The position numbers and the translations under genes are program-made. This document shows, in pieces, positions 1 to 64,000 of a stretch of DNA of 64,000 bases. The notes under the pieces were generated by a model, which did not search any database, was not told where the DNA came from, and saw nothing but the letters and a program-made list of their open reading frames with translations. Origin of the DNA: Xiphophorus maculatus (Eukaryota > Chordata > Actinopteri > Cyprinodontiformes > Poeciliidae); assembly GCF_002775205.1 (NCBI RefSeq), contig NC_036456.1, positions 20,457,468 to 20,521,467 of the forward strand. Direction: 5' to 3'. Every line of letters begins with the position of its first letter. Within the stretch, counting starts at the first letter, position 1.

Positions 1-96
1 ATAGACCGTTATCATGATCCTCTTTGATTCATGCTGAGGTTACCGAACCAGAACATCGATCAGTTAAATCAGGTTCAATAAAAGAAAAATTAAACA

Positions 97-262
97 TTCC
101 TTTTTCTTTTTAAGGTTTTATTGTCTCTATTGGACAATGGTCAGACAGGAAAGTGGGTAACAAGAAAGAGGGAAGACAAAAGTCACCAGGCTGGGAATCG
201 AACCTGTGACAGCCTCATTGAGGACGGTAGCCTCCATGGTTTACCTCTGTGACGCCGCAGAA
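97..262 (-). mobile_element. tRNA-derived SINE, degenerate
   Basis: Read on the minus strand this stretch has a Pol III B-box-like GGTTCGATTCC (complement of 193-203). It is followed by a CT-rich body and an A-rich end, the same plan as the better-preserved SINE at 1,403. The A box is weak and the ends are approximate. It is called a SINE and not a tRNA gene because no cloverleaf can be drawn. Confidence 0.5.
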
Positions 263-461
263 CATTTTCTATGACCTTTGTTAAAAAAACATCCACCTGC
301 CAACAAATGAAGCCAAAGTCAAACCCAGAACAATCAGCCAGGATGTGAGGCTGAAACTCAGGCGACCAGGAGACTGTTGGCCTCTAGAGGTCCAACAAGA
401 CTGACCAGCAGAGGCAACCTGCAACCCTGACCTGGAAGGACTCAGTGTTGCTCTGAACCAT

Positions 462-1192
462 CTGCAGTAGTTCCCTCTCTGCAGTAGTTCCCTCTCTGCA
501 GTGGTTCCCCCTCTGCAGTGGTTCCCTCTCTGCAGTAGTTCCCTCTCTGCAGTGGTTCCCCCTCTGCAGTAGTTCCCTCTCTGCAGTGGTTCCCTTTCTG
601 CAGTGGTTCCCTCTCTGCAGTAGTTCCCTTTCTGCAGTAGTTCCCTCTCTGCAGTAGTTCCCTTTCTGCAGTAGTTCCCTTTCTGCAGTAGTTCCCCCTC
701 TGCAGTAGTTCCCTCTCTGCAGTGGTTCCCTCTCTGCAGTAGTTCCCTCTCTGCAGTAGTTCCCCCTCTGCAGTGGTTCCCTCTCTGCAGTAGTTCCCTC
801 TCTGCAGTAGTTCCCTCTCTGCAGTGGTTCCCTCTCTGCAGTGGTTCCCTCTCTGCAGTAGTTCCCTCTCTGCAGTGGTTCCCTCTCTGCAGTGGTTCCC
901 TCTCTGCAGTAGTTCCCTCTCTGCAGTGGTTCCCTCTCTGCAGTAGTTCCCCCTCTGCAGTGGTTGCCCCTCTGCAGTGGTTCCCTCTCTGCAGTAGTTC
1001 CCTCTCTGCAGTGGTTCCCTCTCTGCAGTGGTTCCCTCTCTGCAGTAGTTCCCTCTCTGCAGTGGTTCCCTCTCTGCAGTGGTTCCCTCTCTGCAGTAGT
1101 TCCCTCTCTGCAGTAGTTCCCCCTCTGCAGTGGTTCCCTCTCTGCAGTGGTACCCTCTCTGCAGTGGTTCCCTCTCTGCAGTGGTTCCCTCT
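462..1192. repeat. 17-bp minisatellite, about 43 copies
   Basis: A tandem array of a 17-bp unit built on CTGCAGTAGTTCCCTCT. Copies differ mainly at A/G in AGTAGT versus AGTGGT and at CTCT, TTCT or CCCT. Every unit holds a PstI site (CTGCAG). 17 is not a multiple of 3, so the reading frame returns only every three units (51 bp). That explains the 17-residue periodic peptides that can be translated from it; I do not consider them genes. Confidence 0.95.
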
Positions 1193-1402
1193 CCACTGTC
1201 TGAGCAGACGATGGGTCAGTTATCATTCACAGCCTTTGGGCCTTTAATCTGGGCCACTGATACGACAACAGAGACAGAAAAACTCAAAGATGAATGTGAA
1301 ATTCCCACAGAAGAAGAGAAATCAGAGCTGAAGCAGGTTTAGACTAATATGACCAAAGAGAAGAAAATAAATGTTTTGTTCATAAGGTAATAATGTCATC
1401 AT

Positions 1403-1610
1403 GGGGCGTGCCGTGGTGGTGTAGCGGTTAGCACGACCCGTATTTGGAGGCCTTGAGTCCTCGACGTGGCCGTCGCGGGTTCGACTCCTGGACCCGATGA
1501 CATTTGCCTCATGTCTTCCCGCCTCTCCTTCCCTGTTTCCTGTCAGCCTGCTGTCATATAAGGGACACTAGAGCCACAAAATACCCCCTGGAGGGGTAAA
1601 AAAAAAAAAA
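1403..1610 (+). mobile_element. tRNA-derived SINE with target-site duplication
   Basis: The 5' part has Pol III promoter boxes: A-box-like TAGCGGTTAGC at 1,422-1,432 and a perfect B box GGTTCGACTCC at 1,478-1,488. A tRNA-unrelated body follows and ends in a run of A. The element is bracketed by direct repeats reading AATAATGTCATCAT at 1,389-1,402 and 1,609-1,622. This is the target-site duplication expected from LINE-driven insertion and it fixes both ends. A 5' fragment of a similar SINE occurs at 37,358-37,400. Confidence 0.9.
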
Positions 1611-1622
1611 TAATGTCATCAT

Positions 1623-2819
1623 TACTTTATCTCAGCCCAAACACTTGATGAATGGATCTCTCACTGCGAGGTGATCAGTCTCCCTCAGGTACTAACGGGA
1701 AAACCCGTCCTGGTCAGGCAGGAAAGCTAACGACCTCTGCTGGAAGCCCAGGCAGAACCGCTGGTACCATTGGAACTGGTGGTACCAGCGGTACCACCAG
1801 GAGGAATCTCTCATTGACGTTGAACAGAAGTGGCTTCAGCGTCTCCTGCAGTGGTTGGACAGCAAAGGATTTTACTCATCTCAGTTTGGTCAGTTACTCT
1901 AAGGACCAGCCTGGAGCTTCGAAGGTTTCTAGATAATCCTCCTTCCCCTCCAGCAGGTTAGAAGAAAATAATTCACATGTGAACCAGCAGAGTTTGATTT
2001 TATGTAACTTTTGTAACGTCAGCCATGATGTTCTCCAGCTCAATGAAGGTAAAGTAAGCAAGATGATTTTATTTATATCACATTTTCAGCAACAAGGCAG
2101 ATCAAAGTGCTGGGAGACTCAGCCTGATCAGCTGGTTTGAGTAACTGGTCCCAACACTGAATCGTGTTTCTCGGCTCCACTGGATCCTTCAGTCACACGG
2201 CAACATTCACCCTCTGACCCTGCAGAGCTACTGGATAGTAGCCACAGCTGCCCTGGGCCAGGCTGCCAGGCACTGGCGCCCCCTGTTGGTCCATCTGACC
2301 ACCAGCAGCAGGCAAGGAGAAGTGCCTGGCCCAAAGGCACAACGACAGAGATGGAGGGAGTGGGGAGTCACTCAGTCCATGAGGGACCCAGTTTACTGCT
2401 GAGTGGGGAGCAAACATGTCAGCAAAGTCATTTCTGTCGATAACCAATCAGAGCAGAATGATGATGACCAATCAGAGCAGAATATTTCTGATGATAACCA
2501 ATCAGATGGTGGATCAGGAGGATTCTTACTCTGGAGTTGGGTCTCTGGATGTTTTCCTCTTCTTGCAGCACAGCAGTCGGTCTGTGAAGCTGCCATCCAA
2601 AGGTTCTGCAGACAAACCAGAAGGAACATCAACTGATCCAGGATGTGACTGAAGCTACAGCTAAAAGCTAACTGTGACCTGTGTTGGTCTTTGGGATTAC
2701 AGGAAGTCTAACGGTTCTGCTCTCTTCAGAACATGAATCATCAGATTGGTGGTTTTCTGGACCTGCTGCCCTGTTAGCAGCTTGTGATGGTTCTGATCCG
2801 ACTGGTTCCACCTACTGAC
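1623..2819. other. No recognised gene
   Basis: Short frames here show no family resemblance or convincing splice sites. A perfect 11-bp inverted repeat with a 3-nt loop lies at 1,776-1,786 / 1,790-1,800. Three CCAATCAG-type words lie at 2,445-2,510. Any 3' exons of the Ig gene (membrane anchor or tail) would be expected here or beyond the left edge, and none could be identified. Confidence 0.5.
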
Positions 2820-3164
2820 CTCCAACACTGAGCGTCACCATCTTCATGTGTTGGACCTCCTCCCCGCTGTAGACGGTGCATCTATAGAGGCCGTTGTCTT
2901 TAGGACGGGGACGCTGCAGGACCAGACTCAGGTCTCCAGACGTCAGCAGGTCTTTGTCCATCTCTGTGTCGCCATGGTAACGGTAACCCAGGACCTGTTT
3001 GGGTGAATGAATTTCTCCGTTCTTAAAGGTGATGACCTCCGTCTGTTTGGAGTCCGGGCGGGTCCACTCCACCCTGATGTCCTCGTCCAGAGGAGCAGGG
3101 ATTTTAAAAGGAAGTGACACCGATGGGTCCCCGTCTGTGACCTTCACGACCTCCGACTGAAAAC
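2820..3164 (-). CDS. V-type Ig domain exon 5 of the Ig gene cluster
   Basis: A 345-nt exon with acceptor CTCAG before 3,164 and donor G|GTCAGT after 2,820; both ends are phase 1. The translation has V-set landmarks: VEWTRPD (C strand, Trp), TSGDLSLVLQRP (E strand) and NGLYRCTVYSG, the F-strand Cys in a D/NxGxYxC-type motif. The B-strand position reads SVSLPF where a Cys is normally found, so the canonical disulfide is missing. Only 72 bp of intron separate it from domain 4. It probably serves as an extracellular recognition domain of an immune-type protein. The downstream continuation was not found. Confidence 0.8.
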
Positions 3165-3236
3165 CTGAGAGTCAGAGCAGAAGGTGAGCCGAACCAGAGC
3201 TGGTTCTGATGAGGAAGATGAGCTGCCTTCACTGAC

Positions 3237-3566
3237 CTCTGAGTATGAGGACCACCACCTTCTGCCGGAGGATCTTTCTGTCCTCATTGTAGACGCAGCA
3301 GGAAAACACACTGTTAGTCAGACAGACATTATTGATCATCAGGCTGAAGTCTCCAGTCCTCATCAGGTCTTCATTCATCGTGTGGCCTTCATGGTCCTGA
3401 GCTGATGAGTCCTGGCCTCGGTAACATCTGTAGACCAACTTATTCCCTCGGTCTGACAGGCTCCACTCCACAGCAGAGGCTTCAGCCAGCAGGGGAGACG
3501 CCACCTTAAAGGGAAGAACAACCGACCTTCTGCCCTCCTCCACAGAAACCTTTTCTACCTGGTGGA
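3237..3566 (-). CDS. V-type Ig domain exon 4 of the Ig gene cluster
   Basis: A 330-nt exon, acceptor TTCTCAG before 3,566 and donor AGAG|GTCAGTG after 3,237, phase 1 at both ends. Landmarks are SAVEWSLSD, MRTGDFSLMINN and SVFSCCVYNED. The F strand has two adjacent Cys and the B-strand Cys is replaced (VVLPFK). The E-to-F region (NNVCLTNSVFSC) deviates most from the family, so the domain may be diverging or decaying, although it is open throughout. The intron on its 5' side (3,567-4,469) is almost wholly a 21-bp minisatellite. Confidence 0.78.
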
Positions 3567-3593
3567 CTGAGAACAGAACGTCATACTAGACAT

Positions 3594-4455
3594 GATGCGT
3601 TTACTGACCTCAGTGATGCGTTTACTGACCTCAGTGATGAGTTTACTGACCTCAGTGATGCGTTTACTGACCTCAGTGATGAGTTTACTGACCTCAGTGA
3701 TGCGTTTACTGACCTCAGTGATGAGTTTACTGACCTCAGTGATGCGTTTACTGACCTCAGTGATGAGTTTACTGACCCCAATGATGCGTTTACTGACCTC
3801 AGTGATGCGTTTACTGACCTCAGTGATGAGTTTACTGACCCCAATGATGCGTTTACTGACCTCAGTGATGCGTTTACTGACCTCAGTGATGAGTTTACTG
3901 ACCCCAGTGATGAGTTTACTGACCTCAGTGATGCGTTTACTGACCTCAGTGATGAGTTTACTGACCCCAATGATGCGTTTACTGACCTCAGTGATGCGTT
4001 TACTGACCTCAGTGATGCGTTTACTGACCTCAGTGATGGGTTTACTGACCTCAGTGATGCGTTTACTGACCTCAGTGATGCATTTACTGACCCCAGTGAT
4101 GCGTTTACTGACCTCAGTGATGCGTTTACTGACCTCAGTGATGAGTTTACTGACCCCAATGATGCGTTTACTGACCTCAGTGATGCGTTTACTGACCTCA
4201 GTGATGCGTTTACTGACCTCAGTGATGGGTTTACTGACCTCAGTGATGCGTTTACTGACCTCAGTGATGCATTTACTGACCCCAGTGATGAGTTTACTGA
4301 CCCCAGTGATGCGTTTACTGACCTCAGTGATGCGTTTACTGACCTCAGTGATGAGTTTACTGACCTCAGTGATGCGTTTACTGACCTCAGTGATGCGTTT
4401 ACTGACCTCAGTGATGAGTTTGCTGACCCCAGTGATGTGTTTACTGACCTCAGTG
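3594..4455. repeat. 21-bp minisatellite inside an Ig-gene intron, about 41 copies
   Basis: The plus-strand unit is GATGCGTTTACTGACCTCAGT, with variants GATGAG, GATGGG and AATGCG and CCCCA for CCTCA. It fills nearly all of the 903-bp intron between Ig exons 3 and 4. Because 21 is divisible by 3 the array is open in several frames on both strands, giving 7-residue periodic peptides. It is read as non-coding, because continuing the Ig frame past the exon 3 donor meets a stop at 4,456. Confidence 0.95.
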
Positions 4456-4469
4456 TTAACGGTACCAAC

Positions 4470-4811
4470 CTTTGACATGGAGCATCAGAACTTTCCGTTT
4501 CAGGATCCTCCCATCCTGGTCGTTGTAGACGGTGCAGATGAAGATGGCGCTGTCCTCCAGCCGGGGGCAGTTCAGGGTCAGGGTGAGGTCTCCGGTCCTC
4601 AGAGCGTCAGGATTCATCTGGGTCCGGTTCAGATACTCCTGGTTCTGTCTGTCTGACTGGTTCTGACTGTTCTGGTACTCATGGACAGAGTTGTGTTGGT
4701 CAGTGCGGCTCCACACCACTTTGCTCTCTGCAGGCAGGTCAGCTGCGGTTCTGAAAGGCAGAAGGACGAACTCTTCTCTGTCGGCGACCTCCACCTCCTC
4801 CATCAGGCTCT
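4470..4811 (-). CDS. V-type Ig domain exon 3 of the Ig gene cluster
   Basis: A 342-nt exon, acceptor CCTGACAG before 4,811 and donor AAAG|GTTGGT after 4,470, phase 1 at both ends. It encodes one V-type domain with SKVVWSRTD (C strand), LRTGDLTLTLNCP (E strand) and SAIFICTVYND (F-strand Cys). The B-strand Cys is replaced by Phe in FVLLPFR. The segment between the C strand and E strand is rich in Asn and Gln. The exon may follow domain 2, or it may be the first domain of a separate transcript starting at the signal-like exon at 5,444. Confidence 0.82.
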
Positions 4812-5278
4812 CTGTCAGGAGGAGAACCAGAACCATTTCAAACCAAATACCAAACAGAGATTTAAGGAGCCCTGATGGTTCTGAACCCTCACCATAGTAG
4901 TGAGCACTGCTAACTAAAAAGCTACTGCGCTAACCGTAAAGCGCTAACCATAAACATTTGTTCTGCCAACGCTACAGCAACATTTGGAGGAAACTCAGTT
5001 CAGCTGCTGGTGTTCACAATTTTCTTCTGTCAGTCACGACCCAAAGCTGTGACCATAGATAAGGGTAGGTCAGAGGTCAGAGGTCAACCGGTAAACCGAG
5101 AGCTTTAGACTCAGCTCTCTCTTCACCAGGACAGACCAGCACAGCGCCCAGACACTCCACCAATCCGCCTGTCCATCTCCTCCATTTCTCCTTCATCCAT
5201 GAACCTGAGGTACCTGAACTCCTCCAGTTGGGTCAGAACCCCGTCTGACCCCCTCTGACCCCCCTGACCCCCTCTGAC

Positions 5279-5444
5279 CTGGAGAAGACCCTTTACCCTT
5301 TTCCAGCTCTAGACCCTCAGATCTGGAGGCTCTGATCCTCATCCTGGTTGCTTCACACTCGGCTGCAAAAAGCTCCAGTGAAGCTGCAGCCAACAGAACC
5401 ACAAGAAGCAGCGACGGGATCCTAAGGCCCCAAAACGGATCCAT
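5279..5444 (-). CDS. Possible signal-peptide first exon
   Basis: From an ATG at 5,444-5,442 the minus strand encodes MDPFWGLRIPSLLLVVLLAA followed by more hydrophobic residues and a small-residue stretch (SLELFAAEC). This has the form of a secretion signal. Two donor candidates lie downstream, G|GTAAAG after 5,297 and CAG|GTCAGA after 5,279. Both are phase 1 and would join correctly to Ig exon 3. This would make domains 3-5 a second gene or an alternative transcript. No promoter element or transcript evidence is visible, so this is an inference. Confidence 0.45.
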
Positions 5445-6690
5445 CAACCTGAACTTTAGGCTCCACTAACTGGTCAACCCTCTTCAGACCAGTGAGGTCT
5501 GGGATCTGAACCAGTAGCTGGAGACACACTCTGTGGTGGGCAAAGGCGTAGGAACCGGGGGGTCAGGGGGGGACGTGGCCCTCCCCAATATCGGAGGCAT
5601 TCGTCCCACCTAATAATTTCACTGCAGTTGCAAAACATTTTGAAATCTAAAATAATTAATTTATAGTAAATTAATGAGGAAAAGTTTTAAAACCATCATA
5701 GTTTGAGTCACTAATGGTTTTATTTAGTATATTTTGTAACTCTGACAGTGAATTCACATACAAGGTTGTTGAATAAAAGATGATGAACCATCATCCTTTA
5801 TTCAACACCATACAGACGATACTCCAGATTTTCTTTTTGGGGTCAGGAGGTTTTTTATTTTCTTTACTTTATAAAGTCACTACATAAAAAAAATATTCCT
5901 AAATGAATATATACAAAATCCCTCAATATGTTTTATGTGTCAAAGAAAATAGAAAATAATAAATAGAAATAGAAATGTGCAAAAGTAAGAATGTTTGTTA
6001 ATATATTTAAATAAAGGTTTAAAATGTTTAATACCAAAATATGTCACATAAAAACAGGAAACATTAAAAGTTTAAGCTTTTATTGATCCTAATGATCTGG
6101 AACTTTATTCATCTTCATTTCCTAAATTTGTCTCAGACATTAATGAATTAATGACTGTCAGTGTTTTGATTTTTAGATTTCATCTCCTCCCTCCTACTCT
6201 GCTGTTTATCTAAATCTGATTTGCAGACGCAGTAATCAGCACCTTCAACCTTCACTTCCACTGATTAAATTAAACATTTACAGGCTAACAGACGCGACTC
6301 TCTGCAGCTTTAATAGTATCTTTGTGCCTCCAGTCAACATGTTGCTGACAGAACGGTCAGGAAATGTTTCTCCTGTTTCTTTTATCTCGGTGGCTCTGAA
6401 TCTTACGCTAAGCTCAAAGCTTTTTATATAGTTGTTTTTGGGAAGACTTTGTGTTTCCGATATCTTTTCCACTGTGGCTGATTGGTTCGTTGTTTCTGTG
6501 TTAATAGGAGATCTGAGCGCCGTGTAGCGATGCTAAGTCCAGATCAGCAGCACATCTGGTTCCTCCTCTGAGATGTTGGATATTAGATCAGAATCACCTC
6601 AAAGCTGAACAGAAATTTCTCCATAGCCTCCAAACTCGTCACACATCTGAGTTTTTACCTCAGACACCATCCAATGCTTGAACTCCTGTT
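5445..6690. other. Intron or intergenic AT-rich stretch, no gene seen
   Basis: Mostly AT-rich, with no supported coding exon. It contains an 18-bp hairpin at 5,768-5,806 (reported separately) and many short A/T runs. Confidence 0.5.
5768..5806. repeat. 18-bp hairpin with AATAAA in both arms
   Basis: The left arm 5,768-5,785 and right arm 5,789-5,806 are reverse complements with one mismatch and a 3-nt loop. Each arm carries AATAAA on its own strand (5,772-5,777 plus; 5,797-5,802 minus). It could act as a terminator or polyadenylation region in both directions, or be the relic of a small inverted-repeat element. Confidence 0.6.
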
Positions 6691-6799
6691 CCTATTGACT
6701 GACTCTGGAACATGCATCTGTTATCTCATGTGTGTCCACAGCAGGGTCAAGGGTTGCCATCCCAACAGGCCCAGATGGGCCACAGCTCCGGTTAACCTC

Positions 6800-7558
6800 C
6801 TCAGGAACACGGCCAACTCTGACTCAATAACACTCTCCTCCCCAGAACATGTTTGAAACTCTCCTTTGGGTCAGACTGAGGTCTCCGGCCAGAGGTGCCA
6901 GAAGGTCTGCGTTCCCAGCAGACCCTCACAACACGTTTGGACCACCAGGTCTGACCGGCTTCCTCCCCCACCACCAGAGCCAACTCACCACCAGGTAGTG
7001 GTCAGTGGACAGCTCCGCACTTCTCTTCACCCGAGTGTCCAAGACATTCGGCCGCAGATCCGATGAAACGATGACAAAGTCGATCATCGAACTGCGGCCT
7101 AGGGTGTCCTGGTGCCAAGTGGTCATATAGACACCCTTATGCCTGAACATGGTGTTCGTTATGGACAATCCATGACGAGCACAGAAGTCCAGCAACAGAA
7201 CTAACAACAGTTCAGCCACCTGAAGGTGGAGGGAGGCTACCCTCTGGTTCACCGGGGTAAACCCCAACGTACAGGCGCCCAGATGGGGAGCAACAAGTAT
7301 GCCCACTCCTGCCCCACGCCTCTCACCGTGGGCAACTCCAGAGTGGAAGTATGTCCAGCCCCTCTCAAGGAGGCTGGTTCCAGAACCAGAGCCATGCGTC
7401 CAAGTGAGACCGACTATTTCTAGCCGGAACCTCTCAACCTCACACACTAGCTCCGGCTCCTTCCCCACCAGAGAGGTGACATTCCACGTCCCAAGAGCTT
7501 CTGCAACCGAGGATCGGACCGCCAGGGCCCCCTCCCTCTGCCGCCACCCATCACACAA
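6800..7558 (-). pseudogene. Non-LTR retrotransposon endonuclease fragment, internally deleted
   Basis: The minus strand encodes a stretch typical of the apurinic-type (EEP) endonuclease of fish LINEs: LGTWNVTSLVGKEPELV, RRGAGVGILVAP, HQDTLGRSSMIDFVIVSSDL and STDHYLVVSW. The middle of the domain is missing: the chain jumps from ASLHLQVAELL to LLLDFCARHGLSITNTM, dropping the expected GDFN-type region of roughly 50 residues. The frame shifts near 6,926 and continues recognisably (RVCWERRPSG) to about 6,800. No reverse transcriptase follows. It lies in the large intron between Ig exons 2 and 3 and is a dead 5' fragment. Confidence 0.8.
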
Positions 7559-7590
7559 TGCACCCGACCCCTTTGGCCCCTTTGGCCCCT

Positions 7591-7633
7591 CTTACATTTG
7601 GTGGGCCCATGGGAGGGGCCCACCAAATGTAAG
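7591..7633. repeat. Perfect 18-bp inverted repeat in a G/C-rich patch
   Basis: Arms 7,591-7,608 and 7,616-7,633 are exact reverse complements around a 7-nt loop. The neighbouring 7,565-7,700 is built of short GGGCCC and CCATGGGAG words, with further partial copies of the arm (ACACTTACATGGGCC). It looks like a locally duplicated palindromic sequence. Confidence 0.8.
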
Positions 7634-7969
7634 ACACACTTACATGGGCCCCCCCTCCCATGGGAGGGGGGGCCATGGGAGGGGGGGCCCATGTTTTCTG
7701 TTCGGGCCGAAGAGGTGGAGGCTGTGTGCTCCACCTACAGGCGCAGTTCCAGAGGAGACCCCCTGTGATCAGAAGGTCTTTAGCTGCTCTGTGTCTGATC
7801 GTCACCTTTGACCTGAGCCTGACCCTCCAAGGGAATAATTTATTATGAAAACAGGTTTTAGATCTGATTTATAAATAAATCTTTATGGCGTTTAAGAATT
7901 AAACACTTTCTATGTATCAGGTAAACGGTGGAAATGTATATTAATGCTGAAACATGATGTCAGACTGAC

Positions 7970-8299
7970 CTTTGACCCTGAGAGTCACAGCTTTCTGCAG
8001 CAGCTTTTCTCCTCCTCTGTAGACGACACAGTCATAAACCCCAGAGTCGTTCAGCTGGGGGGTCCTGAGGGTCAGGCTCAGGTCTCCGCTCTCCTGCAGG
8101 TTCGGTCTCATCTTGGTCCGGACCCGGTTGTCCTCCGGTAGCTCAGACCGAGTCTGGCCGTTCTCAAACACATGGATCCTGATGTTCTGGTCAGAACGGA
8201 TCCACTCCACTCTGACATTGTGAAGACGTTTCTGAGTTTTAACCGGCAGCAGGACGGACTTCAGCCCCTCCCTGATCTCCACCGTCTCAGATGGAAGAA
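7970..8299 (-). CDS. V-type Ig domain exon 2 of the Ig gene cluster
   Basis: A 330-nt exon, acceptor CGTCTCAG before 8,299 and donor AAAG|GTCAGT after 7,970, phase 1 at both ends. Landmarks are VRVEWIRSD, ESGDLSLTLRTP and NDSGVYDCVVYRGGE. The B-strand Cys is replaced by Val in SVLLPVK. Downstream the next Ig exon is 3.2 kb away, across a LINE fragment and the possible first exon at 5,444. Confidence 0.85.
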
Positions 8300-10135
8300 C
8301 TGAGACGAAACGAGAACACGGCAGAGAGTAAAGCTCAGAGAGCCGCTGGACGCCACAGAACCAGAACCTTGGAGAACCTCAGGGCGGGACACTTCTGTAG
8401 GGTTCTGCAGCCGTTCTGTTTTTAGACATCAGCTGGTTTATCCTCTAGTGACCAATGAAGGTTATCCTGCAATAGTCAGCCCCGCCCACTCCTCACAACT
8501 TCACAGGGCTGCCTACTGACCAGTTCTCCGTCTAACAGGTCCGGAAAATCTCTGAGACCTGGGTATTACCCTAAAAGTACTCTATAAGAGATAATCTATT
8601 TAAACTGGTGGCGAAAGTGACTCGTCTAGCTCTAACTACCTCCAATCCAGAAGTTATGACCCTTTACAGTTAAGAAACAATCAGCTGAGTAGCCCTCGCA
8701 GCTGCATAATCCCAATAACCACTTCTGTTAACGGTAGCCCACTTTCTAAATCATAACTTGCACTTGGAACCGGCTAGATTATGTTTAGTGACTTAGATGT
8801 AAGTCCCAGGGTCATTATTTACTCTCACCAAAGGAAATTATGAAGCCTCCTATTTACTGGAATCATGTACATTAGTTTTACCTTAATTAAAAGAACTGGA
8901 CAAAGATTAAATGACTCTATTAATTCCAATGTCCACCAACCTCATTAGAATTTTATAGTATAAATTTATTAAGCAAGCTTAAGCAGGGATATGCGACATA
9001 CAAATCAATAATCAATCGTATGTAGATCAAAAACAGTGTAATAAAATTTACATGTACAATCATACTACCCTGTCTCCTTTCCCTAAGAGTTAAGTCGCAT
9101 GTTCTGAAATGGAATTTCAATGAGCAGATTCAACTCATACCCAGACGATGGTGGATCTTTGGCAACAGGAATTTCTAGCATCCTTGGTTGAGGTCTTTGC
9201 CTTGTGTAGGAAAACCCTCTTTAGGAAGGGAATAAAGCAGAACGGGTCTGAATCCTTTTGCAAAACCCAGTTCCTCATCCCTGGGGGAGCTTTGTCCTTC
9301 CTCCAAGTCTTGTTGCAGAGTTTAAAGTTGCTGGGTTGAGACGAGACCAACGGTCGAATGAAGAACCAGAGATGGGGCGATGGGACCCAGTCCTTTCTTG
9401 GCGGTGTGAAGTCTGAGCTCCTCCGTGGTTCTGAAGTGTGGTCCGTAGCTTAATCTGCTCTTGCAAGTTGTCTCTTCTTCTGCGCCGACGGACTGGGAAC
9501 GGCTGGTTCCTCTTTTCAGCCCCTTTTTATGCATCCCTCCACCATGTGTGTGTATGGGGAGGTTTGGTCTACGTGACTTTCTTCACATCTGCTGTCTCTC
9601 ATGAAAAAGCCCCCACATTTCTCAACCTGTTTTTGCTGACCATAGTGGAAAGTCCCGTACTTCTCCTTTCTCCGTTGCTTCAGCCAAACTCAACACACCA
9701 CCCATCCTGTGTTCCCTGGCCATCTGTTCAGAACTGCTTGCGACATTTCCTGTTTCAGGGCTGTACTGCATTCCTCTCTTGTTCTATAACTCACTATTAT
9801 TTATTATAACTCATTAAACACATTCAACCTGTTGTTAAACCTGTTTGAATCGATTTCTAATGATTACAACTTCACATTATCACAAGTTTGATCCTTAGTT
9901 AATAATCAATCACATCTCTCACTTATTATAATTCATCAACCATAATCTTTCCACAGTTAAATCATTACAGAAATCATTACAGATCACATTTCAGAAAATG
10001 CATTTCAGAAGGTTATTGTGATTACTTGTATTTCAGAAGGTTATTGTGATTACTTGTATTCATTTTACTATTCATCCATATTCAATTTAATTAGCTTTTA
10101 ATCAAACTACAAGATTACTTATTTTCTCTCAGGCC
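8300..10135. other. Ig-gene intron with a possible LTR-like insertion
   Basis: No exon is supported. On the minus strand a TATA-like CATAAAAAGG lies near 9,530 and a polyadenylation-type AATAAATTTAT near 8,965. That spacing suggests a solo LTR or similar element. No terminal repeats or target duplication were found, so the identity is open. A perfect 28-bp tandem duplication occurs at 10,002-10,057. Confidence 0.3.
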
Positions 10136-10387
10136 TCTATGCACCTTTTCTGCATGCACCCGGAAAGATCTCACACCCTATGCCAGTTTTCTTGACACCA
10201 ACATACCTGCTGCTGTCGGCTTCTTTTTTAATCTGTGGTACAAAACAACAAGAACCACCAGAACCACCAGAACCACCAGAACCCAGGGCCAGACCGGAGC
10301 AGGAGCTTCTGCAGACATCATGAACACAGAGCGGTTCTGAACATGTTGACATGCCCGAAGAGCATCCAGAGAAGCTGCAGCCCTGAC

Positions 10388-10735
10388 CTTTGACCTGCAG
10401 CTCCACGGCCTCCTGGTGCAGCTCTTCTCCCAGCCTGCGGACCGTGCAGGTGAAGGTCCCGCTGTCGGTGAAGCTGGGTCTCCTCAGGGTCAGGCTGAGA
10501 TCTCCGGTCCGCAGAGCGTCCTCCATCATGGCCGTCCGGCCTTCGTAGCGCCGGTTCTGGTCCTTCAGGTAATCGCCGTCCGGCTGGCGAACATGGACCG
10601 TAGGGATCCGCAGGTCATCTTGGTCCCAAACGGCTGTAGAACCATCAGACTCAGAAACCTTTACCTGACAGGGCAGCTGGACAGACTCCGCCCCCTCAAA
10701 CACCTCCACCTGGAGTCCTGAGGCATGCTGGGAAA
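10388..10735 (-). CDS. V-type Ig domain exon 1 of the Ig gene cluster
   Basis: A 348-nt exon, acceptor CTGTCCTCAG before 10,735 and donor AAAG|GTCAGG after 10,388, phase 1 at both ends. It joins in frame to the signal exon at 12,112-12,187. It is the only one of the five domains with both canonical cysteines: VQLPCQV (B strand) and SGTFTCTVRR (F strand). Other landmarks are STAVWDQDD, MEDALRTGDLSLTLRRP and TDSGTFTC. The mature protein would begin near SGLQVEVFEGAE. The domains resemble the butyrophilin/B7-like, V-set-only proteins common in fish; no specific orthologue is claimed. Confidence 0.88.
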
Positions 10736-10883
10736 CTGAGGACAGAGACAAGAAACTATCTGAGGAAATCTGATGGAACTGAGTTTCTAAGACACGAAGC
10801 AGGAACCCTGAGGAACTCATCCATCCCAGAACCGATCTGCTCATCCTGGTTCTGTTCTGAAAAGGAGGATCAGCAGAGATGAT

Positions 10884-10984
10884 GAACAACAGACGGACGG
10901 ACGGACGGACGGACGGACGGACAGACAGACAGACAGGCAGGCAGGCAGGCAGGCAGGCAGACAGACAGACAGACAGACAGACGG
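10884..10984. repeat. Compound tetranucleotide microsatellite
   Basis: Runs of GACG, then GACA, GGCA and GACA repeats in the intron between the signal exon and Ig exon 1. The change of motif along the run is typical of interrupted slippage. Confidence 0.95.
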
Positions 10985-11098
10985 TTCATCAGGACGTTTC
11001 TGTGAAGCTTCGTCTCTACAGTCCAGGAAGTTATTTAGTTCAGAAGAGTTACATTTCACCCTCAGATCTGTTGTTGGTGGGATTCATGGATCCATAAT

Positions 11099-11205
11099 GC
11101 ATTATGAATCTATACCTGCATTATGAATCTATACCTGCATTATGGATCTATACCTGCATTATGGATCTATACCTGCATTATGGATCTATACCTGCATTAT
11201 GGATC
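11099..11205. repeat. 19-bp tandem repeat, about 6 copies
   Basis: The unit is CATTATGGATCTATACCTG, with GAATC in the first two copies. It lies in the first intron of the Ig gene. Confidence 0.9.
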
Positions 11206-12111
11206 CAGGTAGAGCAGAACCAGAGAACCAGTCCTTTGATTAATCAAGTCCAGTTTATTAGCTGATTAGCACATTTGAGCAACAAGGCAGTTCAAAATGC
11301 TTTACATCATAAAAATATAATACATTATGAAACAAGAAATGAACATTACATTAAAAAGCCATCAACTAATATATTGATCAATGTTTTATTGATTATTAAT
11401 CAAATCAGCTGCAAACATCTGGGTTTTAGTCTGGAGCTCAGAGTTTAAATGAAACTCTACATGTTATACACCTACATTAACCAGGTGTAGAACTGGTTAA
11501 TGTAGAACCAGGTGGTGTAGAACCGGGCGGTCTCTCTATCCTCCTGGTTCTAGTCAGAACTCCAGCAGCAGCGTTCTGGACCGCTGGGTTGTCAATCATA
11601 CCTGTGAAGACGCTGCTGCAGGAATATTTAATAACTTCTCTGATCATTTTTCATCATCAGTCCAGGCTGTAATCTGTCCTGATTAACTTCATTAATATGC
11701 AGACATTTCTAGGTGTTCTGTTCTTCATCTGCACCGGAATAATCCTGAAATTAATCCCAGTTTATGGCTATTTTACAGATTATATTCCCAGTTTTATGAG
11801 CTTTATTTTGAAATTCTGTCTAATTAATATGTCAGGAGATCAGATTTATTCATTTGTACAGAAACAATCTTTACTAAACATTTATATGATCAACACGCTG
11901 ATTTTAGATTTCCAGATTTATTTCACTCAGAAACACAGCAACCATCGGAGCTTTTATTTTGAAAGTTCTGACATATTACCCGAACTTTTCCAGAACCTGA
12001 GATTCATTTAGTTCTAAACTTCCAGCTTCTCGACTCCCCGGTACCGGACTGATTACCGGTCCGCTCCTGGTTCCGAATGTGTTGGTTCATACCGAGCAGG
12101 AGGTCACTTAC

Positions 12112-12187
12112 CGAGCAGAACCAGAACCAGAACCGGAACCAGGACCGGGACCGGGACCAGAACCACCAGCTGCTGCTGCAGAAACAT
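12112..12187 (-). CDS. Signal-peptide exon of the Ig gene
   Basis: From an ATG at 12,187-12,185 the minus strand encodes MFLQQQLVVLVPVPVLVPVL and a few more Val/Leu residues. It ends at a consensus donor G|GTAAGT after 12,112 in phase 1. The split codon completes in Ig exon 1 to give VSQHASGLQVEV. The repetitive Val-Pro/Val-Leu core arises from a GGTTCTG-type repeat in the DNA. It is the 5' end of the cluster. A CRE palindrome lies 113 bp upstream. Confidence 0.8.
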
Positions 12188-12299
12188 CTCAGAGCTTCTG
12201 AACGTCTCTCTAATCCACGGTCAGAACCAGAATCCGGCCTGCAGGTCCAGATCGGAGTTCGGAGATTCTGAGTTTTTCTTTCAGTTTCTAACCCAGCCG

Positions 12300-12307
12300 T
12301 GACGTCA
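12300..12307. promoter_or_regulatory. CRE palindrome upstream of the Ig signal exon
   Basis: A perfect TGACGTCA, the CREB/ATF consensus, sits about 113 bp upstream of the Ig start codon. Its function is inferred from position only. Confidence 0.4.
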
Positions 12308-12349
12308 CAGACCACTTTCCCCAGGTTCCTGGACTTCCGGTTTGACATC

Positions 12350-13680
12350 TGAAAACTTTCCAGGCTGAACCAGATTTAATGCTTCATTAGTCAAAAGTTC
12401 CTGATATTTATATTCAGAGCAGAAACCTTAAAAATATAAAGATTTACACTGAATTTGTTAAAAGTCCGTCCGTTTGTTTAACACTACGTTACCCATGATG
12501 CATCTGTTTGTAGTTTCAATCTCGTAGCTGAGCAAGAACTGTTGGCAGGAAGTTTCTGACCAGATTATTTACTATCAGAGGTCAGCAGTGTCACATTTCA
12601 CCCTCAGCTGTTGTCATAATGCATGTGATGTCATCAGTTGCATGTGATGTCATCAGTTATGTTGTTGCTAGGATACAGACACAACACCCCAATGCATCTG
12701 TGGCAATATCTGATGATTTTACCCTTTAGGGAAGGAGACAGAGAGTTACTGAGGAAACAGAAGCAGCTCAAAGTAAAGATTGGAGACAACAAGGAGAAGA
12801 ACAGGAAGAACCTGGAGGAAAAACTGCAGAAGAAGAAAATCAGAGATCAGAGGTCAGGGATGAAGAAGATCACAGTCTCCTAGCAACAGGAGGGAACACG
12901 TTCTGCAACAAGTTCAGCTCTTTATGTCTTGGGAAGGCAGAACGTCTTCAGTCAGAGGCTTCTTCAGAATCACTGTAACACAGACTGCTACAGGAGATCT
13001 TTCCTGCCAACAGCCATCACCATCTTCAATAACTCGTTAAAGAATCTGAATTCTGAATTAATGAGCTACAACATCATTTAATTTCCCTTAGAGGTTAATA
13101 AACTATATTTGAATTGAATTAATAGAGAAGTTGTTGTATTTTGGGACCAGAATATCTTCTGTCAGGTTCTTTTATCAGGTATCAAACTTCAGGCTCTCAG
13201 AAACAGATCAGACCAAACTGTCCACCAGGAGATTTAACCAAAACGCAACTCAATCTGAACCACTTCCGCTCTCTTTGCCCTCAGCGTTGTCTGTCAGGCT
13301 GATTACTTCTGCTTTCACTCACCTAATTTCTTTCATCATTGCTGGTAAAGAATCAGCTACAACCGCTTGTTGAATATACCTTTCATCTGAATTTAATGTG
13401 TAAGTTTGGAAGTTTATTTGTTGGAGCATAAAGTTTGTGCAGCCTGTCAGTCCAGACTCGGTTAATTACAGATATCCAGAGTTTAAAATACGATTTTTCA
13501 AAATATTAAATCCAAACAGTTTACAATAAAATTTCAGTAAACCTAACTGCTAATGTTTTAACTTTGTAGTGATTAAAATCTTCGGGTTAAACTATAATGT
13601 TTTACCGTTGAAGTTTTAATCAGGCACAGAGTAAGACACCTTATTTTACGGCCCGATCTCTCGCCCTCGGAGGCTGTTGA
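12350..13680. other. Intergenic region, no gene seen
   Basis: Spacer between the divergent Ig gene and MEPCE. A frame at 12,638-12,883 encodes a Lys/Glu-rich peptide without family resemblance and is not called. Confidence 0.5.
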
Positions 13681-14093
13681 TCCTGATTGGTCAGAATGGT
13701 GAGAGGCGGGACCAAGATGCTGGCCTGTAAACCCACGGGCTCCGTTATCCCTCAGATAAAGCAGCTAGCATTATCTCGGTGTTTTGGTGAAATTCCTTCA
13801 GTTTATATGACGTCACGGCGCACAGACACGGACGCGCACGCGGACACGCGCAGAGCTGTGCGGGGTTGTATTTCCGGTCAGACCTGAGGAGTTTAAGGGA
13901 TTTTTAGTGAAGGGGCGTGTGTTAGCCACAGGAGGCTAGCTACAGCTAAGTGTTTGTATCCACTGGGCTCATTAATTATTCATGAGGGCGCATTGCTATT
14001 GGTGGAAGGACAGGAGGGGGCGGGGATTGTTTTAGAGGCGAAAGCTGTTTGGATCAATTTCCATAAACAAGAGGAAGAGGAGGAGGAGACACG
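13680..14093 (+). promoter_or_regulatory. MEPCE: MEPCE promoter and 5' UTR exon
   Basis: A locally GC- and CpG-rich stretch (13,805-13,870) with a perfect CRE palindrome TGACGTCA at 13,808-13,815. Inverted CCAAT words (ATTGG) lie near 13,687 and 13,999. The last 5' untranslated exon ends at 14,093 with the donor ACG|GTGAGT. It is spliced over about 800 bp to the coding exon at 14,899. No TATA box is obvious. The transcription start was not located. Confidence 0.55.
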
Positions 14094-14926
14094 GTGAGTT
14101 TGATCATCGTCTTCATCAGGGAGGTCTGCTGAGGTTCTGTCTCAGTTCGGTCCGGCTGTAGTAACCGGGTCTGAGGTTCTGGAGGTTCTGGAGCTGGTTC
14201 CAGATCTAATTAACTTTAATAATAACTCCTGTTTTCCCGTCAGGGGATCTGCTAGCTTCTCCATCTGCAGTCAGATTCAGATTCAGGTCATTAAAACACG
14301 GAGAGTTTAATTATTATATTTATTCCATATTAATGTGAGGCTCATGAACCTCAGATTTAACATTATTTTAGACAAACTCATCCACAGCATAGAGAGAGAC
14401 GCAGGTAAATGTTACCTGGAGAGGTCAGAGGTCACTCCTGCAGCTCAGGAATGGAGAAGGGTCAGTGGAGGGCATGAAAACTATAGAGACTTATGACTAG
14501 ATGAATTAATTATTATTTAAATATTTAGAAGAATATCATCATTAATGTCATATGAGATTCCAGAATAATGTCTCAGTATTAAAATCTAAACAATTTTTGC
14601 CTTTCATCTGATATTTCCTGATATAGTTCAGGCAGCATTCATGTTTAACTTCCTCAGAGGATTTAATGTGTTTATTGGTTTAACTCATTATTATTTAGAT
14701 AATCAATAACTTTAAATAAACTCATTAAAATCATCTGTTTCTGGTTTTTCATAATGAATCTCAGCGTTTGGACTCATCCTGGGGTCAAAGGGCTCCATGA
14801 ACTCAGTAGTTATCGCTATGGCAACCACACATGGCCCAGCTGTTTGTTTGCTTGTCTCTGATTGGCTGTGCCTCTCACTCCGCCCCCTCTCTCTGCAGAT
14901 CTCTGATTGGCTGAGCCCTCATCAGG

Positions 14927-17900
14927 ATGTCTCTGGAAAAAGACCCTGTCAGACTAAGCCCCGCCTTCCCCCCTCCTGTCAGCCTATCAGAGCAGCTGGA
15001 TAAGCCCCGCCCTCCCATCCATCCTAAAAATGGCCACCTGCCCCCCCCTCCTCCTCCTGCAGCCAATCAGAGGATCAGGAAGAGGCGGTTCTCCGTGGGC
15101 GTGGGCTTTAAAGGCGTGGCCAAACGCCGTCGCCGTGCCAACAGCGAGAGCCAGGCGGAGCCGGTGCTGCCGAGTCACTTCCTGTTGGGGGGGAACATCT
15201 TCGACCCGCTGAACCTGAACTCCCTGCTGGACGAGGACATCAACAGGTGGGGGAGGGGCAGAGGGGGGTTTCAGGAGGCGATGGAGAACCAGGGTCTAGT
15301 CAAAGTCCAGAGGATGAGAATGTGTACATGGTTCTAACTCTGAGTCACTGTTAGCCTAGCCTAGCTTAAATTAGCTTAGCCTAGCTTAGCATACCAGTGC
15401 TAAGCCAACAGACTGATATTTCCATTGGCTGTCTGAGCAAAGGTCAAAGGTTAACAAGCTGAACTTTGATCTGAAGGCAGCTGATCATCTGGACCAGAAC
15501 CCGGGTCTCTGGGTCCATCAGTAGAACTCATCCAGGCTCCCTGACCGGATCAACCAGAACCGGCCCAGTGGAACCACTGAAGAGCTGCTGGACGGGTTCT
15601 GGTTGGTTCTGATCCTCTGGGTTCCACCAGAGAATCCCAACGGTTCTGAGTTCAGGTTCTGGAAGGACGAGATGCGTTCAGGAGCATCAAGGAAAGATCA
15701 GCTGCTGGTTCAGGGTCCTGATGTCTCGCTGTGGACAGCAGGACGCTCAGCGTTGTCCCTCCCTCCCCTCAGGGCGACCAATCAGGAGACGCCGCGCTGC
15801 TCCCCCCTGCCGTCCCGCAGCAGAGACGCCGTGGAGATCCTGGTCCCCAGGAACGTCACCGACCCCCTGAACCTGAGGGGGGAGGACGGGGACGCCGCCG
15901 CCGTCCTGCTGTCCCCCCCAAAGTCCCGGAGGAGACACCGCTACCGACAGCATGGGGGAGGAGGGGAGAAGGAGGAGACGCCGGCCAGGCTGTTCCCGCC
16001 CTCAGCTGGACCCTCAGGTAACACCTGCTGCAGTTCCTCTGGCCTCCACTGGGGGCGCTGTCCTCTGGTTCGTTGTCCTCCACCGTGTCTCTCTTCCAGT
16101 TCCTGCGTCTCCTCTGTCCTGTGAGCTCAACACCTCCATCACCTGCCGGGACGACGTGGCTCCGCCCCCCATCCTGCCGCGCAGACACACCCACCCCCCG
16201 CCTGGGAGCCGCCGCTGCCGCAACGCCTCCACCAGGTCGGCTGACGGAGGCGTTACCGTGGAAACCACAAAGCTGGCAGCCAAGTTCCAGACACCGCTGG
16301 TGGGAGGGGCTAAAGCCAGCAGGTGGGTGTAGAGCCGCATTCTGATTGGACGATTTGCACAGAGCTGTGTTCTGATTGGTCCGTGGGGTCATGTGACCTC
16401 ACTGTCTCCCCCTGCAGGTGTGGAGGACCAGGTCTTGGCTCCGCCCCCACATCAGAGAGGAAGAAGGCCCTGCAGCGCTACCGGCACGGGAACCGCTGCC
16501 GTTACTATGGCTACTACGGTTTCTACGGCGACAGCCACGAGGGGCGGGTGGGGGCGGAGCCTGACCCGCGGCTCCGCCTCCTGGAAACCGATTGGTTCAG
16601 AGACCGGACGGTTCTGGATGTGGGCTGCGGCGCCGGTCACATGACGCTGGCCATCGCCAGGAGCTTTAACCCCGCCCACATCCTGGGGGTGGAGCTAGAC
16701 GGGCGGCTGGTCCACGCCGCCAGGCAGAACATTCGTCACTTCCTGTCACATGACCTGGTGGCGGCACACAGACAGGAAGTGATGCGGGCGCCGCCTCCCC
16801 TCCCCGTGTCCTTCAGGGTCAGTCGGGGTCCCCTCTCAGCTCCGCCCCTTCTGCCGCCATTATCATCCTCCTCCAGGTTCCCCGACAACGTCACCTTCAT
16901 CCAGGTGAGTCTGTAGGTGTCCTCCGTACTGCCTGATGGAAAATACAGCAACAAACATGATTATTGATCGTTTACCTGTAGAGCAATTTGGCCTCACCTC
17001 TACTCAGTACGTCTCCATGGTAACCTGTCTGACTCCGCCCACAGGGCGACTACGTGTGTGAGGGGGAGGCGTGGCCTGGGAGGGGCCAGTATGACGTCAT
17101 CGTGGCTCTGGGCGTCACCAAGTGGGTGCAGCTGCAGTCAGGTGACCGGGGCGTGGTCCGGCTGTTCAGACGGGCCTATCAGAGCCTGTCGCCGGGCGGA
17201 ACGCTGATCCTGGAGCCGCAGCCCTGGAGCGGCTACGGCCGCAGCAAGAGGGTGAGGAGGGGATGGGGGCACCAGGTCAGAACCAGGTCAGAACCCGATC
17301 TCTGGTTCTGACCTGGTTCTGTTTTATCCCAGGACTCGACGCTACGTCGCTTCAGAACCCTGAGGCTCCGACCAGAACTATTCACCTCCCTGCTCACCGA
17401 CACCATCGGCTTCACCTCCTACAGACCGCTCACACACACAGGTAACACACACACACACAGGTGGCAGCTAGCATGCTAGCTCCCCTGCAGTTTGTACAGG
17501 TTGGTGATCATCATTCTAGTTGATAATAATTCATTATATAACATGAGTGTCTCTGCATTCCCTCAATGGTTCCTCCTCAGTGCTGCTACGGTAGCATTAG
17601 CGTTAGCATAGCAGGCCTGGAGGCTCGCGTACAATTTCTGTCTAAAATCTGGTTTTGTCTCTGGTCCATCATGATAATAAATGACTGCAGTCAGACGCCG
17701 TGTGAACGGATTCTGACCCTAAAGCAACCAAAGAAGAAGAACGTAGCCGTCCGCCAACAGCTCTAGGTTTACGGCAGTAAAATGGCCGCGACAGCGCGAT
17801 CAGCAGGAAGCTGATACAGAAAGCTAACAGCTAACAGCAGCGGCCTTTAGTGCAGCCGCAGCTTCTGACCCGGTTCTGTTTGGATGTTGGACCAGGAGTG

Positions 17901-18376
17901 GTCGGTTGGGATGCGATGCGTTCACTGACTCGCACTGTTTTCATCACTTCATTAGTTTCAGACGTTGATTTAACGTCGTCTTCTTCTGCTGCTGAATTCT
18001 GATGCATGATGGATAAAATGTGACGTTCTCCCTGTAACGCATTGAGAAATGTCGGATCTGGAAGAGGAACAGGTCGGATTTGAAACAGGAACAGATCAGA
18101 TTTATTGTTGAATAGATCGGAATCGGACGTTCAGATTCTCCTGCTGTGAACGTTAAACACTTCCTGTCAGACCAGCAGCAGCTGTATGTAAATTAATGAC
18201 CCGTCATTACCCAGCATGCAGTCAGAGTGAATATTATGACATCACAGCGTCTCACTGAACCTGATGATAAACCGCCTCTGATTGGTCCAGCCGCTCATGT
18301 GACCTCACCTGTTTCTGACCCAGGTAACCAGAGACCCATGTACCTGTTCCACAAGGGCTCCACCCACAGGAAGTGA
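14927..18376 (+). CDS. MEPCE: 7SK snRNA methylphosphate capping enzyme
   Basis: A Bin3-family, SAM-dependent RNA methyltransferase that caps the 5' gamma-phosphate of 7SK snRNA and is part of the nuclear 7SK RNP. Coding exons are 14,927-15,246, 15,773-16,017, 16,100-16,322, 16,418-16,904, 17,045-17,251, 17,333-17,441 and 18,324-18,376. All junctions are GT-AG and phases agree, giving 547 residues; the human protein is longer, mainly in its disordered N-terminal half. The N-terminal family signature [19 protein letters not shown] is near residues 82-103. The SAM-binding motif [11 protein letters not shown] starts at residue 328, followed by the acidic ILGVELD strand. The substrate-side EPQPW is at 482-486. 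The C-terminus [10 protein letters not shown] matches the family. The coding exon begins at 14,899 and this ATG has good context (AGGATGT). The exon at 16,418 is slightly extended by a low-complexity Pro/Ser stretch before RFPDNV. Confidence 0.96.
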
Positions 18377-18520
18377 CATCACTGATTGATCTGCTTGGAC
18401 GGCAGTGCCTCAGGAGGAAGTGATGTCATCTCTGCAGGGGGTCAGACTGAACTGAGCATGCTCCGTGGGACCTCACTGATTGGACATTAACAGCAGACAG
18501 GAAGTGACTGAACTTTTCAA

Positions 18521-18526
18521 AATAAA
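18521..18526 (+). terminator. MEPCE: MEPCE polyadenylation signal
   Basis: AATAAA, about 145 bp after the MEPCE stop codon. A second one (AATAAA near 18,552) follows and may be alternative. Confidence 0.6.
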
Positions 18527-19400
18527 ACCTGATTCTTCTAGGTCTTTTTCATAATAAAGTGAGCTGACCTGCTGCTGTGTTGGTTCTGGTTCTGGTTCTG
18601 ATCTGGTAGTTTGGGTCACACATTAAAACAAACCAGGAGGTAAAATATTTCCGACCCGGTTCAGTGGTTCTGAGTGAGTCGTGCTGGGTCCAGATGAAAA
18701 CATAAATACTGGCCCTGCAGAAGGAAATGACGGTCCGGTCCAGTCCGGTCCGAATGAGGAGTCCATGGCGCCCTCTGGTGTCCCACCAGGAGGCGGAGTT
18801 CTCTACCGACCAATCAGAGGGAGCCGTCCCGATCACATGATCTGGATGTTTTACCCTCACATTTCTTTAAGAAAGTCCTGCCTGTTATTGCTGCTGATCT
18901 GATCCAGATAGTAACTCATCGCTCTCGTCAGGCGTTTTCCCCCAGGCTCTGAAAACAGCAGTAATCAAACCACTTATAAAAAAGAACAATCTAGACAAAT
19001 CACTAATGCAGAATTACAGGCCGACCTCTGACCTCTGACCTCTGATTCATCAGCAAAGTTATTGAAAAAGCTGTTTAAACAATTAACTAGCTTCCTAACT
19101 ATAACCAACCGCTTTGACTCCTTCCACTCTGGTTTCCATGGTTACCACAGCGCAGAGACCGCCCTCGTAAAAGTGTTCAATGACATCCATATAAATACGG
19201 ACTGTGGGAGAACCACAGTGCTGGTTCTGTTGGACCTCAGTGTTGATCATGACATATTACTGAATCGACTGGAGAGTTGGGTTGGACTCTCCGGTCCAGT
19301 GCTTAACTGGTTTGAATCCTACATAAAGAACAGGGATTTCTTTGTTTCAATTGGAAACTTCTCATCAAAGAGGTCAAAGGTCACATGTGGGGTACCCCAA

Positions 19401-20821
19401 TGTAACCCACGTGACCGCCACGCCCCAACCACCTTCCCTTTAAGCCGTCCCTTTAACAGCTGGGACCCTCATGTGTATTTCCGGGGTTTCCACTGTGCTG
19501 CTGCTCACTGTTGGTTGTGGCGTTGGTTGTTAATAAAACAATCTCAAATCTCCAACTCGACTCATCGCTGAACGAATTCATCTCTAAAACTCGAGGATCT
19601 GCGGTGAGTTAAGTACCATCTGAACTTGAGGTTGTATCAGCAATACTAGCGCCGCTAATATATCCGCTGCAATACTCACCAGGTTGGGTTTTGTTGATGC
19701 CTGGTTTACCTTCTGATGAGAACAAGTAACATCCACTTCCTCAAACAATCCGTTACTCGACGGTGAGTAAATATTCATCCATATATGATGGGCGTTATTT
19801 CCGCTGTGCGCCGCCAGTTAGCATTAGCTACCAACTCGACAATCAGTTGCCACATCAGCTCAGTCCACTTACTAATTACTTACTTAATAAAAAGTCACAC
19901 TGTTAAAGCCGAATTAAAGGCCACACCTTTAATATTTAAAGGCTTCTCTTTCAACTTTAGATTTGATTATTTTTCATGATTTCTTTGTTTATTGTTGTAT
20001 TCCATGCTGGTGCATCAATGAAGTCTGGTACCTAATATGATTTTGTTTGTAGCTACTTTGATCAATCACATTCTTAAAGTTGATTGATTTGATTTATTAT
20101 TAGCTGTTCGTAGCGACTGCTAATTACCTTGAGAAATTTTGAACTTGAATTATGAAGTGCACTTTTCTTTTTAAAAGGATTTTTTGTTTTCTCTCATTTT
20201 TATAATATATGAAGTGGTTGTCAATACATAGCAGTATGTATTTGTTTTTTTCCCATTTAGCTTATATAAATATAACATTTATATATGAACTTAATGTATG
20301 TTTTCTGGCCTTTTAGGTCAGGTTTTTTTTTTCTCCCCCTTCATCGACTCGCTCGCTGACGGGGGATGGCGAGCTACCCACACACCACCTGGTGGTAGGA
20401 AAAAGAAAGACACTCTCCACACAGGAAAACCAAACAACACTTTCCATACAGGAAACAAAATAAACTCTAAGGGAGTATCTAAAGGAAAAGAACAATCCTC
20501 CCGTTGCTCTTGGACTTTTGAACTACATTTGGTTTTGAAGTATTATTGATTATTTCATTTTTGGTTTGTTCTTTTTTTCCCCGTCCTTGTTTCTTTTGAA
20601 CAATTTCTCTTTGTTTAGTTTTTGCTGTTATTATTATTATTATTGTCATTATTATTATCATTACTATTTCCACTGCAATAAATGGCAATATAAACAAAGC
20701 TCTTTGCATCAGTTGCATCAATTATCCACCCAATCATGACTCCATGCCGTACCTATTTCTGATTTTATAGAGTGGTTAACACTAAGCCCTGCAGTCAGAC
20801 CTGCGCATTTAAGAAGAGCGT
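19401..20821. mobile_element. 1.4-kb insertion in the LINE, flanked by an 8-bp duplication
   Basis: The LINE frame breaks exactly at GVPQ|GS. The 8-bp word TACCCCAA stands on both sides (19,393-19,400 and 20,822-20,829). Inside is AT-rich DNA with no coding domain. An 8-bp duplication fits a hAT-like DNA transposon, but I see no terminal inverted repeats. The left end starts with TG and is LTR-like in composition, so the class is undecided. Confidence 0.7.
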
Positions 20822-21084
20822 TACCCCAAGGTTCAATCCTAGGACCCCTTTTACTCAATATTTATATGCTCCCACTAGCTCAGGTTATAACAGGAAATAA
20901 TATTAGCTACCATAACTATACAGATGACACACAGCTCTACATTACGATGTCACCAGGTGACCTTTGACCCCATCCAATCACTGAACAGATGCTTAGAACA
21001 GATAAATGTGTGGATGTGCCAAAACTTTCTCCAGCTGAACAGAAACAAAACTGAAGTTATTATTTTTGGACCTAAAGAGGAACA

Positions 21085-21345
21085 ATCTAGAGTTATAGAT
21101 CTAGAGTTATAGATCTAGAGTTATAGATCTGGAGTTATAGATCTGGAGTTATAGATCTAGAGTTATAGATCTAGAGTTATAGATCTAGAGTTATAGCTCT
21201 AGAGTTATAGCTCTAGAGTTATAGCTCTAGAGTTATAGATCTAGAGTTAATAATCTAGAGTTATAGATCTAGAGTCATAGATCTAGAGCTATAGATCTAG
21301 AGCTATAGATCTAGAGTTATAGATCTAGAGTCATAGATCTAGAGT
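21085..21345. repeat. 14-bp minisatellite grown inside the LINE reading frame
   Basis: About 18 units of AGAGTTATAGATCT with minor variants. The flanking LINE sequence continues on both sides, so the array expanded from a short piece of the ORF after insertion. The array holds many BglII- and XbaI-type palindromes (AGATCT, TCTAGA). Confidence 0.9.
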
Positions 21346-22424
21346 TAATGCACAGCTTCAGTTATTACAACTGAAAACCAGTAGTGATGGACTCTGACCT
21401 GAACCTCCAGAGCCACATAAAGACAGTTACAAAGTCGGCCTTCTATCACCTGAAGAACATTTCCAGGATTAAAGGACTAATGTCTCAGCCAGATCTAGAG
21501 AAACTCATCCATGCCTTCATCTTCAGTCGTATTGATTATTGCAACAGCGTCTTCACAGGTCTGTCCAACAAATCAATCAAACAGCTGCAGCTGATCCAGA
21601 ATGCTGCTGCTGGCGTTCTGACTAAAACCAGGAAGATAGAGCACATAACACCAGTTTTAAAGTCCCTCCACTGGCTCCCTGTAGCTCAAAGAATAGACTT
21701 TAAAATACTGTTGTTAGTTTATAAATCACTGAACGGCTTAGCACCACAATACATTAAAGATCTGCTGCTGTTGTATCAACCTTCCAGACCTCTCAGGTTC
21801 TGGTTCTGGTCTGCTCTGCATCCCCAGAACCAGAACCAAACGAGGAGAAGCAGCTTTCAGCATCTATGCACCACAAATCTGGAACAAACTTCCAGAAAAC
21901 TGTAAAACAGCTGAAACACTGACTTCTTTTAAATCTCGACTAAAAACCCACCTGTTTAGGATTGTATTTGAAATGTAATCAATTACAAATTTATTGATGG
22001 AACCTGACTTAATGCTGTGTTTTGATTATTGATTCTATATTGCATTGTGATTCTGTGTTTGATATGATGTAAAGCACTTTGAAATGCCTTGCTGCTGAAA
22101 TGTGCTATACATATAACATTTGATTGATTGATTGATTGATGACCTGCTGCCTCCGTCAGCGCCCCCTGGTGTCCCACCAGAGGACCTCCTGTGGTGTCCA
22201 TGTGGACCGAACCCGGCCAGGATCAGAACCTCCAAGATGCAGGAGAACTGGGTCAGAAACATAGAGACTGATCAGATCAGTTACTATGGTTACTGGACTC
22301 ACCACCGGCCAATCAGAGCCTGCGGTGTGAGACGAGGACGTCTGCTGGAGACACCAGCAGGTCAGACGGTCAGCAGCAGGATGGACAGAAGACAGAACAC
22401 TAACCAGGACCAGGTGTGTCCTCA

Positions 22425-22660
22425 GCTAGCAGCATGTAGCTAACAGCATATGGCTAACAGCACGTGGCTAACAGCATATGGCTAACGGCATGTGGCTAGC
22501 AGCATGTGGCTAACAACATGTAACTAACAAGGTGTGGCTAACAGAATATAGCTAAAAACACATGGCTAACGGGATGTGGCTAACAGCTTGTGGCTAACAG
22601 CATGTAGCTAACAGCATGTAGCTAACAACATGTGGCTAACAGCATGTAGCTAACAGCTCT
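22425..22660. repeat. 14-bp minisatellite, about 17 diverged copies
   Basis: The unit is GCTAACAGCATGTG, with several substitutions per copy, indicating an older array than the other minisatellites here. It is not related in sequence to the 14-bp array at 21,085. Confidence 0.9.
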
Positions 22661-23498
22661 TTGAGTCACTGAGGGACAATCTCCCAGAACAACATTCAGT
22701 ATTAATCTGAGTTAATCTACAGAAACTCTTTAATTTCCGTTTGGATCAATAAATTATTTTGAACCGATTCTATTCGATTGGACGTTATTGGGTCTGCAGC
22801 CTGATCAGAACCGATCGGCTGCAGCCCGACTCTTCAGTCCTCTGGTGGAGACAGAGCAGGATGTTCTCCTCTGGGTCTGCCCGGTTCTGAAGCGGTTCTG
22901 ATCCGGTCGTTGCTGGGAGCTGGTTCTGACCCGAAGCAGAGAGCAGACTTTACATCCAGCACCAGAACCTTGCCCTCCAAACAGAACTGGAGGACAGAGA
23001 CGGAACCGGGTCCGTCGGATCCTGGTTCGGACGTTCTGGACTCCAGAGGTTCTGATCCACTGAGTTGAACCTGGACTCCTGGTTCTGAGTCTAATCCGTT
23101 CTACCGGACCACACAGAGACAACAGAACCAGTCTGGTTCTGGTTCTGGTCGGGGATGCTGATCTCTCATTCAGAGCCCAGATGGTTTCCTGACACCGACC
23201 CAAACTTCAGGAACCAGAGCAGAACCTGGTGACCCAACATTTTGGACCAGGTTCTGGTCAGAACCGGTCCGGTTCAGCGGACCAGAACAATGGAGTCAGT
23301 TCCGCTCTGCTCCACATGGGGGTGCTGTGTGTGACCTCTGACCTCTTTATGCAGATAAAACAGGAACTCTGATAGATGTAAATATTTTTATTAAATCATC
23401 AGATTATTGATTATTGATCATCTAATGAGCTTCAGTAATAGCAGCTCAATCAGCTACATGGTTACTATAAAGGTGAACAGCAGGGGGCGTGGTCTCTG
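22661..23498. other. Intergenic region, no gene seen
   Basis: Contains many scattered GGTTCTG/CAGAACC words, a low-complexity habit of this genome, but no supported exon. Any 3' UTR of the minus-strand gene ending at 23,499 would lie here. Confidence 0.5.
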
Positions 23499-24179
23499 CT
23501 ACAGCGCCAGCTCTAGCCCCGCCTCATCACCATGGAAACCAGGAAGGTGAAAGGTCGTTCCATCTGAACCCTCCAGGCTGTCGTCTGTCAGAGGATGAAG
23601 GTCGTTCTTCTCCTCTTCCTCGGCTTCGCTGGCGTCTCCACCTGCTGATCGCAGCGTAGCTCCGCCCACACTGCCCAAGGACACGCCCCTTTCTATGACG
23701 TCCCCGCCCACTTCCTGGCTGTTCAGGAGGTGGAGCGAGGTCTGGAGCAACACCTGGGGGAGACAGGAAGGTGGGCGGGGTTAGAGGAAGGAGTCATGCG
23801 GGGTTAAAGGTCGAGTTGCTGTTGGAGAGCAGAAATCGTGAGAGAGCTGCGTTCTGATTGGCTGATAAACTGAGTGAAGCCATGTTGTTGATGTCACCTG
23901 ATCTCGTCCTCCATCTGTCAGACTGGTGGTGCTGGTGATACTGGGAGGCAGCAGCAGCTCTGAGCTCTGACACACACACACACACACACCCACACAGCCG
24001 GGTCAGCTGACCTTTCTACAGGAAGTGATTTCTAAGTAAAGACGCCTCACCTCCTCAGAGTCCATCTGCTCCACCGCCTGCAGGAAGTGACATCATCAGA
24101 TCAGACAGACATGATGTCACTGAACAAGAGATTTATAACCTCAGAGTGTGACAGAGTGTGTGTGTATCTGTGTGTGTGT

Positions 24180-24222
<43 letters not shown>

Positions 24223-24999
24223 CGTGTCCTCCTCCTGCTGTCTTTCCTTCAGCAGTTGAAACGTCTGTGAAAACATTCAACTTTAATTTACTGCTAGTAG
24301 TGAAGCATCTCTCTCATCGTAGATCTTGGATCCTCTTCCTGTTGCTATGGTCATGTAGACCTGCTGCTGAGCATTATGGGTAATGTAGTTACATGTGGGG
24401 TAACTCAGGACTGGTTCTGGTTCTTACCATGGACCTCTGGCTGGACTCTGAGGAGTCTGATGATGATGATGAGGAGGAGGATGAAGAGGAGGACGATGTC
24501 CTCTGTGGCGGGTCCGACGGGGCGGCGGTGACCTGCAGACAGAACCCAGCAGCACCGTGACCGATCATCTGGTTCTGGTTTCCTTTGACTCTGCTGGACT
24601 TCAGGGGACATGAAGACACCGACAGAGACCGGTTCTGAACCAAGGTGGACCGGTTCCCCTGGTTACCAGGGCAGAACCGAACCGGTGGTTCTGACTCTAA
24701 ATGTTTAATCAGTTTAATCTGTAGAACATGTGGAGATGGACCATCAGAACCACCAGAACCACAGTGGAACCTGTCAGTCTGACAGGTCCGTCCACTCTAA
24801 GGTCCGGTTGTCTAAGGTTCTGGTCACTCTAAGGTCCGGTTCTCTCCTCACATGATCCTGAAGCCTTTCGGTCCACTTGGATTCTTCTGGGCCTTAAAGC
24901 TCCAGCTCTGGATCAGAACCTTCTGTAAAGCCTTACCGCAGTTTGGGCCACTTGCTGCTGCAGAACCATCAGAACCAGGTCTCCATGTTTCCCAGGAAG
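23499..24999 (-). CDS. Unidentified gene, last six exons
   Basis: Six exons on the minus strand, all phase 0 at both ends, all with GT-AG sites: 24,937-24,999 (21 aa), 24,428-24,532 (35 aa), 24,223-24,264 (14 aa), 24,051-24,077 (9 aa), 23,898-23,966 (23 aa), and 23,499-23,753 (84 aa plus TAG stop). The peptide starts LPGKHGDLVLMVLQQQ, passes through a Ser run coded by mixed TCC/TCT/TCA codons (argues for protein-level constraint) ending DSSESSQRSM, a charged TFQLLKERQQEEDT, then a long acidic tail with SEAEEEEKNDLHPLTDD. No domain is recognised; it looks like a disordered C-terminal region with a short coiled-coil-like segment. The 5' part was not found between 25,000 and 26,000. The splice pattern supports a real gene; the function is unknown. 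Confidence 0.55.
24159..24219. repeat. TG dinucleotide microsatellite
   Basis: A TG run immediately next to the donor of the 42-nt exon (24,223-24,264) of the minus-strand gene. On that strand it is a CA run starting a few bases into the intron. CA repeats next to donors can influence splicing. Confidence 0.95.
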
Positions 25000-26074
25000 C
25001 TGTTCAAAGACAAACACGGGTCAGTGATCCGGACTGGTTCTGATAGAACCCGTCATCAAGTCCAGTCTTACAGGAGCAGCCTGGTTCTGATCCAGCAGGC
25101 TGAGGAGGATCAAACACGTCCACATCCTGGTCCGATCCGGCAGCAGCTGCTCCGAGCCGAGGACGGGTTCTGGTTCTGTCCTGACTGGGTCTGCTGGTTC
25201 TGACTGGTTCTGGTCTCTTATTGTCCTGAACAGGAAGTGGGCGGTGGTCATGTGACCCGCGGTTCCGCCCCGCTCCTCCAGCCCATCGACCTCAACGACA
25301 GGCTGATTTACGGCCCGGTTCTGGTTCTGGTTCTGGTTCTGGTGTTGCTTCATGTCTGAGGGGAACCGCAGGAAGCTCTGTCATCAGAACATTCCTGGAA
25401 TAACTCCAGAACCGCCTCCTTTCCGGGTCAGAACTTTGTCCTCCACCCACATAGCAGGCCGACCCGGTCTGGCCTGGTTCTGCAAAATCTCTGGTACTGC
25501 AACCTGGATGTCAACCAGACTGGGACCAGACTGGTAATGATGGTTCACCTGAGGCAGGACACACCTGGACCGGACCGGACCAGAAACAGAAGTTAAGTCC
25601 AGTTATTGTTGCTGAAGAACTTTCTGTTTCCAGTAACTTGTCACTGGGTGGCTGAGGGACGCCACTGGGACAAAACCAGTAAATGTCAACCACATCTGAT
25701 CTTTAATTTCAAAATAAAAGCATGGCAACTTAAGGGGAAAATAGTCTTATTTTAATAGGCTTTTATTTTGAAATTAAACAGCGATGTGGACGACATTTCC
25801 TGGTTTCTGTCACCCAGAAGTGACTGGAAGTTTTTCAGGGTTGCTTAATGTCCCCAATTATTTCTGATACTTTATTTCTTTTTGCAACTCCAAAAATACG
25901 AAGTCTAAACATGAAACCTCTGGAAATCTACTTGCAGTAGATCAAACATGAACCGGATGTGAGCTTTTACTCTGAAAGGACCTCGTACATTAGGGTGCCG
26001 TAATGTCTTGTGCCGTGGGGCACGTAAAAATCGAGTGTGGGCTTTACTGTCATTTTCAAAGAGGCGGAATGACG
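25000..26074. other. No supported gene
   Basis: Possible 5' exons of the minus-strand gene were looked for and none had convincing splice sites. The stretch just before 26,075 is unremarkable single-copy-looking DNA. Confidence 0.45.
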
Positions 26075-29000
26075 GATAACTTTACCACAAAGCTATCTAC
26101 GGATAGAACCGATAACTTTACCACAAAGCTATCTGCGGATAGAACCGATAACTTTACCACAAAGCTATCTGCGGATAGAACCGATAACTTTACCACAAAG
26201 CTATCTGCGGATAGAACCGATAACTTTACCACAAAGCTATCTGCGGATAGAACCGATAACTTTACCGCAAAGCTATCTGCGGATAGAACCGATAACTTTA
26301 CCGCAAAGCTATCTGAGGATAGAACCGATAACTTTACCACAAACCTATCTGCGGATAGAACCGATAACTTTACCGCAAAGCTATCTGTGGGTAGAACCGA
26401 TAACTTTACCGCAAAGCTATCTGTGGATAGAACCGATAACTTTACCACAAAGCTATCTGTGGGTAGAACCGATAACTTTACCGCAAAGCTATCTGTGGGT
26501 AGAACCGATAACTTTACCACAATGCGATCTGTGGGTAGAACCGATAACTTTACCGCAAAGCTATCTGTGGATAGAACCGATAACTTTACCACAAAGCTAT
26601 CTGCGGATAGAACCGATAACTTTACCACAAAGCGATCTGTGGGTAGAACCGATAACTTTACCGCAAAGCTATCTGTGGGTAGAACCGATAACTTTACCAC
26701 AAAGTGATCTGTGGGTAGAACCGATAACTTTACCACAAAGCGATCTGTGGGTAGAACCGATAACTTTACCGCAAAGCTATCTGAGGATAGAACCGATAAC
26801 TTTACCACAAACCTATCTGCGGATAGAACCGATAACTTTACCACAAAGCTATCTGTGGGTAGAACCGATAACTTTACCACAAAGCTATCTGAGGATAGAA
26901 CCGACAACTTTACCACAAAGCTATCTGAGGATAGAACCGATAACTTTACCACAAAGCTATCTGCGGATAGAACCGATAACTTTACCACAAAGCTATCTGA
27001 GGATAGAACCGATAACTTTACCACAAACCTATCTGCGGATAGAACCGATAACTTTACCGCAAAGCTATCTGTGGGTAGAACCGATAACTTTACCACAAAG
27101 CTATCTGCGGATAGAACCGATAACTTTACCGCAAAGCTATCTGAGGATAGAACCGATAACTTTACCACAAAGCTATCTGAGGATAGAACCGATAACTTTA
27201 CCACAAAGCTATCTGCGGATAGAACCGATAACTTTACCACAAAGCTATCTGCGGATAGAACCGATAACTTTACCACAAAGCTATCTGCGGGTAGAACCGA
27301 TAACTTTACCACAAAGCTATCTGCGGATAGAACCGATAACTTTACCACAAAGCTATCTGAGGATAGAACCGATAACTTTACCACAAAGCTATCTGAGGAT
27401 AGAACCGATAACTTTACCACAAAGCTATCTGTGGGTAGAACCGATAACTTTACCACAAAGCTATCTGCGGATAGAACCGATAACTTTACCACAAAGCTAT
27501 CTGCGGGTAGAACCGATAACTTTACCACAAAGCTATCTGCGGATAGAACCGATAACTTTACCACAAAGCTATCTGAGGATAGAACCGATAACTTTACCAC
27601 AAAGCTATCTGAGGATAGAACCGATAACTTTACCACAAAGCTATCTGTGGGTAGAACCGATAACTTTACCACAAAGCTATCTGCGGATAGAACCGATAAC
27701 TTTACCACAAAGCTATCTGAGGATAGAACCGATAACTTTACCACAAAGCTATCTGAGGATAGAACCGATAACTTTACCGCAAAGCTATCTGAGGATAGAA
27801 CCGATAACTTTACCACAAACCTATCTGCGGATAGAACCGATAACTTTACCGCAAAGCTATCTGTGGGTAGAACCGATAACTTTACCGCAAAGCTATCTGT
27901 GGATAGAACCGATAACTTTACCACAAAGCTATCTGTGGGTAGAACCGATAACTTTACCGCAAAGCTATCTGTGGGTAGAACCGATAACTTTACCACAAAG
28001 CGATCTGTGGGTAGAACCGATAACTTTACCGCAAAGCTATCTGTGGATAGAACCGATAACTTTACCACAAAGCTATCTGCGGATAGAACCGATAACTTTA
28101 CCACAAAGCGATCTGCGGGTAGAACCGATAACTTTACCGCAAAGCTATCTGTGGGTAGAACCGATAACTTTACCACAAAGCGATCTGTGGGTAGAACCGA
28201 TAACTTTACCACAAAGCGATCTGTGGGTAGAACCGATAACTTTACCGCAAAGCTATCTGAGGATAGAACCGATAACTTTACCACAAACCTATCTGCGGAT
28301 AGAACCGATAACTTTACCACAAAGCTATCTGTGGGTAGAACCGATAACTTTACCACAAAGCGATCTGTGGGTAGAACCGATAACTTTACCACAAAGCTAT
28401 CTGAGGATAGAACCGATAACTTTACCACAAAGCTATCTGAGGATAGAACCGATAACTTTACCACAAAGCTATCTGCGGATAGAACCGATAACTTTACCAC
28501 AAAGCTATCTGAGGATAGAACCGATAACTTTACCACAAACCTATCTGCGGATAGAACCTATAACTTTACCACAAAGCTATCTGCGGATAGAACCGATAAC
28601 TTTACCACAAAGCTATCTGCGGATAGAACCGATAACTTAACCACAAAGCTATCTGCGGGTAGAACCGATAACTTTACCACAAAGCTATCTGCGGATAGAA
28701 CCGATAACTTTACCACAAAGCTATCTGAGGATAGAACCGATAACTTTACCACAAAGCTATCTGTGGGTAGAACCGATAACTTTACCACAAAGCTATCTGC
28801 GGATAGAACCGATAACTTTACCACAAAGCTATCTGTGGATAGAACCGATAACTTTACCACAAAGCTATCTGCGGGTAGAACCGATAACTTTACCACAAAG
28901 CTATCTGCGGATAGAACCGATAACTTTACCACAAAGCTATCTGTGGATAGAACCGATAACTTTACCACAAAGCTATCTGCGGGTAGAACCGATAACTTTA

Positions 29001-29239
29001 CCACAAAGCTATCTGCGGATAGAACCGATAACTTTACCACAAAGCTATCTGTGGATAGAACCGATAACTTTACCACAAAGCTATCTGCGGGTAGAACCGA
29101 TAACTTTACCACAAAGCTATCTGAGGATAGAACCGATAACTTTACCACAAAGCTATCTGAGGATAGAACCGATAACTTTACCACAAAGCTATCTGCGGAT
29201 AGAACCGATAACTTTACCACAAAGCTATCTGTGGGTAGA
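26075..29239. repeat. 36-bp minisatellite, about 88 copies
   Basis: The unit starts GATAACTTTACCACAAAGCT and continues through ATCTGCGGATAGAACC. Copies differ at a few fixed positions only: ACA/GCA, AAG/AAC, CTA/CGA, GCG/GTG/GAG and GAT/GGT. With 36 divisible by 3 the array is open on both strands. The plus strand gives a 12-residue periodic peptide containing an NFT sequon; the minus strand gives a VVKLSVL-type peptide. The plus frame is broken by a TGA at 26,705-26,707, where other copies have CGA. I regard it as non-coding. Confidence 0.97.
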
Positions 29240-32200
29240 GACGTAATAGGCACCCTTCTGTCAAAATTTAATCGGAGTTTGATGGATGAGTGATTTATGA
29301 CCCTAATCATTAATTGCTATTAATATTCGCCCCCCCCCCAAAAAAAAAAAAACAACTGTTACGCCAACTGTTGTTCCCACTATGTGTTTTAAAAATAGTA
29401 CAATTAAAGTATGAAAAAACATTATGAGTTTTAAGAATAATACAATGAAAGTATGAAAAACAATAAGTGTTAGATAATCGAGAATAATATAATAATATAG
29501 TATATTTAAATAGAATGTTGTAGTTACCTCCGGTTTTTCTCACTAAACCATTAGGTGTTTGTGCGTGTGTGTCCGGCTCTCTCGTGCTGACTATGAGTTT
29601 GTGACAGAATACGGGACAAGCCTCACCTGTCATCTGTGTGAGGCGGGCTAAAAAAAACCCCTAGGTAGGCGATTCTCTTGACCTGAGGGTCATCACAGAT
29701 GGCCTGCAAGGAAACTCTATGTCTCCGGAAAACAGATTTTCAAACCGTCATCGATTATCAGCTCGGGATCTGCGCGGGAAAAGGGTTCCTGCCATCTGTC
29801 CGTGTCTTTCAGGGTGATTCTCATCAATTATCAGGTATTAGACAATCTTCCTGAATGCTGTGTATCAGGAACGGGAGAGGGCATAAGGGTGGACAGAGGC
29901 GTGTGTGCGTGTGTGTGTGTGTGTGTGTGCGTGTGTGTGTGTGTGTGTGTGTGCGCACCCGTAAGACTGAACACATACCTCTACAGAAAGCCTAGAGTTT
30001 TAACTGTTTTACTGCTTTATTTTATGGTAGCACGACTAGTCAGCGCTTACTATGAGTTTGTGATTTCCTTCATCGCTTAAATTTTAAACTCTTATAGATT
30101 TTCTTTTTCTGTAACACTTGCTAGTGTGATACGTCTCAGTAAATGTTCCTCATTTGTACACGTACTTCTGAAGAACATGTGACAGACAGTAAACAGGCCT
30201 ACGTGAGGCTGCTCAAATGTAACTTTTATCTTTCCGCAGTTAAAGAATTTGTCCAGACTTTTCCAGAATTTGGTCCGGTATCATTGTGAATGATTTTGTT
30301 CTTTTTTTCTTGCTGTTGAATCAACACTGATCTTCCCACTGCTTCATGTTTTCTCCAAAATAGTAAATCTTGGTTTAAATACATTTAAACTCATAGATTT
30401 TTTTTCTGTAACACTTGCTAGAGTAATACATTTCACGAAATGTTCCTCATTTGTACACGTACTTCTTAAGAATATCTGACAGGGACTAAACAGGCCATGG
30501 TGAGGTTCCCCTGGATTTATATTGATTTATTCAATGTGTAAATATTTATCAAACTGAATAACCATTCCGTTTTTTTATATAGTATTTTTTTCTTTTGGTG
30601 TTTGTTGCACAAATTCAAATATATGCTGGCTATCAGCCAACAATTAAATCAGTGAATTTGTGTTTTTTTTTCTTAAATACTCCCTCTCACCGAGACTTAC
30701 TTACATCTTCTGACAACTAGCCCCACTTATAATAACATTGACTAAGTTTGCTATTGGTACACTTTACCTAAAAATAAAAATTAAACATACTCACTACACA
30801 ACCATGCTCCAAGAGTTGCTCCCAACATGGTGAATTGTTTTGTTACCTTAAAAATGATCTGCAGCTTTTGCTCCTTGGTCCTAATGATGCTGTTCACTAA
30901 TGTTCTCTAACAAACAGTACAACACCTCTTGTAATTGATAAGCTTATAAATGATCAATGCGAAGCATCAGTATGCGTTAAAGAAGATCATATCAGTCAGA
31001 TTAAGTAAAATATCATTAAACTCAAAGTAATCAAAATTATATTTCTCTGAAAGGTCATTTTTCCTTTTCAGGGAGTTTAGACTGTATGAAAGGAATCAGT
31101 GAAATATACTATGAAATATTTTATCTGCTGCATCCCCATAATAAAACTTCAATTGTGAATTGAATGATTACATTGCATCTAGACACAAAAGAATCAACCG
31201 TTAATTAGTAATCATACTGACTAACAAGATCTGATCAAACAAGAAACTTGACTACCTCAAGGGATTTTCTCACATTGGAGAACGAACCGTCTGACTTTCT
31301 TTAGCCACTAAATTTAACCTTACCAAAGTTTTGCCTTGGAGCAAACAGGTACTGAGTTTGAAGCGGATCAGACGCCTTCAGCCATTTGCTAAAGCTAGAC
31401 TCCGGCCTTCCTCACTGTAAAATAAAACATTAGACTTAAACAAAAAGTTCAAGCGAACATCACTTAATTATCATCGACTTGTTGTTTGTACTCATCTTAA
31501 ACAAATGGCAGGAACATTTGGATATAAAAAAAAAATGCTTTATAAGTTAATCTATTTAAGTTGAGTCCATGCAACAACTAAAATAAAATTAAAAAAGTGA
31601 ACTATTTGAAAATAGTGAGGATTTTGGGTGGTAAAAGTTGAACATTTTAACATGTCCAGACACTACGCCATTTCTGCTCAAGCAAACCAAAAGGTTTTGA
31701 ACAGAACAACCATGTCGAATAATGAGACCATGAATCTTTAATCTATGTAGCAAATATATTGCTGCTGCTGCTGTAAGCAGAAAATAAAATAAGTTTTATG
31801 GAGAATAATATTTTGGATGAGTTTAAGAATATTGTTTGCCAAAATCACACGGTGTAACTACACTTGTCTTTTATATGTAGCAGTAATTGAATCTTTTTGA
31901 GGCAATCGGTTTGCATAAATTAAAGTAAATACGACCTATTTTCCTGTTCCACATACTTAGTTAGCAATTTGCCAGTTAGCTTCCCAGTCTGAACCTCTGG
32001 GCAATGTCTTGATTCAGTCAAATTTTCTATCCTGTATCTCCTGAACTCCGATATTCTACTACATCTGTGAATGTTTTGCTCGCTGGTCTTCATCGTGCTC
32101 TGAATGCAGTATCGGGTTTCTCTTACTTTAACCCGCCCAACTTACACCTGATTGGCATGTTAGCCTTTTGATTCCCTCCCAGTGAGGCGGTGCTTCACAA

Positions 32201-33159
32201 AGCAAACTGTTTGTCAAACTGTTGATCTGCCTGATGGCTGTTTTAGAAGATATGGTGACTGAGGTTTAGACAGTACTAGCCAGCTCATGCAGCTTGTTTT
32301 GACTAGATGGCAGTCCTAAAAGTACATATCTTTAAAATATGAATAAATACGTACAATTCCATAATTATTCGATCCAACGGTTATAGAAGTTTTGTAATAA
32401 TGCAATTCAGGGATTTTACATTTTCTGGAATAAAGGAGGATTTCAGTTCAACACCTGTGGTTTCTTAATGTAAGTGTTTCTGCTACTTGACAAGAAACAG
32501 GGTTAAAAGAGGATTTAGAAAGCAAAATACAAAGATGATAGTTGTTTTTACCGAGAGCAAGGCTGTGACTAGTTATCAGGACAGAACGAGACCTGTAAAA
32601 CTGTTGGGCCAATATGACCAAGGAGGGAACCAGTCATCTGCTCCAACAATTTATTAATCTTTAGGAAATATTTTTGGACACAGCCATCCGCAGGAGCAAG
32701 ATGAAGCAAGAACATCGCAACATCAGATGTATTTTTTCATCCTTCTATCCGTGATTTAAAGCTATTTTTAATTTTGTGTCATCTTAAAGATGGAAAGAGT
32801 CAATTATTTTTTCACCCATGGAAAAGTGTAATGTGTTTATTATGAGCAGGATTAACCAAGCTGAAGGAAAACGAAGAAAAAGGATAAATAAATATTCATT
32901 GATACAGAACCGAATCAGCAAATATGAACTTATGAAACTATTGAAACCTTCAATAATTTTATGTTGTGTAAGATATTTAAGAAACTAATATTGAATCTGC
33001 GTTCATGAATTTCTTTATTTGGTTGTTATCTCTAAAATACGTTTACCTTTTGTTTTGTTGAACACCAGACATCTCATCTCTTTCCCACAGTTTTCCACTT
33101 AGTTCCACTACTGCTGTGGATTTTATAGTCAATGTTTAAAGCCAACAGAGTCTGAAACG
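29240..33159. other. AT-rich region without recognised genes
   Basis: Holds an A-run at 29,339-29,352, a TG/CG microsatellite at 29,899-29,955, and a diverged direct duplication (30,084-30,213 and 30,384-30,508). A short word CATCTTAAAGATGGAAAGAG near 32,780 also occurs near 34,677, hinting at relics of earlier copies of the lectin-like gene. Confidence 0.5.
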
Positions 33160-34248
33160 ATGGAGGAAATTTACGTCAATATGGAACCTGTTGGAAAAAC
33201 TGCATCTAATCACACAGGTAAGAACAAAGTTACAGAGAAATTTAGTATGTATTGAATTCAATTTTGCTAAGGTTGAGGTTTTTGTTAAGGTTGGAGCAGC
33301 TCCAAAGAGAGGCTCTGCCTCCGTGCGGCTGTCTGTTTGGGAATCCTGAATGTTTTACTTTTGGCTGAACTCATCGCCCTCAGTGTTCACAGTGAGTCTT
33401 GTTCTAGTCATCTTAAAGATGTAAAAAGACTAGATTTTATGTTTCTGTTATATAAAAAATGTCATTGTTCCCCTTCTAAAATCAAACTGATCAAATAGCA
33501 AGGGTTTAAATAGCAGAATAAAGCTTGGTGACTCAAAGTGTTGCAGAGAGGTGAAACATTACACTAAGTTACATGAGTTTGATTCATTTTCAGCAATGGA
33601 TGCATTTGCAGCCATTTAGGTTAGCAGGTCTTTAATATCTTTTCTTTTTTCAAACTATTTACCCAACGATTCATTATTCAGTGTTACCTCAGTTTAAATT
33701 CTACAGGCATAACCAAAATCATGAAACTATCTTATAAGTCTTAAGTGAAAACACAATGCCACTTCTTTTTGCAAACATGGTTGTTAATTTTATTTTATTT
33801 TTTTTCAGCTCATCACATGACAGCAGATTTTTCTGACATCAGCAACATTCTGACCGAGCAGAACAGCAGCAGCAAGTTTCCCTCCATGATCGCTAACTTC
33901 ACTGAAACGGCTCCACAAGCTGAAGACACTTTAAGGTTGGTCAAAAACTTTAAAAAATTTGGATCTCGTTAAAAATTGAATTCTACTCTGAATTGTAGAG
34001 TATAACTAATAACTTTCCTTTTTGGTCTAAATGAATATAATGTAAATGAACAACTTTTATTTTAATTTATTAAGTGCTCTATCATTTGCGTGTGCTGAAA
34101 AACAACAATGTAAAACAAACTAAACTTTGACTTTTTTTCTCCTTAAAGGGAAATTGTGTCCTACAGAACGAACAAACATCAGTTGTTCCTGTTCATCCAG
34201 GGGCTGCAGAACAAGAGAAGAACAGATCCACTAGTGATGGATGATTAG
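33160..34248 (+). CDS. CD209-like type II membrane protein lacking a lectin domain, left copy
   Basis: Four exons with GT-AG sites and matching phases: 33,160-33,217, 33,290-33,391, 33,809-33,935 and 34,149-34,248, giving 128 residues. The N-terminus MEEIYVNMEPV is the cytoplasmic tail typical of fish CD209-antigen-like lectin receptors; YVNM is a possible SH2-binding phosphotyrosine site (YxxM/YxN). Exon 2 carries a single membrane anchor, AAVCLGILNVLLLAELIALS. Exon 3 is a short stalk with sequons NSS and NFT. Exon 4 ends the protein at TAG in place of leading into a C-type lectin domain, and no lectin domain is seen downstream. Exon 3 onward lies in the left arm of an inverted duplication. 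It may be a decoy, signalling or degenerate receptor. Confidence 0.65.
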
Positions 34249-35224
34249 GATCTGTGTTCACTGTGATATTATTCACCAACAATAATGTAGCTTATTAGTA
34301 CGTTGTTACATAAAACCCTAAAGATGAAATGTTCACTCCCAACTGTTGTGACCTGCATCTAATAACACAACTATTTTACCGCTTGTACTCTGTGTTTTTC
34401 TTTCTTGTTAAAACTCTGACATGATAAACAAATGTGTTTTTTTTGTTTGTTTGTTTGTTTTTTTTTTGTATTTTTGCGGAGGATCGGTTGATGCGCTCTG
34501 ATTGTGTATTAATGTGACTTTTACTACGAAACTTTATGGAGTTCCATTTGTGCCCGGTAATAGAGGATTAAATTCTATCTTGGTAGAATTATATTTCTAC
34601 ATTTCCAATTATTTACTATCATTTGTAATAAAGTGATGCCAACACCACGGATTCAACAGTGAGGAGTTTGTTCTAGTCATCTTAAAGATGGAAAGAGTCA
34701 ATGTTGTGCTGATTCTGAGTAACTGAATGTTTAACTGAATGACTTTTTATTCATTTCAGAGTTCAATCAGCGAGGTTATTCATTTTGTGATGGTCCTAGT
34801 CTAAGAAAGAAAGAAACAAGAAAGAAAGCAGCAAATGTACATGTTGGTTCCCCTGAAAATACAAATAAATTAAGTCATTGTAGGGTTAAAGTAATTTGAA
34901 GAGGGAGAAGCGTATAAACAAGTCAAGTCAATGACGAGTCAATGACATGATGCTTTCTGCATTTTTTAACTCGGTTAACTTAACGTTTTGTTTTTTTACT
35001 GACTTTAATACATTTAAATCGCTGCGTTGTTTGATAAGTAGAATGGAAATGACTTTTTTGTAAATGGTCTTGTAAATTAGCGTTTTATAAATCAACTGAA
35101 TTGAATTAAGAAATTTGACCATCGGATTGGACTGAAGAGAAATGATGAGCAATGTTTTATGGGTGGATGAAAGCAAAGATTGGTATTTTTAATTTTTAAT
35201 TTTTTTGTAACATCAAAAGTTCAT
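33433..35224 (+). repeat. Left arm of a large inverted duplication
   Basis: This stretch is the reverse complement of 62,212-64,000, with roughly 98% identity by eye and a few small indels. The inner end is sharp: after GTAACATCAAAAGTTCAT the two sides diverge at 35,224/62,212. The outer end is set here by the window edge, so the true arm is longer. It carries the last two exons of the lectin-like gene and about 1 kb of 3' flank. Confidence 0.95.
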
Positions 35225-35907
35225 CTTGAAGCAAAACTAAGAAATGTTTTAAAAATTTCAAATTGCATTTTCCTCCATACCGTTGCCTGGTGTTTTAACA
35301 GGTACAGGTTGTCAAAAACCATGATCTTAAATTTTATTTACAAAGATATAAGTCCTAATATTCTGTACAACATAATTCACAGGTTACAAATACTAAAAAA
35401 GTCAAGCATCAGAATCACTATAAACTCATGACAAAAAAAAACTTGTGACAACAACCTTGCTCCTGAATATAGGAAAATAAAGCTAGAGAAGCAAACTCTT
35501 TCACAATTTAGATTTACAGATTCACAGGAAAAGCTACGTTTTCAACAACTATATAGATTTAGAAAAACAAAAAAACAAATTTTAGGCATAACTATTGTAT
35601 TTTACCTGCCTCAGGTGATTTGTTGGATCATTTTGTGTAGCATGATTTAGTAGTAAGATCATGTAGTATGATATTCACAGAGTGCAACATCAGTGTTTAC
35701 AATAAGTTTTGTATCTTTAATGGCAAGAAACATCATTTTTACATCAGTGGGATGTTGAAAGTCTTGTATCTAAACATCTTATGGGGAGGTTTTTATTGTT
35801 TCCTTATTTATTGTTTCCTTAAAACCGTTTAAGGAGTGTTGATTTCATCCAAAATTTTAAGGGATTATAAAGGATTTAAAGCTAAAAAAAACCCCAATGA
35901 AAATGTG
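35225..35907 (-). terminator. OARD1-type gene 3' flank with polyadenylation signals
   Basis: AT-rich. On the minus strand AATAAA words (complement of TTTATT) lie at 35,790-35,812, about 100 bp past the stop codon, a suitable place for the 3' end. No other gene is seen. Confidence 0.5.
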
Positions 35908-36265
35908 CTACATGGCATGCATTTGAAGCTTTGACCCAACACAGGGCAGGCTGTACACTGTGATGGAGATATTTGTCTCTTTAAAGATCTGTTCCAGGAT
36001 CTTTGACACCTTTGACCACTGCAGCTGGTCCAGGCCACAGCCAATTCTGAGGGAGGAGATACGAGACAAGCAAATTGATTAATTATTCCCAATAAAGAAG
36101 AAGATTTAAGGGTATTTATTATAGTCATTTATTCACAGTAGTTTCTACAAACCGAGGTATTGATATCCTATTGACACCATTTTCTAAGCAGTGAGATTTC
36201 ATGTCTTCCAGACTCTGTCTTAGGTTGACATACGTGGGTTTCTGGCTGGCTTTTGTCTTTGTGAT
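35908..36265 (-). CDS. OARD1: OARD1-like macro-domain hydrolase, exons 3-4 (C-terminal half)
   Basis: Exon 3 (36,153-36,265, acceptor GTCTCAG) begins [20 protein letters not shown] and ends CG|GTTTGT in phase 2. Exon 4 (36,046 down to 35,908, acceptor CCCTCAG) restores Arg and reads [13 protein letters not shown] to a TAG stop. These match the C-terminal half of vertebrate OARD1. The two catalytic residues known in the human enzyme, Lys84 (in ITK) and Asp125 (in GCGLD), are kept here as Lys85 and Asp126 of the joined model. About 15 residues after SITVYSL extend past the human C-terminus. The upstream exon is 25.3 kb away. Confidence 0.92.
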
Positions 36266-36309
36266 CTGAGACACATAATAGGAAAGATACAGTTACCAGA
36301 TTAAACTAG

Positions 36310-36424
36310 AAAAACAAAATTTCTGAAGAAATTTAGCCGGGGCCTGCCAAGGCGCGCCCGTCTGGTTTGTGCCCGGCGTTGTCACGCTACAAATTGGCAT
36401 CGACGCTAAAGGATGCTGCAATGT
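36310..36424 (+). repeat. Solo GC-rich satellite box, decayed
   Basis: A single copy of the GC-rich part of the satellite module, starting AAATTTCTGAAGAAATTTAG, only 45 bp from OARD1 exon 3 and outside the main array. It is the copy with most CpG-to-TpG/CpA changes (for example GGCGTTGTCACGCTAC against GGCGTCGTCGCGCCAC). Confidence 0.85.
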
Positions 36425-37183
36425 AATCAAGTTCAGATTTCTTTAGCCGAAATCTCTTTGCTTCCTTGTCTTTCGTTAGGCGATGAAATACGTTCATGTT
36501 TGGTTCGGTTCAGTTCTACTCTAGTGGGCAGACTGTACCGCAGCTGCTGCGCTACAGATATTTCTCCGCTGATTTTCAGTAAAACTCTACAACGGAGAAC
36601 CTGGAGGTTCTGGTTCGGATGAACAAAATAAACCCAGATATTTTATGTTTTATTATTAGAAATTATTGATAGGCCAAGCATAATGAAAAAAAACTCAGAT
36701 CATGAAGTTATTTTATGTAATTCAAACAAAAATTATAATTTACATCATACCAAGGTAATATTATGTAGTTCTGCTGTTTTTCACTGTCGGCACAAGACGG
36801 CAGCTGAGAGTATCTGTATCCGAAGCAACTGATTCAGTGAAGTAGCTTAATATGCTAGTTCCGGTTATTTGTGGCAATTTCTGCAAGTCACAATAGCTCT
36901 AGGTTGAGGTAAAACAAAATTGCCTTATTTCAGCTGATCAGATTGATGTTAACAGAGATTTTGTAGCCTAACAGGTTTCACGAAAGCCAGTTAGCAAATT
37001 GCTAACATGTGAACAAATTGTGGTTCCATCAAGCTAGCAGCTACGCTATCAGAGCCACAACAAAATATCCCACAGCAGTCAAACTTTTAAAATCGATCAC
37101 ATTTCTTAAAGAACACATTACATTTAACAACTGTAAGCAGTTCTAATAATACTTACCTTAACCAAGCAGTCGGAAGCAGAAAG
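36425..37183. other. OARD1 intron, no feature seen
   Basis: Ordinary AT-rich intronic DNA between the solo box and the LINE fragment. Confidence 0.5.
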
Positions 37184-37690
37184 CTCTTCTTCTTTTTGTT
37201 TTTAATGGCGGTTGGCAAGCAACTTAATGGTGTGCATTACCGCCACCTACTGGTATGGAGTGTGGATCAGGGCGCAACTTAAAAAAAAAAAAACACTAAA
37301 TCCTTTCTATCAGTTTAGTTTTCTTAAGAAATTTTATGAAATAACATAAATATTCATGGGGCGTGCTGTGGTGGCGCAGGGGGTTAGCACGCCCCACGTT
37401 TCAGTTAACCGCTCCCCAATCTAAAGTCTTACATATAATCCTGTTACCTTCAAAAATGTAATAACCGCTTTATTTATTTTGTGTTTAATTAATATCTTAT
37501 TAAGTTTAAATGTCTCTATATCATATTTCCTAATTTATTGTACTTGCTTTATATTTTCCACAATTAATTATTACATGTTCTACTGTTTCCATATCCATAC
37601 CACACTCACATCTACCTGTTGGATGTTTACCAATCAAATTTAAAGTTTTGTTTAATCCAGTATATCCAAGGCACAATCTTTTTTTTTTTC
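37184..37690 (-). mobile_element. LINE 3' end fragment
   Basis: On the minus strand 37,690 to about 37,560 encodes the C-terminal zinc-knuckle-like end of a fish non-LTR retrotransposon (LIGKHPTGRCECGMDMETVE, then HVIINCGKY). The 3' end has the common fish LINE sequence CCAGTAGGTGGCGGTAATGC and a tail of AAG repeats. It is 5'-truncated, lies inside the OARD1 intron, and is interrupted by a SINE fragment. Confidence 0.8.
37358..37400 (+). mobile_element. SINE 5' fragment
   Basis: GGGGCGTGCTGTGGTGGCGC and the following GGTTAGCACG match the start (including the A box) of the SINE at 1,403, then the similarity stops. Confidence 0.7.
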
Positions 37691-37769
37691 ATACTTGCTC
37701 TTTTCGCTTTTCAGACTTACAATACTTCATTTGAGCCAGCTGGGGGAGACAATTCTCTGTTTTAGCCAG

Positions 37770-38180
37770 TAGGGTATTAGGGCGTTTGTAGGAGTTTTCC
37801 CATTGAATTATAATGGGGTTTTTTTCGTAGTTTTTTGCGAATTATGTCGCCATGTTCATCCCGAATCCCACCAAAAGTAATAGCTGGAATGGCGTGAATT
37901 TTCTGCAGGTTTTGATACCTCTTTTGTAGGTGTGCACGCAGCGGTATGAGCCGCATTAACGGTTACGGATGAAAAATAAAGAATTATAATAATAACTAGA
38001 AAATTTCGGAAGAAATTTAGCCGGGGCCTGCCAAGGCGCGCCCGTCGGGCATGGGCCCGGCGTCGTCGCGCCACAAATCGGCGTCGACGCCAAAGGACGC
38101 CGCGACGTGATCAGTGGCACGCGGAGAACCGCAAGAACGTTAAGCGAGGCGGACGTGCACCGTTCGGTACGATTTAAAAT
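37770..38180 (+). repeat. Satellite module 0, 5'-truncated
   Basis: Begins at AGGGTATTAGGGCG, in the middle of the module, and continues through the TTGCGAATTATGTCGCC region and the GC-rich box to CGTTCGGTACG. It marks the left edge of the array, immediately after the LINE fragment. Confidence 0.85.
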
Positions 38181-39668
38181 GTTGTCAAGGCTTTTATTTT
38201 GGAAGTTTTGTTAACCTTCATTTCAAAGGGCCAAACTAATCCCATGCGTAATAGTCCTTGGGTTAAAATAGTTATATAATGCTCAAAACACAAGTAGCTG
38301 ATGTAAAAATATTCAAGGCTTTTATTTTGAAATTTTCAGTATGCTTCATTTCAAAGGGCCAAACTAATACCACGTGTAACAGTGCTTTGGATGAAAAAGT
38401 CAAATAAAGCCAAAAAGAGCAATTACGTCATGTAAAATTATTCAAGGCTTTTATTTTGAAATTTTCAGTATGCTTCATTTCAAAGGGCCAAACTAATACC
38501 ACGTGTAACAGTGCTTTGGATGAAAAAGTCAAATAAAGCCAAAAAGAGCAATTACCTGATGTAAAAATATTCAAGGCTTTTATTTTGAAATTATTATTAT
38601 GCTCCATTTTAAAGTTCCAAACTAATCCCATGTGTAACAGTGCTTTGGATGAAAAAGTCATATAAAGCCAAAAACAGCAATTACCTGATGTAAAAATATT
38701 CAAGGCTTTTATTTTGAAATTTTCAGTATGCTTCATTTCAAAGTTCCAAAGTAATCCCATGTGTAACAGTGCTTTGGATGAAAACGTCAAATAAAGCCAA
38801 AAACAGCAATTACCTGATGTAAAAATATTCAAGGCTTTTATTTTGAAATTATTATTATGCTCCATTTTAAAGTTCCGAACTAATCCCATGTGTAACATTG
38901 CTTTGGATGAAAAAGTCATATACGGCCAAAAAGAGCAATTACTTCATGTAAAATATTCAAGGCTTTTATTTTGAAATTTTCAGTATGCTTCATTTTAAAG
39001 TTCTGAACTAATACCACGTGTAAGAGTGCTTTGGATGAAAAAGTCAAATAAAGCCAAAAAGAGCAATTACGTCATGTAAAAATATTCAAGGCTTTTATTT
39101 TGAAACTTTTGTTAAGCTTCATTTCAAAGGGCCAAACTAATACCACGTGTAACAGTGCTTTGGATGAAAAAGTCAAATAAAGCCAAAAAGAGCAATTACA
39201 TGATGTAAAAATATTCAAGGCTTTAATTTTGAAATTTTTGTTAATATTCATTTCAAAGGGCCAAACTAATACCATGTGTAACAGTGCTTTGGATGAAAAA
39301 GTCAAATAAAGCCAAAAAGAGCAATTACGTCATGTAAAAATATTCAAGGCTTTTATTTTGAAATTTGCAGGATGCTTCATTTCAAAGGGCCAAACTAATC
39401 CCATGCGTAATAGTCCTTCGGTTAAAATAGTTATATAATGCTCAAAACACAAGTAGCTGATGTAAAAATATTCAAGGCTTTTATTTTGAAATTTTTGTTA
39501 AGCTTCATTTTAAAGGGCCAAACTAATACCATGTGTAACAGTGCTTTGGATGAAAAAGTCAAATAAAGCCAAAAAAGAGCAATTACGTCATGTAAAAATA
39601 TTCAGGGCTTTTATTGTGAAATTTTCAATATGCTTAATTTTAAAGTGTAAAACTAATCCCATGTGTAA

Positions 39669-40670
39669 CAGTTACTGAGTTAAATCAGTTATATACAGCC
39701 CATAGCAGCAATTAGTTCTAAAGGCCAGTTCAGTCCTGATCTGTTTCAACTGAGGATAGATAGAACTACAACGATGCGTATTCGTAGTCCTAACCAGCAG
39801 CCAATAGCCTCTTGAGTTCCGTTGCTATGGCAAATAATGGTCTCAGCAGGTGTGAGCTCTGAGCTGTGAGCTCTCAAACACACAAGTGTGTTTGAGCAAA
39901 CACACTTTACTGAAAAAAAGCATTGGAAACAAATCCTTCTTGTTCGGGAACCGTAATACATATTCGAAAAGCGTTTTAAGCGTATGACAGTTCAATGTGT
40001 CTTCTGCGATAGTCCCGAGATTCATATCTGTACCTCACTCAGAGCATTTACAGTGATGAGAGAAAGAAATGTTGTGCCCAGATATGAACCGAGGTCGGCT
40101 GTCACTCTAATATGAGCAAAAATGAGAAACTTTGGGTCGCTTAGAGGCAAATTGTGGACAAACCATAACTGGTATCGACGAGCCGTCTTCACTTTCGAAG
40201 AGATCACAGACGTATCTACAAAATGAAATTTGAATGGCATTTCTAGGTGAATTTGTGACGACACAGCAAATCCTCAAAAATAGGGTATTTCTAGGATTTT
40301 TCCCATTGAGTTATAATGGGGTTTTTTTCGTAGTTTTTTGCGAATTATGTCGCCATGTTAATCCCGAATCCCACCAAAAGTAATAGCTGGAATGGCGTGA
40401 ATTTTCTGCACGTTTTGATACCTCTTTTGTAGGTGTGCACGCAGCGGTATGAGCCGCATTAACGGTTACGGATGAAAAATAAAGAATAAAAAATTTCGGA
40501 AGAAATTTAGACGGGGCCTGCCAAGGCGCGGCCGTGGGGTTCGGGCCCGGCGTCGTCGCGCCACAAATCGGCGTCGACGCCAAAGAACGCCGCGACGTAA
40601 GCAGTGGCACGCGGAGAACCGCAAGAACGTTAAGCGAGGCGGACGTGCACCGTTCGGTACGATTTAAAAT
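39669..40670 (+). repeat. Satellite module 1
   Basis: Starts at CAGTTACTGAGTTAAATCAG, which replaces the second half of a monomer. In order it holds the TTGTTCGGGAACC segment, a palindrome near 39,871-39,894, the TATCGACGAGCCGTC segment, the TTGCGAATTATG segment and the GC-rich box. Its box carries a variant (AAATTTAGACGGGGCC). Confidence 0.9.
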
Positions 40671-41640
40671 GTTGTCAAGGCTTTTATTTTGGAAGTTTTG
40701 TTAAACTTCATTTCAAAGGGCCAAACTAATCCCATGCGTAATAGTCCTTGGGTTAAAATAGTTATATAATGCTCAAAACACAAGTAGCTGATGTAAAAAT
40801 ATTCAAGGCTTTTATTTTGAAATTTTCAGTATGCTTCATTTCAAAGGGCCAAACTAATACCACGTGTAACAGTGCTTTGGATGAAAAAGTCAAATAAAGC
40901 CAAAAAGAGCAATTACGTCATGTAAAATTATTCAAGGCTTTTATTTTGAAATTTTCAGAATGCTTCATTTCAAAGGGCCAAACTAATACCACGTGTAACA
41001 GTGCTTTGGATGAAAAAGTCAAATAAAGTCAAAAAGAGCAATGACCTGATGTAAAAATATTCAAGGCTTTTATTTTGAAATTATTATTATGCTCCATTTT
41101 AAAGTTCCAAACTAATCCCATGTGTAACAGTGCTTTGGATGAAAAAGTCATATAAAGCCAAAAACAGCAATTACCTGATGTAAAAATATTCAAGGCTTTT
41201 ATTTTGAAATTATTATTATGCTCCATTTTAAAGTTCCAAACTAACCCCATGTGTAACAGTGCTTTGGATGAAAACGTCAAATAAAGCCAAAAACAGCAAT
41301 TACCTGATGTAAAAATATTCAAGGCTTTTATTTTGAAATTATTATTCTCCATTTTAAAGTTCCAAACTAATCCCATGTGTAACATTGCTTTGGATGAAAA
41401 AGTCATATACGGCCAAAAAAAGCAATTACCTGATGTAAAAATATTCAAGGCTTTTATTTTGAAATTATTATTATTCTCCATTTTAAAGTTCCAAAGTAAT
41501 CCCATGTGTAACAGTGCTTCGGATGAAAACGTCAAATAAAGCCAAAAACAGCAATTACCTGATGTAAAAATATTCAAGGCTTTTATTTTGAAATTATTAT
41601 TATGCTCCATTTTAAAGTTCCAAACTAATCCCATGTGTAA

Positions 41641-42650
41641 CAGTTACTGAGTTAAATGAGTTATATACAGCCCATAGCAGCAGTAGTTCTAAAGGCCAGT
41701 TCTCAGTCCTGATCTGTTTCAACTGAGGATAGATAGAACTACAGTGATGCGTATTCGTAGTCCAAATCAGCAGCCAATAGCCTCTTGAGTTCCGTTGCTA
41801 TGGCAAATAATGGTCTCAGCAGGTGTGAGCTCTGAGCTGTGAGCTCTCAAACACACAAGTGTGTTTGAGCAAACACACTTTACTGAAAAAAAGCATTGGA
41901 AACAAATCCTTCTTGTTCGGGAACCGTAATACATATTCGAAAAGCGTTTCGAGCGTATGACAGTTCAATGTGTCTTCTGCGATAGTCCCGAGATTCATAT
42001 CTGTACCTCACTCAGAGCATTTACAGCGATGAGAGAAAGAAATGTTGTGCCCAGATATGAACCGAGATGGGCTGTCACTCTAATTTGAAGAAAAATGAGA
42101 AACTTTGGGTCGCTTAGAGGCAAATTGTGGACAAACCGTAACTGGTATCGACGAGCCGTCTTCACTTTCGAAGAGATCACAGACGTATCTACAAAATGAA
42201 ATTTGAATGGCATTTCTAGGTGAATTTGTGACGACACAGCAAATCCTCAAAAATAGGGTATTTCTAGGATTTTTCCCATTGAGTTATAATGGGGTTTTTT
42301 TCGTAGTTTTTTGCGAATTATGTCGCCACGTTAAGCCCAAATCCCACCAGAAGTAATAGCTCCAATGGCGTGAATTTTCTGCACGTTTTGATACCTCATT
42401 TGTAGGTGTGCACCCAGCGGTACGAGCCGCATTAACGGTTACGGAAGAAAAATAAAGAATTATAACTAGAAAATTTCGGAAGAAATTTAGCCGGGGCCTG
42501 CCAAGGCGCGCCCGTGGGGTTTTGGGCCCGGCGTCGTCGCGCCACAAATCGGCGTCGACGCCAAAGGACGCCGCGACGTGATCAGTGGCACGCGGAGAAC
42601 CGCAAGAACGTTAAGTGAGGCGGACGTGCACCGTTCGGTACGATTTAAAA
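41641..42650 (+). repeat. Satellite module 2
   Basis: Same plan as module 1. It is the left partner of module 6. Confidence 0.9.
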
Positions 42651-44265
42651 TTTTCTCGAGGCTTTTATTTTGGAAGTTTTGTTAAACTTCATTTCAAAGG
42701 GCCAAACTAATCCCATGCGTAATAGTCCTTGGGTTAAAATAGTTATATAATGCTGAAAACAGCAATTACATGATGTAAAAATATTCAAGGCTTTTATTTT
42801 GAAATTATTATTATGCTCCATTTCAAAGTTCCAAACTAATCCCATGTGTAACAGTGCTTTGGATGAAAAAGTCATATACGGCCAAAAAGAGCAATTACAT
42901 GATGTAAAAATATTCAAGGCTTTTATTTTGAAATTTTCAGTATGCTTCATTTCAGAGGGCCAAACTATTCCATTGTGTAACAGTGCTTTGGATAAAAATG
43001 TCACATAAAGCCAAAAACCGCAATTACATGATGTAAAAATATTCAAGGCTTTTATTTTGAAATTATTATTATGCTCCATTTTAAAGTTCCGAACGAATCC
43101 CATGTGTAACAGTGCTTTGGATGAAAAAGTCATACAAAGCCAAAAAGAGCAATGACCTGATGTAAAAATATTCAAGGTTTTTATTTTGAAATTATTATTA
43201 TGCTTAATTTTAAAGTTCCGAACTAATCACATGTGTAACAGTGCTTTGGATGAAAAAGTCATACAAAGACAGAAACAGCAATTGCATGATGTAAAAATAT
43301 TCAAGGCTTTTATTTTGAAATTATTATTATGCTCCATTTTAAAGTTCCGAACTAATACCACGTGTAACATTGCTTTGGATGAAAAAGTCACATAAAGCCA
43401 AAAACAGCAATTACCTGATGTAACAACATTCAAGGCTTTTATTTTGAAATTATTATTATGCTCCATTTTAAAGTTCCGAACTAATCCCATGTGTAACATT
43501 GCTTTGGATGAAAAAGTCATATACGGCCAAAAAGAGCAATTACTTCATGTAAAATATTCAAGGCTTTTATTTTGAAATTTTCAGTATGCTTCATTTTAAA
43601 GTTCTGAACTAATACCACGTGTAAGAGTGCTTTGGATGAAAAAGTCAAATAAAGCCAAAAAGAGCAATTACGTCATGTAAAAATATTCAAGGCTTTTATT
43701 TTGAAATTTTTGTTAAGCTTCATTTTAAAGGGCCAAACTAATACCACGTGTAACAGTGCTTTGGATGAAAAAGTCACATAAAGCCAAAAACAGCAATTAC
43801 CTGATGTAAAAATATTCAAGGCTTTCATTTTGAAATTATTATTATGCTCCATTTTAAAGTTCCGAACTAATCCCATGTGTAACATTGCTTCGGATGAAAA
43901 AGTCATATACGGCCAAAAAGAGCAATTACGTCATGTAAAATATTCAAGGCTTTTATTTTGAAATTATTATTCTCCATTTTAAAGTTCCAAAGTAATCCCA
44001 TGTGTAACATTGCTTTGGATGAAAAAGTCATATACGGCCAAAAAAAGCAATTACCTGATGTAAAAATATTCAAGGCTTTTATTTTGAAATTATTATTATT
44101 CTCCATTTTAAAGTTCCAAAGTAATCCCATGTGTAACAGTGCTTTGGATGAAAACGTCAAATAAAGCCAAAAACAGCAATTACCTGATGTAAAACTATTC
44201 AAGGCTTTTATTTTGAAATTATTATTATGCTCCATTTTAAAGTTCCAAACTAATCCCATGTGTAA

Positions 44266-45270
44266 CAGTTACTGAGTTAAATCAGTTATATACAGCCCAT
44301 AGCAGCAGTAGTTCTAAAGGCCAGTTCTCAGTCCTGATCTGTTTCAACTGAGGATAGATAGAACTACAGTGATGCGTATTCGTAGTCCTAACCAGCAGCC
44401 AATAGCCTCTTGAGTTCCGTTGCTATGGCAAATAATGGTCTCAGCAGGTGTGAGCTCTGAGCTGTGAGCTCTCAAACACACAAGTGTGTTTGAGCAAACA
44501 CACTTTACTGAAAAAAAGCATTGGAAACAAATCCTTCTTGTTCGGGAACCGTAATACATATTCGAAAAGCGTTTCGAGCGTATGACAGTTCAATGTGTCT
44601 TCTGCGATAGTCCCGAGATTCATATCTGTACCTCACTCAGAGCATTTACAGCGATGAGAGAAAGAAATGTTGTGCCCAGATATGAACCGAGATGGGCTGT
44701 CACTGTAATTTCAGCAAAAATGAGAAAGTTTGGGTCGCTTAGAGGCAAATTGTGGACAAACCGTAACTGGTATCGACGAGCCGTCTTCACTTTCGAAGAG
44801 ATCACAGACGTATCTACAAAATGAAATTTGAATGGCATTTCTAGGTGAATTTGTGACGACACAGCAAATCCTCAAAAATAGGGTATTTCTAGGATTTTTC
44901 CCATTGAGTTATAATGGGGTTTTTTTCGTAGTTTTTTGCGAATTATGTCGCCACGTTAAGCCCAAATCCCACCAAAAATAATAGCTCCAATGGCGTGAAT
45001 TTTCTGCACGTTTTGATACCTCATTTGTAGGTGTGCACCCAGCGGTATGAGCCGCATTAACGGTTACGGAAGAAAAATAAAGTTCTACTAGAAAATTTCG
45101 GAAGAAATTTAGCCGGGGCCTGCCAAGGCGCGCCCGTGGGGTTCGGGCCCGGCGTCGTCACGCCACAAATCGGCATCGACGCTAAAGAACGCCGCGACGT
45201 AATCAATGGCACGCGGAGAACCGCAAGAACGTTAAGCGAGGCGGACGTGCACCATTCAGTACGATTTAAA
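44266..45270 (+). repeat. Satellite module 3
   Basis: Same plan. The GC-rich box has more CpG loss (GCATCGACGCTAAAGAACGC; ACCATTCAGTACG). Left partner of module 7. Confidence 0.9.
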
Positions 45271-46116
45271 ATTTTTGTCAAGGCTTTTATTTTGGAAGTT
45301 TTGTTAAACTTCATTTTAAAGTTCCGAACTAATCCCATGTGTAACAGTGCTTTGGATGAAAAAGTCATACAAAGCCAAAAACAGCAATTGCATGATGTAA
45401 AAATATTCAAGGCTTTTATTTTGAAATTTTCAGTATGCTCCATTTTAAAGTTCTGAACGAATCCCATGTGTAACAGTGCTTTGGATAAAAAAGTCACATA
45501 AAGCCAAAAAGCGCAATTACCTGATGTAAAAATATGCAAGGCTTTTATTTTGAAATTATTATTATGCTCCATTTTAAAGTTCCGAACTAATCCCATGTGT
45601 AACAGTGCTTTGGATGAAAAAGTCACATAAAGCCAAAAAGCGCAATTACCTGATGTAAAAATATTCAAGGCTTTTATTTTGAAATTTTCAGTATGCTTCA
45701 TTTCAGAGGGCCAAACTATTCCATTGTGTAACAGTGCTTTGGATAAAAAAGTCACATAAAGCCAAAAAGCGCAATTACCTGATGTAAAAATATTCAAGGC
45801 TTTTATTTTGAAATTATTATTATGCTCCATTTTAAAGTTCCGAACTAATCCCATGTGTAACATTGCTTTGGATGAAAAAGTCATATACGGCCAATAAGAG
45901 CAATTACGTCATGTAAAATATTCAAGGCTTTTATTTTGAAATTATTATTATGCTCCATTTTAAAGTTCCAAACTAATCCCATGTGTAACATTGCTTTGGA
46001 TGAAAAAGTCATATACGGCCAAAAAGAGCAATTACGTCATGTAAAATATTCAAGGCTTTTATTTTGAAATTTTCAGTATGCTTAATTTTAAAGTTCCAAA
46101 CTAATCCCATGTGTAA

Positions 46117-47515
46117 CAGTTACTGAGTTCAATCAGTTATATACAGCCCATAGCAGCAGGTAGTTCTAAAGGCCAGTTCTCAGTCCTGATCTGTTTCAAC
46201 TGAGGATAGATAGAACTACAGCGATGCGTATCTGTAGTCCAAATCAGCAGCCAATAGCCTCTTGAGTTCCGTTGCTATGGTAAATAATGGTCTCAGCAGG
46301 TGTGAGCTCTGAGCGCTGAGCTCTCAAACACACAATTGTGTGTTTGAGCAAACACATTTTACTGACAAAAAAGCATTGGAAACAAATCCTTCTTGTTCGG
46401 GAACCGTAATACATATTCGAAAAGCGTTTGCAGCGTATGACAGTTCAATGTGTCTTCTGCGATAGTCCCGAGATTCATATCTGTACCTCACTCAGAACAT
46501 TTACAGCGATGAGAGAAAGAAATGTTGTGCCCAGATCTGAAATTCTATTCAAATACATGGGAGAGAGCCTCAGACAGCCTCAGAAAATCCTGTCGCATGA
46601 CTTTGCTCTGAAGCACCGTGACAGAAAACCGTACGGTCTAGATAAATTTCGAAAACATTTTACCGGAGCAGACAGGCGTATCAATGTCAGGACCGATTTT
46701 GATACTAATCGTGCGATATTTGTGGGCGTGATGGCGATTTCAAAAATGATTTGGGTTGAAAAAGTTGTCTTCATCTCTCACTCTAAGCAGCCAGAAACGC
46801 ACTCTAACTTGAGCAAAAATGAGAAACTTTGGGTCGCTTAGAGGCAAATTGTGGACAAACCGTAACTGGTATCGACGAGCCGTCTTCACTTTCGAAGAGA
46901 TCACAGACGTATCTACAAAATGAAATTTGAATGGCATTTCTAGGTGAATTTGTGACGACACAGCAAATCCTCAAAAATAGGGTATTTCTAGGATTTTTCC
47001 CATTGAGTTATAATGGGGTTTTTTTCGCAGTTTTTTGCGAATTATGTCGCCACGTTAAGCCCAAATCCCACCAAAAATAATAGCTCCAATGGCGTGAATT
47101 TTCTGCACGTTTTGATACCTCATTTGTAGGTGTGCACCCAGCGGTACGAGCCGCATTAACGGTTACGGAAGAAAAATAAAGAATTATAATAATATTAAAG
47201 AGACGCTTGTTGGGTGTAGAGTAATAGGTTCCTGCCATTGCTTTGCATGGCAGGCCCCAATAATATTAAAGAGACGCTTGTTGGGTGTAGAGTAATAGGT
47301 TCCTGCCATTGCTTTGCATGGCAGGCCCCAACTAGAAAATTTCGGAAGAAATTTAGCCGGGGCCTGCCAAGGCGCGCCCGTCGGGCATGGGCCCGGCGTC
47401 GTCACGCTACAAATCGGCGTCGACGCCAAAGAACGCCGCGACGTAAGCAGTGGCACGCGGAGAACCGCAAGAACGTTAAGCGAGGCGGACGTGCACCGTT
47501 CGGTACGATTTAAAA
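46117..47515 (+). repeat. Satellite module 4, long form
   Basis: Carries about 270 bp (46,540-46,808) that most modules lack, and a double copy of a 73-bp segment (47,185-47,331) with the hairpin CCTGCCAT...ATGGCAGG. Its palindrome is a perfect 26-bp form. Left partner of module 8. Confidence 0.9.
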
Positions 47516-49130
47516 TGTTGTCAAGGCTTTTATTTTGGAAGTTTTGTTAAACTTCATTTCAAAGGGCCAAACTAATCCCATGCGTAATAGTCCTTGGGTT
47601 GAAATAGTTATATAATGCTCAAAACACAAGTAGCTGATGTAAAAATATTCAAGGCTTTTATTTTGAAATTTTCAGTATGCTTCATTTCAAAGGGCCAAAC
47701 TAATACCACGTGTAACAGTGCTTTGGATGAAAAAGTCAAATAAAGCCAAAAAGAGCAATTACGTCATGTAAAATTATTCAAGGCTTTTATTTTGAAATTT
47801 TCAGAATGCTTCATTTCAAAGGGCCAAACTAATACCACGTGTAACAGTGCTTTGGATGAAAAAGTCAAATAAAGCCAAAAAGAGCAATTACCTGATGTAA
47901 AAATATTCAAGGCTTTTATTTTGAAATTATTATTATGCTCCATTTTAAAGTTCCGAACTAATCCCATGTGTAACATTGCTTTCGATGAAAAAGTCATATA
48001 CGGCCAAAAAGAGCAATTACGTCATGTAAAATATTCAAGGCTTTTATTTTGAAATTTTCAGTATGCTTAATTTTAAAGTTCCAAACTAATCCCATGTGTA
48101 ACAGTGCTTTGGATGAAAACGTCAAATAAAGCCAAAAACAGCAATTACCTGATGTAAAAATATTCAAGGCTTTTATTTTGAAATTATTATTATGCTCCAT
48201 TTTAAAGTTCCGAACTAATCCCATGTGTAACAGTGCTTTGGATGAAAAAGTGAAATAAAGCCAAAAAGAGCAATTACCTGATGTAAAAATATTCAAGGCT
48301 TTTATTTTGAAATTATTATTATGCTCCATTTTAAAGTTCCAAACTAATCCCATGTGTAACATTGCTTTGGATGAAAAAGTCATATACGGCCAAAAAAAGC
48401 AATTACCTGATGTAAAAATATTCAAGGCTTTTATTTTGAAATTATTATTATGCTCCATTTTAAAGTTCCGAACTAATCCCATGTGTAACAGTGCTTTGGA
48501 TGAAAAAGTGAAATAAAGCCAAAAAGAGCAATTACCTGATGTAAAAATATTCAAGGCTTTTATTTTGAAATTATTATTATGCTCCATTTTAAAGTTCCAA
48601 ACTAATCCCATGTGTAACAGTGCTTTGGATGAAAAAGTCATATAAAGCCAAAAACAGCAATTACCTGATGTAAAAATATTCAAGGCTTTTATTTTGAAAT
48701 TATTATTATTCTCCATTTTAAAGTTCCAAAGTAATCCCATGTGTAACAGTGCTTTGGATGAAAACGTCAAATAAAGCCAAAAACAGCAATTACCTGATGT
48801 AAAAATATTCAAGGCTTTTATTTTGAAATTATTATTCTCCATTTTAAAGTTCCAAACTAATCCCATGTGTAACATTGCTTTGGATGAAAAAGTCATATAC
48901 GGCCAAAAAAAGCAATTACCTGATGTAAAAATATTCAAGGCTTTTATTTTGAAATTATTATTATTCTCCATTTTAAAGTTCCAAAGTAATCCCATGTGTA
49001 ACAGTGCTTTGGATGAAAACGTCAAATAAAGCCAAAAACAGCAATTACCTGATGTAAAACTATTCAAGGCTTTTATTTTGAAATTATTATTATGCTCCAT
49101 TTTAAAGTTCCAAACTAATCCCATGTGTAA

Positions 49131-50208
49131 CAGTTACTGAGTTAAATCAGTTATATACAGCCCATAGCAGCAGTAGTTCTAAAGGCCAGTTCTCAGTCCT
49201 GATCTGTTTCAACTGAGGATAGATAGAACTACAGTGATGCGTATTCGTAGTCCAAATCAGCAGCCAATAGCCTCTTGAGTTCCGTTGCTATGGCAAATAA
49301 TGGTCTCAGCAGGTGTGAGCTCTGAGCTGTGAGCTCTCAAACACACAAGTGTGTTTGAGCAAACACACTTTACTGAAAAAAAGCATTGGAAACAAATCCT
49401 TCTTGTTCGGGAACCGTAATACATATTCGAAAAGCGTTTCGAGCGTATGACAGTTCAATGTGTCTTCTGCGATAGTCCCCAGATTCATATCTGTACCTCA
49501 CTCAGAGCATTTACAGTGATGAGAGAAAGAAATGTTGTGCCCAGATCTGAACCGAGATCGGCTGTCACTGTAATTTCAGCAAAAATGAGAAACTTTGGGT
49601 CGCTTAGAGGCAAATTGTGGACAAACCATAACTGGTATCGACGAGCCGTCTTCACTTTCGAAGAGATCACAGACGTATCTACAAAATGAAATTTGAATGG
49701 CATTTCTAGGTGAATTTGTGACGACACAGCAAATCCTCAAAAATAGGGTATTTCTAGGATTTTTCCCATTGAGTTATAATGGGGTTTTTTTCGTAGTTTT
49801 TTGCGAATTATGTCGCCACGTTTACCCCAAATCCCACCACAAGTAATAGCTCCAAAGGCGTGAATTTTCTGCACGTTTTGATACCTCATTTGTAGGTGTG
49901 CACCCAGCGGTATGAGCCGCATTAACGGTTACGGAAGAAAAATAAAGAAGTATAATAATAAAGAGACGCTTGTTGGGTGTAGAGTAATAGGTTCCTGCCA
50001 TTGCTTTGCATGGCAGGCCCCAACTAGAAAATTTCGGAAGAAATTTAGCCGGGGCCTGCCGAGGCGCGCCCGGGGGGCATGGGCCCGGCGTCGTCACGCC
50101 AGAAATCGGCGTCGACGCCAAAGGACGCCGCGACGCGATCAGCGGCACGCGGAGAACCGCAAGAACGTCGAGCGAGGCGGACGCGCACCGTTCGGTACGA
50201 TTTAAAAT
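49131..50208 (+). repeat. Satellite module 5, most CpG-rich box
   Basis: One copy of the 73-bp hairpin segment precedes a GC-rich box (50,049-50,195) that keeps the most CpG sites (for example GCGACGCGATCAGCGGCACG). Left partner of module 9. Confidence 0.9.
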
Positions 50209-50665
50209 GTTGTCGAGGCTTTTATTTTGGAAGTTTTGTTAAACTTCATTTCAAAGGGCCAAACTAATCCCATGCGTAATAGTCCTTGGGTTAAAATAGT
50301 TATATAATGCTCAAAACGCAAGTAGCTGATGTAAAAATATTCAAGGCTTTTATTTTGAAATTTTCAGTATGCTTCATTTTAAAGTTCTGAACTAATACCA
50401 CGTGTAAGAGTGCTTTGGATGAAAAAGTCAAATAAAGCCAAAAAGAGCAATTACGTCATGTAAAAATCTTCAAGGCTTTTATTTTGAAATTTTCAGTATG
50501 CTTCATTTCAAAGGGACAAACTAATTCCATGTGTAACAGTGCTTCGGATGAAAACGTCAAATAAAGCCAAAAACAGCAATTACCTGATGTAAAAATATTC
50601 AAGGCTTTTATTTTGAAATTATTATTATGCTCCATTTTAAAGTTCCAAACTAATCCCATGTGTAA

Positions 50666-51675
50666 CAGTTACTGAGTTAAATGAGTTATATACAGCCCAT
50701 AGCAGCAGTAGTTCTAAAGGCCAGTTCTCAGTCCTGATCTGTTTCAACTGAGGATAGATAGAACTACAGTGATGCGTATTCGTAGTCCAAATCAGCAGCC
50801 AATAGCCTCTTGAGTTCCGTTGCTATGGCAAATAATGGTCTCAGCAGGTGTGAGCTCTGAGCTGTGAGCTCTCAAACACACAAGTGTGTTTGAGCAAACA
50901 CACTTTACTGAAAAAAAGCATTGGAAACAAATCCTTCTTGTTCGGGAACCGTAATACATATTCGAAAAGCGTTTCGAGCGTATGACAGTTCAATGTGTCT
51001 TCTGCGATAGTCCCGAGATTCATATCTGTACCTCACTCAGAGCATTTACAGCGATGAGAGAAAGAAATGTTGTGCCCAGATATGAACCGAGATGGGCTGT
51101 CACTCTAATTTGAAGAAAAATGAGAAACTTTGGGTCGCTTAGAGGCAAATTGTGGACAAACCGTAACTGGTATCGACGAGCCGTCTTCACTTTCGAAGAG
51201 ATCACAGACGTATCTACAAAATGAAATTTGAATGGCATTTCTAGGTGAATTTGTGACGACACAGCAAATCCTCAAAAATAGGGTATTTCTAGGATTTTTC
51301 CCATTGAGTTATAATGGGGTTTTTTTCGTAGTTTTTTGCGAATTATGTCGCCACGTTAAGCCCAAATCCCACCAGAAGTAATAGCTCCAATGGCGTGAAT
51401 TTTCTGCACGTTTTGATACCTCATTTGTAGGTGTGCACCCAGCGGTACGAGCCGCATTAACGGTTACGGAAGAAAAATAAAGAATTATAACTAGAAAATT
51501 TCGGAAGAAATTTAGCCGGGGCCTGCCAAGGCGCGCCCGTGGGGTTTTGGGCCCGGCGTCGTCGCGCCACAAATCGGCGTCGACGCCAAAGGACGCCGCG
51601 ACGTGATCAGTGGCACGCGGAGAACCGCAAGAACGTTAAGTGAGGCGGACGTGCACCGTTCGGTACGATTTAAAA
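50666..51675 (+). repeat. Satellite module 6
   Basis: Duplicate of module 2 at an offset of 9,025 bp. Confidence 0.9.
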
Positions 51676-53290
51676 TTTTCTCGAGGCTTTTATTTTGGAA
51701 GTTTTGTTAAACTTCATTTCAAAGGGCCAAACTAATCCCATGCGTAATAGTCCTTGGGTTAAAATAGTTATATAATGCTGAAAACAGCAATTACATGATG
51801 TAAAAATATTCAAGGCTTTTATTTTGAAATTATTATTATGCTCCATTTCAAAGTTCCAAACTAATCCCATGTGTAACAGTGCTTTGGATGAAAAAGTCAT
51901 ATACGGCCAAAAAGAGCAATTACATGATGTAAAAATATTCAAGGCTTTTATTTTGAAATTTTCAGTATGCTTCATTTCAGAGGGCCAAACTATTCCATTG
52001 TGTAACAGTGCTTTGGATAAAAATGTCACATAAAGCCAAAAACCGCAATTACATGATGTAAAAATATTCAAGGCTTTTATTTTGAAATTATTATTATGCT
52101 CCATTTTAAAGTTCCGAACGAATCCCATGTGTAACAGTGCTTTGGATGAAAAAGTCATACAAAGCCAAAAAGAGCAATGACCTGATGTAAAAATATTCAA
52201 GGTTTTTATTTTGAAATTATTATTATGCTTAATTTTAAAGTTCCGAACTAATCACATGTGTAACAGTGCTTTGGATGAAAAAGTCATACAAAGACAGAAA
52301 CAGCAATTGCATGATGTAAAAATATTCAAGGCTTTTATTTTGAAATTATTATTATGCTCCATTTTAAAGTTCCGAACTAATACCACGTGTAACATTGCTT
52401 TGGATGAAAAAGTCACATAAAGCCAAAAACAGCAATTACCTGATGTAACAACATTCAAGGCTTTTATTTTGAAATTATTATTATGCTCCATTTTAAAGTT
52501 CCGAACTAATCCCATGTGTAACATTGCTTTGGATGAAAAAGTCATATACGGCCAAAAAGAGCAATTACTTCATGTAAAATATTCAAGGCTTTTATTTTGA
52601 AATTTTCAGTATGCTTCATTTTAAAGTTCTGAACTAATACCACGTGTAAGAGTGCTTTGGATGAAAAAGTCAAATAAAGCCAAAAAGAGCAATTACGTCA
52701 TGTAAAAATATTCAAGGCTTTTATTTTGAAATTTTTGTTAAGCTTCATTTTAAAGGGCCAAACTAATACCACGTGTAACAGTGCTTTGGATGAAAAAGTC
52801 ACATAAAGCCAAAAACAGCAATTACCTGATGTAAAAATATTCAAGGCTTTCATTTTGAAATTATTATTATGCTCCATTTTAAAGTTCCGAACTAATCCCA
52901 TGTGTAACATTGCTTCGGATGAAAAAGTCATATACGGCCAAAAAGAGCAATTACGTCATGTAAAATATTCAAGGCTTTTATTTTGAAATTATTATTCTCC
53001 ATTTTAAAGTTCCAAAGTAATCCCATGTGTAACATTGCTTTGGATGAAAAAGTCATATACGGCCAAAAAAAGCAATTACCTGATGTAAAAATATTCAAGG
53101 CTTTTATTTTGAAATTATTATTATTCTCCATTTTAAAGTTCCAAAGTAATCCCATGTGTAACAGTGCTTTGGATGAAAACGTCAAATAAAGCCAAAAACA
53201 GCAATTACCTGATGTAAAACTATTCAAGGCTTTTATTTTGAAATTATTATTATGCTCCATTTTAAAGTTCCAAACTAATCCCATGTGTAA

Positions 53291-54295
53291 CAGTTACTGA
53301 GTTAAATCAGTTATATACAGCCCATAGCAGCAGTAGTTCTAAAGGCCAGTTCTCAGTCCTGATCTGTTTCAACTGAGGATAGATAGAACTACAGTGATGC
53401 GTATTCGTAGTCCTAACCAGCAGCCAATAGCCTCTTGAGTTCCGTTGCTATGGCAAATAATGGTCTCAGCAGGTGTGAGCTCTGAGCTGTGAGCTCTCAA
53501 ACACACAAGTGTGTTTGAGCAAACACACTTTACTGAAAAAAAGCATTGGAAACAAATCCTTCTTGTTCGGGAACCGTAATACATATTCGAAAAGCGTTTC
53601 GAGCGTATGACAGTTCAATGTGTCTTCTGCGATAGTCCCGAGATTCATATCTGTACCTCACTCAGAGCATTTACAGCGATGAGAGAAAGAAATGTTGTGC
53701 CCAGATATGAACCGAGATGGGCTGTCACTGTAATTTCAGCAAAAATGAGAAAGTTTGGGTCGCTTAGAGGCAAATTGTGGACAAACCGTAACTGGTATCG
53801 ACGAGCCGTCTTCACTTTCGAAGAGATCACAGACGTATCTACAAAATGAAATTTGAATGGCATTTCTAGGTGAATTTGTGACGACACAGCAAATCCTCAA
53901 AAATAGGGTATTTCTAGGATTTTTCCCATTGAGTTATAATGGGGTTTTTTTCGTAGTTTTTTGCGAATTATGTCGCCACGTTAAGCCCAAATCCCACCAA
54001 AAATAATAGCTCCAATGGCGTGAATTTTCTGCACGTTTTGATACCTCATTTGTAGGTGTGCACCCAGCGGTATGAGCCGCATTAACGGTTACGGAAGAAA
54101 AATAAAGTTCTACTAGAAAATTTCGGAAGAAATTTAGCCGGGGCCTGCCAAGGCGCGCCCGTGGGGTTCGGGCCCGGCGTCGTCACGCCACAAATCGGCA
54201 TCGACGCTAAAGAACGCCGCGACGTAATCAATGGCACGCGGAGAACCGCAAGAACGTTAAGCGAGGCGGACGTGCACCATTCAGTACGATTTAAA
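53291..54295 (+). repeat. Satellite module 7
   Basis: Duplicate of module 3 at an offset of 9,025 bp. Confidence 0.9.
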
Positions 54296-55141
54296 ATTTT
54301 TGTCAAGGCTTTTATTTTGGAAGTTTTGTTAAACTTCATTTTAAAGTTCCGAACTAATCCCATGTGTAACAGTGCTTTGGATGAAAAAGTCATACAAAGC
54401 CAAAAACAGCAATTGCATGATGTAAAAATATTCAAGGCTTTTATTTTGAAATTTTCAGTATGCTCCATTTTAAAGTTCTGAACGAATCCCATGTGTAACA
54501 GTGCTTTGGATAAAAAAGTCACATAAAGCCAAAAAGCGCAATTACCTGATGTAAAAATATGCAAGGCTTTTATTTTGAAATTATTATTATGCTCCATTTT
54601 AAAGTTCCGAACTAATCCCATGTGTAACAGTGCTTTGGATGAAAAAGTCACATAAAGCCAAAAAGCGCAATTACCTGATGTAAAAATATTCAAGGCTTTT
54701 ATTTTGAAATTTTCAGTATGCTTCATTTCAGAGGGCCAAACTATTCCATTGTGTAACAGTGCTTTGGATAAAAAAGTCACATAAAGCCAAAAAGCGCAAT
54801 TACCTGATGTAAAAATATTCAAGGCTTTTATTTTGAAATTATTATTATGCTCCATTTTAAAGTTCCGAACTAATCCCATGTGTAACATTGCTTTGGATGA
54901 AAAAGTCATATACGGCCAATAAGAGCAATTACGTCATGTAAAATATTCAAGGCTTTTATTTTGAAATTATTATTATGCTCCATTTTAAAGTTCCAAACTA
55001 ATCCCATGTGTAACATTGCTTTGGATGAAAAAGTCATATACGGCCAAAAAGAGCAATTACGTCATGTAAAATATTCAAGGCTTTTATTTTGAAATTTTCA
55101 GTATGCTTAATTTTAAAGTTCCAAACTAATCCCATGTGTAA

Positions 55142-56540
55142 CAGTTACTGAGTTCAATCAGTTATATACAGCCCATAGCAGCAGGTAGTTCTAAAGGCCA
55201 GTTCTCAGTCCTGATCTGTTTCAACTGAGGATAGATAGAACTACAGCGATGCGTATCTGTAGTCCAAATCAGCAGCCAATAGCCTCTTGAGTTCCGTTGC
55301 TATGGTAAATAATGGTCTCAGCAGGTGTGAGCTCTGAGCGCTGAGCTCTCAAACACACAATTGTGTGTTTGAGCAAACACATTTTACTGACAAAAAAGCA
55401 TTGGAAACAAATCCTTCTTGTTCGGGAACCGTAATACATATTCGAAAAGCGTTTGCAGCGTATGACAGTTCAATGTGTCTTCTGCGATAGTCCCGAGATT
55501 CATATCTGTACCTCACTCAGAACATTTACAGCGATGAGAGAAAGAAATGTTGTGCCCAGATCTGAAATTCTATTCAAATACATGGGAGAGAGCCTCAGAC
55601 AGCCTCAGAAAATCCTGTCGCATGACTTTGCTCTGAAGCACCGTGACAGAAAACCGTACGGTCTAGATAAATTTCGAAAACATTTTACCGGAGCAGACAG
55701 GCGTATCAATGTCAGGACCGATTTTGATACTAATCGTGCGATATTTGTGGGCGTGATGGCGATTTCAAAAATGATTTGGGTTGAAAAAGTTGTCTTCATC
55801 TCTCACTCTAAGCAGCCAGAAACGCACTCTAACTTGAGCAAAAATGAGAAAGTTTGGGTCGCTTAGAGGCAAATTGTGGACAAACCGTAACTGGTATCGA
55901 CGAGCCGTCTTCACTTTCGAAGAGATCACAGACGTATCTACAAAATGAAATTTGAATGGCATTTCTAGGTGAATTTGTGACGACACAGCAAATCCTCAAA
56001 AATAGGGTATTTCTAGGATTTTTCCCATTGAGTTATAATGGGGTTTTTTTCGCAGTTTTTTGCGAATTATGTCGCCACGTTAAGCCCAAATCCCACCAAA
56101 AATAATAGCTCCAATGGCGTGAATTTTCTGCACGTTTTGATACCTCATTTGTAGGTGTGCACCCAGCGGTACGAGCCGCATTAACGGTTACGGAAGAAAA
56201 ATAAAGAATTATAATAATATTAAAGAGACGCTTGTTGGGTGTAGAGTAATAGGTTCCTGCCATTGCTTTGCATGGCAGGCCCCAATAATATTAAAGAGAC
56301 GCTTGTTGGGTGTAGAGTAATAGGTTCCTGCCATTGCTTTGCATGGCAGGCCCCAACTAGAAAATTTCGGAAGAAATTTAGCCGGGGCCTGCCAAGGCGC
56401 GCCCGTCGGGCATGGGCCCGGCGTCGTCACGCTACAAATCGGCGTCGACGCCAAAGAACGCCGCGACGTAAGCAGTGGCACGCGGAGAACCGCAAGAACG
56501 TTAAGCGAGGCGGACGTGCACCGTTCGGTACGATTTAAAA
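55142..56540 (+). repeat. Satellite module 8, long form
   Basis: Duplicate of module 4. The only noticed difference is G at 55,852 for C, a variant also present in modules 3 and 7. Confidence 0.9.
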
Positions 56541-58155
56541 TGTTGTCAAGGCTTTTATTTTGGAAGTTTTGTTAAACTTCATTTCAAAGGGCCAAACTAA
56601 TCCCATGCGTAATAGTCCTTGGGTTGAAATAGTTATATAATGCTCAAAACACAAGTAGCTGATGTAAAAATATTCAAGGCTTTTATTTTGAAATTTTCAG
56701 TATGCTTCATTTCAAAGGGCCAAACTAATACCACGTGTAACAGTGCTTTGGATGAAAAAGTCAAATAAAGCCAAAAAGAGCAATTACGTCATGTAAAATT
56801 ATTCAAGGCTTTTATTTTGAAATTTTCAGAATGCTTCATTTCAAAGGGCCAAACTAATACCACGTGTAACAGTGCTTTGGATGAAAAAGTCAAATAAAGC
56901 CAAAAAGAGCAATTACCTGATGTAAAAATATTCAAGGCTTTTATTTTGAAATTATTATTATGCTCCATTTTAAAGTTCCGAACTAATCCCATGTGTAACA
57001 TTGCTTTCGATGAAAAAGTCATATACGGCCAAAAAGAGCAATTACGTCATGTAAAATATTCAAGGCTTTTATTTTGAAATTTTCAGTATGCTTAATTTTA
57101 AAGTTCCAAACTAATCCCATGTGTAACAGTGCTTTGGATGAAAACGTCAAATAAAGCCAAAAACAGCAATTACCTGATGTAAAAATATTCAAGGCTTTTA
57201 TTTTGAAATTATTATTATGCTCCATTTTAAAGTTCCGAACTAATCCCATGTGTAACAGTGCTTTGGATGAAAAAGTGAAATAAAGCCAAAAAGAGCAATT
57301 ACCTGATGTAAAAATATTCAAGGCTTTTATTTTGAAATTATTATTATGCTCCATTTTAAAGTTCCAAACTAATCCCATGTGTAACATTGCTTTGGATGAA
57401 AAAGTCATATACGGCCAAAAAAAGCAATTACCTGATGTAAAAATATTCAAGGCTTTTATTTTGAAATTATTATTATGCTCCATTTTAAAGTTCCGAACTA
57501 ATCCCATGTGTAACAGTGCTTTGGATGAAAAAGTGAAATAAAGCCAAAAAGAGCAATTACCTGATGTAAAAATATTCAAGGCTTTTATTTTGAAATTATT
57601 ATTATGCTCCATTTTAAAGTTCCAAACTAATCCCATGTGTAACAGTGCTTTGGATGAAAAAGTCATATAAAGCCAAAAACAGCAATTACCTGATGTAAAA
57701 ATATTCAAGGCTTTTATTTTGAAATTATTATTATTCTCCATTTTAAAGTTCCAAAGTAATCCCATGTGTAACAGTGCTTTGGATGAAAACGTCAAATAAA
57801 GCCAAAAACAGCAATTACCTGATGTAAAAATATTCAAGGCTTTTATTTTGAAATTATTATTCTCCATTTTAAAGTTCCAAACTAATCCCATGTGTAACAT
57901 TGCTTTGGATGAAAAAGTCATATACGGCCAAAAAAAGCAATTACCTGATGTAAAAATATTCAAGGCTTTTATTTTGAAATTATTATTATTCTCCATTTTA
58001 AAGTTCCAAAGTAATCCCATGTGTAACAGTGCTTTGGATGAAAACGTCAAATAAAGCCAAAAACAGCAATTACCTGATGTAAAACTATTCAAGGCTTTTA
58101 TTTTGAAATTATTATTATGCTCCATTTTAAAGTTCCAAACTAATCCCATGTGTAA

Positions 58156-59233
58156 CAGTTACTGAGTTAAATCAGTTATATACAGCCCATAGCAGCAGTA
58201 GTTCTAAAGGCCAGTTCTCAGTCCTGATCTGTTTCAACTGAGGATAGATAGAACTACAGTGATGCGTATTCGTAGTCCAAATCAGCAGCCAATAGCCTCT
58301 TGAGTTCCGTTGCTATGGCAAATAATGGTCTCAGCAGGTGTGAGCTCTGAGCTGTGAGCTCTCAAACACACAAGTGTGTTTGAGCAAACACACTTTACTG
58401 AAAAAAAGCATTGGAAACAAATCCTTCTTGTTCGGGAACCGTAATACATATTCGAAAAGCGTTTCGAGCGTATGACAGTTCAATGTGTCTTCTGCGATAG
58501 TCCCCAGATTCATATCTGTACCTCACTCAGAGCATTTACAGTGATGAGAGAAAGAAATGTTGTGCCCAGATCTGAACCGAGATCGGCTGTCACTGTAATT
58601 TCAGCAAAAATGAGAAACTTTGGGTCGCTTAGAGGCAAATTGTGGACAAACCATAACTGGTATCGACGAGCCGTCTTCACTTTCGAAGAGATCACAGACG
58701 TATCTACAAAATGAAATTTGAATGGCATTTCTAGGTGAATTTGTGACGACACAGCAAATCCTCAAAAATAGGGTATTTCTAGGATTTTTCCCATTGAGTT
58801 ATAATGGGGTTTTTTTCGTAGTTTTTTGCGAATTATGTCGCCACGTTTACCCCAAATCCCACCACAAGTAATAGCTCCAAAGGCGTGAATTTTCTGCACG
58901 TTTTGATACCTCATTTGTAGGTGTGCACCCAGCGGTATGAGCCGCATTAACGGTTACGGAAGAAAAATAAAGAAGTATAATAATAAAGAGACGCTTGTTG
59001 GGTGTAGAGTAATAGGTTCCTGCCATTGCTTTGCATGGCAGGCCCCAACTAGAAAATTTCGGAAGAAATTTAGCCGGGGCCTGCCGAGGCGCGCCCGGGG
59101 GGCATGGGCCCGGCGTCGTCACGCCAGAAATCGGCGTCGACGCCAAAGGACGCCGCGACGCGATCAGCGGCACGCGGAGAACCGCAAGAACGTCGAGCGA
59201 GGCGGACGCGCACCGTTCGGTACGATTTAAAAT
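58156..59233 (+). repeat. Satellite module 9, most CpG-rich box
   Basis: Duplicate of module 5 at an offset of 9,025 bp. Confidence 0.9.
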
Positions 59234-60591
59234 GTTGTCGAGGCTTTTATTTTGGAAGTTTTGTTAAACTTCATTTCAAAGGGCCAAACTAATCCCATGC
59301 GTAATAGTCCTTGGGTTAAAATAGTTATATAATGCTCAAAACGCAAGTAGCTGATGTAAAAATATTCAAGGCTTTTATTTTGAAATTTTCAGTATGCTTC
59401 ATTTTAAAGTTCTGAACTAATACCACGTGTAAGAGTGCTTTGGATGAAAAAGTCAAATAAAGCCAAAAAGAGCAATTACGTCATGTAAAAATCTTCAAGG
59501 CTTTTATTTTGAAATTTTCAGTATGCTTCATTTCAAAGGGACAAACTAATTCCATGTGTAACAGTGCTTTGGATGAAAAAGTCAAATAAAGCCAAAAAGA
59601 GCAATTACGTCATGTAAAAATATTCAAGGCTTTTATTTTGAAATTTTCAGTATGCTTCATTTTAAAGTTCCGAACTAATACCACGTGTAACAGTGCTTTG
59701 GATGAAAAAGTCAAATAAAGCCAAAAAGAGCAATTACGTCATGTAAAAATATTCAAGGCTTTTATTTTGACATTTTCAGTATGCTTCATTTCAAAGGGCC
59801 AAACTAATACCATGTGTAACAGTGCTTTGGATGAAAAAGTCACATAAAGCCAAAAACAGCAATTACCTGATTTAAAAATATTCAAGGCTTTTATTTTGAA
59901 ATTTTCATTACGCTTCATTTTAAAGTTCTGAACTAATACCATGTGTAACAGTGCTTTGGATGAAAAAGTCAAATAAAGCCAAAAAAGAGCAATTACATGA
60001 TGTAAAAATATTCAAGGCTTTTATTTTGAAATTTTCAGTATGCTTCATTTCAATGGGCCAACCTAATCCCATGAATAACAGTCATTGGATAAAATCAGTT
60101 ATATAATGCTCAAAACACAAGTAGTTGATGTAACAATATTCAAGGCTTTTAATTTGAAATTATTATTATGCTCCATTTTAAAGTTCCGAACTAATCCCAT
60201 GTGTAACAGTGCTTTGGATGAAAAAGTCATATACGGCCAAAAAGAGCAATTACATGATGTAAAAATATTCAAGGCTTTTATTTTGAAATTTTCAGTATGC
60301 TTCATTTTAAAGGGCCAAACTAATCCCATGTGTAATAGTCATTGGGTTAAATCAGTTATATAATGCTCAAAACAAAAGTAGTTGATGTAAAAATATTCAA
60401 GGCTTTTATTTTGAAATTATTATTATGCTCCATTTGAAAGTTCCGAACTAATCCCATGTGTAACAGTGCTTTGGATGAAAAAGTCATATACGGCCAAAAA
60501 GAGCAATTACGTCATGTAAAATATTCAAGGCTTTTATTTTGAAATTTTCAGTATGCTTAATTTTAAAGTTCCAAACTAATCCCATGTGTAA

Positions 60592-61550
60592 CAGTTACTG
60601 AGTTAAATCAGTTATATACAGCCCATAGCAGTTCTAAAGGCCAGTTCAGTCCTCCTCTGTTTCAACTGAGTATTCCACTATAGATAGAACTACAGTGATG
60701 CGTATTCGTAGTCCTAACCAGCAGCCAATAGCCTCTTGAGATCCGTTGCTATGGCAAATAATGGTCTCAGCAGGTGTGAGCTCTGAGCTCTGAGCGCTCA
60801 AACACACAAGTGTGTTTGAGCAAACACACTTTACTGAAAAAAAGCATTGGAAACAAATCCTTCTTGTTCGGGAACCGTAATACATATTCGAAAAGCGTTT
60901 TAAGCGTATGACAGTTCAATGTGTCTTCTGCGATAGTCCCGAGATTCATATCTGTACCTCACTCAGAGCATTTACAGTGATGAGAGAAAGAAATGTTGTG
61001 CCCAGATATGAACCGAGGTCTGCTGTCACTCTAATTTGAAGAAAAATGAGAAACTTTGGGTCGCTTAGAGGCAAATTGTGGACAAACCGTAACTGGTATC
61101 GACGAGCCGTCTTCACTTTCGAAGAGATCACAGACGTATCTACAAAATGAAATTTGAATGGCATTTCTAGGTGAATTTGTGACGACACAGAAAATCCTCA
61201 AAAATAGGGTAAAATAGGGTATTTCTAGGATTTTTCCCATTGACTTATAATGGGATTTTTTTCGTAGTTTTTTGCGAATTATGTCGCCACGTTAAGCCCA
61301 AATCCCACCAAAAGTAATAGCAATCATGGCGTGAATTTTCTGCACGTTTTGATACCTCATTTGTAGGTGTGCACCCAGCGGTATGAGCCGCATTAACGGT
61401 TACGGAAGAAAAATAAATAAAGAGACACTTCTCTCCGACAATAGTAATAGGTTCCTGCCATTTGCATGGCAGGCCCCAATAATAATAAAGAAACTTTTCT
61501 TGGGAGAATAGCAATAGGTTCCTGCCATTGCTTTGCATGGCAGGCCCCAA
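60592..61550 (+). repeat. Satellite module 10, right edge, without GC-rich box
   Basis: Same plan up to the TTACGGAAGAAAAATAAA segment. It then runs into two diverged copies of the hairpin segment (GGTTCCTGCCATTTGCATGG; GGTTCCTGCCATTGCTTTGC) and stops 49 bp before OARD1 exon 2. A short duplication of AAAATAGGGT lies at 61,200-61,219. Confidence 0.88.
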
Positions 61551-61598
61551 TAATGAAACAGGTTTTGGTCCTATGCAGTATAATTGTGGTATATTTAC

Positions 61599-61981
61599 CA
61601 GATAGTAGATGAAACGTTGATCATGTGTCAGGACAGCACACAGCCCTGGAAGCTTCTCTATTAGGACATACAAAAAAAAAATACAAAACAGGATATGATT
61701 TAGCACTTGCTGTTGAAATCAGACATTTGAATGAACTGTAAAAACATAAAACATTTTTTCCAAAACAAAGACTTTAGTAACTAGTCTGACTCACTCTGCT
61801 TCTTTAACTCTGAGACTCGACCAAACTTCTTCTTGAACATCACCGCTATGCCTGCTCCCATGCGACAGTCTTCACTGATGCAGTGGGCCAAGGATTCATC
61901 GCATGGACAGGAGAACAAATCTCCGGTGACATACTTTAATGTCCAGTTGGTTGATTGATAGAGTTCCTCAGTTTTGCCCAT
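61599..61981 (-). CDS. OARD1: OARD1-like macro-domain hydrolase, exons 1-2 (N-terminal half)
   Basis: A macro-domain enzyme that removes ADP-ribose from glutamate and deacylates O-acetyl-ADP-ribose. Exon 1 (61,795-61,981) reads [20 protein letters not shown], then [19 protein letters not shown] and [15 protein letters not shown], the ADP-ribose-binding core of OARD1. It ends A|GTGAGT in phase 1. Exon 2 (61,599-61,657, acceptor CTAATAG) gives [20 protein letters not shown] and ends CTG|GTAAAT in phase 0, which fits exon 3 at 36,265. The joined model has 165 residues; human OARD1 has 152. An ATG two codons upstream (61,987) is an alternative start. The open frame continues to 62,149, but family length and an acceptor-like TTTTCTCCAAG near 62,005 argue for the shorter start. 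Confidence 0.92.
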
Positions 61982-62211
61982 GTTCATAATTTCTTCAAAC
62001 GCAACTTGGAGAAAACTATAACCACAAAGTACCAAATTGGTAACGGCGCTTACTACAGCCTTGCTTATCCCCTCTACATATGGCCCCACACTAGGCTGTG
62101 TCTCATTGTTCCTGAAAGCACCACCCACTTTAGCTGAATTTTTTTCCAAATTTGTCCGGGGTTGTTAGTCCCAGTAAACTACAAAAAGCTGGATTTTCTG
62201 TTTACCATAAA

Positions 62212-64000
62212 ATGAACTTTTGATGTTACAAAAAAATTAAAAATTAAAAATACCAATCTTTGCTTTCATCCACCCATAAAACATTGCTCATTATTTCTCT
62301 TCAGTCCAATCCGATGGTCAAATTTCTTAATTCAATTCAGTTGATTTATAAAACGCTAATTTACAAGACCATTTACAAAAAAGTCATTTCCATTCTACTT
62401 ATCAAACAACGCAGCGATTTAAATGTATTAAAGTCAGTAAAAAAACAAAACGTTAAGTTAACCGAGTTAAAAATGCAGAATGCATCAAGTCATTGACTCG
62501 TCATTGACTTGACTTGTTTATACGCTTCTCCCTCTTCAAATTACTTTAACCCTACAATGACTGAATTTATCCGTATTTTCAGGGGGAAGCTGGTGGAACC
62601 AACATGTACATTTGCTGTTTTCCTTCTTTGTTTCTTTCTTTCTTAGACTAGGACCATCACAAAATGAATAACCTCGCTGATTGAACTCTGAAATGAATAA
62701 AAAGTCATTCAGTTACTCAGAATCAGCACAACATTGACTCTTTCCATCTTTAAGATGACTAGAACAAACTCCTCACTGTTGAATCAGTGGTGTTGGCATC
62801 ACTTTATTACAAATGATAGTAAATAATTGGAAATGTAGAAATAGATTGAATAGATAGAATTTAATCCTCTATTACCGGGCACAAATGGAACTCCATAAAG
62901 TTTCGTAGTAAAAGTCACATTAATACACAATCAGAGCGCATCAACCGATCCTCCGCAAAAATACAAAAAAAAAACAAACAAACAAACAAAAAAAAAAACA
63001 TTTGTTTATCACGTCAGAGTTTTAACAAGAAAGAAAAACACAGAGTACAAGCGGTAAAATAGTTGTGTTATTAGATGCAGGTCACAACAGTTGGGAGTGA
63101 ACATTTCATCTTTAGGGTTTTATGTAACAACGTACTAATAAGCTACATTATTGTTGGTGAATAATATCACAGTGAACACAGATCCTAATCATCCATCACT
63201 AGTGGATCTGCTCTTCTCTTCTTCCGCAGCCCCTGGATGAACAGGAACAACTGATGTTTGTTCGTTCTGTAGGACACAATTTCCCTTTAAGGAGAAAAAA
63301 AGTCAAAGTTTAGTTTGTTTTACATTGTTGTTTTTCAGCACACGCAAATGATAGAGCGCTTAATAAATTAAAATAAAAGTTGTTCATTTACATTATATTC
63401 ATTTAGACCAAAAAGGAAAGTTATTAGTTATACTCTACAATTCAGAGTAGAATTCAATTTTTAACGAGATCCAAATTTTTTAAAGTTTTTGACCAACCTT
63501 AAAGTGTCTTCAGCTCGTGGAGCCGTTTCAGTGAAGTTAGCGTTCATGGAGGGAAACTTGCTGCTGCTGTTCTGCTCGGTCAGAATGTTGCTGATGTCAG
63601 AAAAATCTGCTGTCATGTCATGAGCTGAAAAAAAATAAAATAAAATTAACAACCATGTTTGCAAAAAGAAGTGGCATTGTGTTTTCACTTAAGACTTATA
63701 AGATAGTTTCATGATTTTGGTTATGCCTGTAGAATTTAAACTGAGGTAACACTGAATAATGAATCGTTGGGTAAATAGTTTGAAAAAAGAAAAGATATTA
63801 AAGACCTGCTAACCTAAATGGCTGCAAATGCATCCATTGCTGAAAATGAATCAAACTCATGTAACTTAGTGTAATGTTTCACCTCTCTGCAACACTTTGA
63901 GTCACCAAGCTTTATTCTGCTATTTAAACCCTTGCTATTTGATCAGTTTGATTTTAGAAGGGGAACAATGACATTTTTTATATAACAGAAACATAAAATC
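62212..64000 (-). repeat. Right arm of the inverted duplication, cut by the window end
   Basis: Reverse complement of 33,433-35,224. Small indels distinguish it, such as about 10 extra bases in the 62,590-62,600 region and length changes in the A/T run near 62,970-63,000. It begins about 230 bp upstream of the OARD1 start codon, so the OARD1 promoter lies at or inside the arm. Confidence 0.95.
63185..63624 (-). CDS. CD209-like type II membrane protein lacking a lectin domain, right copy, partial
   Basis: Exons 3 (63,498-63,624) and 4 (63,185-63,284) of the second copy, with the same splice sites, lengths and stop codon as the left copy. Exons 1-2 (cytoplasmic tail and membrane anchor) would lie beyond 64,000. 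The encoded stalk differs from the left copy at six residues: His/Asp, Ile/Asn, Gln/Arg, Gln/Arg, Asn/Lys and Thr/Ala. The frame is intact. Confidence 0.6.

Follow-up and report, generated by a model that had tools for sequence, protein, structure and literature searches.

Several described systems come close to the locus reported here. According to the parts of PMC8097293 consulted, vertebrate Mavericks, or Polintons, have (AG)3 ends, 6-bp target-site duplications and terminal repeats of 46-1,447 bp. Excerpts of PMC4067079 and PMC7492417 describe HINE/DINE-1 and Cg_HINE as non-autonomous Helentrons with central tandem repeats, and the former source also gives 5'TT...CTAG3' as the ends of a 'proto-Helentron' from Phytophthora. 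In Xiphophorus, the platyfish texim genes were captured by a Helitron (PMC4021074, in excerpt). Among openly licensed PMC papers we found none that joins 'polinton' with 'macro domain' or 'maverick' with 'OARD1', and the parts of PMC6431247 consulted contain no comparable case. Here we describe, in a 64,000-nucleotide stretch of Xiphophorus maculatus DNA (hereafter the window), what is very probably an array of Helitrons nested in the intron of an OARD1 copy carried by a Maverick/Polinton-type transposon.

Results

An OARD1-like gene with a 25-kb intron

The window consists of A, C, G and T letters only and is unbroken across an OARD1/TARG1-like gene of four coding exons on the minus strand, with a 504-bp open frame and GT-AG borders at all three introns. 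Coding exon 1 lies at 61795..61987 (donor A|GTGAGT), exon 2 at 61599..61657 (borders AG|...|GTAAAT), exon 3 at 36153..36265 (acceptor CTCAG|ATCACA) and exon 4, including the stop codon, at 35908..36046. The initial annotation had recognised a macro-domain gene with matching phases at 61599 and 36265 and an intron of 25,333 bp, and all of this holds: the predicted protein matches the human C6orf130/OARD1 structures (E 2e-60) and Pfam Macro (E 2.8e-6), and intron 2 is a single intron of exactly 25,333 bp on unbroken sequence, in phase 0 at both borders and with the frame intact. Two details need correction. Position 61981, proposed as the start, is the second in-frame Met, and coding exon 1 begins at 61987; the catalytic residues numbered Lys85 and Asp126 are present, and the alignment places them at K87 and D128, opposite K84 and D125 of human OARD1, which we take to be the catalytic residues.

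The macrodomain aligns without gaps over 140 residues with human OARD1/TARG1 (C6orf130; PDB 2eee, 4j5r), and the active-site K and D are kept in the window copy. On its macrodomain sequence and this Lys/Asp pair, the gene is predicted to encode a hydrolase of the OARD1/TARG1 macrodomain type. PMC5928194, checked for both residues, mentions neither K84 nor D125. In contrast to the human protein, the mobile copies described below have an extra N-terminus and C-terminus outside the segment homologous to L047, the diverged OARD1 locus of the same genome. Scans of the window with Rfam (gathering scores) and for tRNA gave no match.

The insert is an array of Helitrons

We found that intron 2 holds an insertion made up of 11 non-autonomous Helitron units arrayed head to tail (36306..61550, minus strand), from 5' TTGGGGCCTGCC to CTAG 3', recognised by 11 heads, 11 3' hairpins, the ends and the empty sites. 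The array measures 25,245 bp and splits CATTA^TTTAATC at the marked A/T step, with no bases lost. The suspicion that an insertion caused the long intron was right. The description of the intron as nearly all satellite is correct in part: the array fills all but 88 bp, which are the original intron sequence, but the 129-bp monomers make up only 49% of it. They form ten blocks within the units (38185..60595, minus strand), at 38185-39672, 40675-41644, 42659-44269, 45278-46120, 47521-49134, 50216-50669, 51684-53294, 54303-55145, 56546-58159 and 59241-60595, totalling 12,403 bp; the remainder consists of non-tandem heads of ~0.8-1.0 kb, GC-rich tails and one cargo. This cargo of 1.3 kb (36425-37770) replaces the 129-bp repeats in the exon-3-proximal unit (36306..38006, minus strand), and three solitary copies of the cargo-type unit measure 1,755-1,762 bp. 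No parent gene of the cargo was found, its peptide starting MNVFHRL giving DUF4186 only (E 0.21, below the cut-off). A tandem duplication of 9,025 bp, with four Helitron heads, joins 41502..50544 (copy one) to 50527-59569 (copy two).

Outside the window, the 481-bp head was 100% identical at all 40 scored places, these being the best 40 of 1,974 candidates. Three solitary copies (L010, L014, L018) read A|TTGGGGCC...CTAG|T with the 3' hairpin and have GGGGCCTGCC/GGCAGGCCCC close to the two ends. As expected for the CTRR 3' end of Helitrons, both the solitary copies and the array end in CTAG|T with the hairpin AAATTTCTTC(C/A)GAAATTT just upstream. The canonical 5' TC end was not found, the 5' end being TTGGGGCC. 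The empty site CATTATTTAATC shows that the array entered between A and T and duplicated no target bases, with A^T, T^T and a 2-bp duplication of TT as formally equivalent readings; the empty site is kept in 16 of the 17 other mobile OARD1 copies, and L047 has a variant form.

Rep-domain (PF14214) matches number 24 in the genome, 19 of them in frames of more than 2,000 aa. One Rep locus (1 of 24 examined downstream) has the same hairpin and CTAG|T end as the array, with 88.7-95.4% identity to the eleven array tails (alignments of 173-180 bp for ten tails and of 114 bp for the eleventh). We take this 3' end, at one locus of 24, as the link to a Rep-bearing partner; it follows the Rep open frame at a distance of ~2.5 kb and could in principle be a separate insertion. 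The stretch read before it has no head or 129-bp repeat, and the 5' end of the Helitron is absent from the 2.6 kb upstream of the Rep match at one locus.

The insert is thus a dispersed non-autonomous Helitron in a head-to-tail array and not the classical satellite of the initial annotation. As far as the consulted parts of PMC4067079 and PMC7492417 describe them, HINE/DINE-1 and Cg_HINE are similar in being dispersed, with no coding capacity seen in our array units, in having inverted repeats near both ends, a 3' palindrome and central satellite-like repeats, and in losing no target bases on insertion. They differ in that the window units are arrayed whole, head to tail, in a transposon-carried gene, and end in 5'TT...CTAG3' like the Phytophthora 'proto-Helentron' (PMC4067079).

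Mobile OARD1 copies and a probable host ortholog

OARD1 exons match at ~19 loci of the genome. Eighteen are dispersed, intron-bearing mobile copies, the window gene included, and the full frame is kept in 9/18. The diverged L047, on contig C1 and next to a GCAP2-like gene, is the probable host ortholog; NFYA, searched with two short motifs, was not found beside it, the GCAP2-like gene being present instead. The window gene, first taken as the resident OARD1, is therefore probably one of the 18 dispersed copies. Compact OARD1 copies, of which the initial annotation had proposed to look for one, do exist elsewhere, in addition to the diverged L047; a complete OARD1 elsewhere was one half of what, together with a lack of transcripts joining exons 2 and 3, was to speak against its reading, and this half is what we observe. 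Comparison of L047 with six intact mobile copies gives a dN/dS of 0.15-0.19, indicating constraint. The nine intact copies have 14 nonsynonymous and 10 synonymous changes among them (per-site ratio 0.38); the signal is weak, and these copies were selected for open frames. At codons 29 and 70 the window copy is distinct from the other eight intact ones. Viral contigs contained no OARD1 relative, no terminal repeat and no Helitron tail.

Ends of the carrier and their relatives

The OARD1-carrying element has a left arm at 29237..35227 (plus strand) and a right arm at 62209..64000 (minus strand) that goes on to ~68187 in neighbouring sequence (L031); the arms form a 6,005-bp inverted repeat of 98.8% identity (29237-35227 vs 62209-68187). 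It appears to have inserted into a 36-bp minisatellite of 88 copies (26075..29239, plus strand), a piece of whose monomer is also present beyond the right end. Convergent terminal repeats surround the OARD1 copies in ten elements, where the ends were located (C12, C17, C6, C10, C23, C7, C24, C57, C4 and the window); seven other mobile copies are without located ends (C9, C22, C21, C1:10.7 Mb, two on C2, and C20). Scored by script, 6-bp target-site duplications were perfect in 8/11 end pairs vs 1/110 mismatched control pairs. The window element agrees at 4/6 positions only. C57 fails with 2/6, and its right flank is identical to that of C7, which is the one control match; C10 gives 3/6 by script and 6/6 only if its end is taken as (AG)3. 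This motif stands at 19/22 element ends, with (AG)2 at the right end of C6 and the left end of the window element and (AG)4 at the right end of C10.

Terminal inverted repeats and the (AG)3 motif are thus found as in Maverick/Polinton elements. Moreover, of eight places with a protein-primed PolB, six have a match to the OARD1-carrier terminal repeat, in the same orientation, 5-8 kb to their outside, and because this repeat is common to both, the OARD1 carriers are best read as Maverick/Polinton-type elements with captured cargo. Since no PolB match occurs at the OARD1 loci, the evidence for this putative membership comes from the element ends, the target-site duplications and the termini shared with PolB places.

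As far as the consulted parts of PMC8097293 go, the carriers resemble vertebrate Mavericks in the (AG)3 motif, the 6-bp duplication and the size range, and their terminal repeat is common to PolB-bearing places of the platyfish genome. They differ in lacking a detected core gene (PolB was the one searched) and in holding an intron-bearing host-type gene, and the arms of the palindromic window copy, at ~6 kb, exceed the 46-1,447 bp described for terminal repeats. L036 and L048 are also palindromic within the 10 kb read. A herpesvirus-type or Teratorn element, raised by the palindromic arms, was dropped given the (AG)3 ends, the 6-bp duplications and the co-location with PolB. With the texim genes, as excerpted in PMC4021074, the OARD1 copies share the multiplication of a host-type enzyme gene by a transposon in fish; the texim carrier is a Helitron, whereas here it is Maverick-type and the Helitron was inserted later.

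Discussion

Proposed origin of the nested elements

We propose that the outer element is a Maverick/Polinton-type transposon, which measures ~13.7 kb if the later insertion is left out and has no polymerase match, and that it took up an intron-bearing fragment of the host OARD1 with its own start and tail. It would have spread over many chromosomes, presumably by using polymerase and integrase supplied by autonomous Mavericks related to it, one copy entering the 36-bp minisatellite of the window. Later, a non-autonomous Helitron with 129-bp repeats in its interior inserted into intron 2 of that single copy (A^T). It may have arrived as a head-to-tail row, or grown into one, via rolling-circle tandem insertion and unequal exchange, the 9,025-bp four-unit duplication being the likely latest step.

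Other explanations deserve consideration. A classical heterochromatic satellite, expanded in the intron of a resident OARD1 that tolerates it, would fit the ten blocks of 129-bp monomers and the intact frame; but these blocks are the interior of a dispersed element with defined ends, the solitary copies with both ends rule out the classical satellite, and a resident gene is disfavoured by the 17 further mobile copies and by the diverged locus elsewhere, so that we consider this account extremely improbable. Ordinary segmental duplication without transposition would explain the large near-identical blocks (99.85% over 10 kb, C6 vs C12) with their introns kept, as well as the palindromic variants. 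It is disfavoured by the convergent terminal repeats that bound the copies in ten elements, mostly with target-site duplications, and seems to us very improbable.

As for the outer element, a TIR transposon of another superfamily, with 6-bp duplications by chance, is suggested by the lack of a Maverick core gene in the OARD1-carrying copies (PolB being the one searched); we hold it unlikely, as the terminal repeats are common to PolB-bearing places in the same orientation and spacing and the (AG)3 ends are those given in the consulted parts of PMC8097293. There is a minor but real chance that the array, or at least the 9,025-bp duplication, is an assembly artefact, the two copies differing by one mismatch in 9,043 bp vs ~5-13% in other unit pairs. 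Nevertheless, the array joins sequence of the same intron at both ends, and a head-to-tail arrangement is frequent in this Helitron family, another unit's 3' end lying just upstream at 7/8 head loci and 6/9 cargo loci.

Possible function

With two nested elements as the preferred reading, what had seemed a tolerated satellite becomes two transposon systems, one nested in the other, while sister copies keep the empty site, so that these close relatives within one genome can serve as the reference for measuring how a 25-kb insertion affects splicing. The locus also adds a vertebrate example in which Maverick-type elements have multiplied a host-type enzyme gene with introns, one of a class that matters in conflicts between viruses and hosts. 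It is conceivable, though doubtful, that a virus-like Maverick-type element captured an OARD1/TARG1 ADP-ribosylhydrolase with its introns and retained it as functional cargo, accompanied in one arm type by a HIN-200-like OB-fold gene, with possible roles in undoing PARP-based antiviral ADP-ribosylation or sensing DNA, and that one copy was later inactivated or brought under control by the Helitron array. The window shows a transposon within a transposon-carried gene; it does not show that an essential gene tolerates heterochromatin. The array leaves both splice sites untouched, which is why the reading frame of the window copy stays intact. Long-range splicing or the use of AATAAA in the 129-bp repeats would decide whether a full-length mRNA arises from it, and premature polyadenylation is plausible from the sequence because 101 AATAAA hexamers are present in the sense direction.

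A probable Helitron array in intron 2 of the window OARD1 copy

The OARD1-like gene proposed in the initial annotation is borne out: four exons on the minus strand (61987-61795, 61657-61599, 36265-36153 and 36046-35908), separated by GT-AG introns, join into an open frame of 167 aa that matches Pfam Macro and aligns without gaps over 140 residues with human OARD1/TARG1 structures (E 2e-60). In this alignment, K87 and D128 are the counterparts of human K84 and D125, which we take to be the catalytic residues of the human enzyme. Intron 2 is 25,333 bp long, and the window sequence contains no N. The same annotation described this intron as nearly all satellite; it is indeed filled with repeats, but the ten blocks of 129-bp monomers total 12,403 bp, that is 49% of the array, and the repeated units are Helitron-like. 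The array spans 61550 to 36306 (minus), with every landmark in the orientation of the gene. From exon 2 to exon 3 it comprises 11 units, the count given by both the heads and the 3' hairpins, each with a non-tandem head, a monomer block and a GC-rich tail with a hairpin and CTAG; in the unit nearest exon 3 a 1.3-kb cargo replaces the monomers. Stretches 41502-50544 and 50527-59569 differ by one mismatch in 9,043 bp and form a tandem duplication of 9,025 bp. Given this near-identity, either the four-head duplication is a recent event or underwent very recent exchange, or the assembly repeats the stretch in error.

We found that three solitary copies elsewhere in the genome (L010, L014 and L018; 1,755-1,762 bp) show both ends of the unit, in the form A^TTGGGGCCTGCC ... 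GGCAGGCCCC ... hairpin ... CTAG^T (^ marks a boundary). The genome holds 24 matches to the Rep domain PF14214, 19 of them in frames of >2,000 aa, and the downstream region was read at one of the 24 (C9:30.889 Mb, frame of 2,341 aa). There, about 2.5 kb past the Rep open frame, an element end carries the same hairpin and CTAG^T and matches eleven array tails at 88.7-95.4% (over 173-180 bp for ten of them and 114 bp for the other). Neither the head nor the 129-bp repeat precedes this 3' end within the stretch read, and the 2.6 kb read upstream of the Rep match did not show the 5' end. For such elements, PMC4067079 describes a 5'TT/3'CTAG form with insertion between A and T, short inverted repeats near both ends, a 3' palindrome and central repeats, and PMC7492417 describes the central repeats as satellite-like. 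Because of the 3' end shared with the Rep element and these published features, the array is most readily interpreted as non-autonomous Helitrons whose interior is satellite-like.

The family is dispersed. A 481-bp head piece is 100% identical at 40 of 40 scored places elsewhere (best 40 of 1,974 candidates), and each of the 40 places scored for the cargo region, window included, has it at full length with 96-100% identity (best 40 of 2,403 candidates; 24 of the other 39 copies are 99-100% identical). Head-to-tail arrangement is also common, the 3' end of another unit lying just upstream at 7/8 head loci and 6/9 cargo loci. The cargo of the exon-3-proximal unit (36425-37770, minus) contains a LINE-like C-terminal fragment (by eye), what is presumably a promoter-like fish repeat followed by AAG^gtaagt, and a short frame (MNVFHRL...).

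The empty site and possible effects of the insertion

The initial annotation had suggested looking for another OARD1 in the genome, and a protein search recovered 62 exon matches from about 19 loci. The analysis covered eighteen 10-kb stretches, L031 adjoining the window copy and L032-L048 holding the 17 other mobile copies (two in L035) and L047, the probable host ortholog. The intron 2 site is empty in 16 of these 17 copies, the exception being the partial copy L046, and in L047 it is empty in a variant form; the window copy is the only one of those read to carry the insertion. The empty site reads CATTATT(T/C)AAT and the filled one CATTATT^GGGGCC...CTAG^TTTAATCTGG, where, owing to the extra Ts, A^T, T^T and a TT duplication are equally valid readings. 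Of the 18 mobile copies, nine (window and L036-L043) keep the full frame, and stops, frameshifts or missing exons affect the other nine (L032-L034, both in L035, L044, L045, L046 and L048). In L035 (C4:28.204-28.214 Mb) two head-to-head copies lie within one element and share their stop codon.

The insertion spares the two splice sites and leaves 88 bp of intron sequence, and correct splicing is therefore possible. The intron contains 101 AATAAA hexamers in sense vs 52 in antisense (mononucleotide-shuffle mean, 20.5), counted alongside 94 AAAATAAAAGCC motifs; the sense-strand count makes premature polyadenylation a concrete route by which the window copy may be silenced.

The carrier element

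OARD1 lies between long arms, which in the window copy (29237-35227 and 62209-68187, the right part from L031) are inverted repeats of 98.8% identity. A terminal-repeat search with the outer 800 bp of the arm, in which 40 of 604 candidates were scored, found convergent pairs flanking OARD1, 14.8-16.4 kb apart, on C12, C17, C6, C10, C23, C7, C24, C57 and C4. With the window, ends were thus located for ten OARD1 elements bearing 11 copies, and not for the seven remaining copies. An element at C18:4688999-4702396 (13.4 kb) shares these ends and is flanked by a perfect target-site duplication, without an OARD1 match. The ends are mostly AGAGAG ACTC TATAGGCACCC, with ACGTAATAGG instead in the window. 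By script, 8 of the 11 end pairs (ten OARD1 elements plus C18) show a perfect 6-bp target-site duplication, vs 1 of 110 mismatched control pairs, this one involving the C57 right flank, which equals that of C7. The C10 duplication scores 3/6, and is perfect if the end is taken as (AG)3; C57 scores 2/6, and the window pair, within a 36-bp minisatellite, 4/6. The C57 contig (46.7 kb; L034, L065 and L066) is near-identical to the C7 element, with a different left flank; it is likely a misplaced or chimeric contig, and its copy may be an assembly duplicate of C7.

A search for the protein-primed PolB family located the N-terminal part of the model at eight places, with further partial matches on C28 and C7. 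For six of the eight, a terminal-repeat match in the same orientation lies 5-8 kb further out. PMC8097293 reports that vertebrate Mavericks measure 12.7-24.6 kb, have (AG)3 and (AGT)2 as end motifs, make 6-bp duplications and contain accessory regions, and it lists one element from Xiphophorus. Because of the terminal repeats, the target-site duplications, the PolB co-location and these published features, we conclude that the OARD1 carriers are Maverick/Polinton-type elements; the PolB search gave no match at any OARD1 locus, and no core gene was detected in the carriers.

Among openly licensed PMC papers, none combined 'polinton' with 'macro domain' or 'maverick' with 'OARD1', and such a capture is unmentioned in titles and abstract openings of the matches listed. 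The closest fish precedent found is that of the platyfish texim genes, carried by Helitrons (PMC4021074).

Origin and constraint of the mobile copies

Among loci that have all four exons, L047 (C1:23.37 Mb) has diverged furthest. Its match to human OARD1 is equally good, and the neighbouring gene matches guanylate cyclase-activating protein 2 (E 1e-24); the human OARD1 and GCAP genes are presumably near each other as well. L047 and the mobile copies are homologous over about 770 bp, the four exons and their introns, and both protein ends of the mobile copies are other sequence. Introns are 28-31% different (ten copies compared), and comparing L047 with six intact mobile copies gives a dN/dS of 0.15-0.19. 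Since a long-neutral mobile lineage would be expected to show a higher dN/dS, the sequence ancestral to the mobile copies was probably under constraint for much of the divergence time, in the element or in a host. The nine intact copies, a set selected for open frames, differ by 14 nonsynonymous and 10 synonymous changes (0.38 per site), which is weak evidence that constraint may have continued.

Other sequences in the arms and window

In the right arm of the C12 element (L041 7352-8788, minus) we observed pieces of open frame from an OB-fold gene whose HIN-200 match exceeds the Pfam cut-off (24.8 bits) and whose best PDB match is mouse Ifi204 (E 3e-4); to our knowledge, a HIN-200 match is unusual in fish. 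Exon remains in the window arms (33100-33970, plus, and 63200-63640, minus) resemble those of a fish C-type lectin receptor gene, and the two pieces tried gave no Pfam match. The window also contains three minisatellites with 93-95% matches, of 17 bp x 43 (461-1193), 21 bp x 41 (3593-4455) and 36 bp x 88 (26075-29239).
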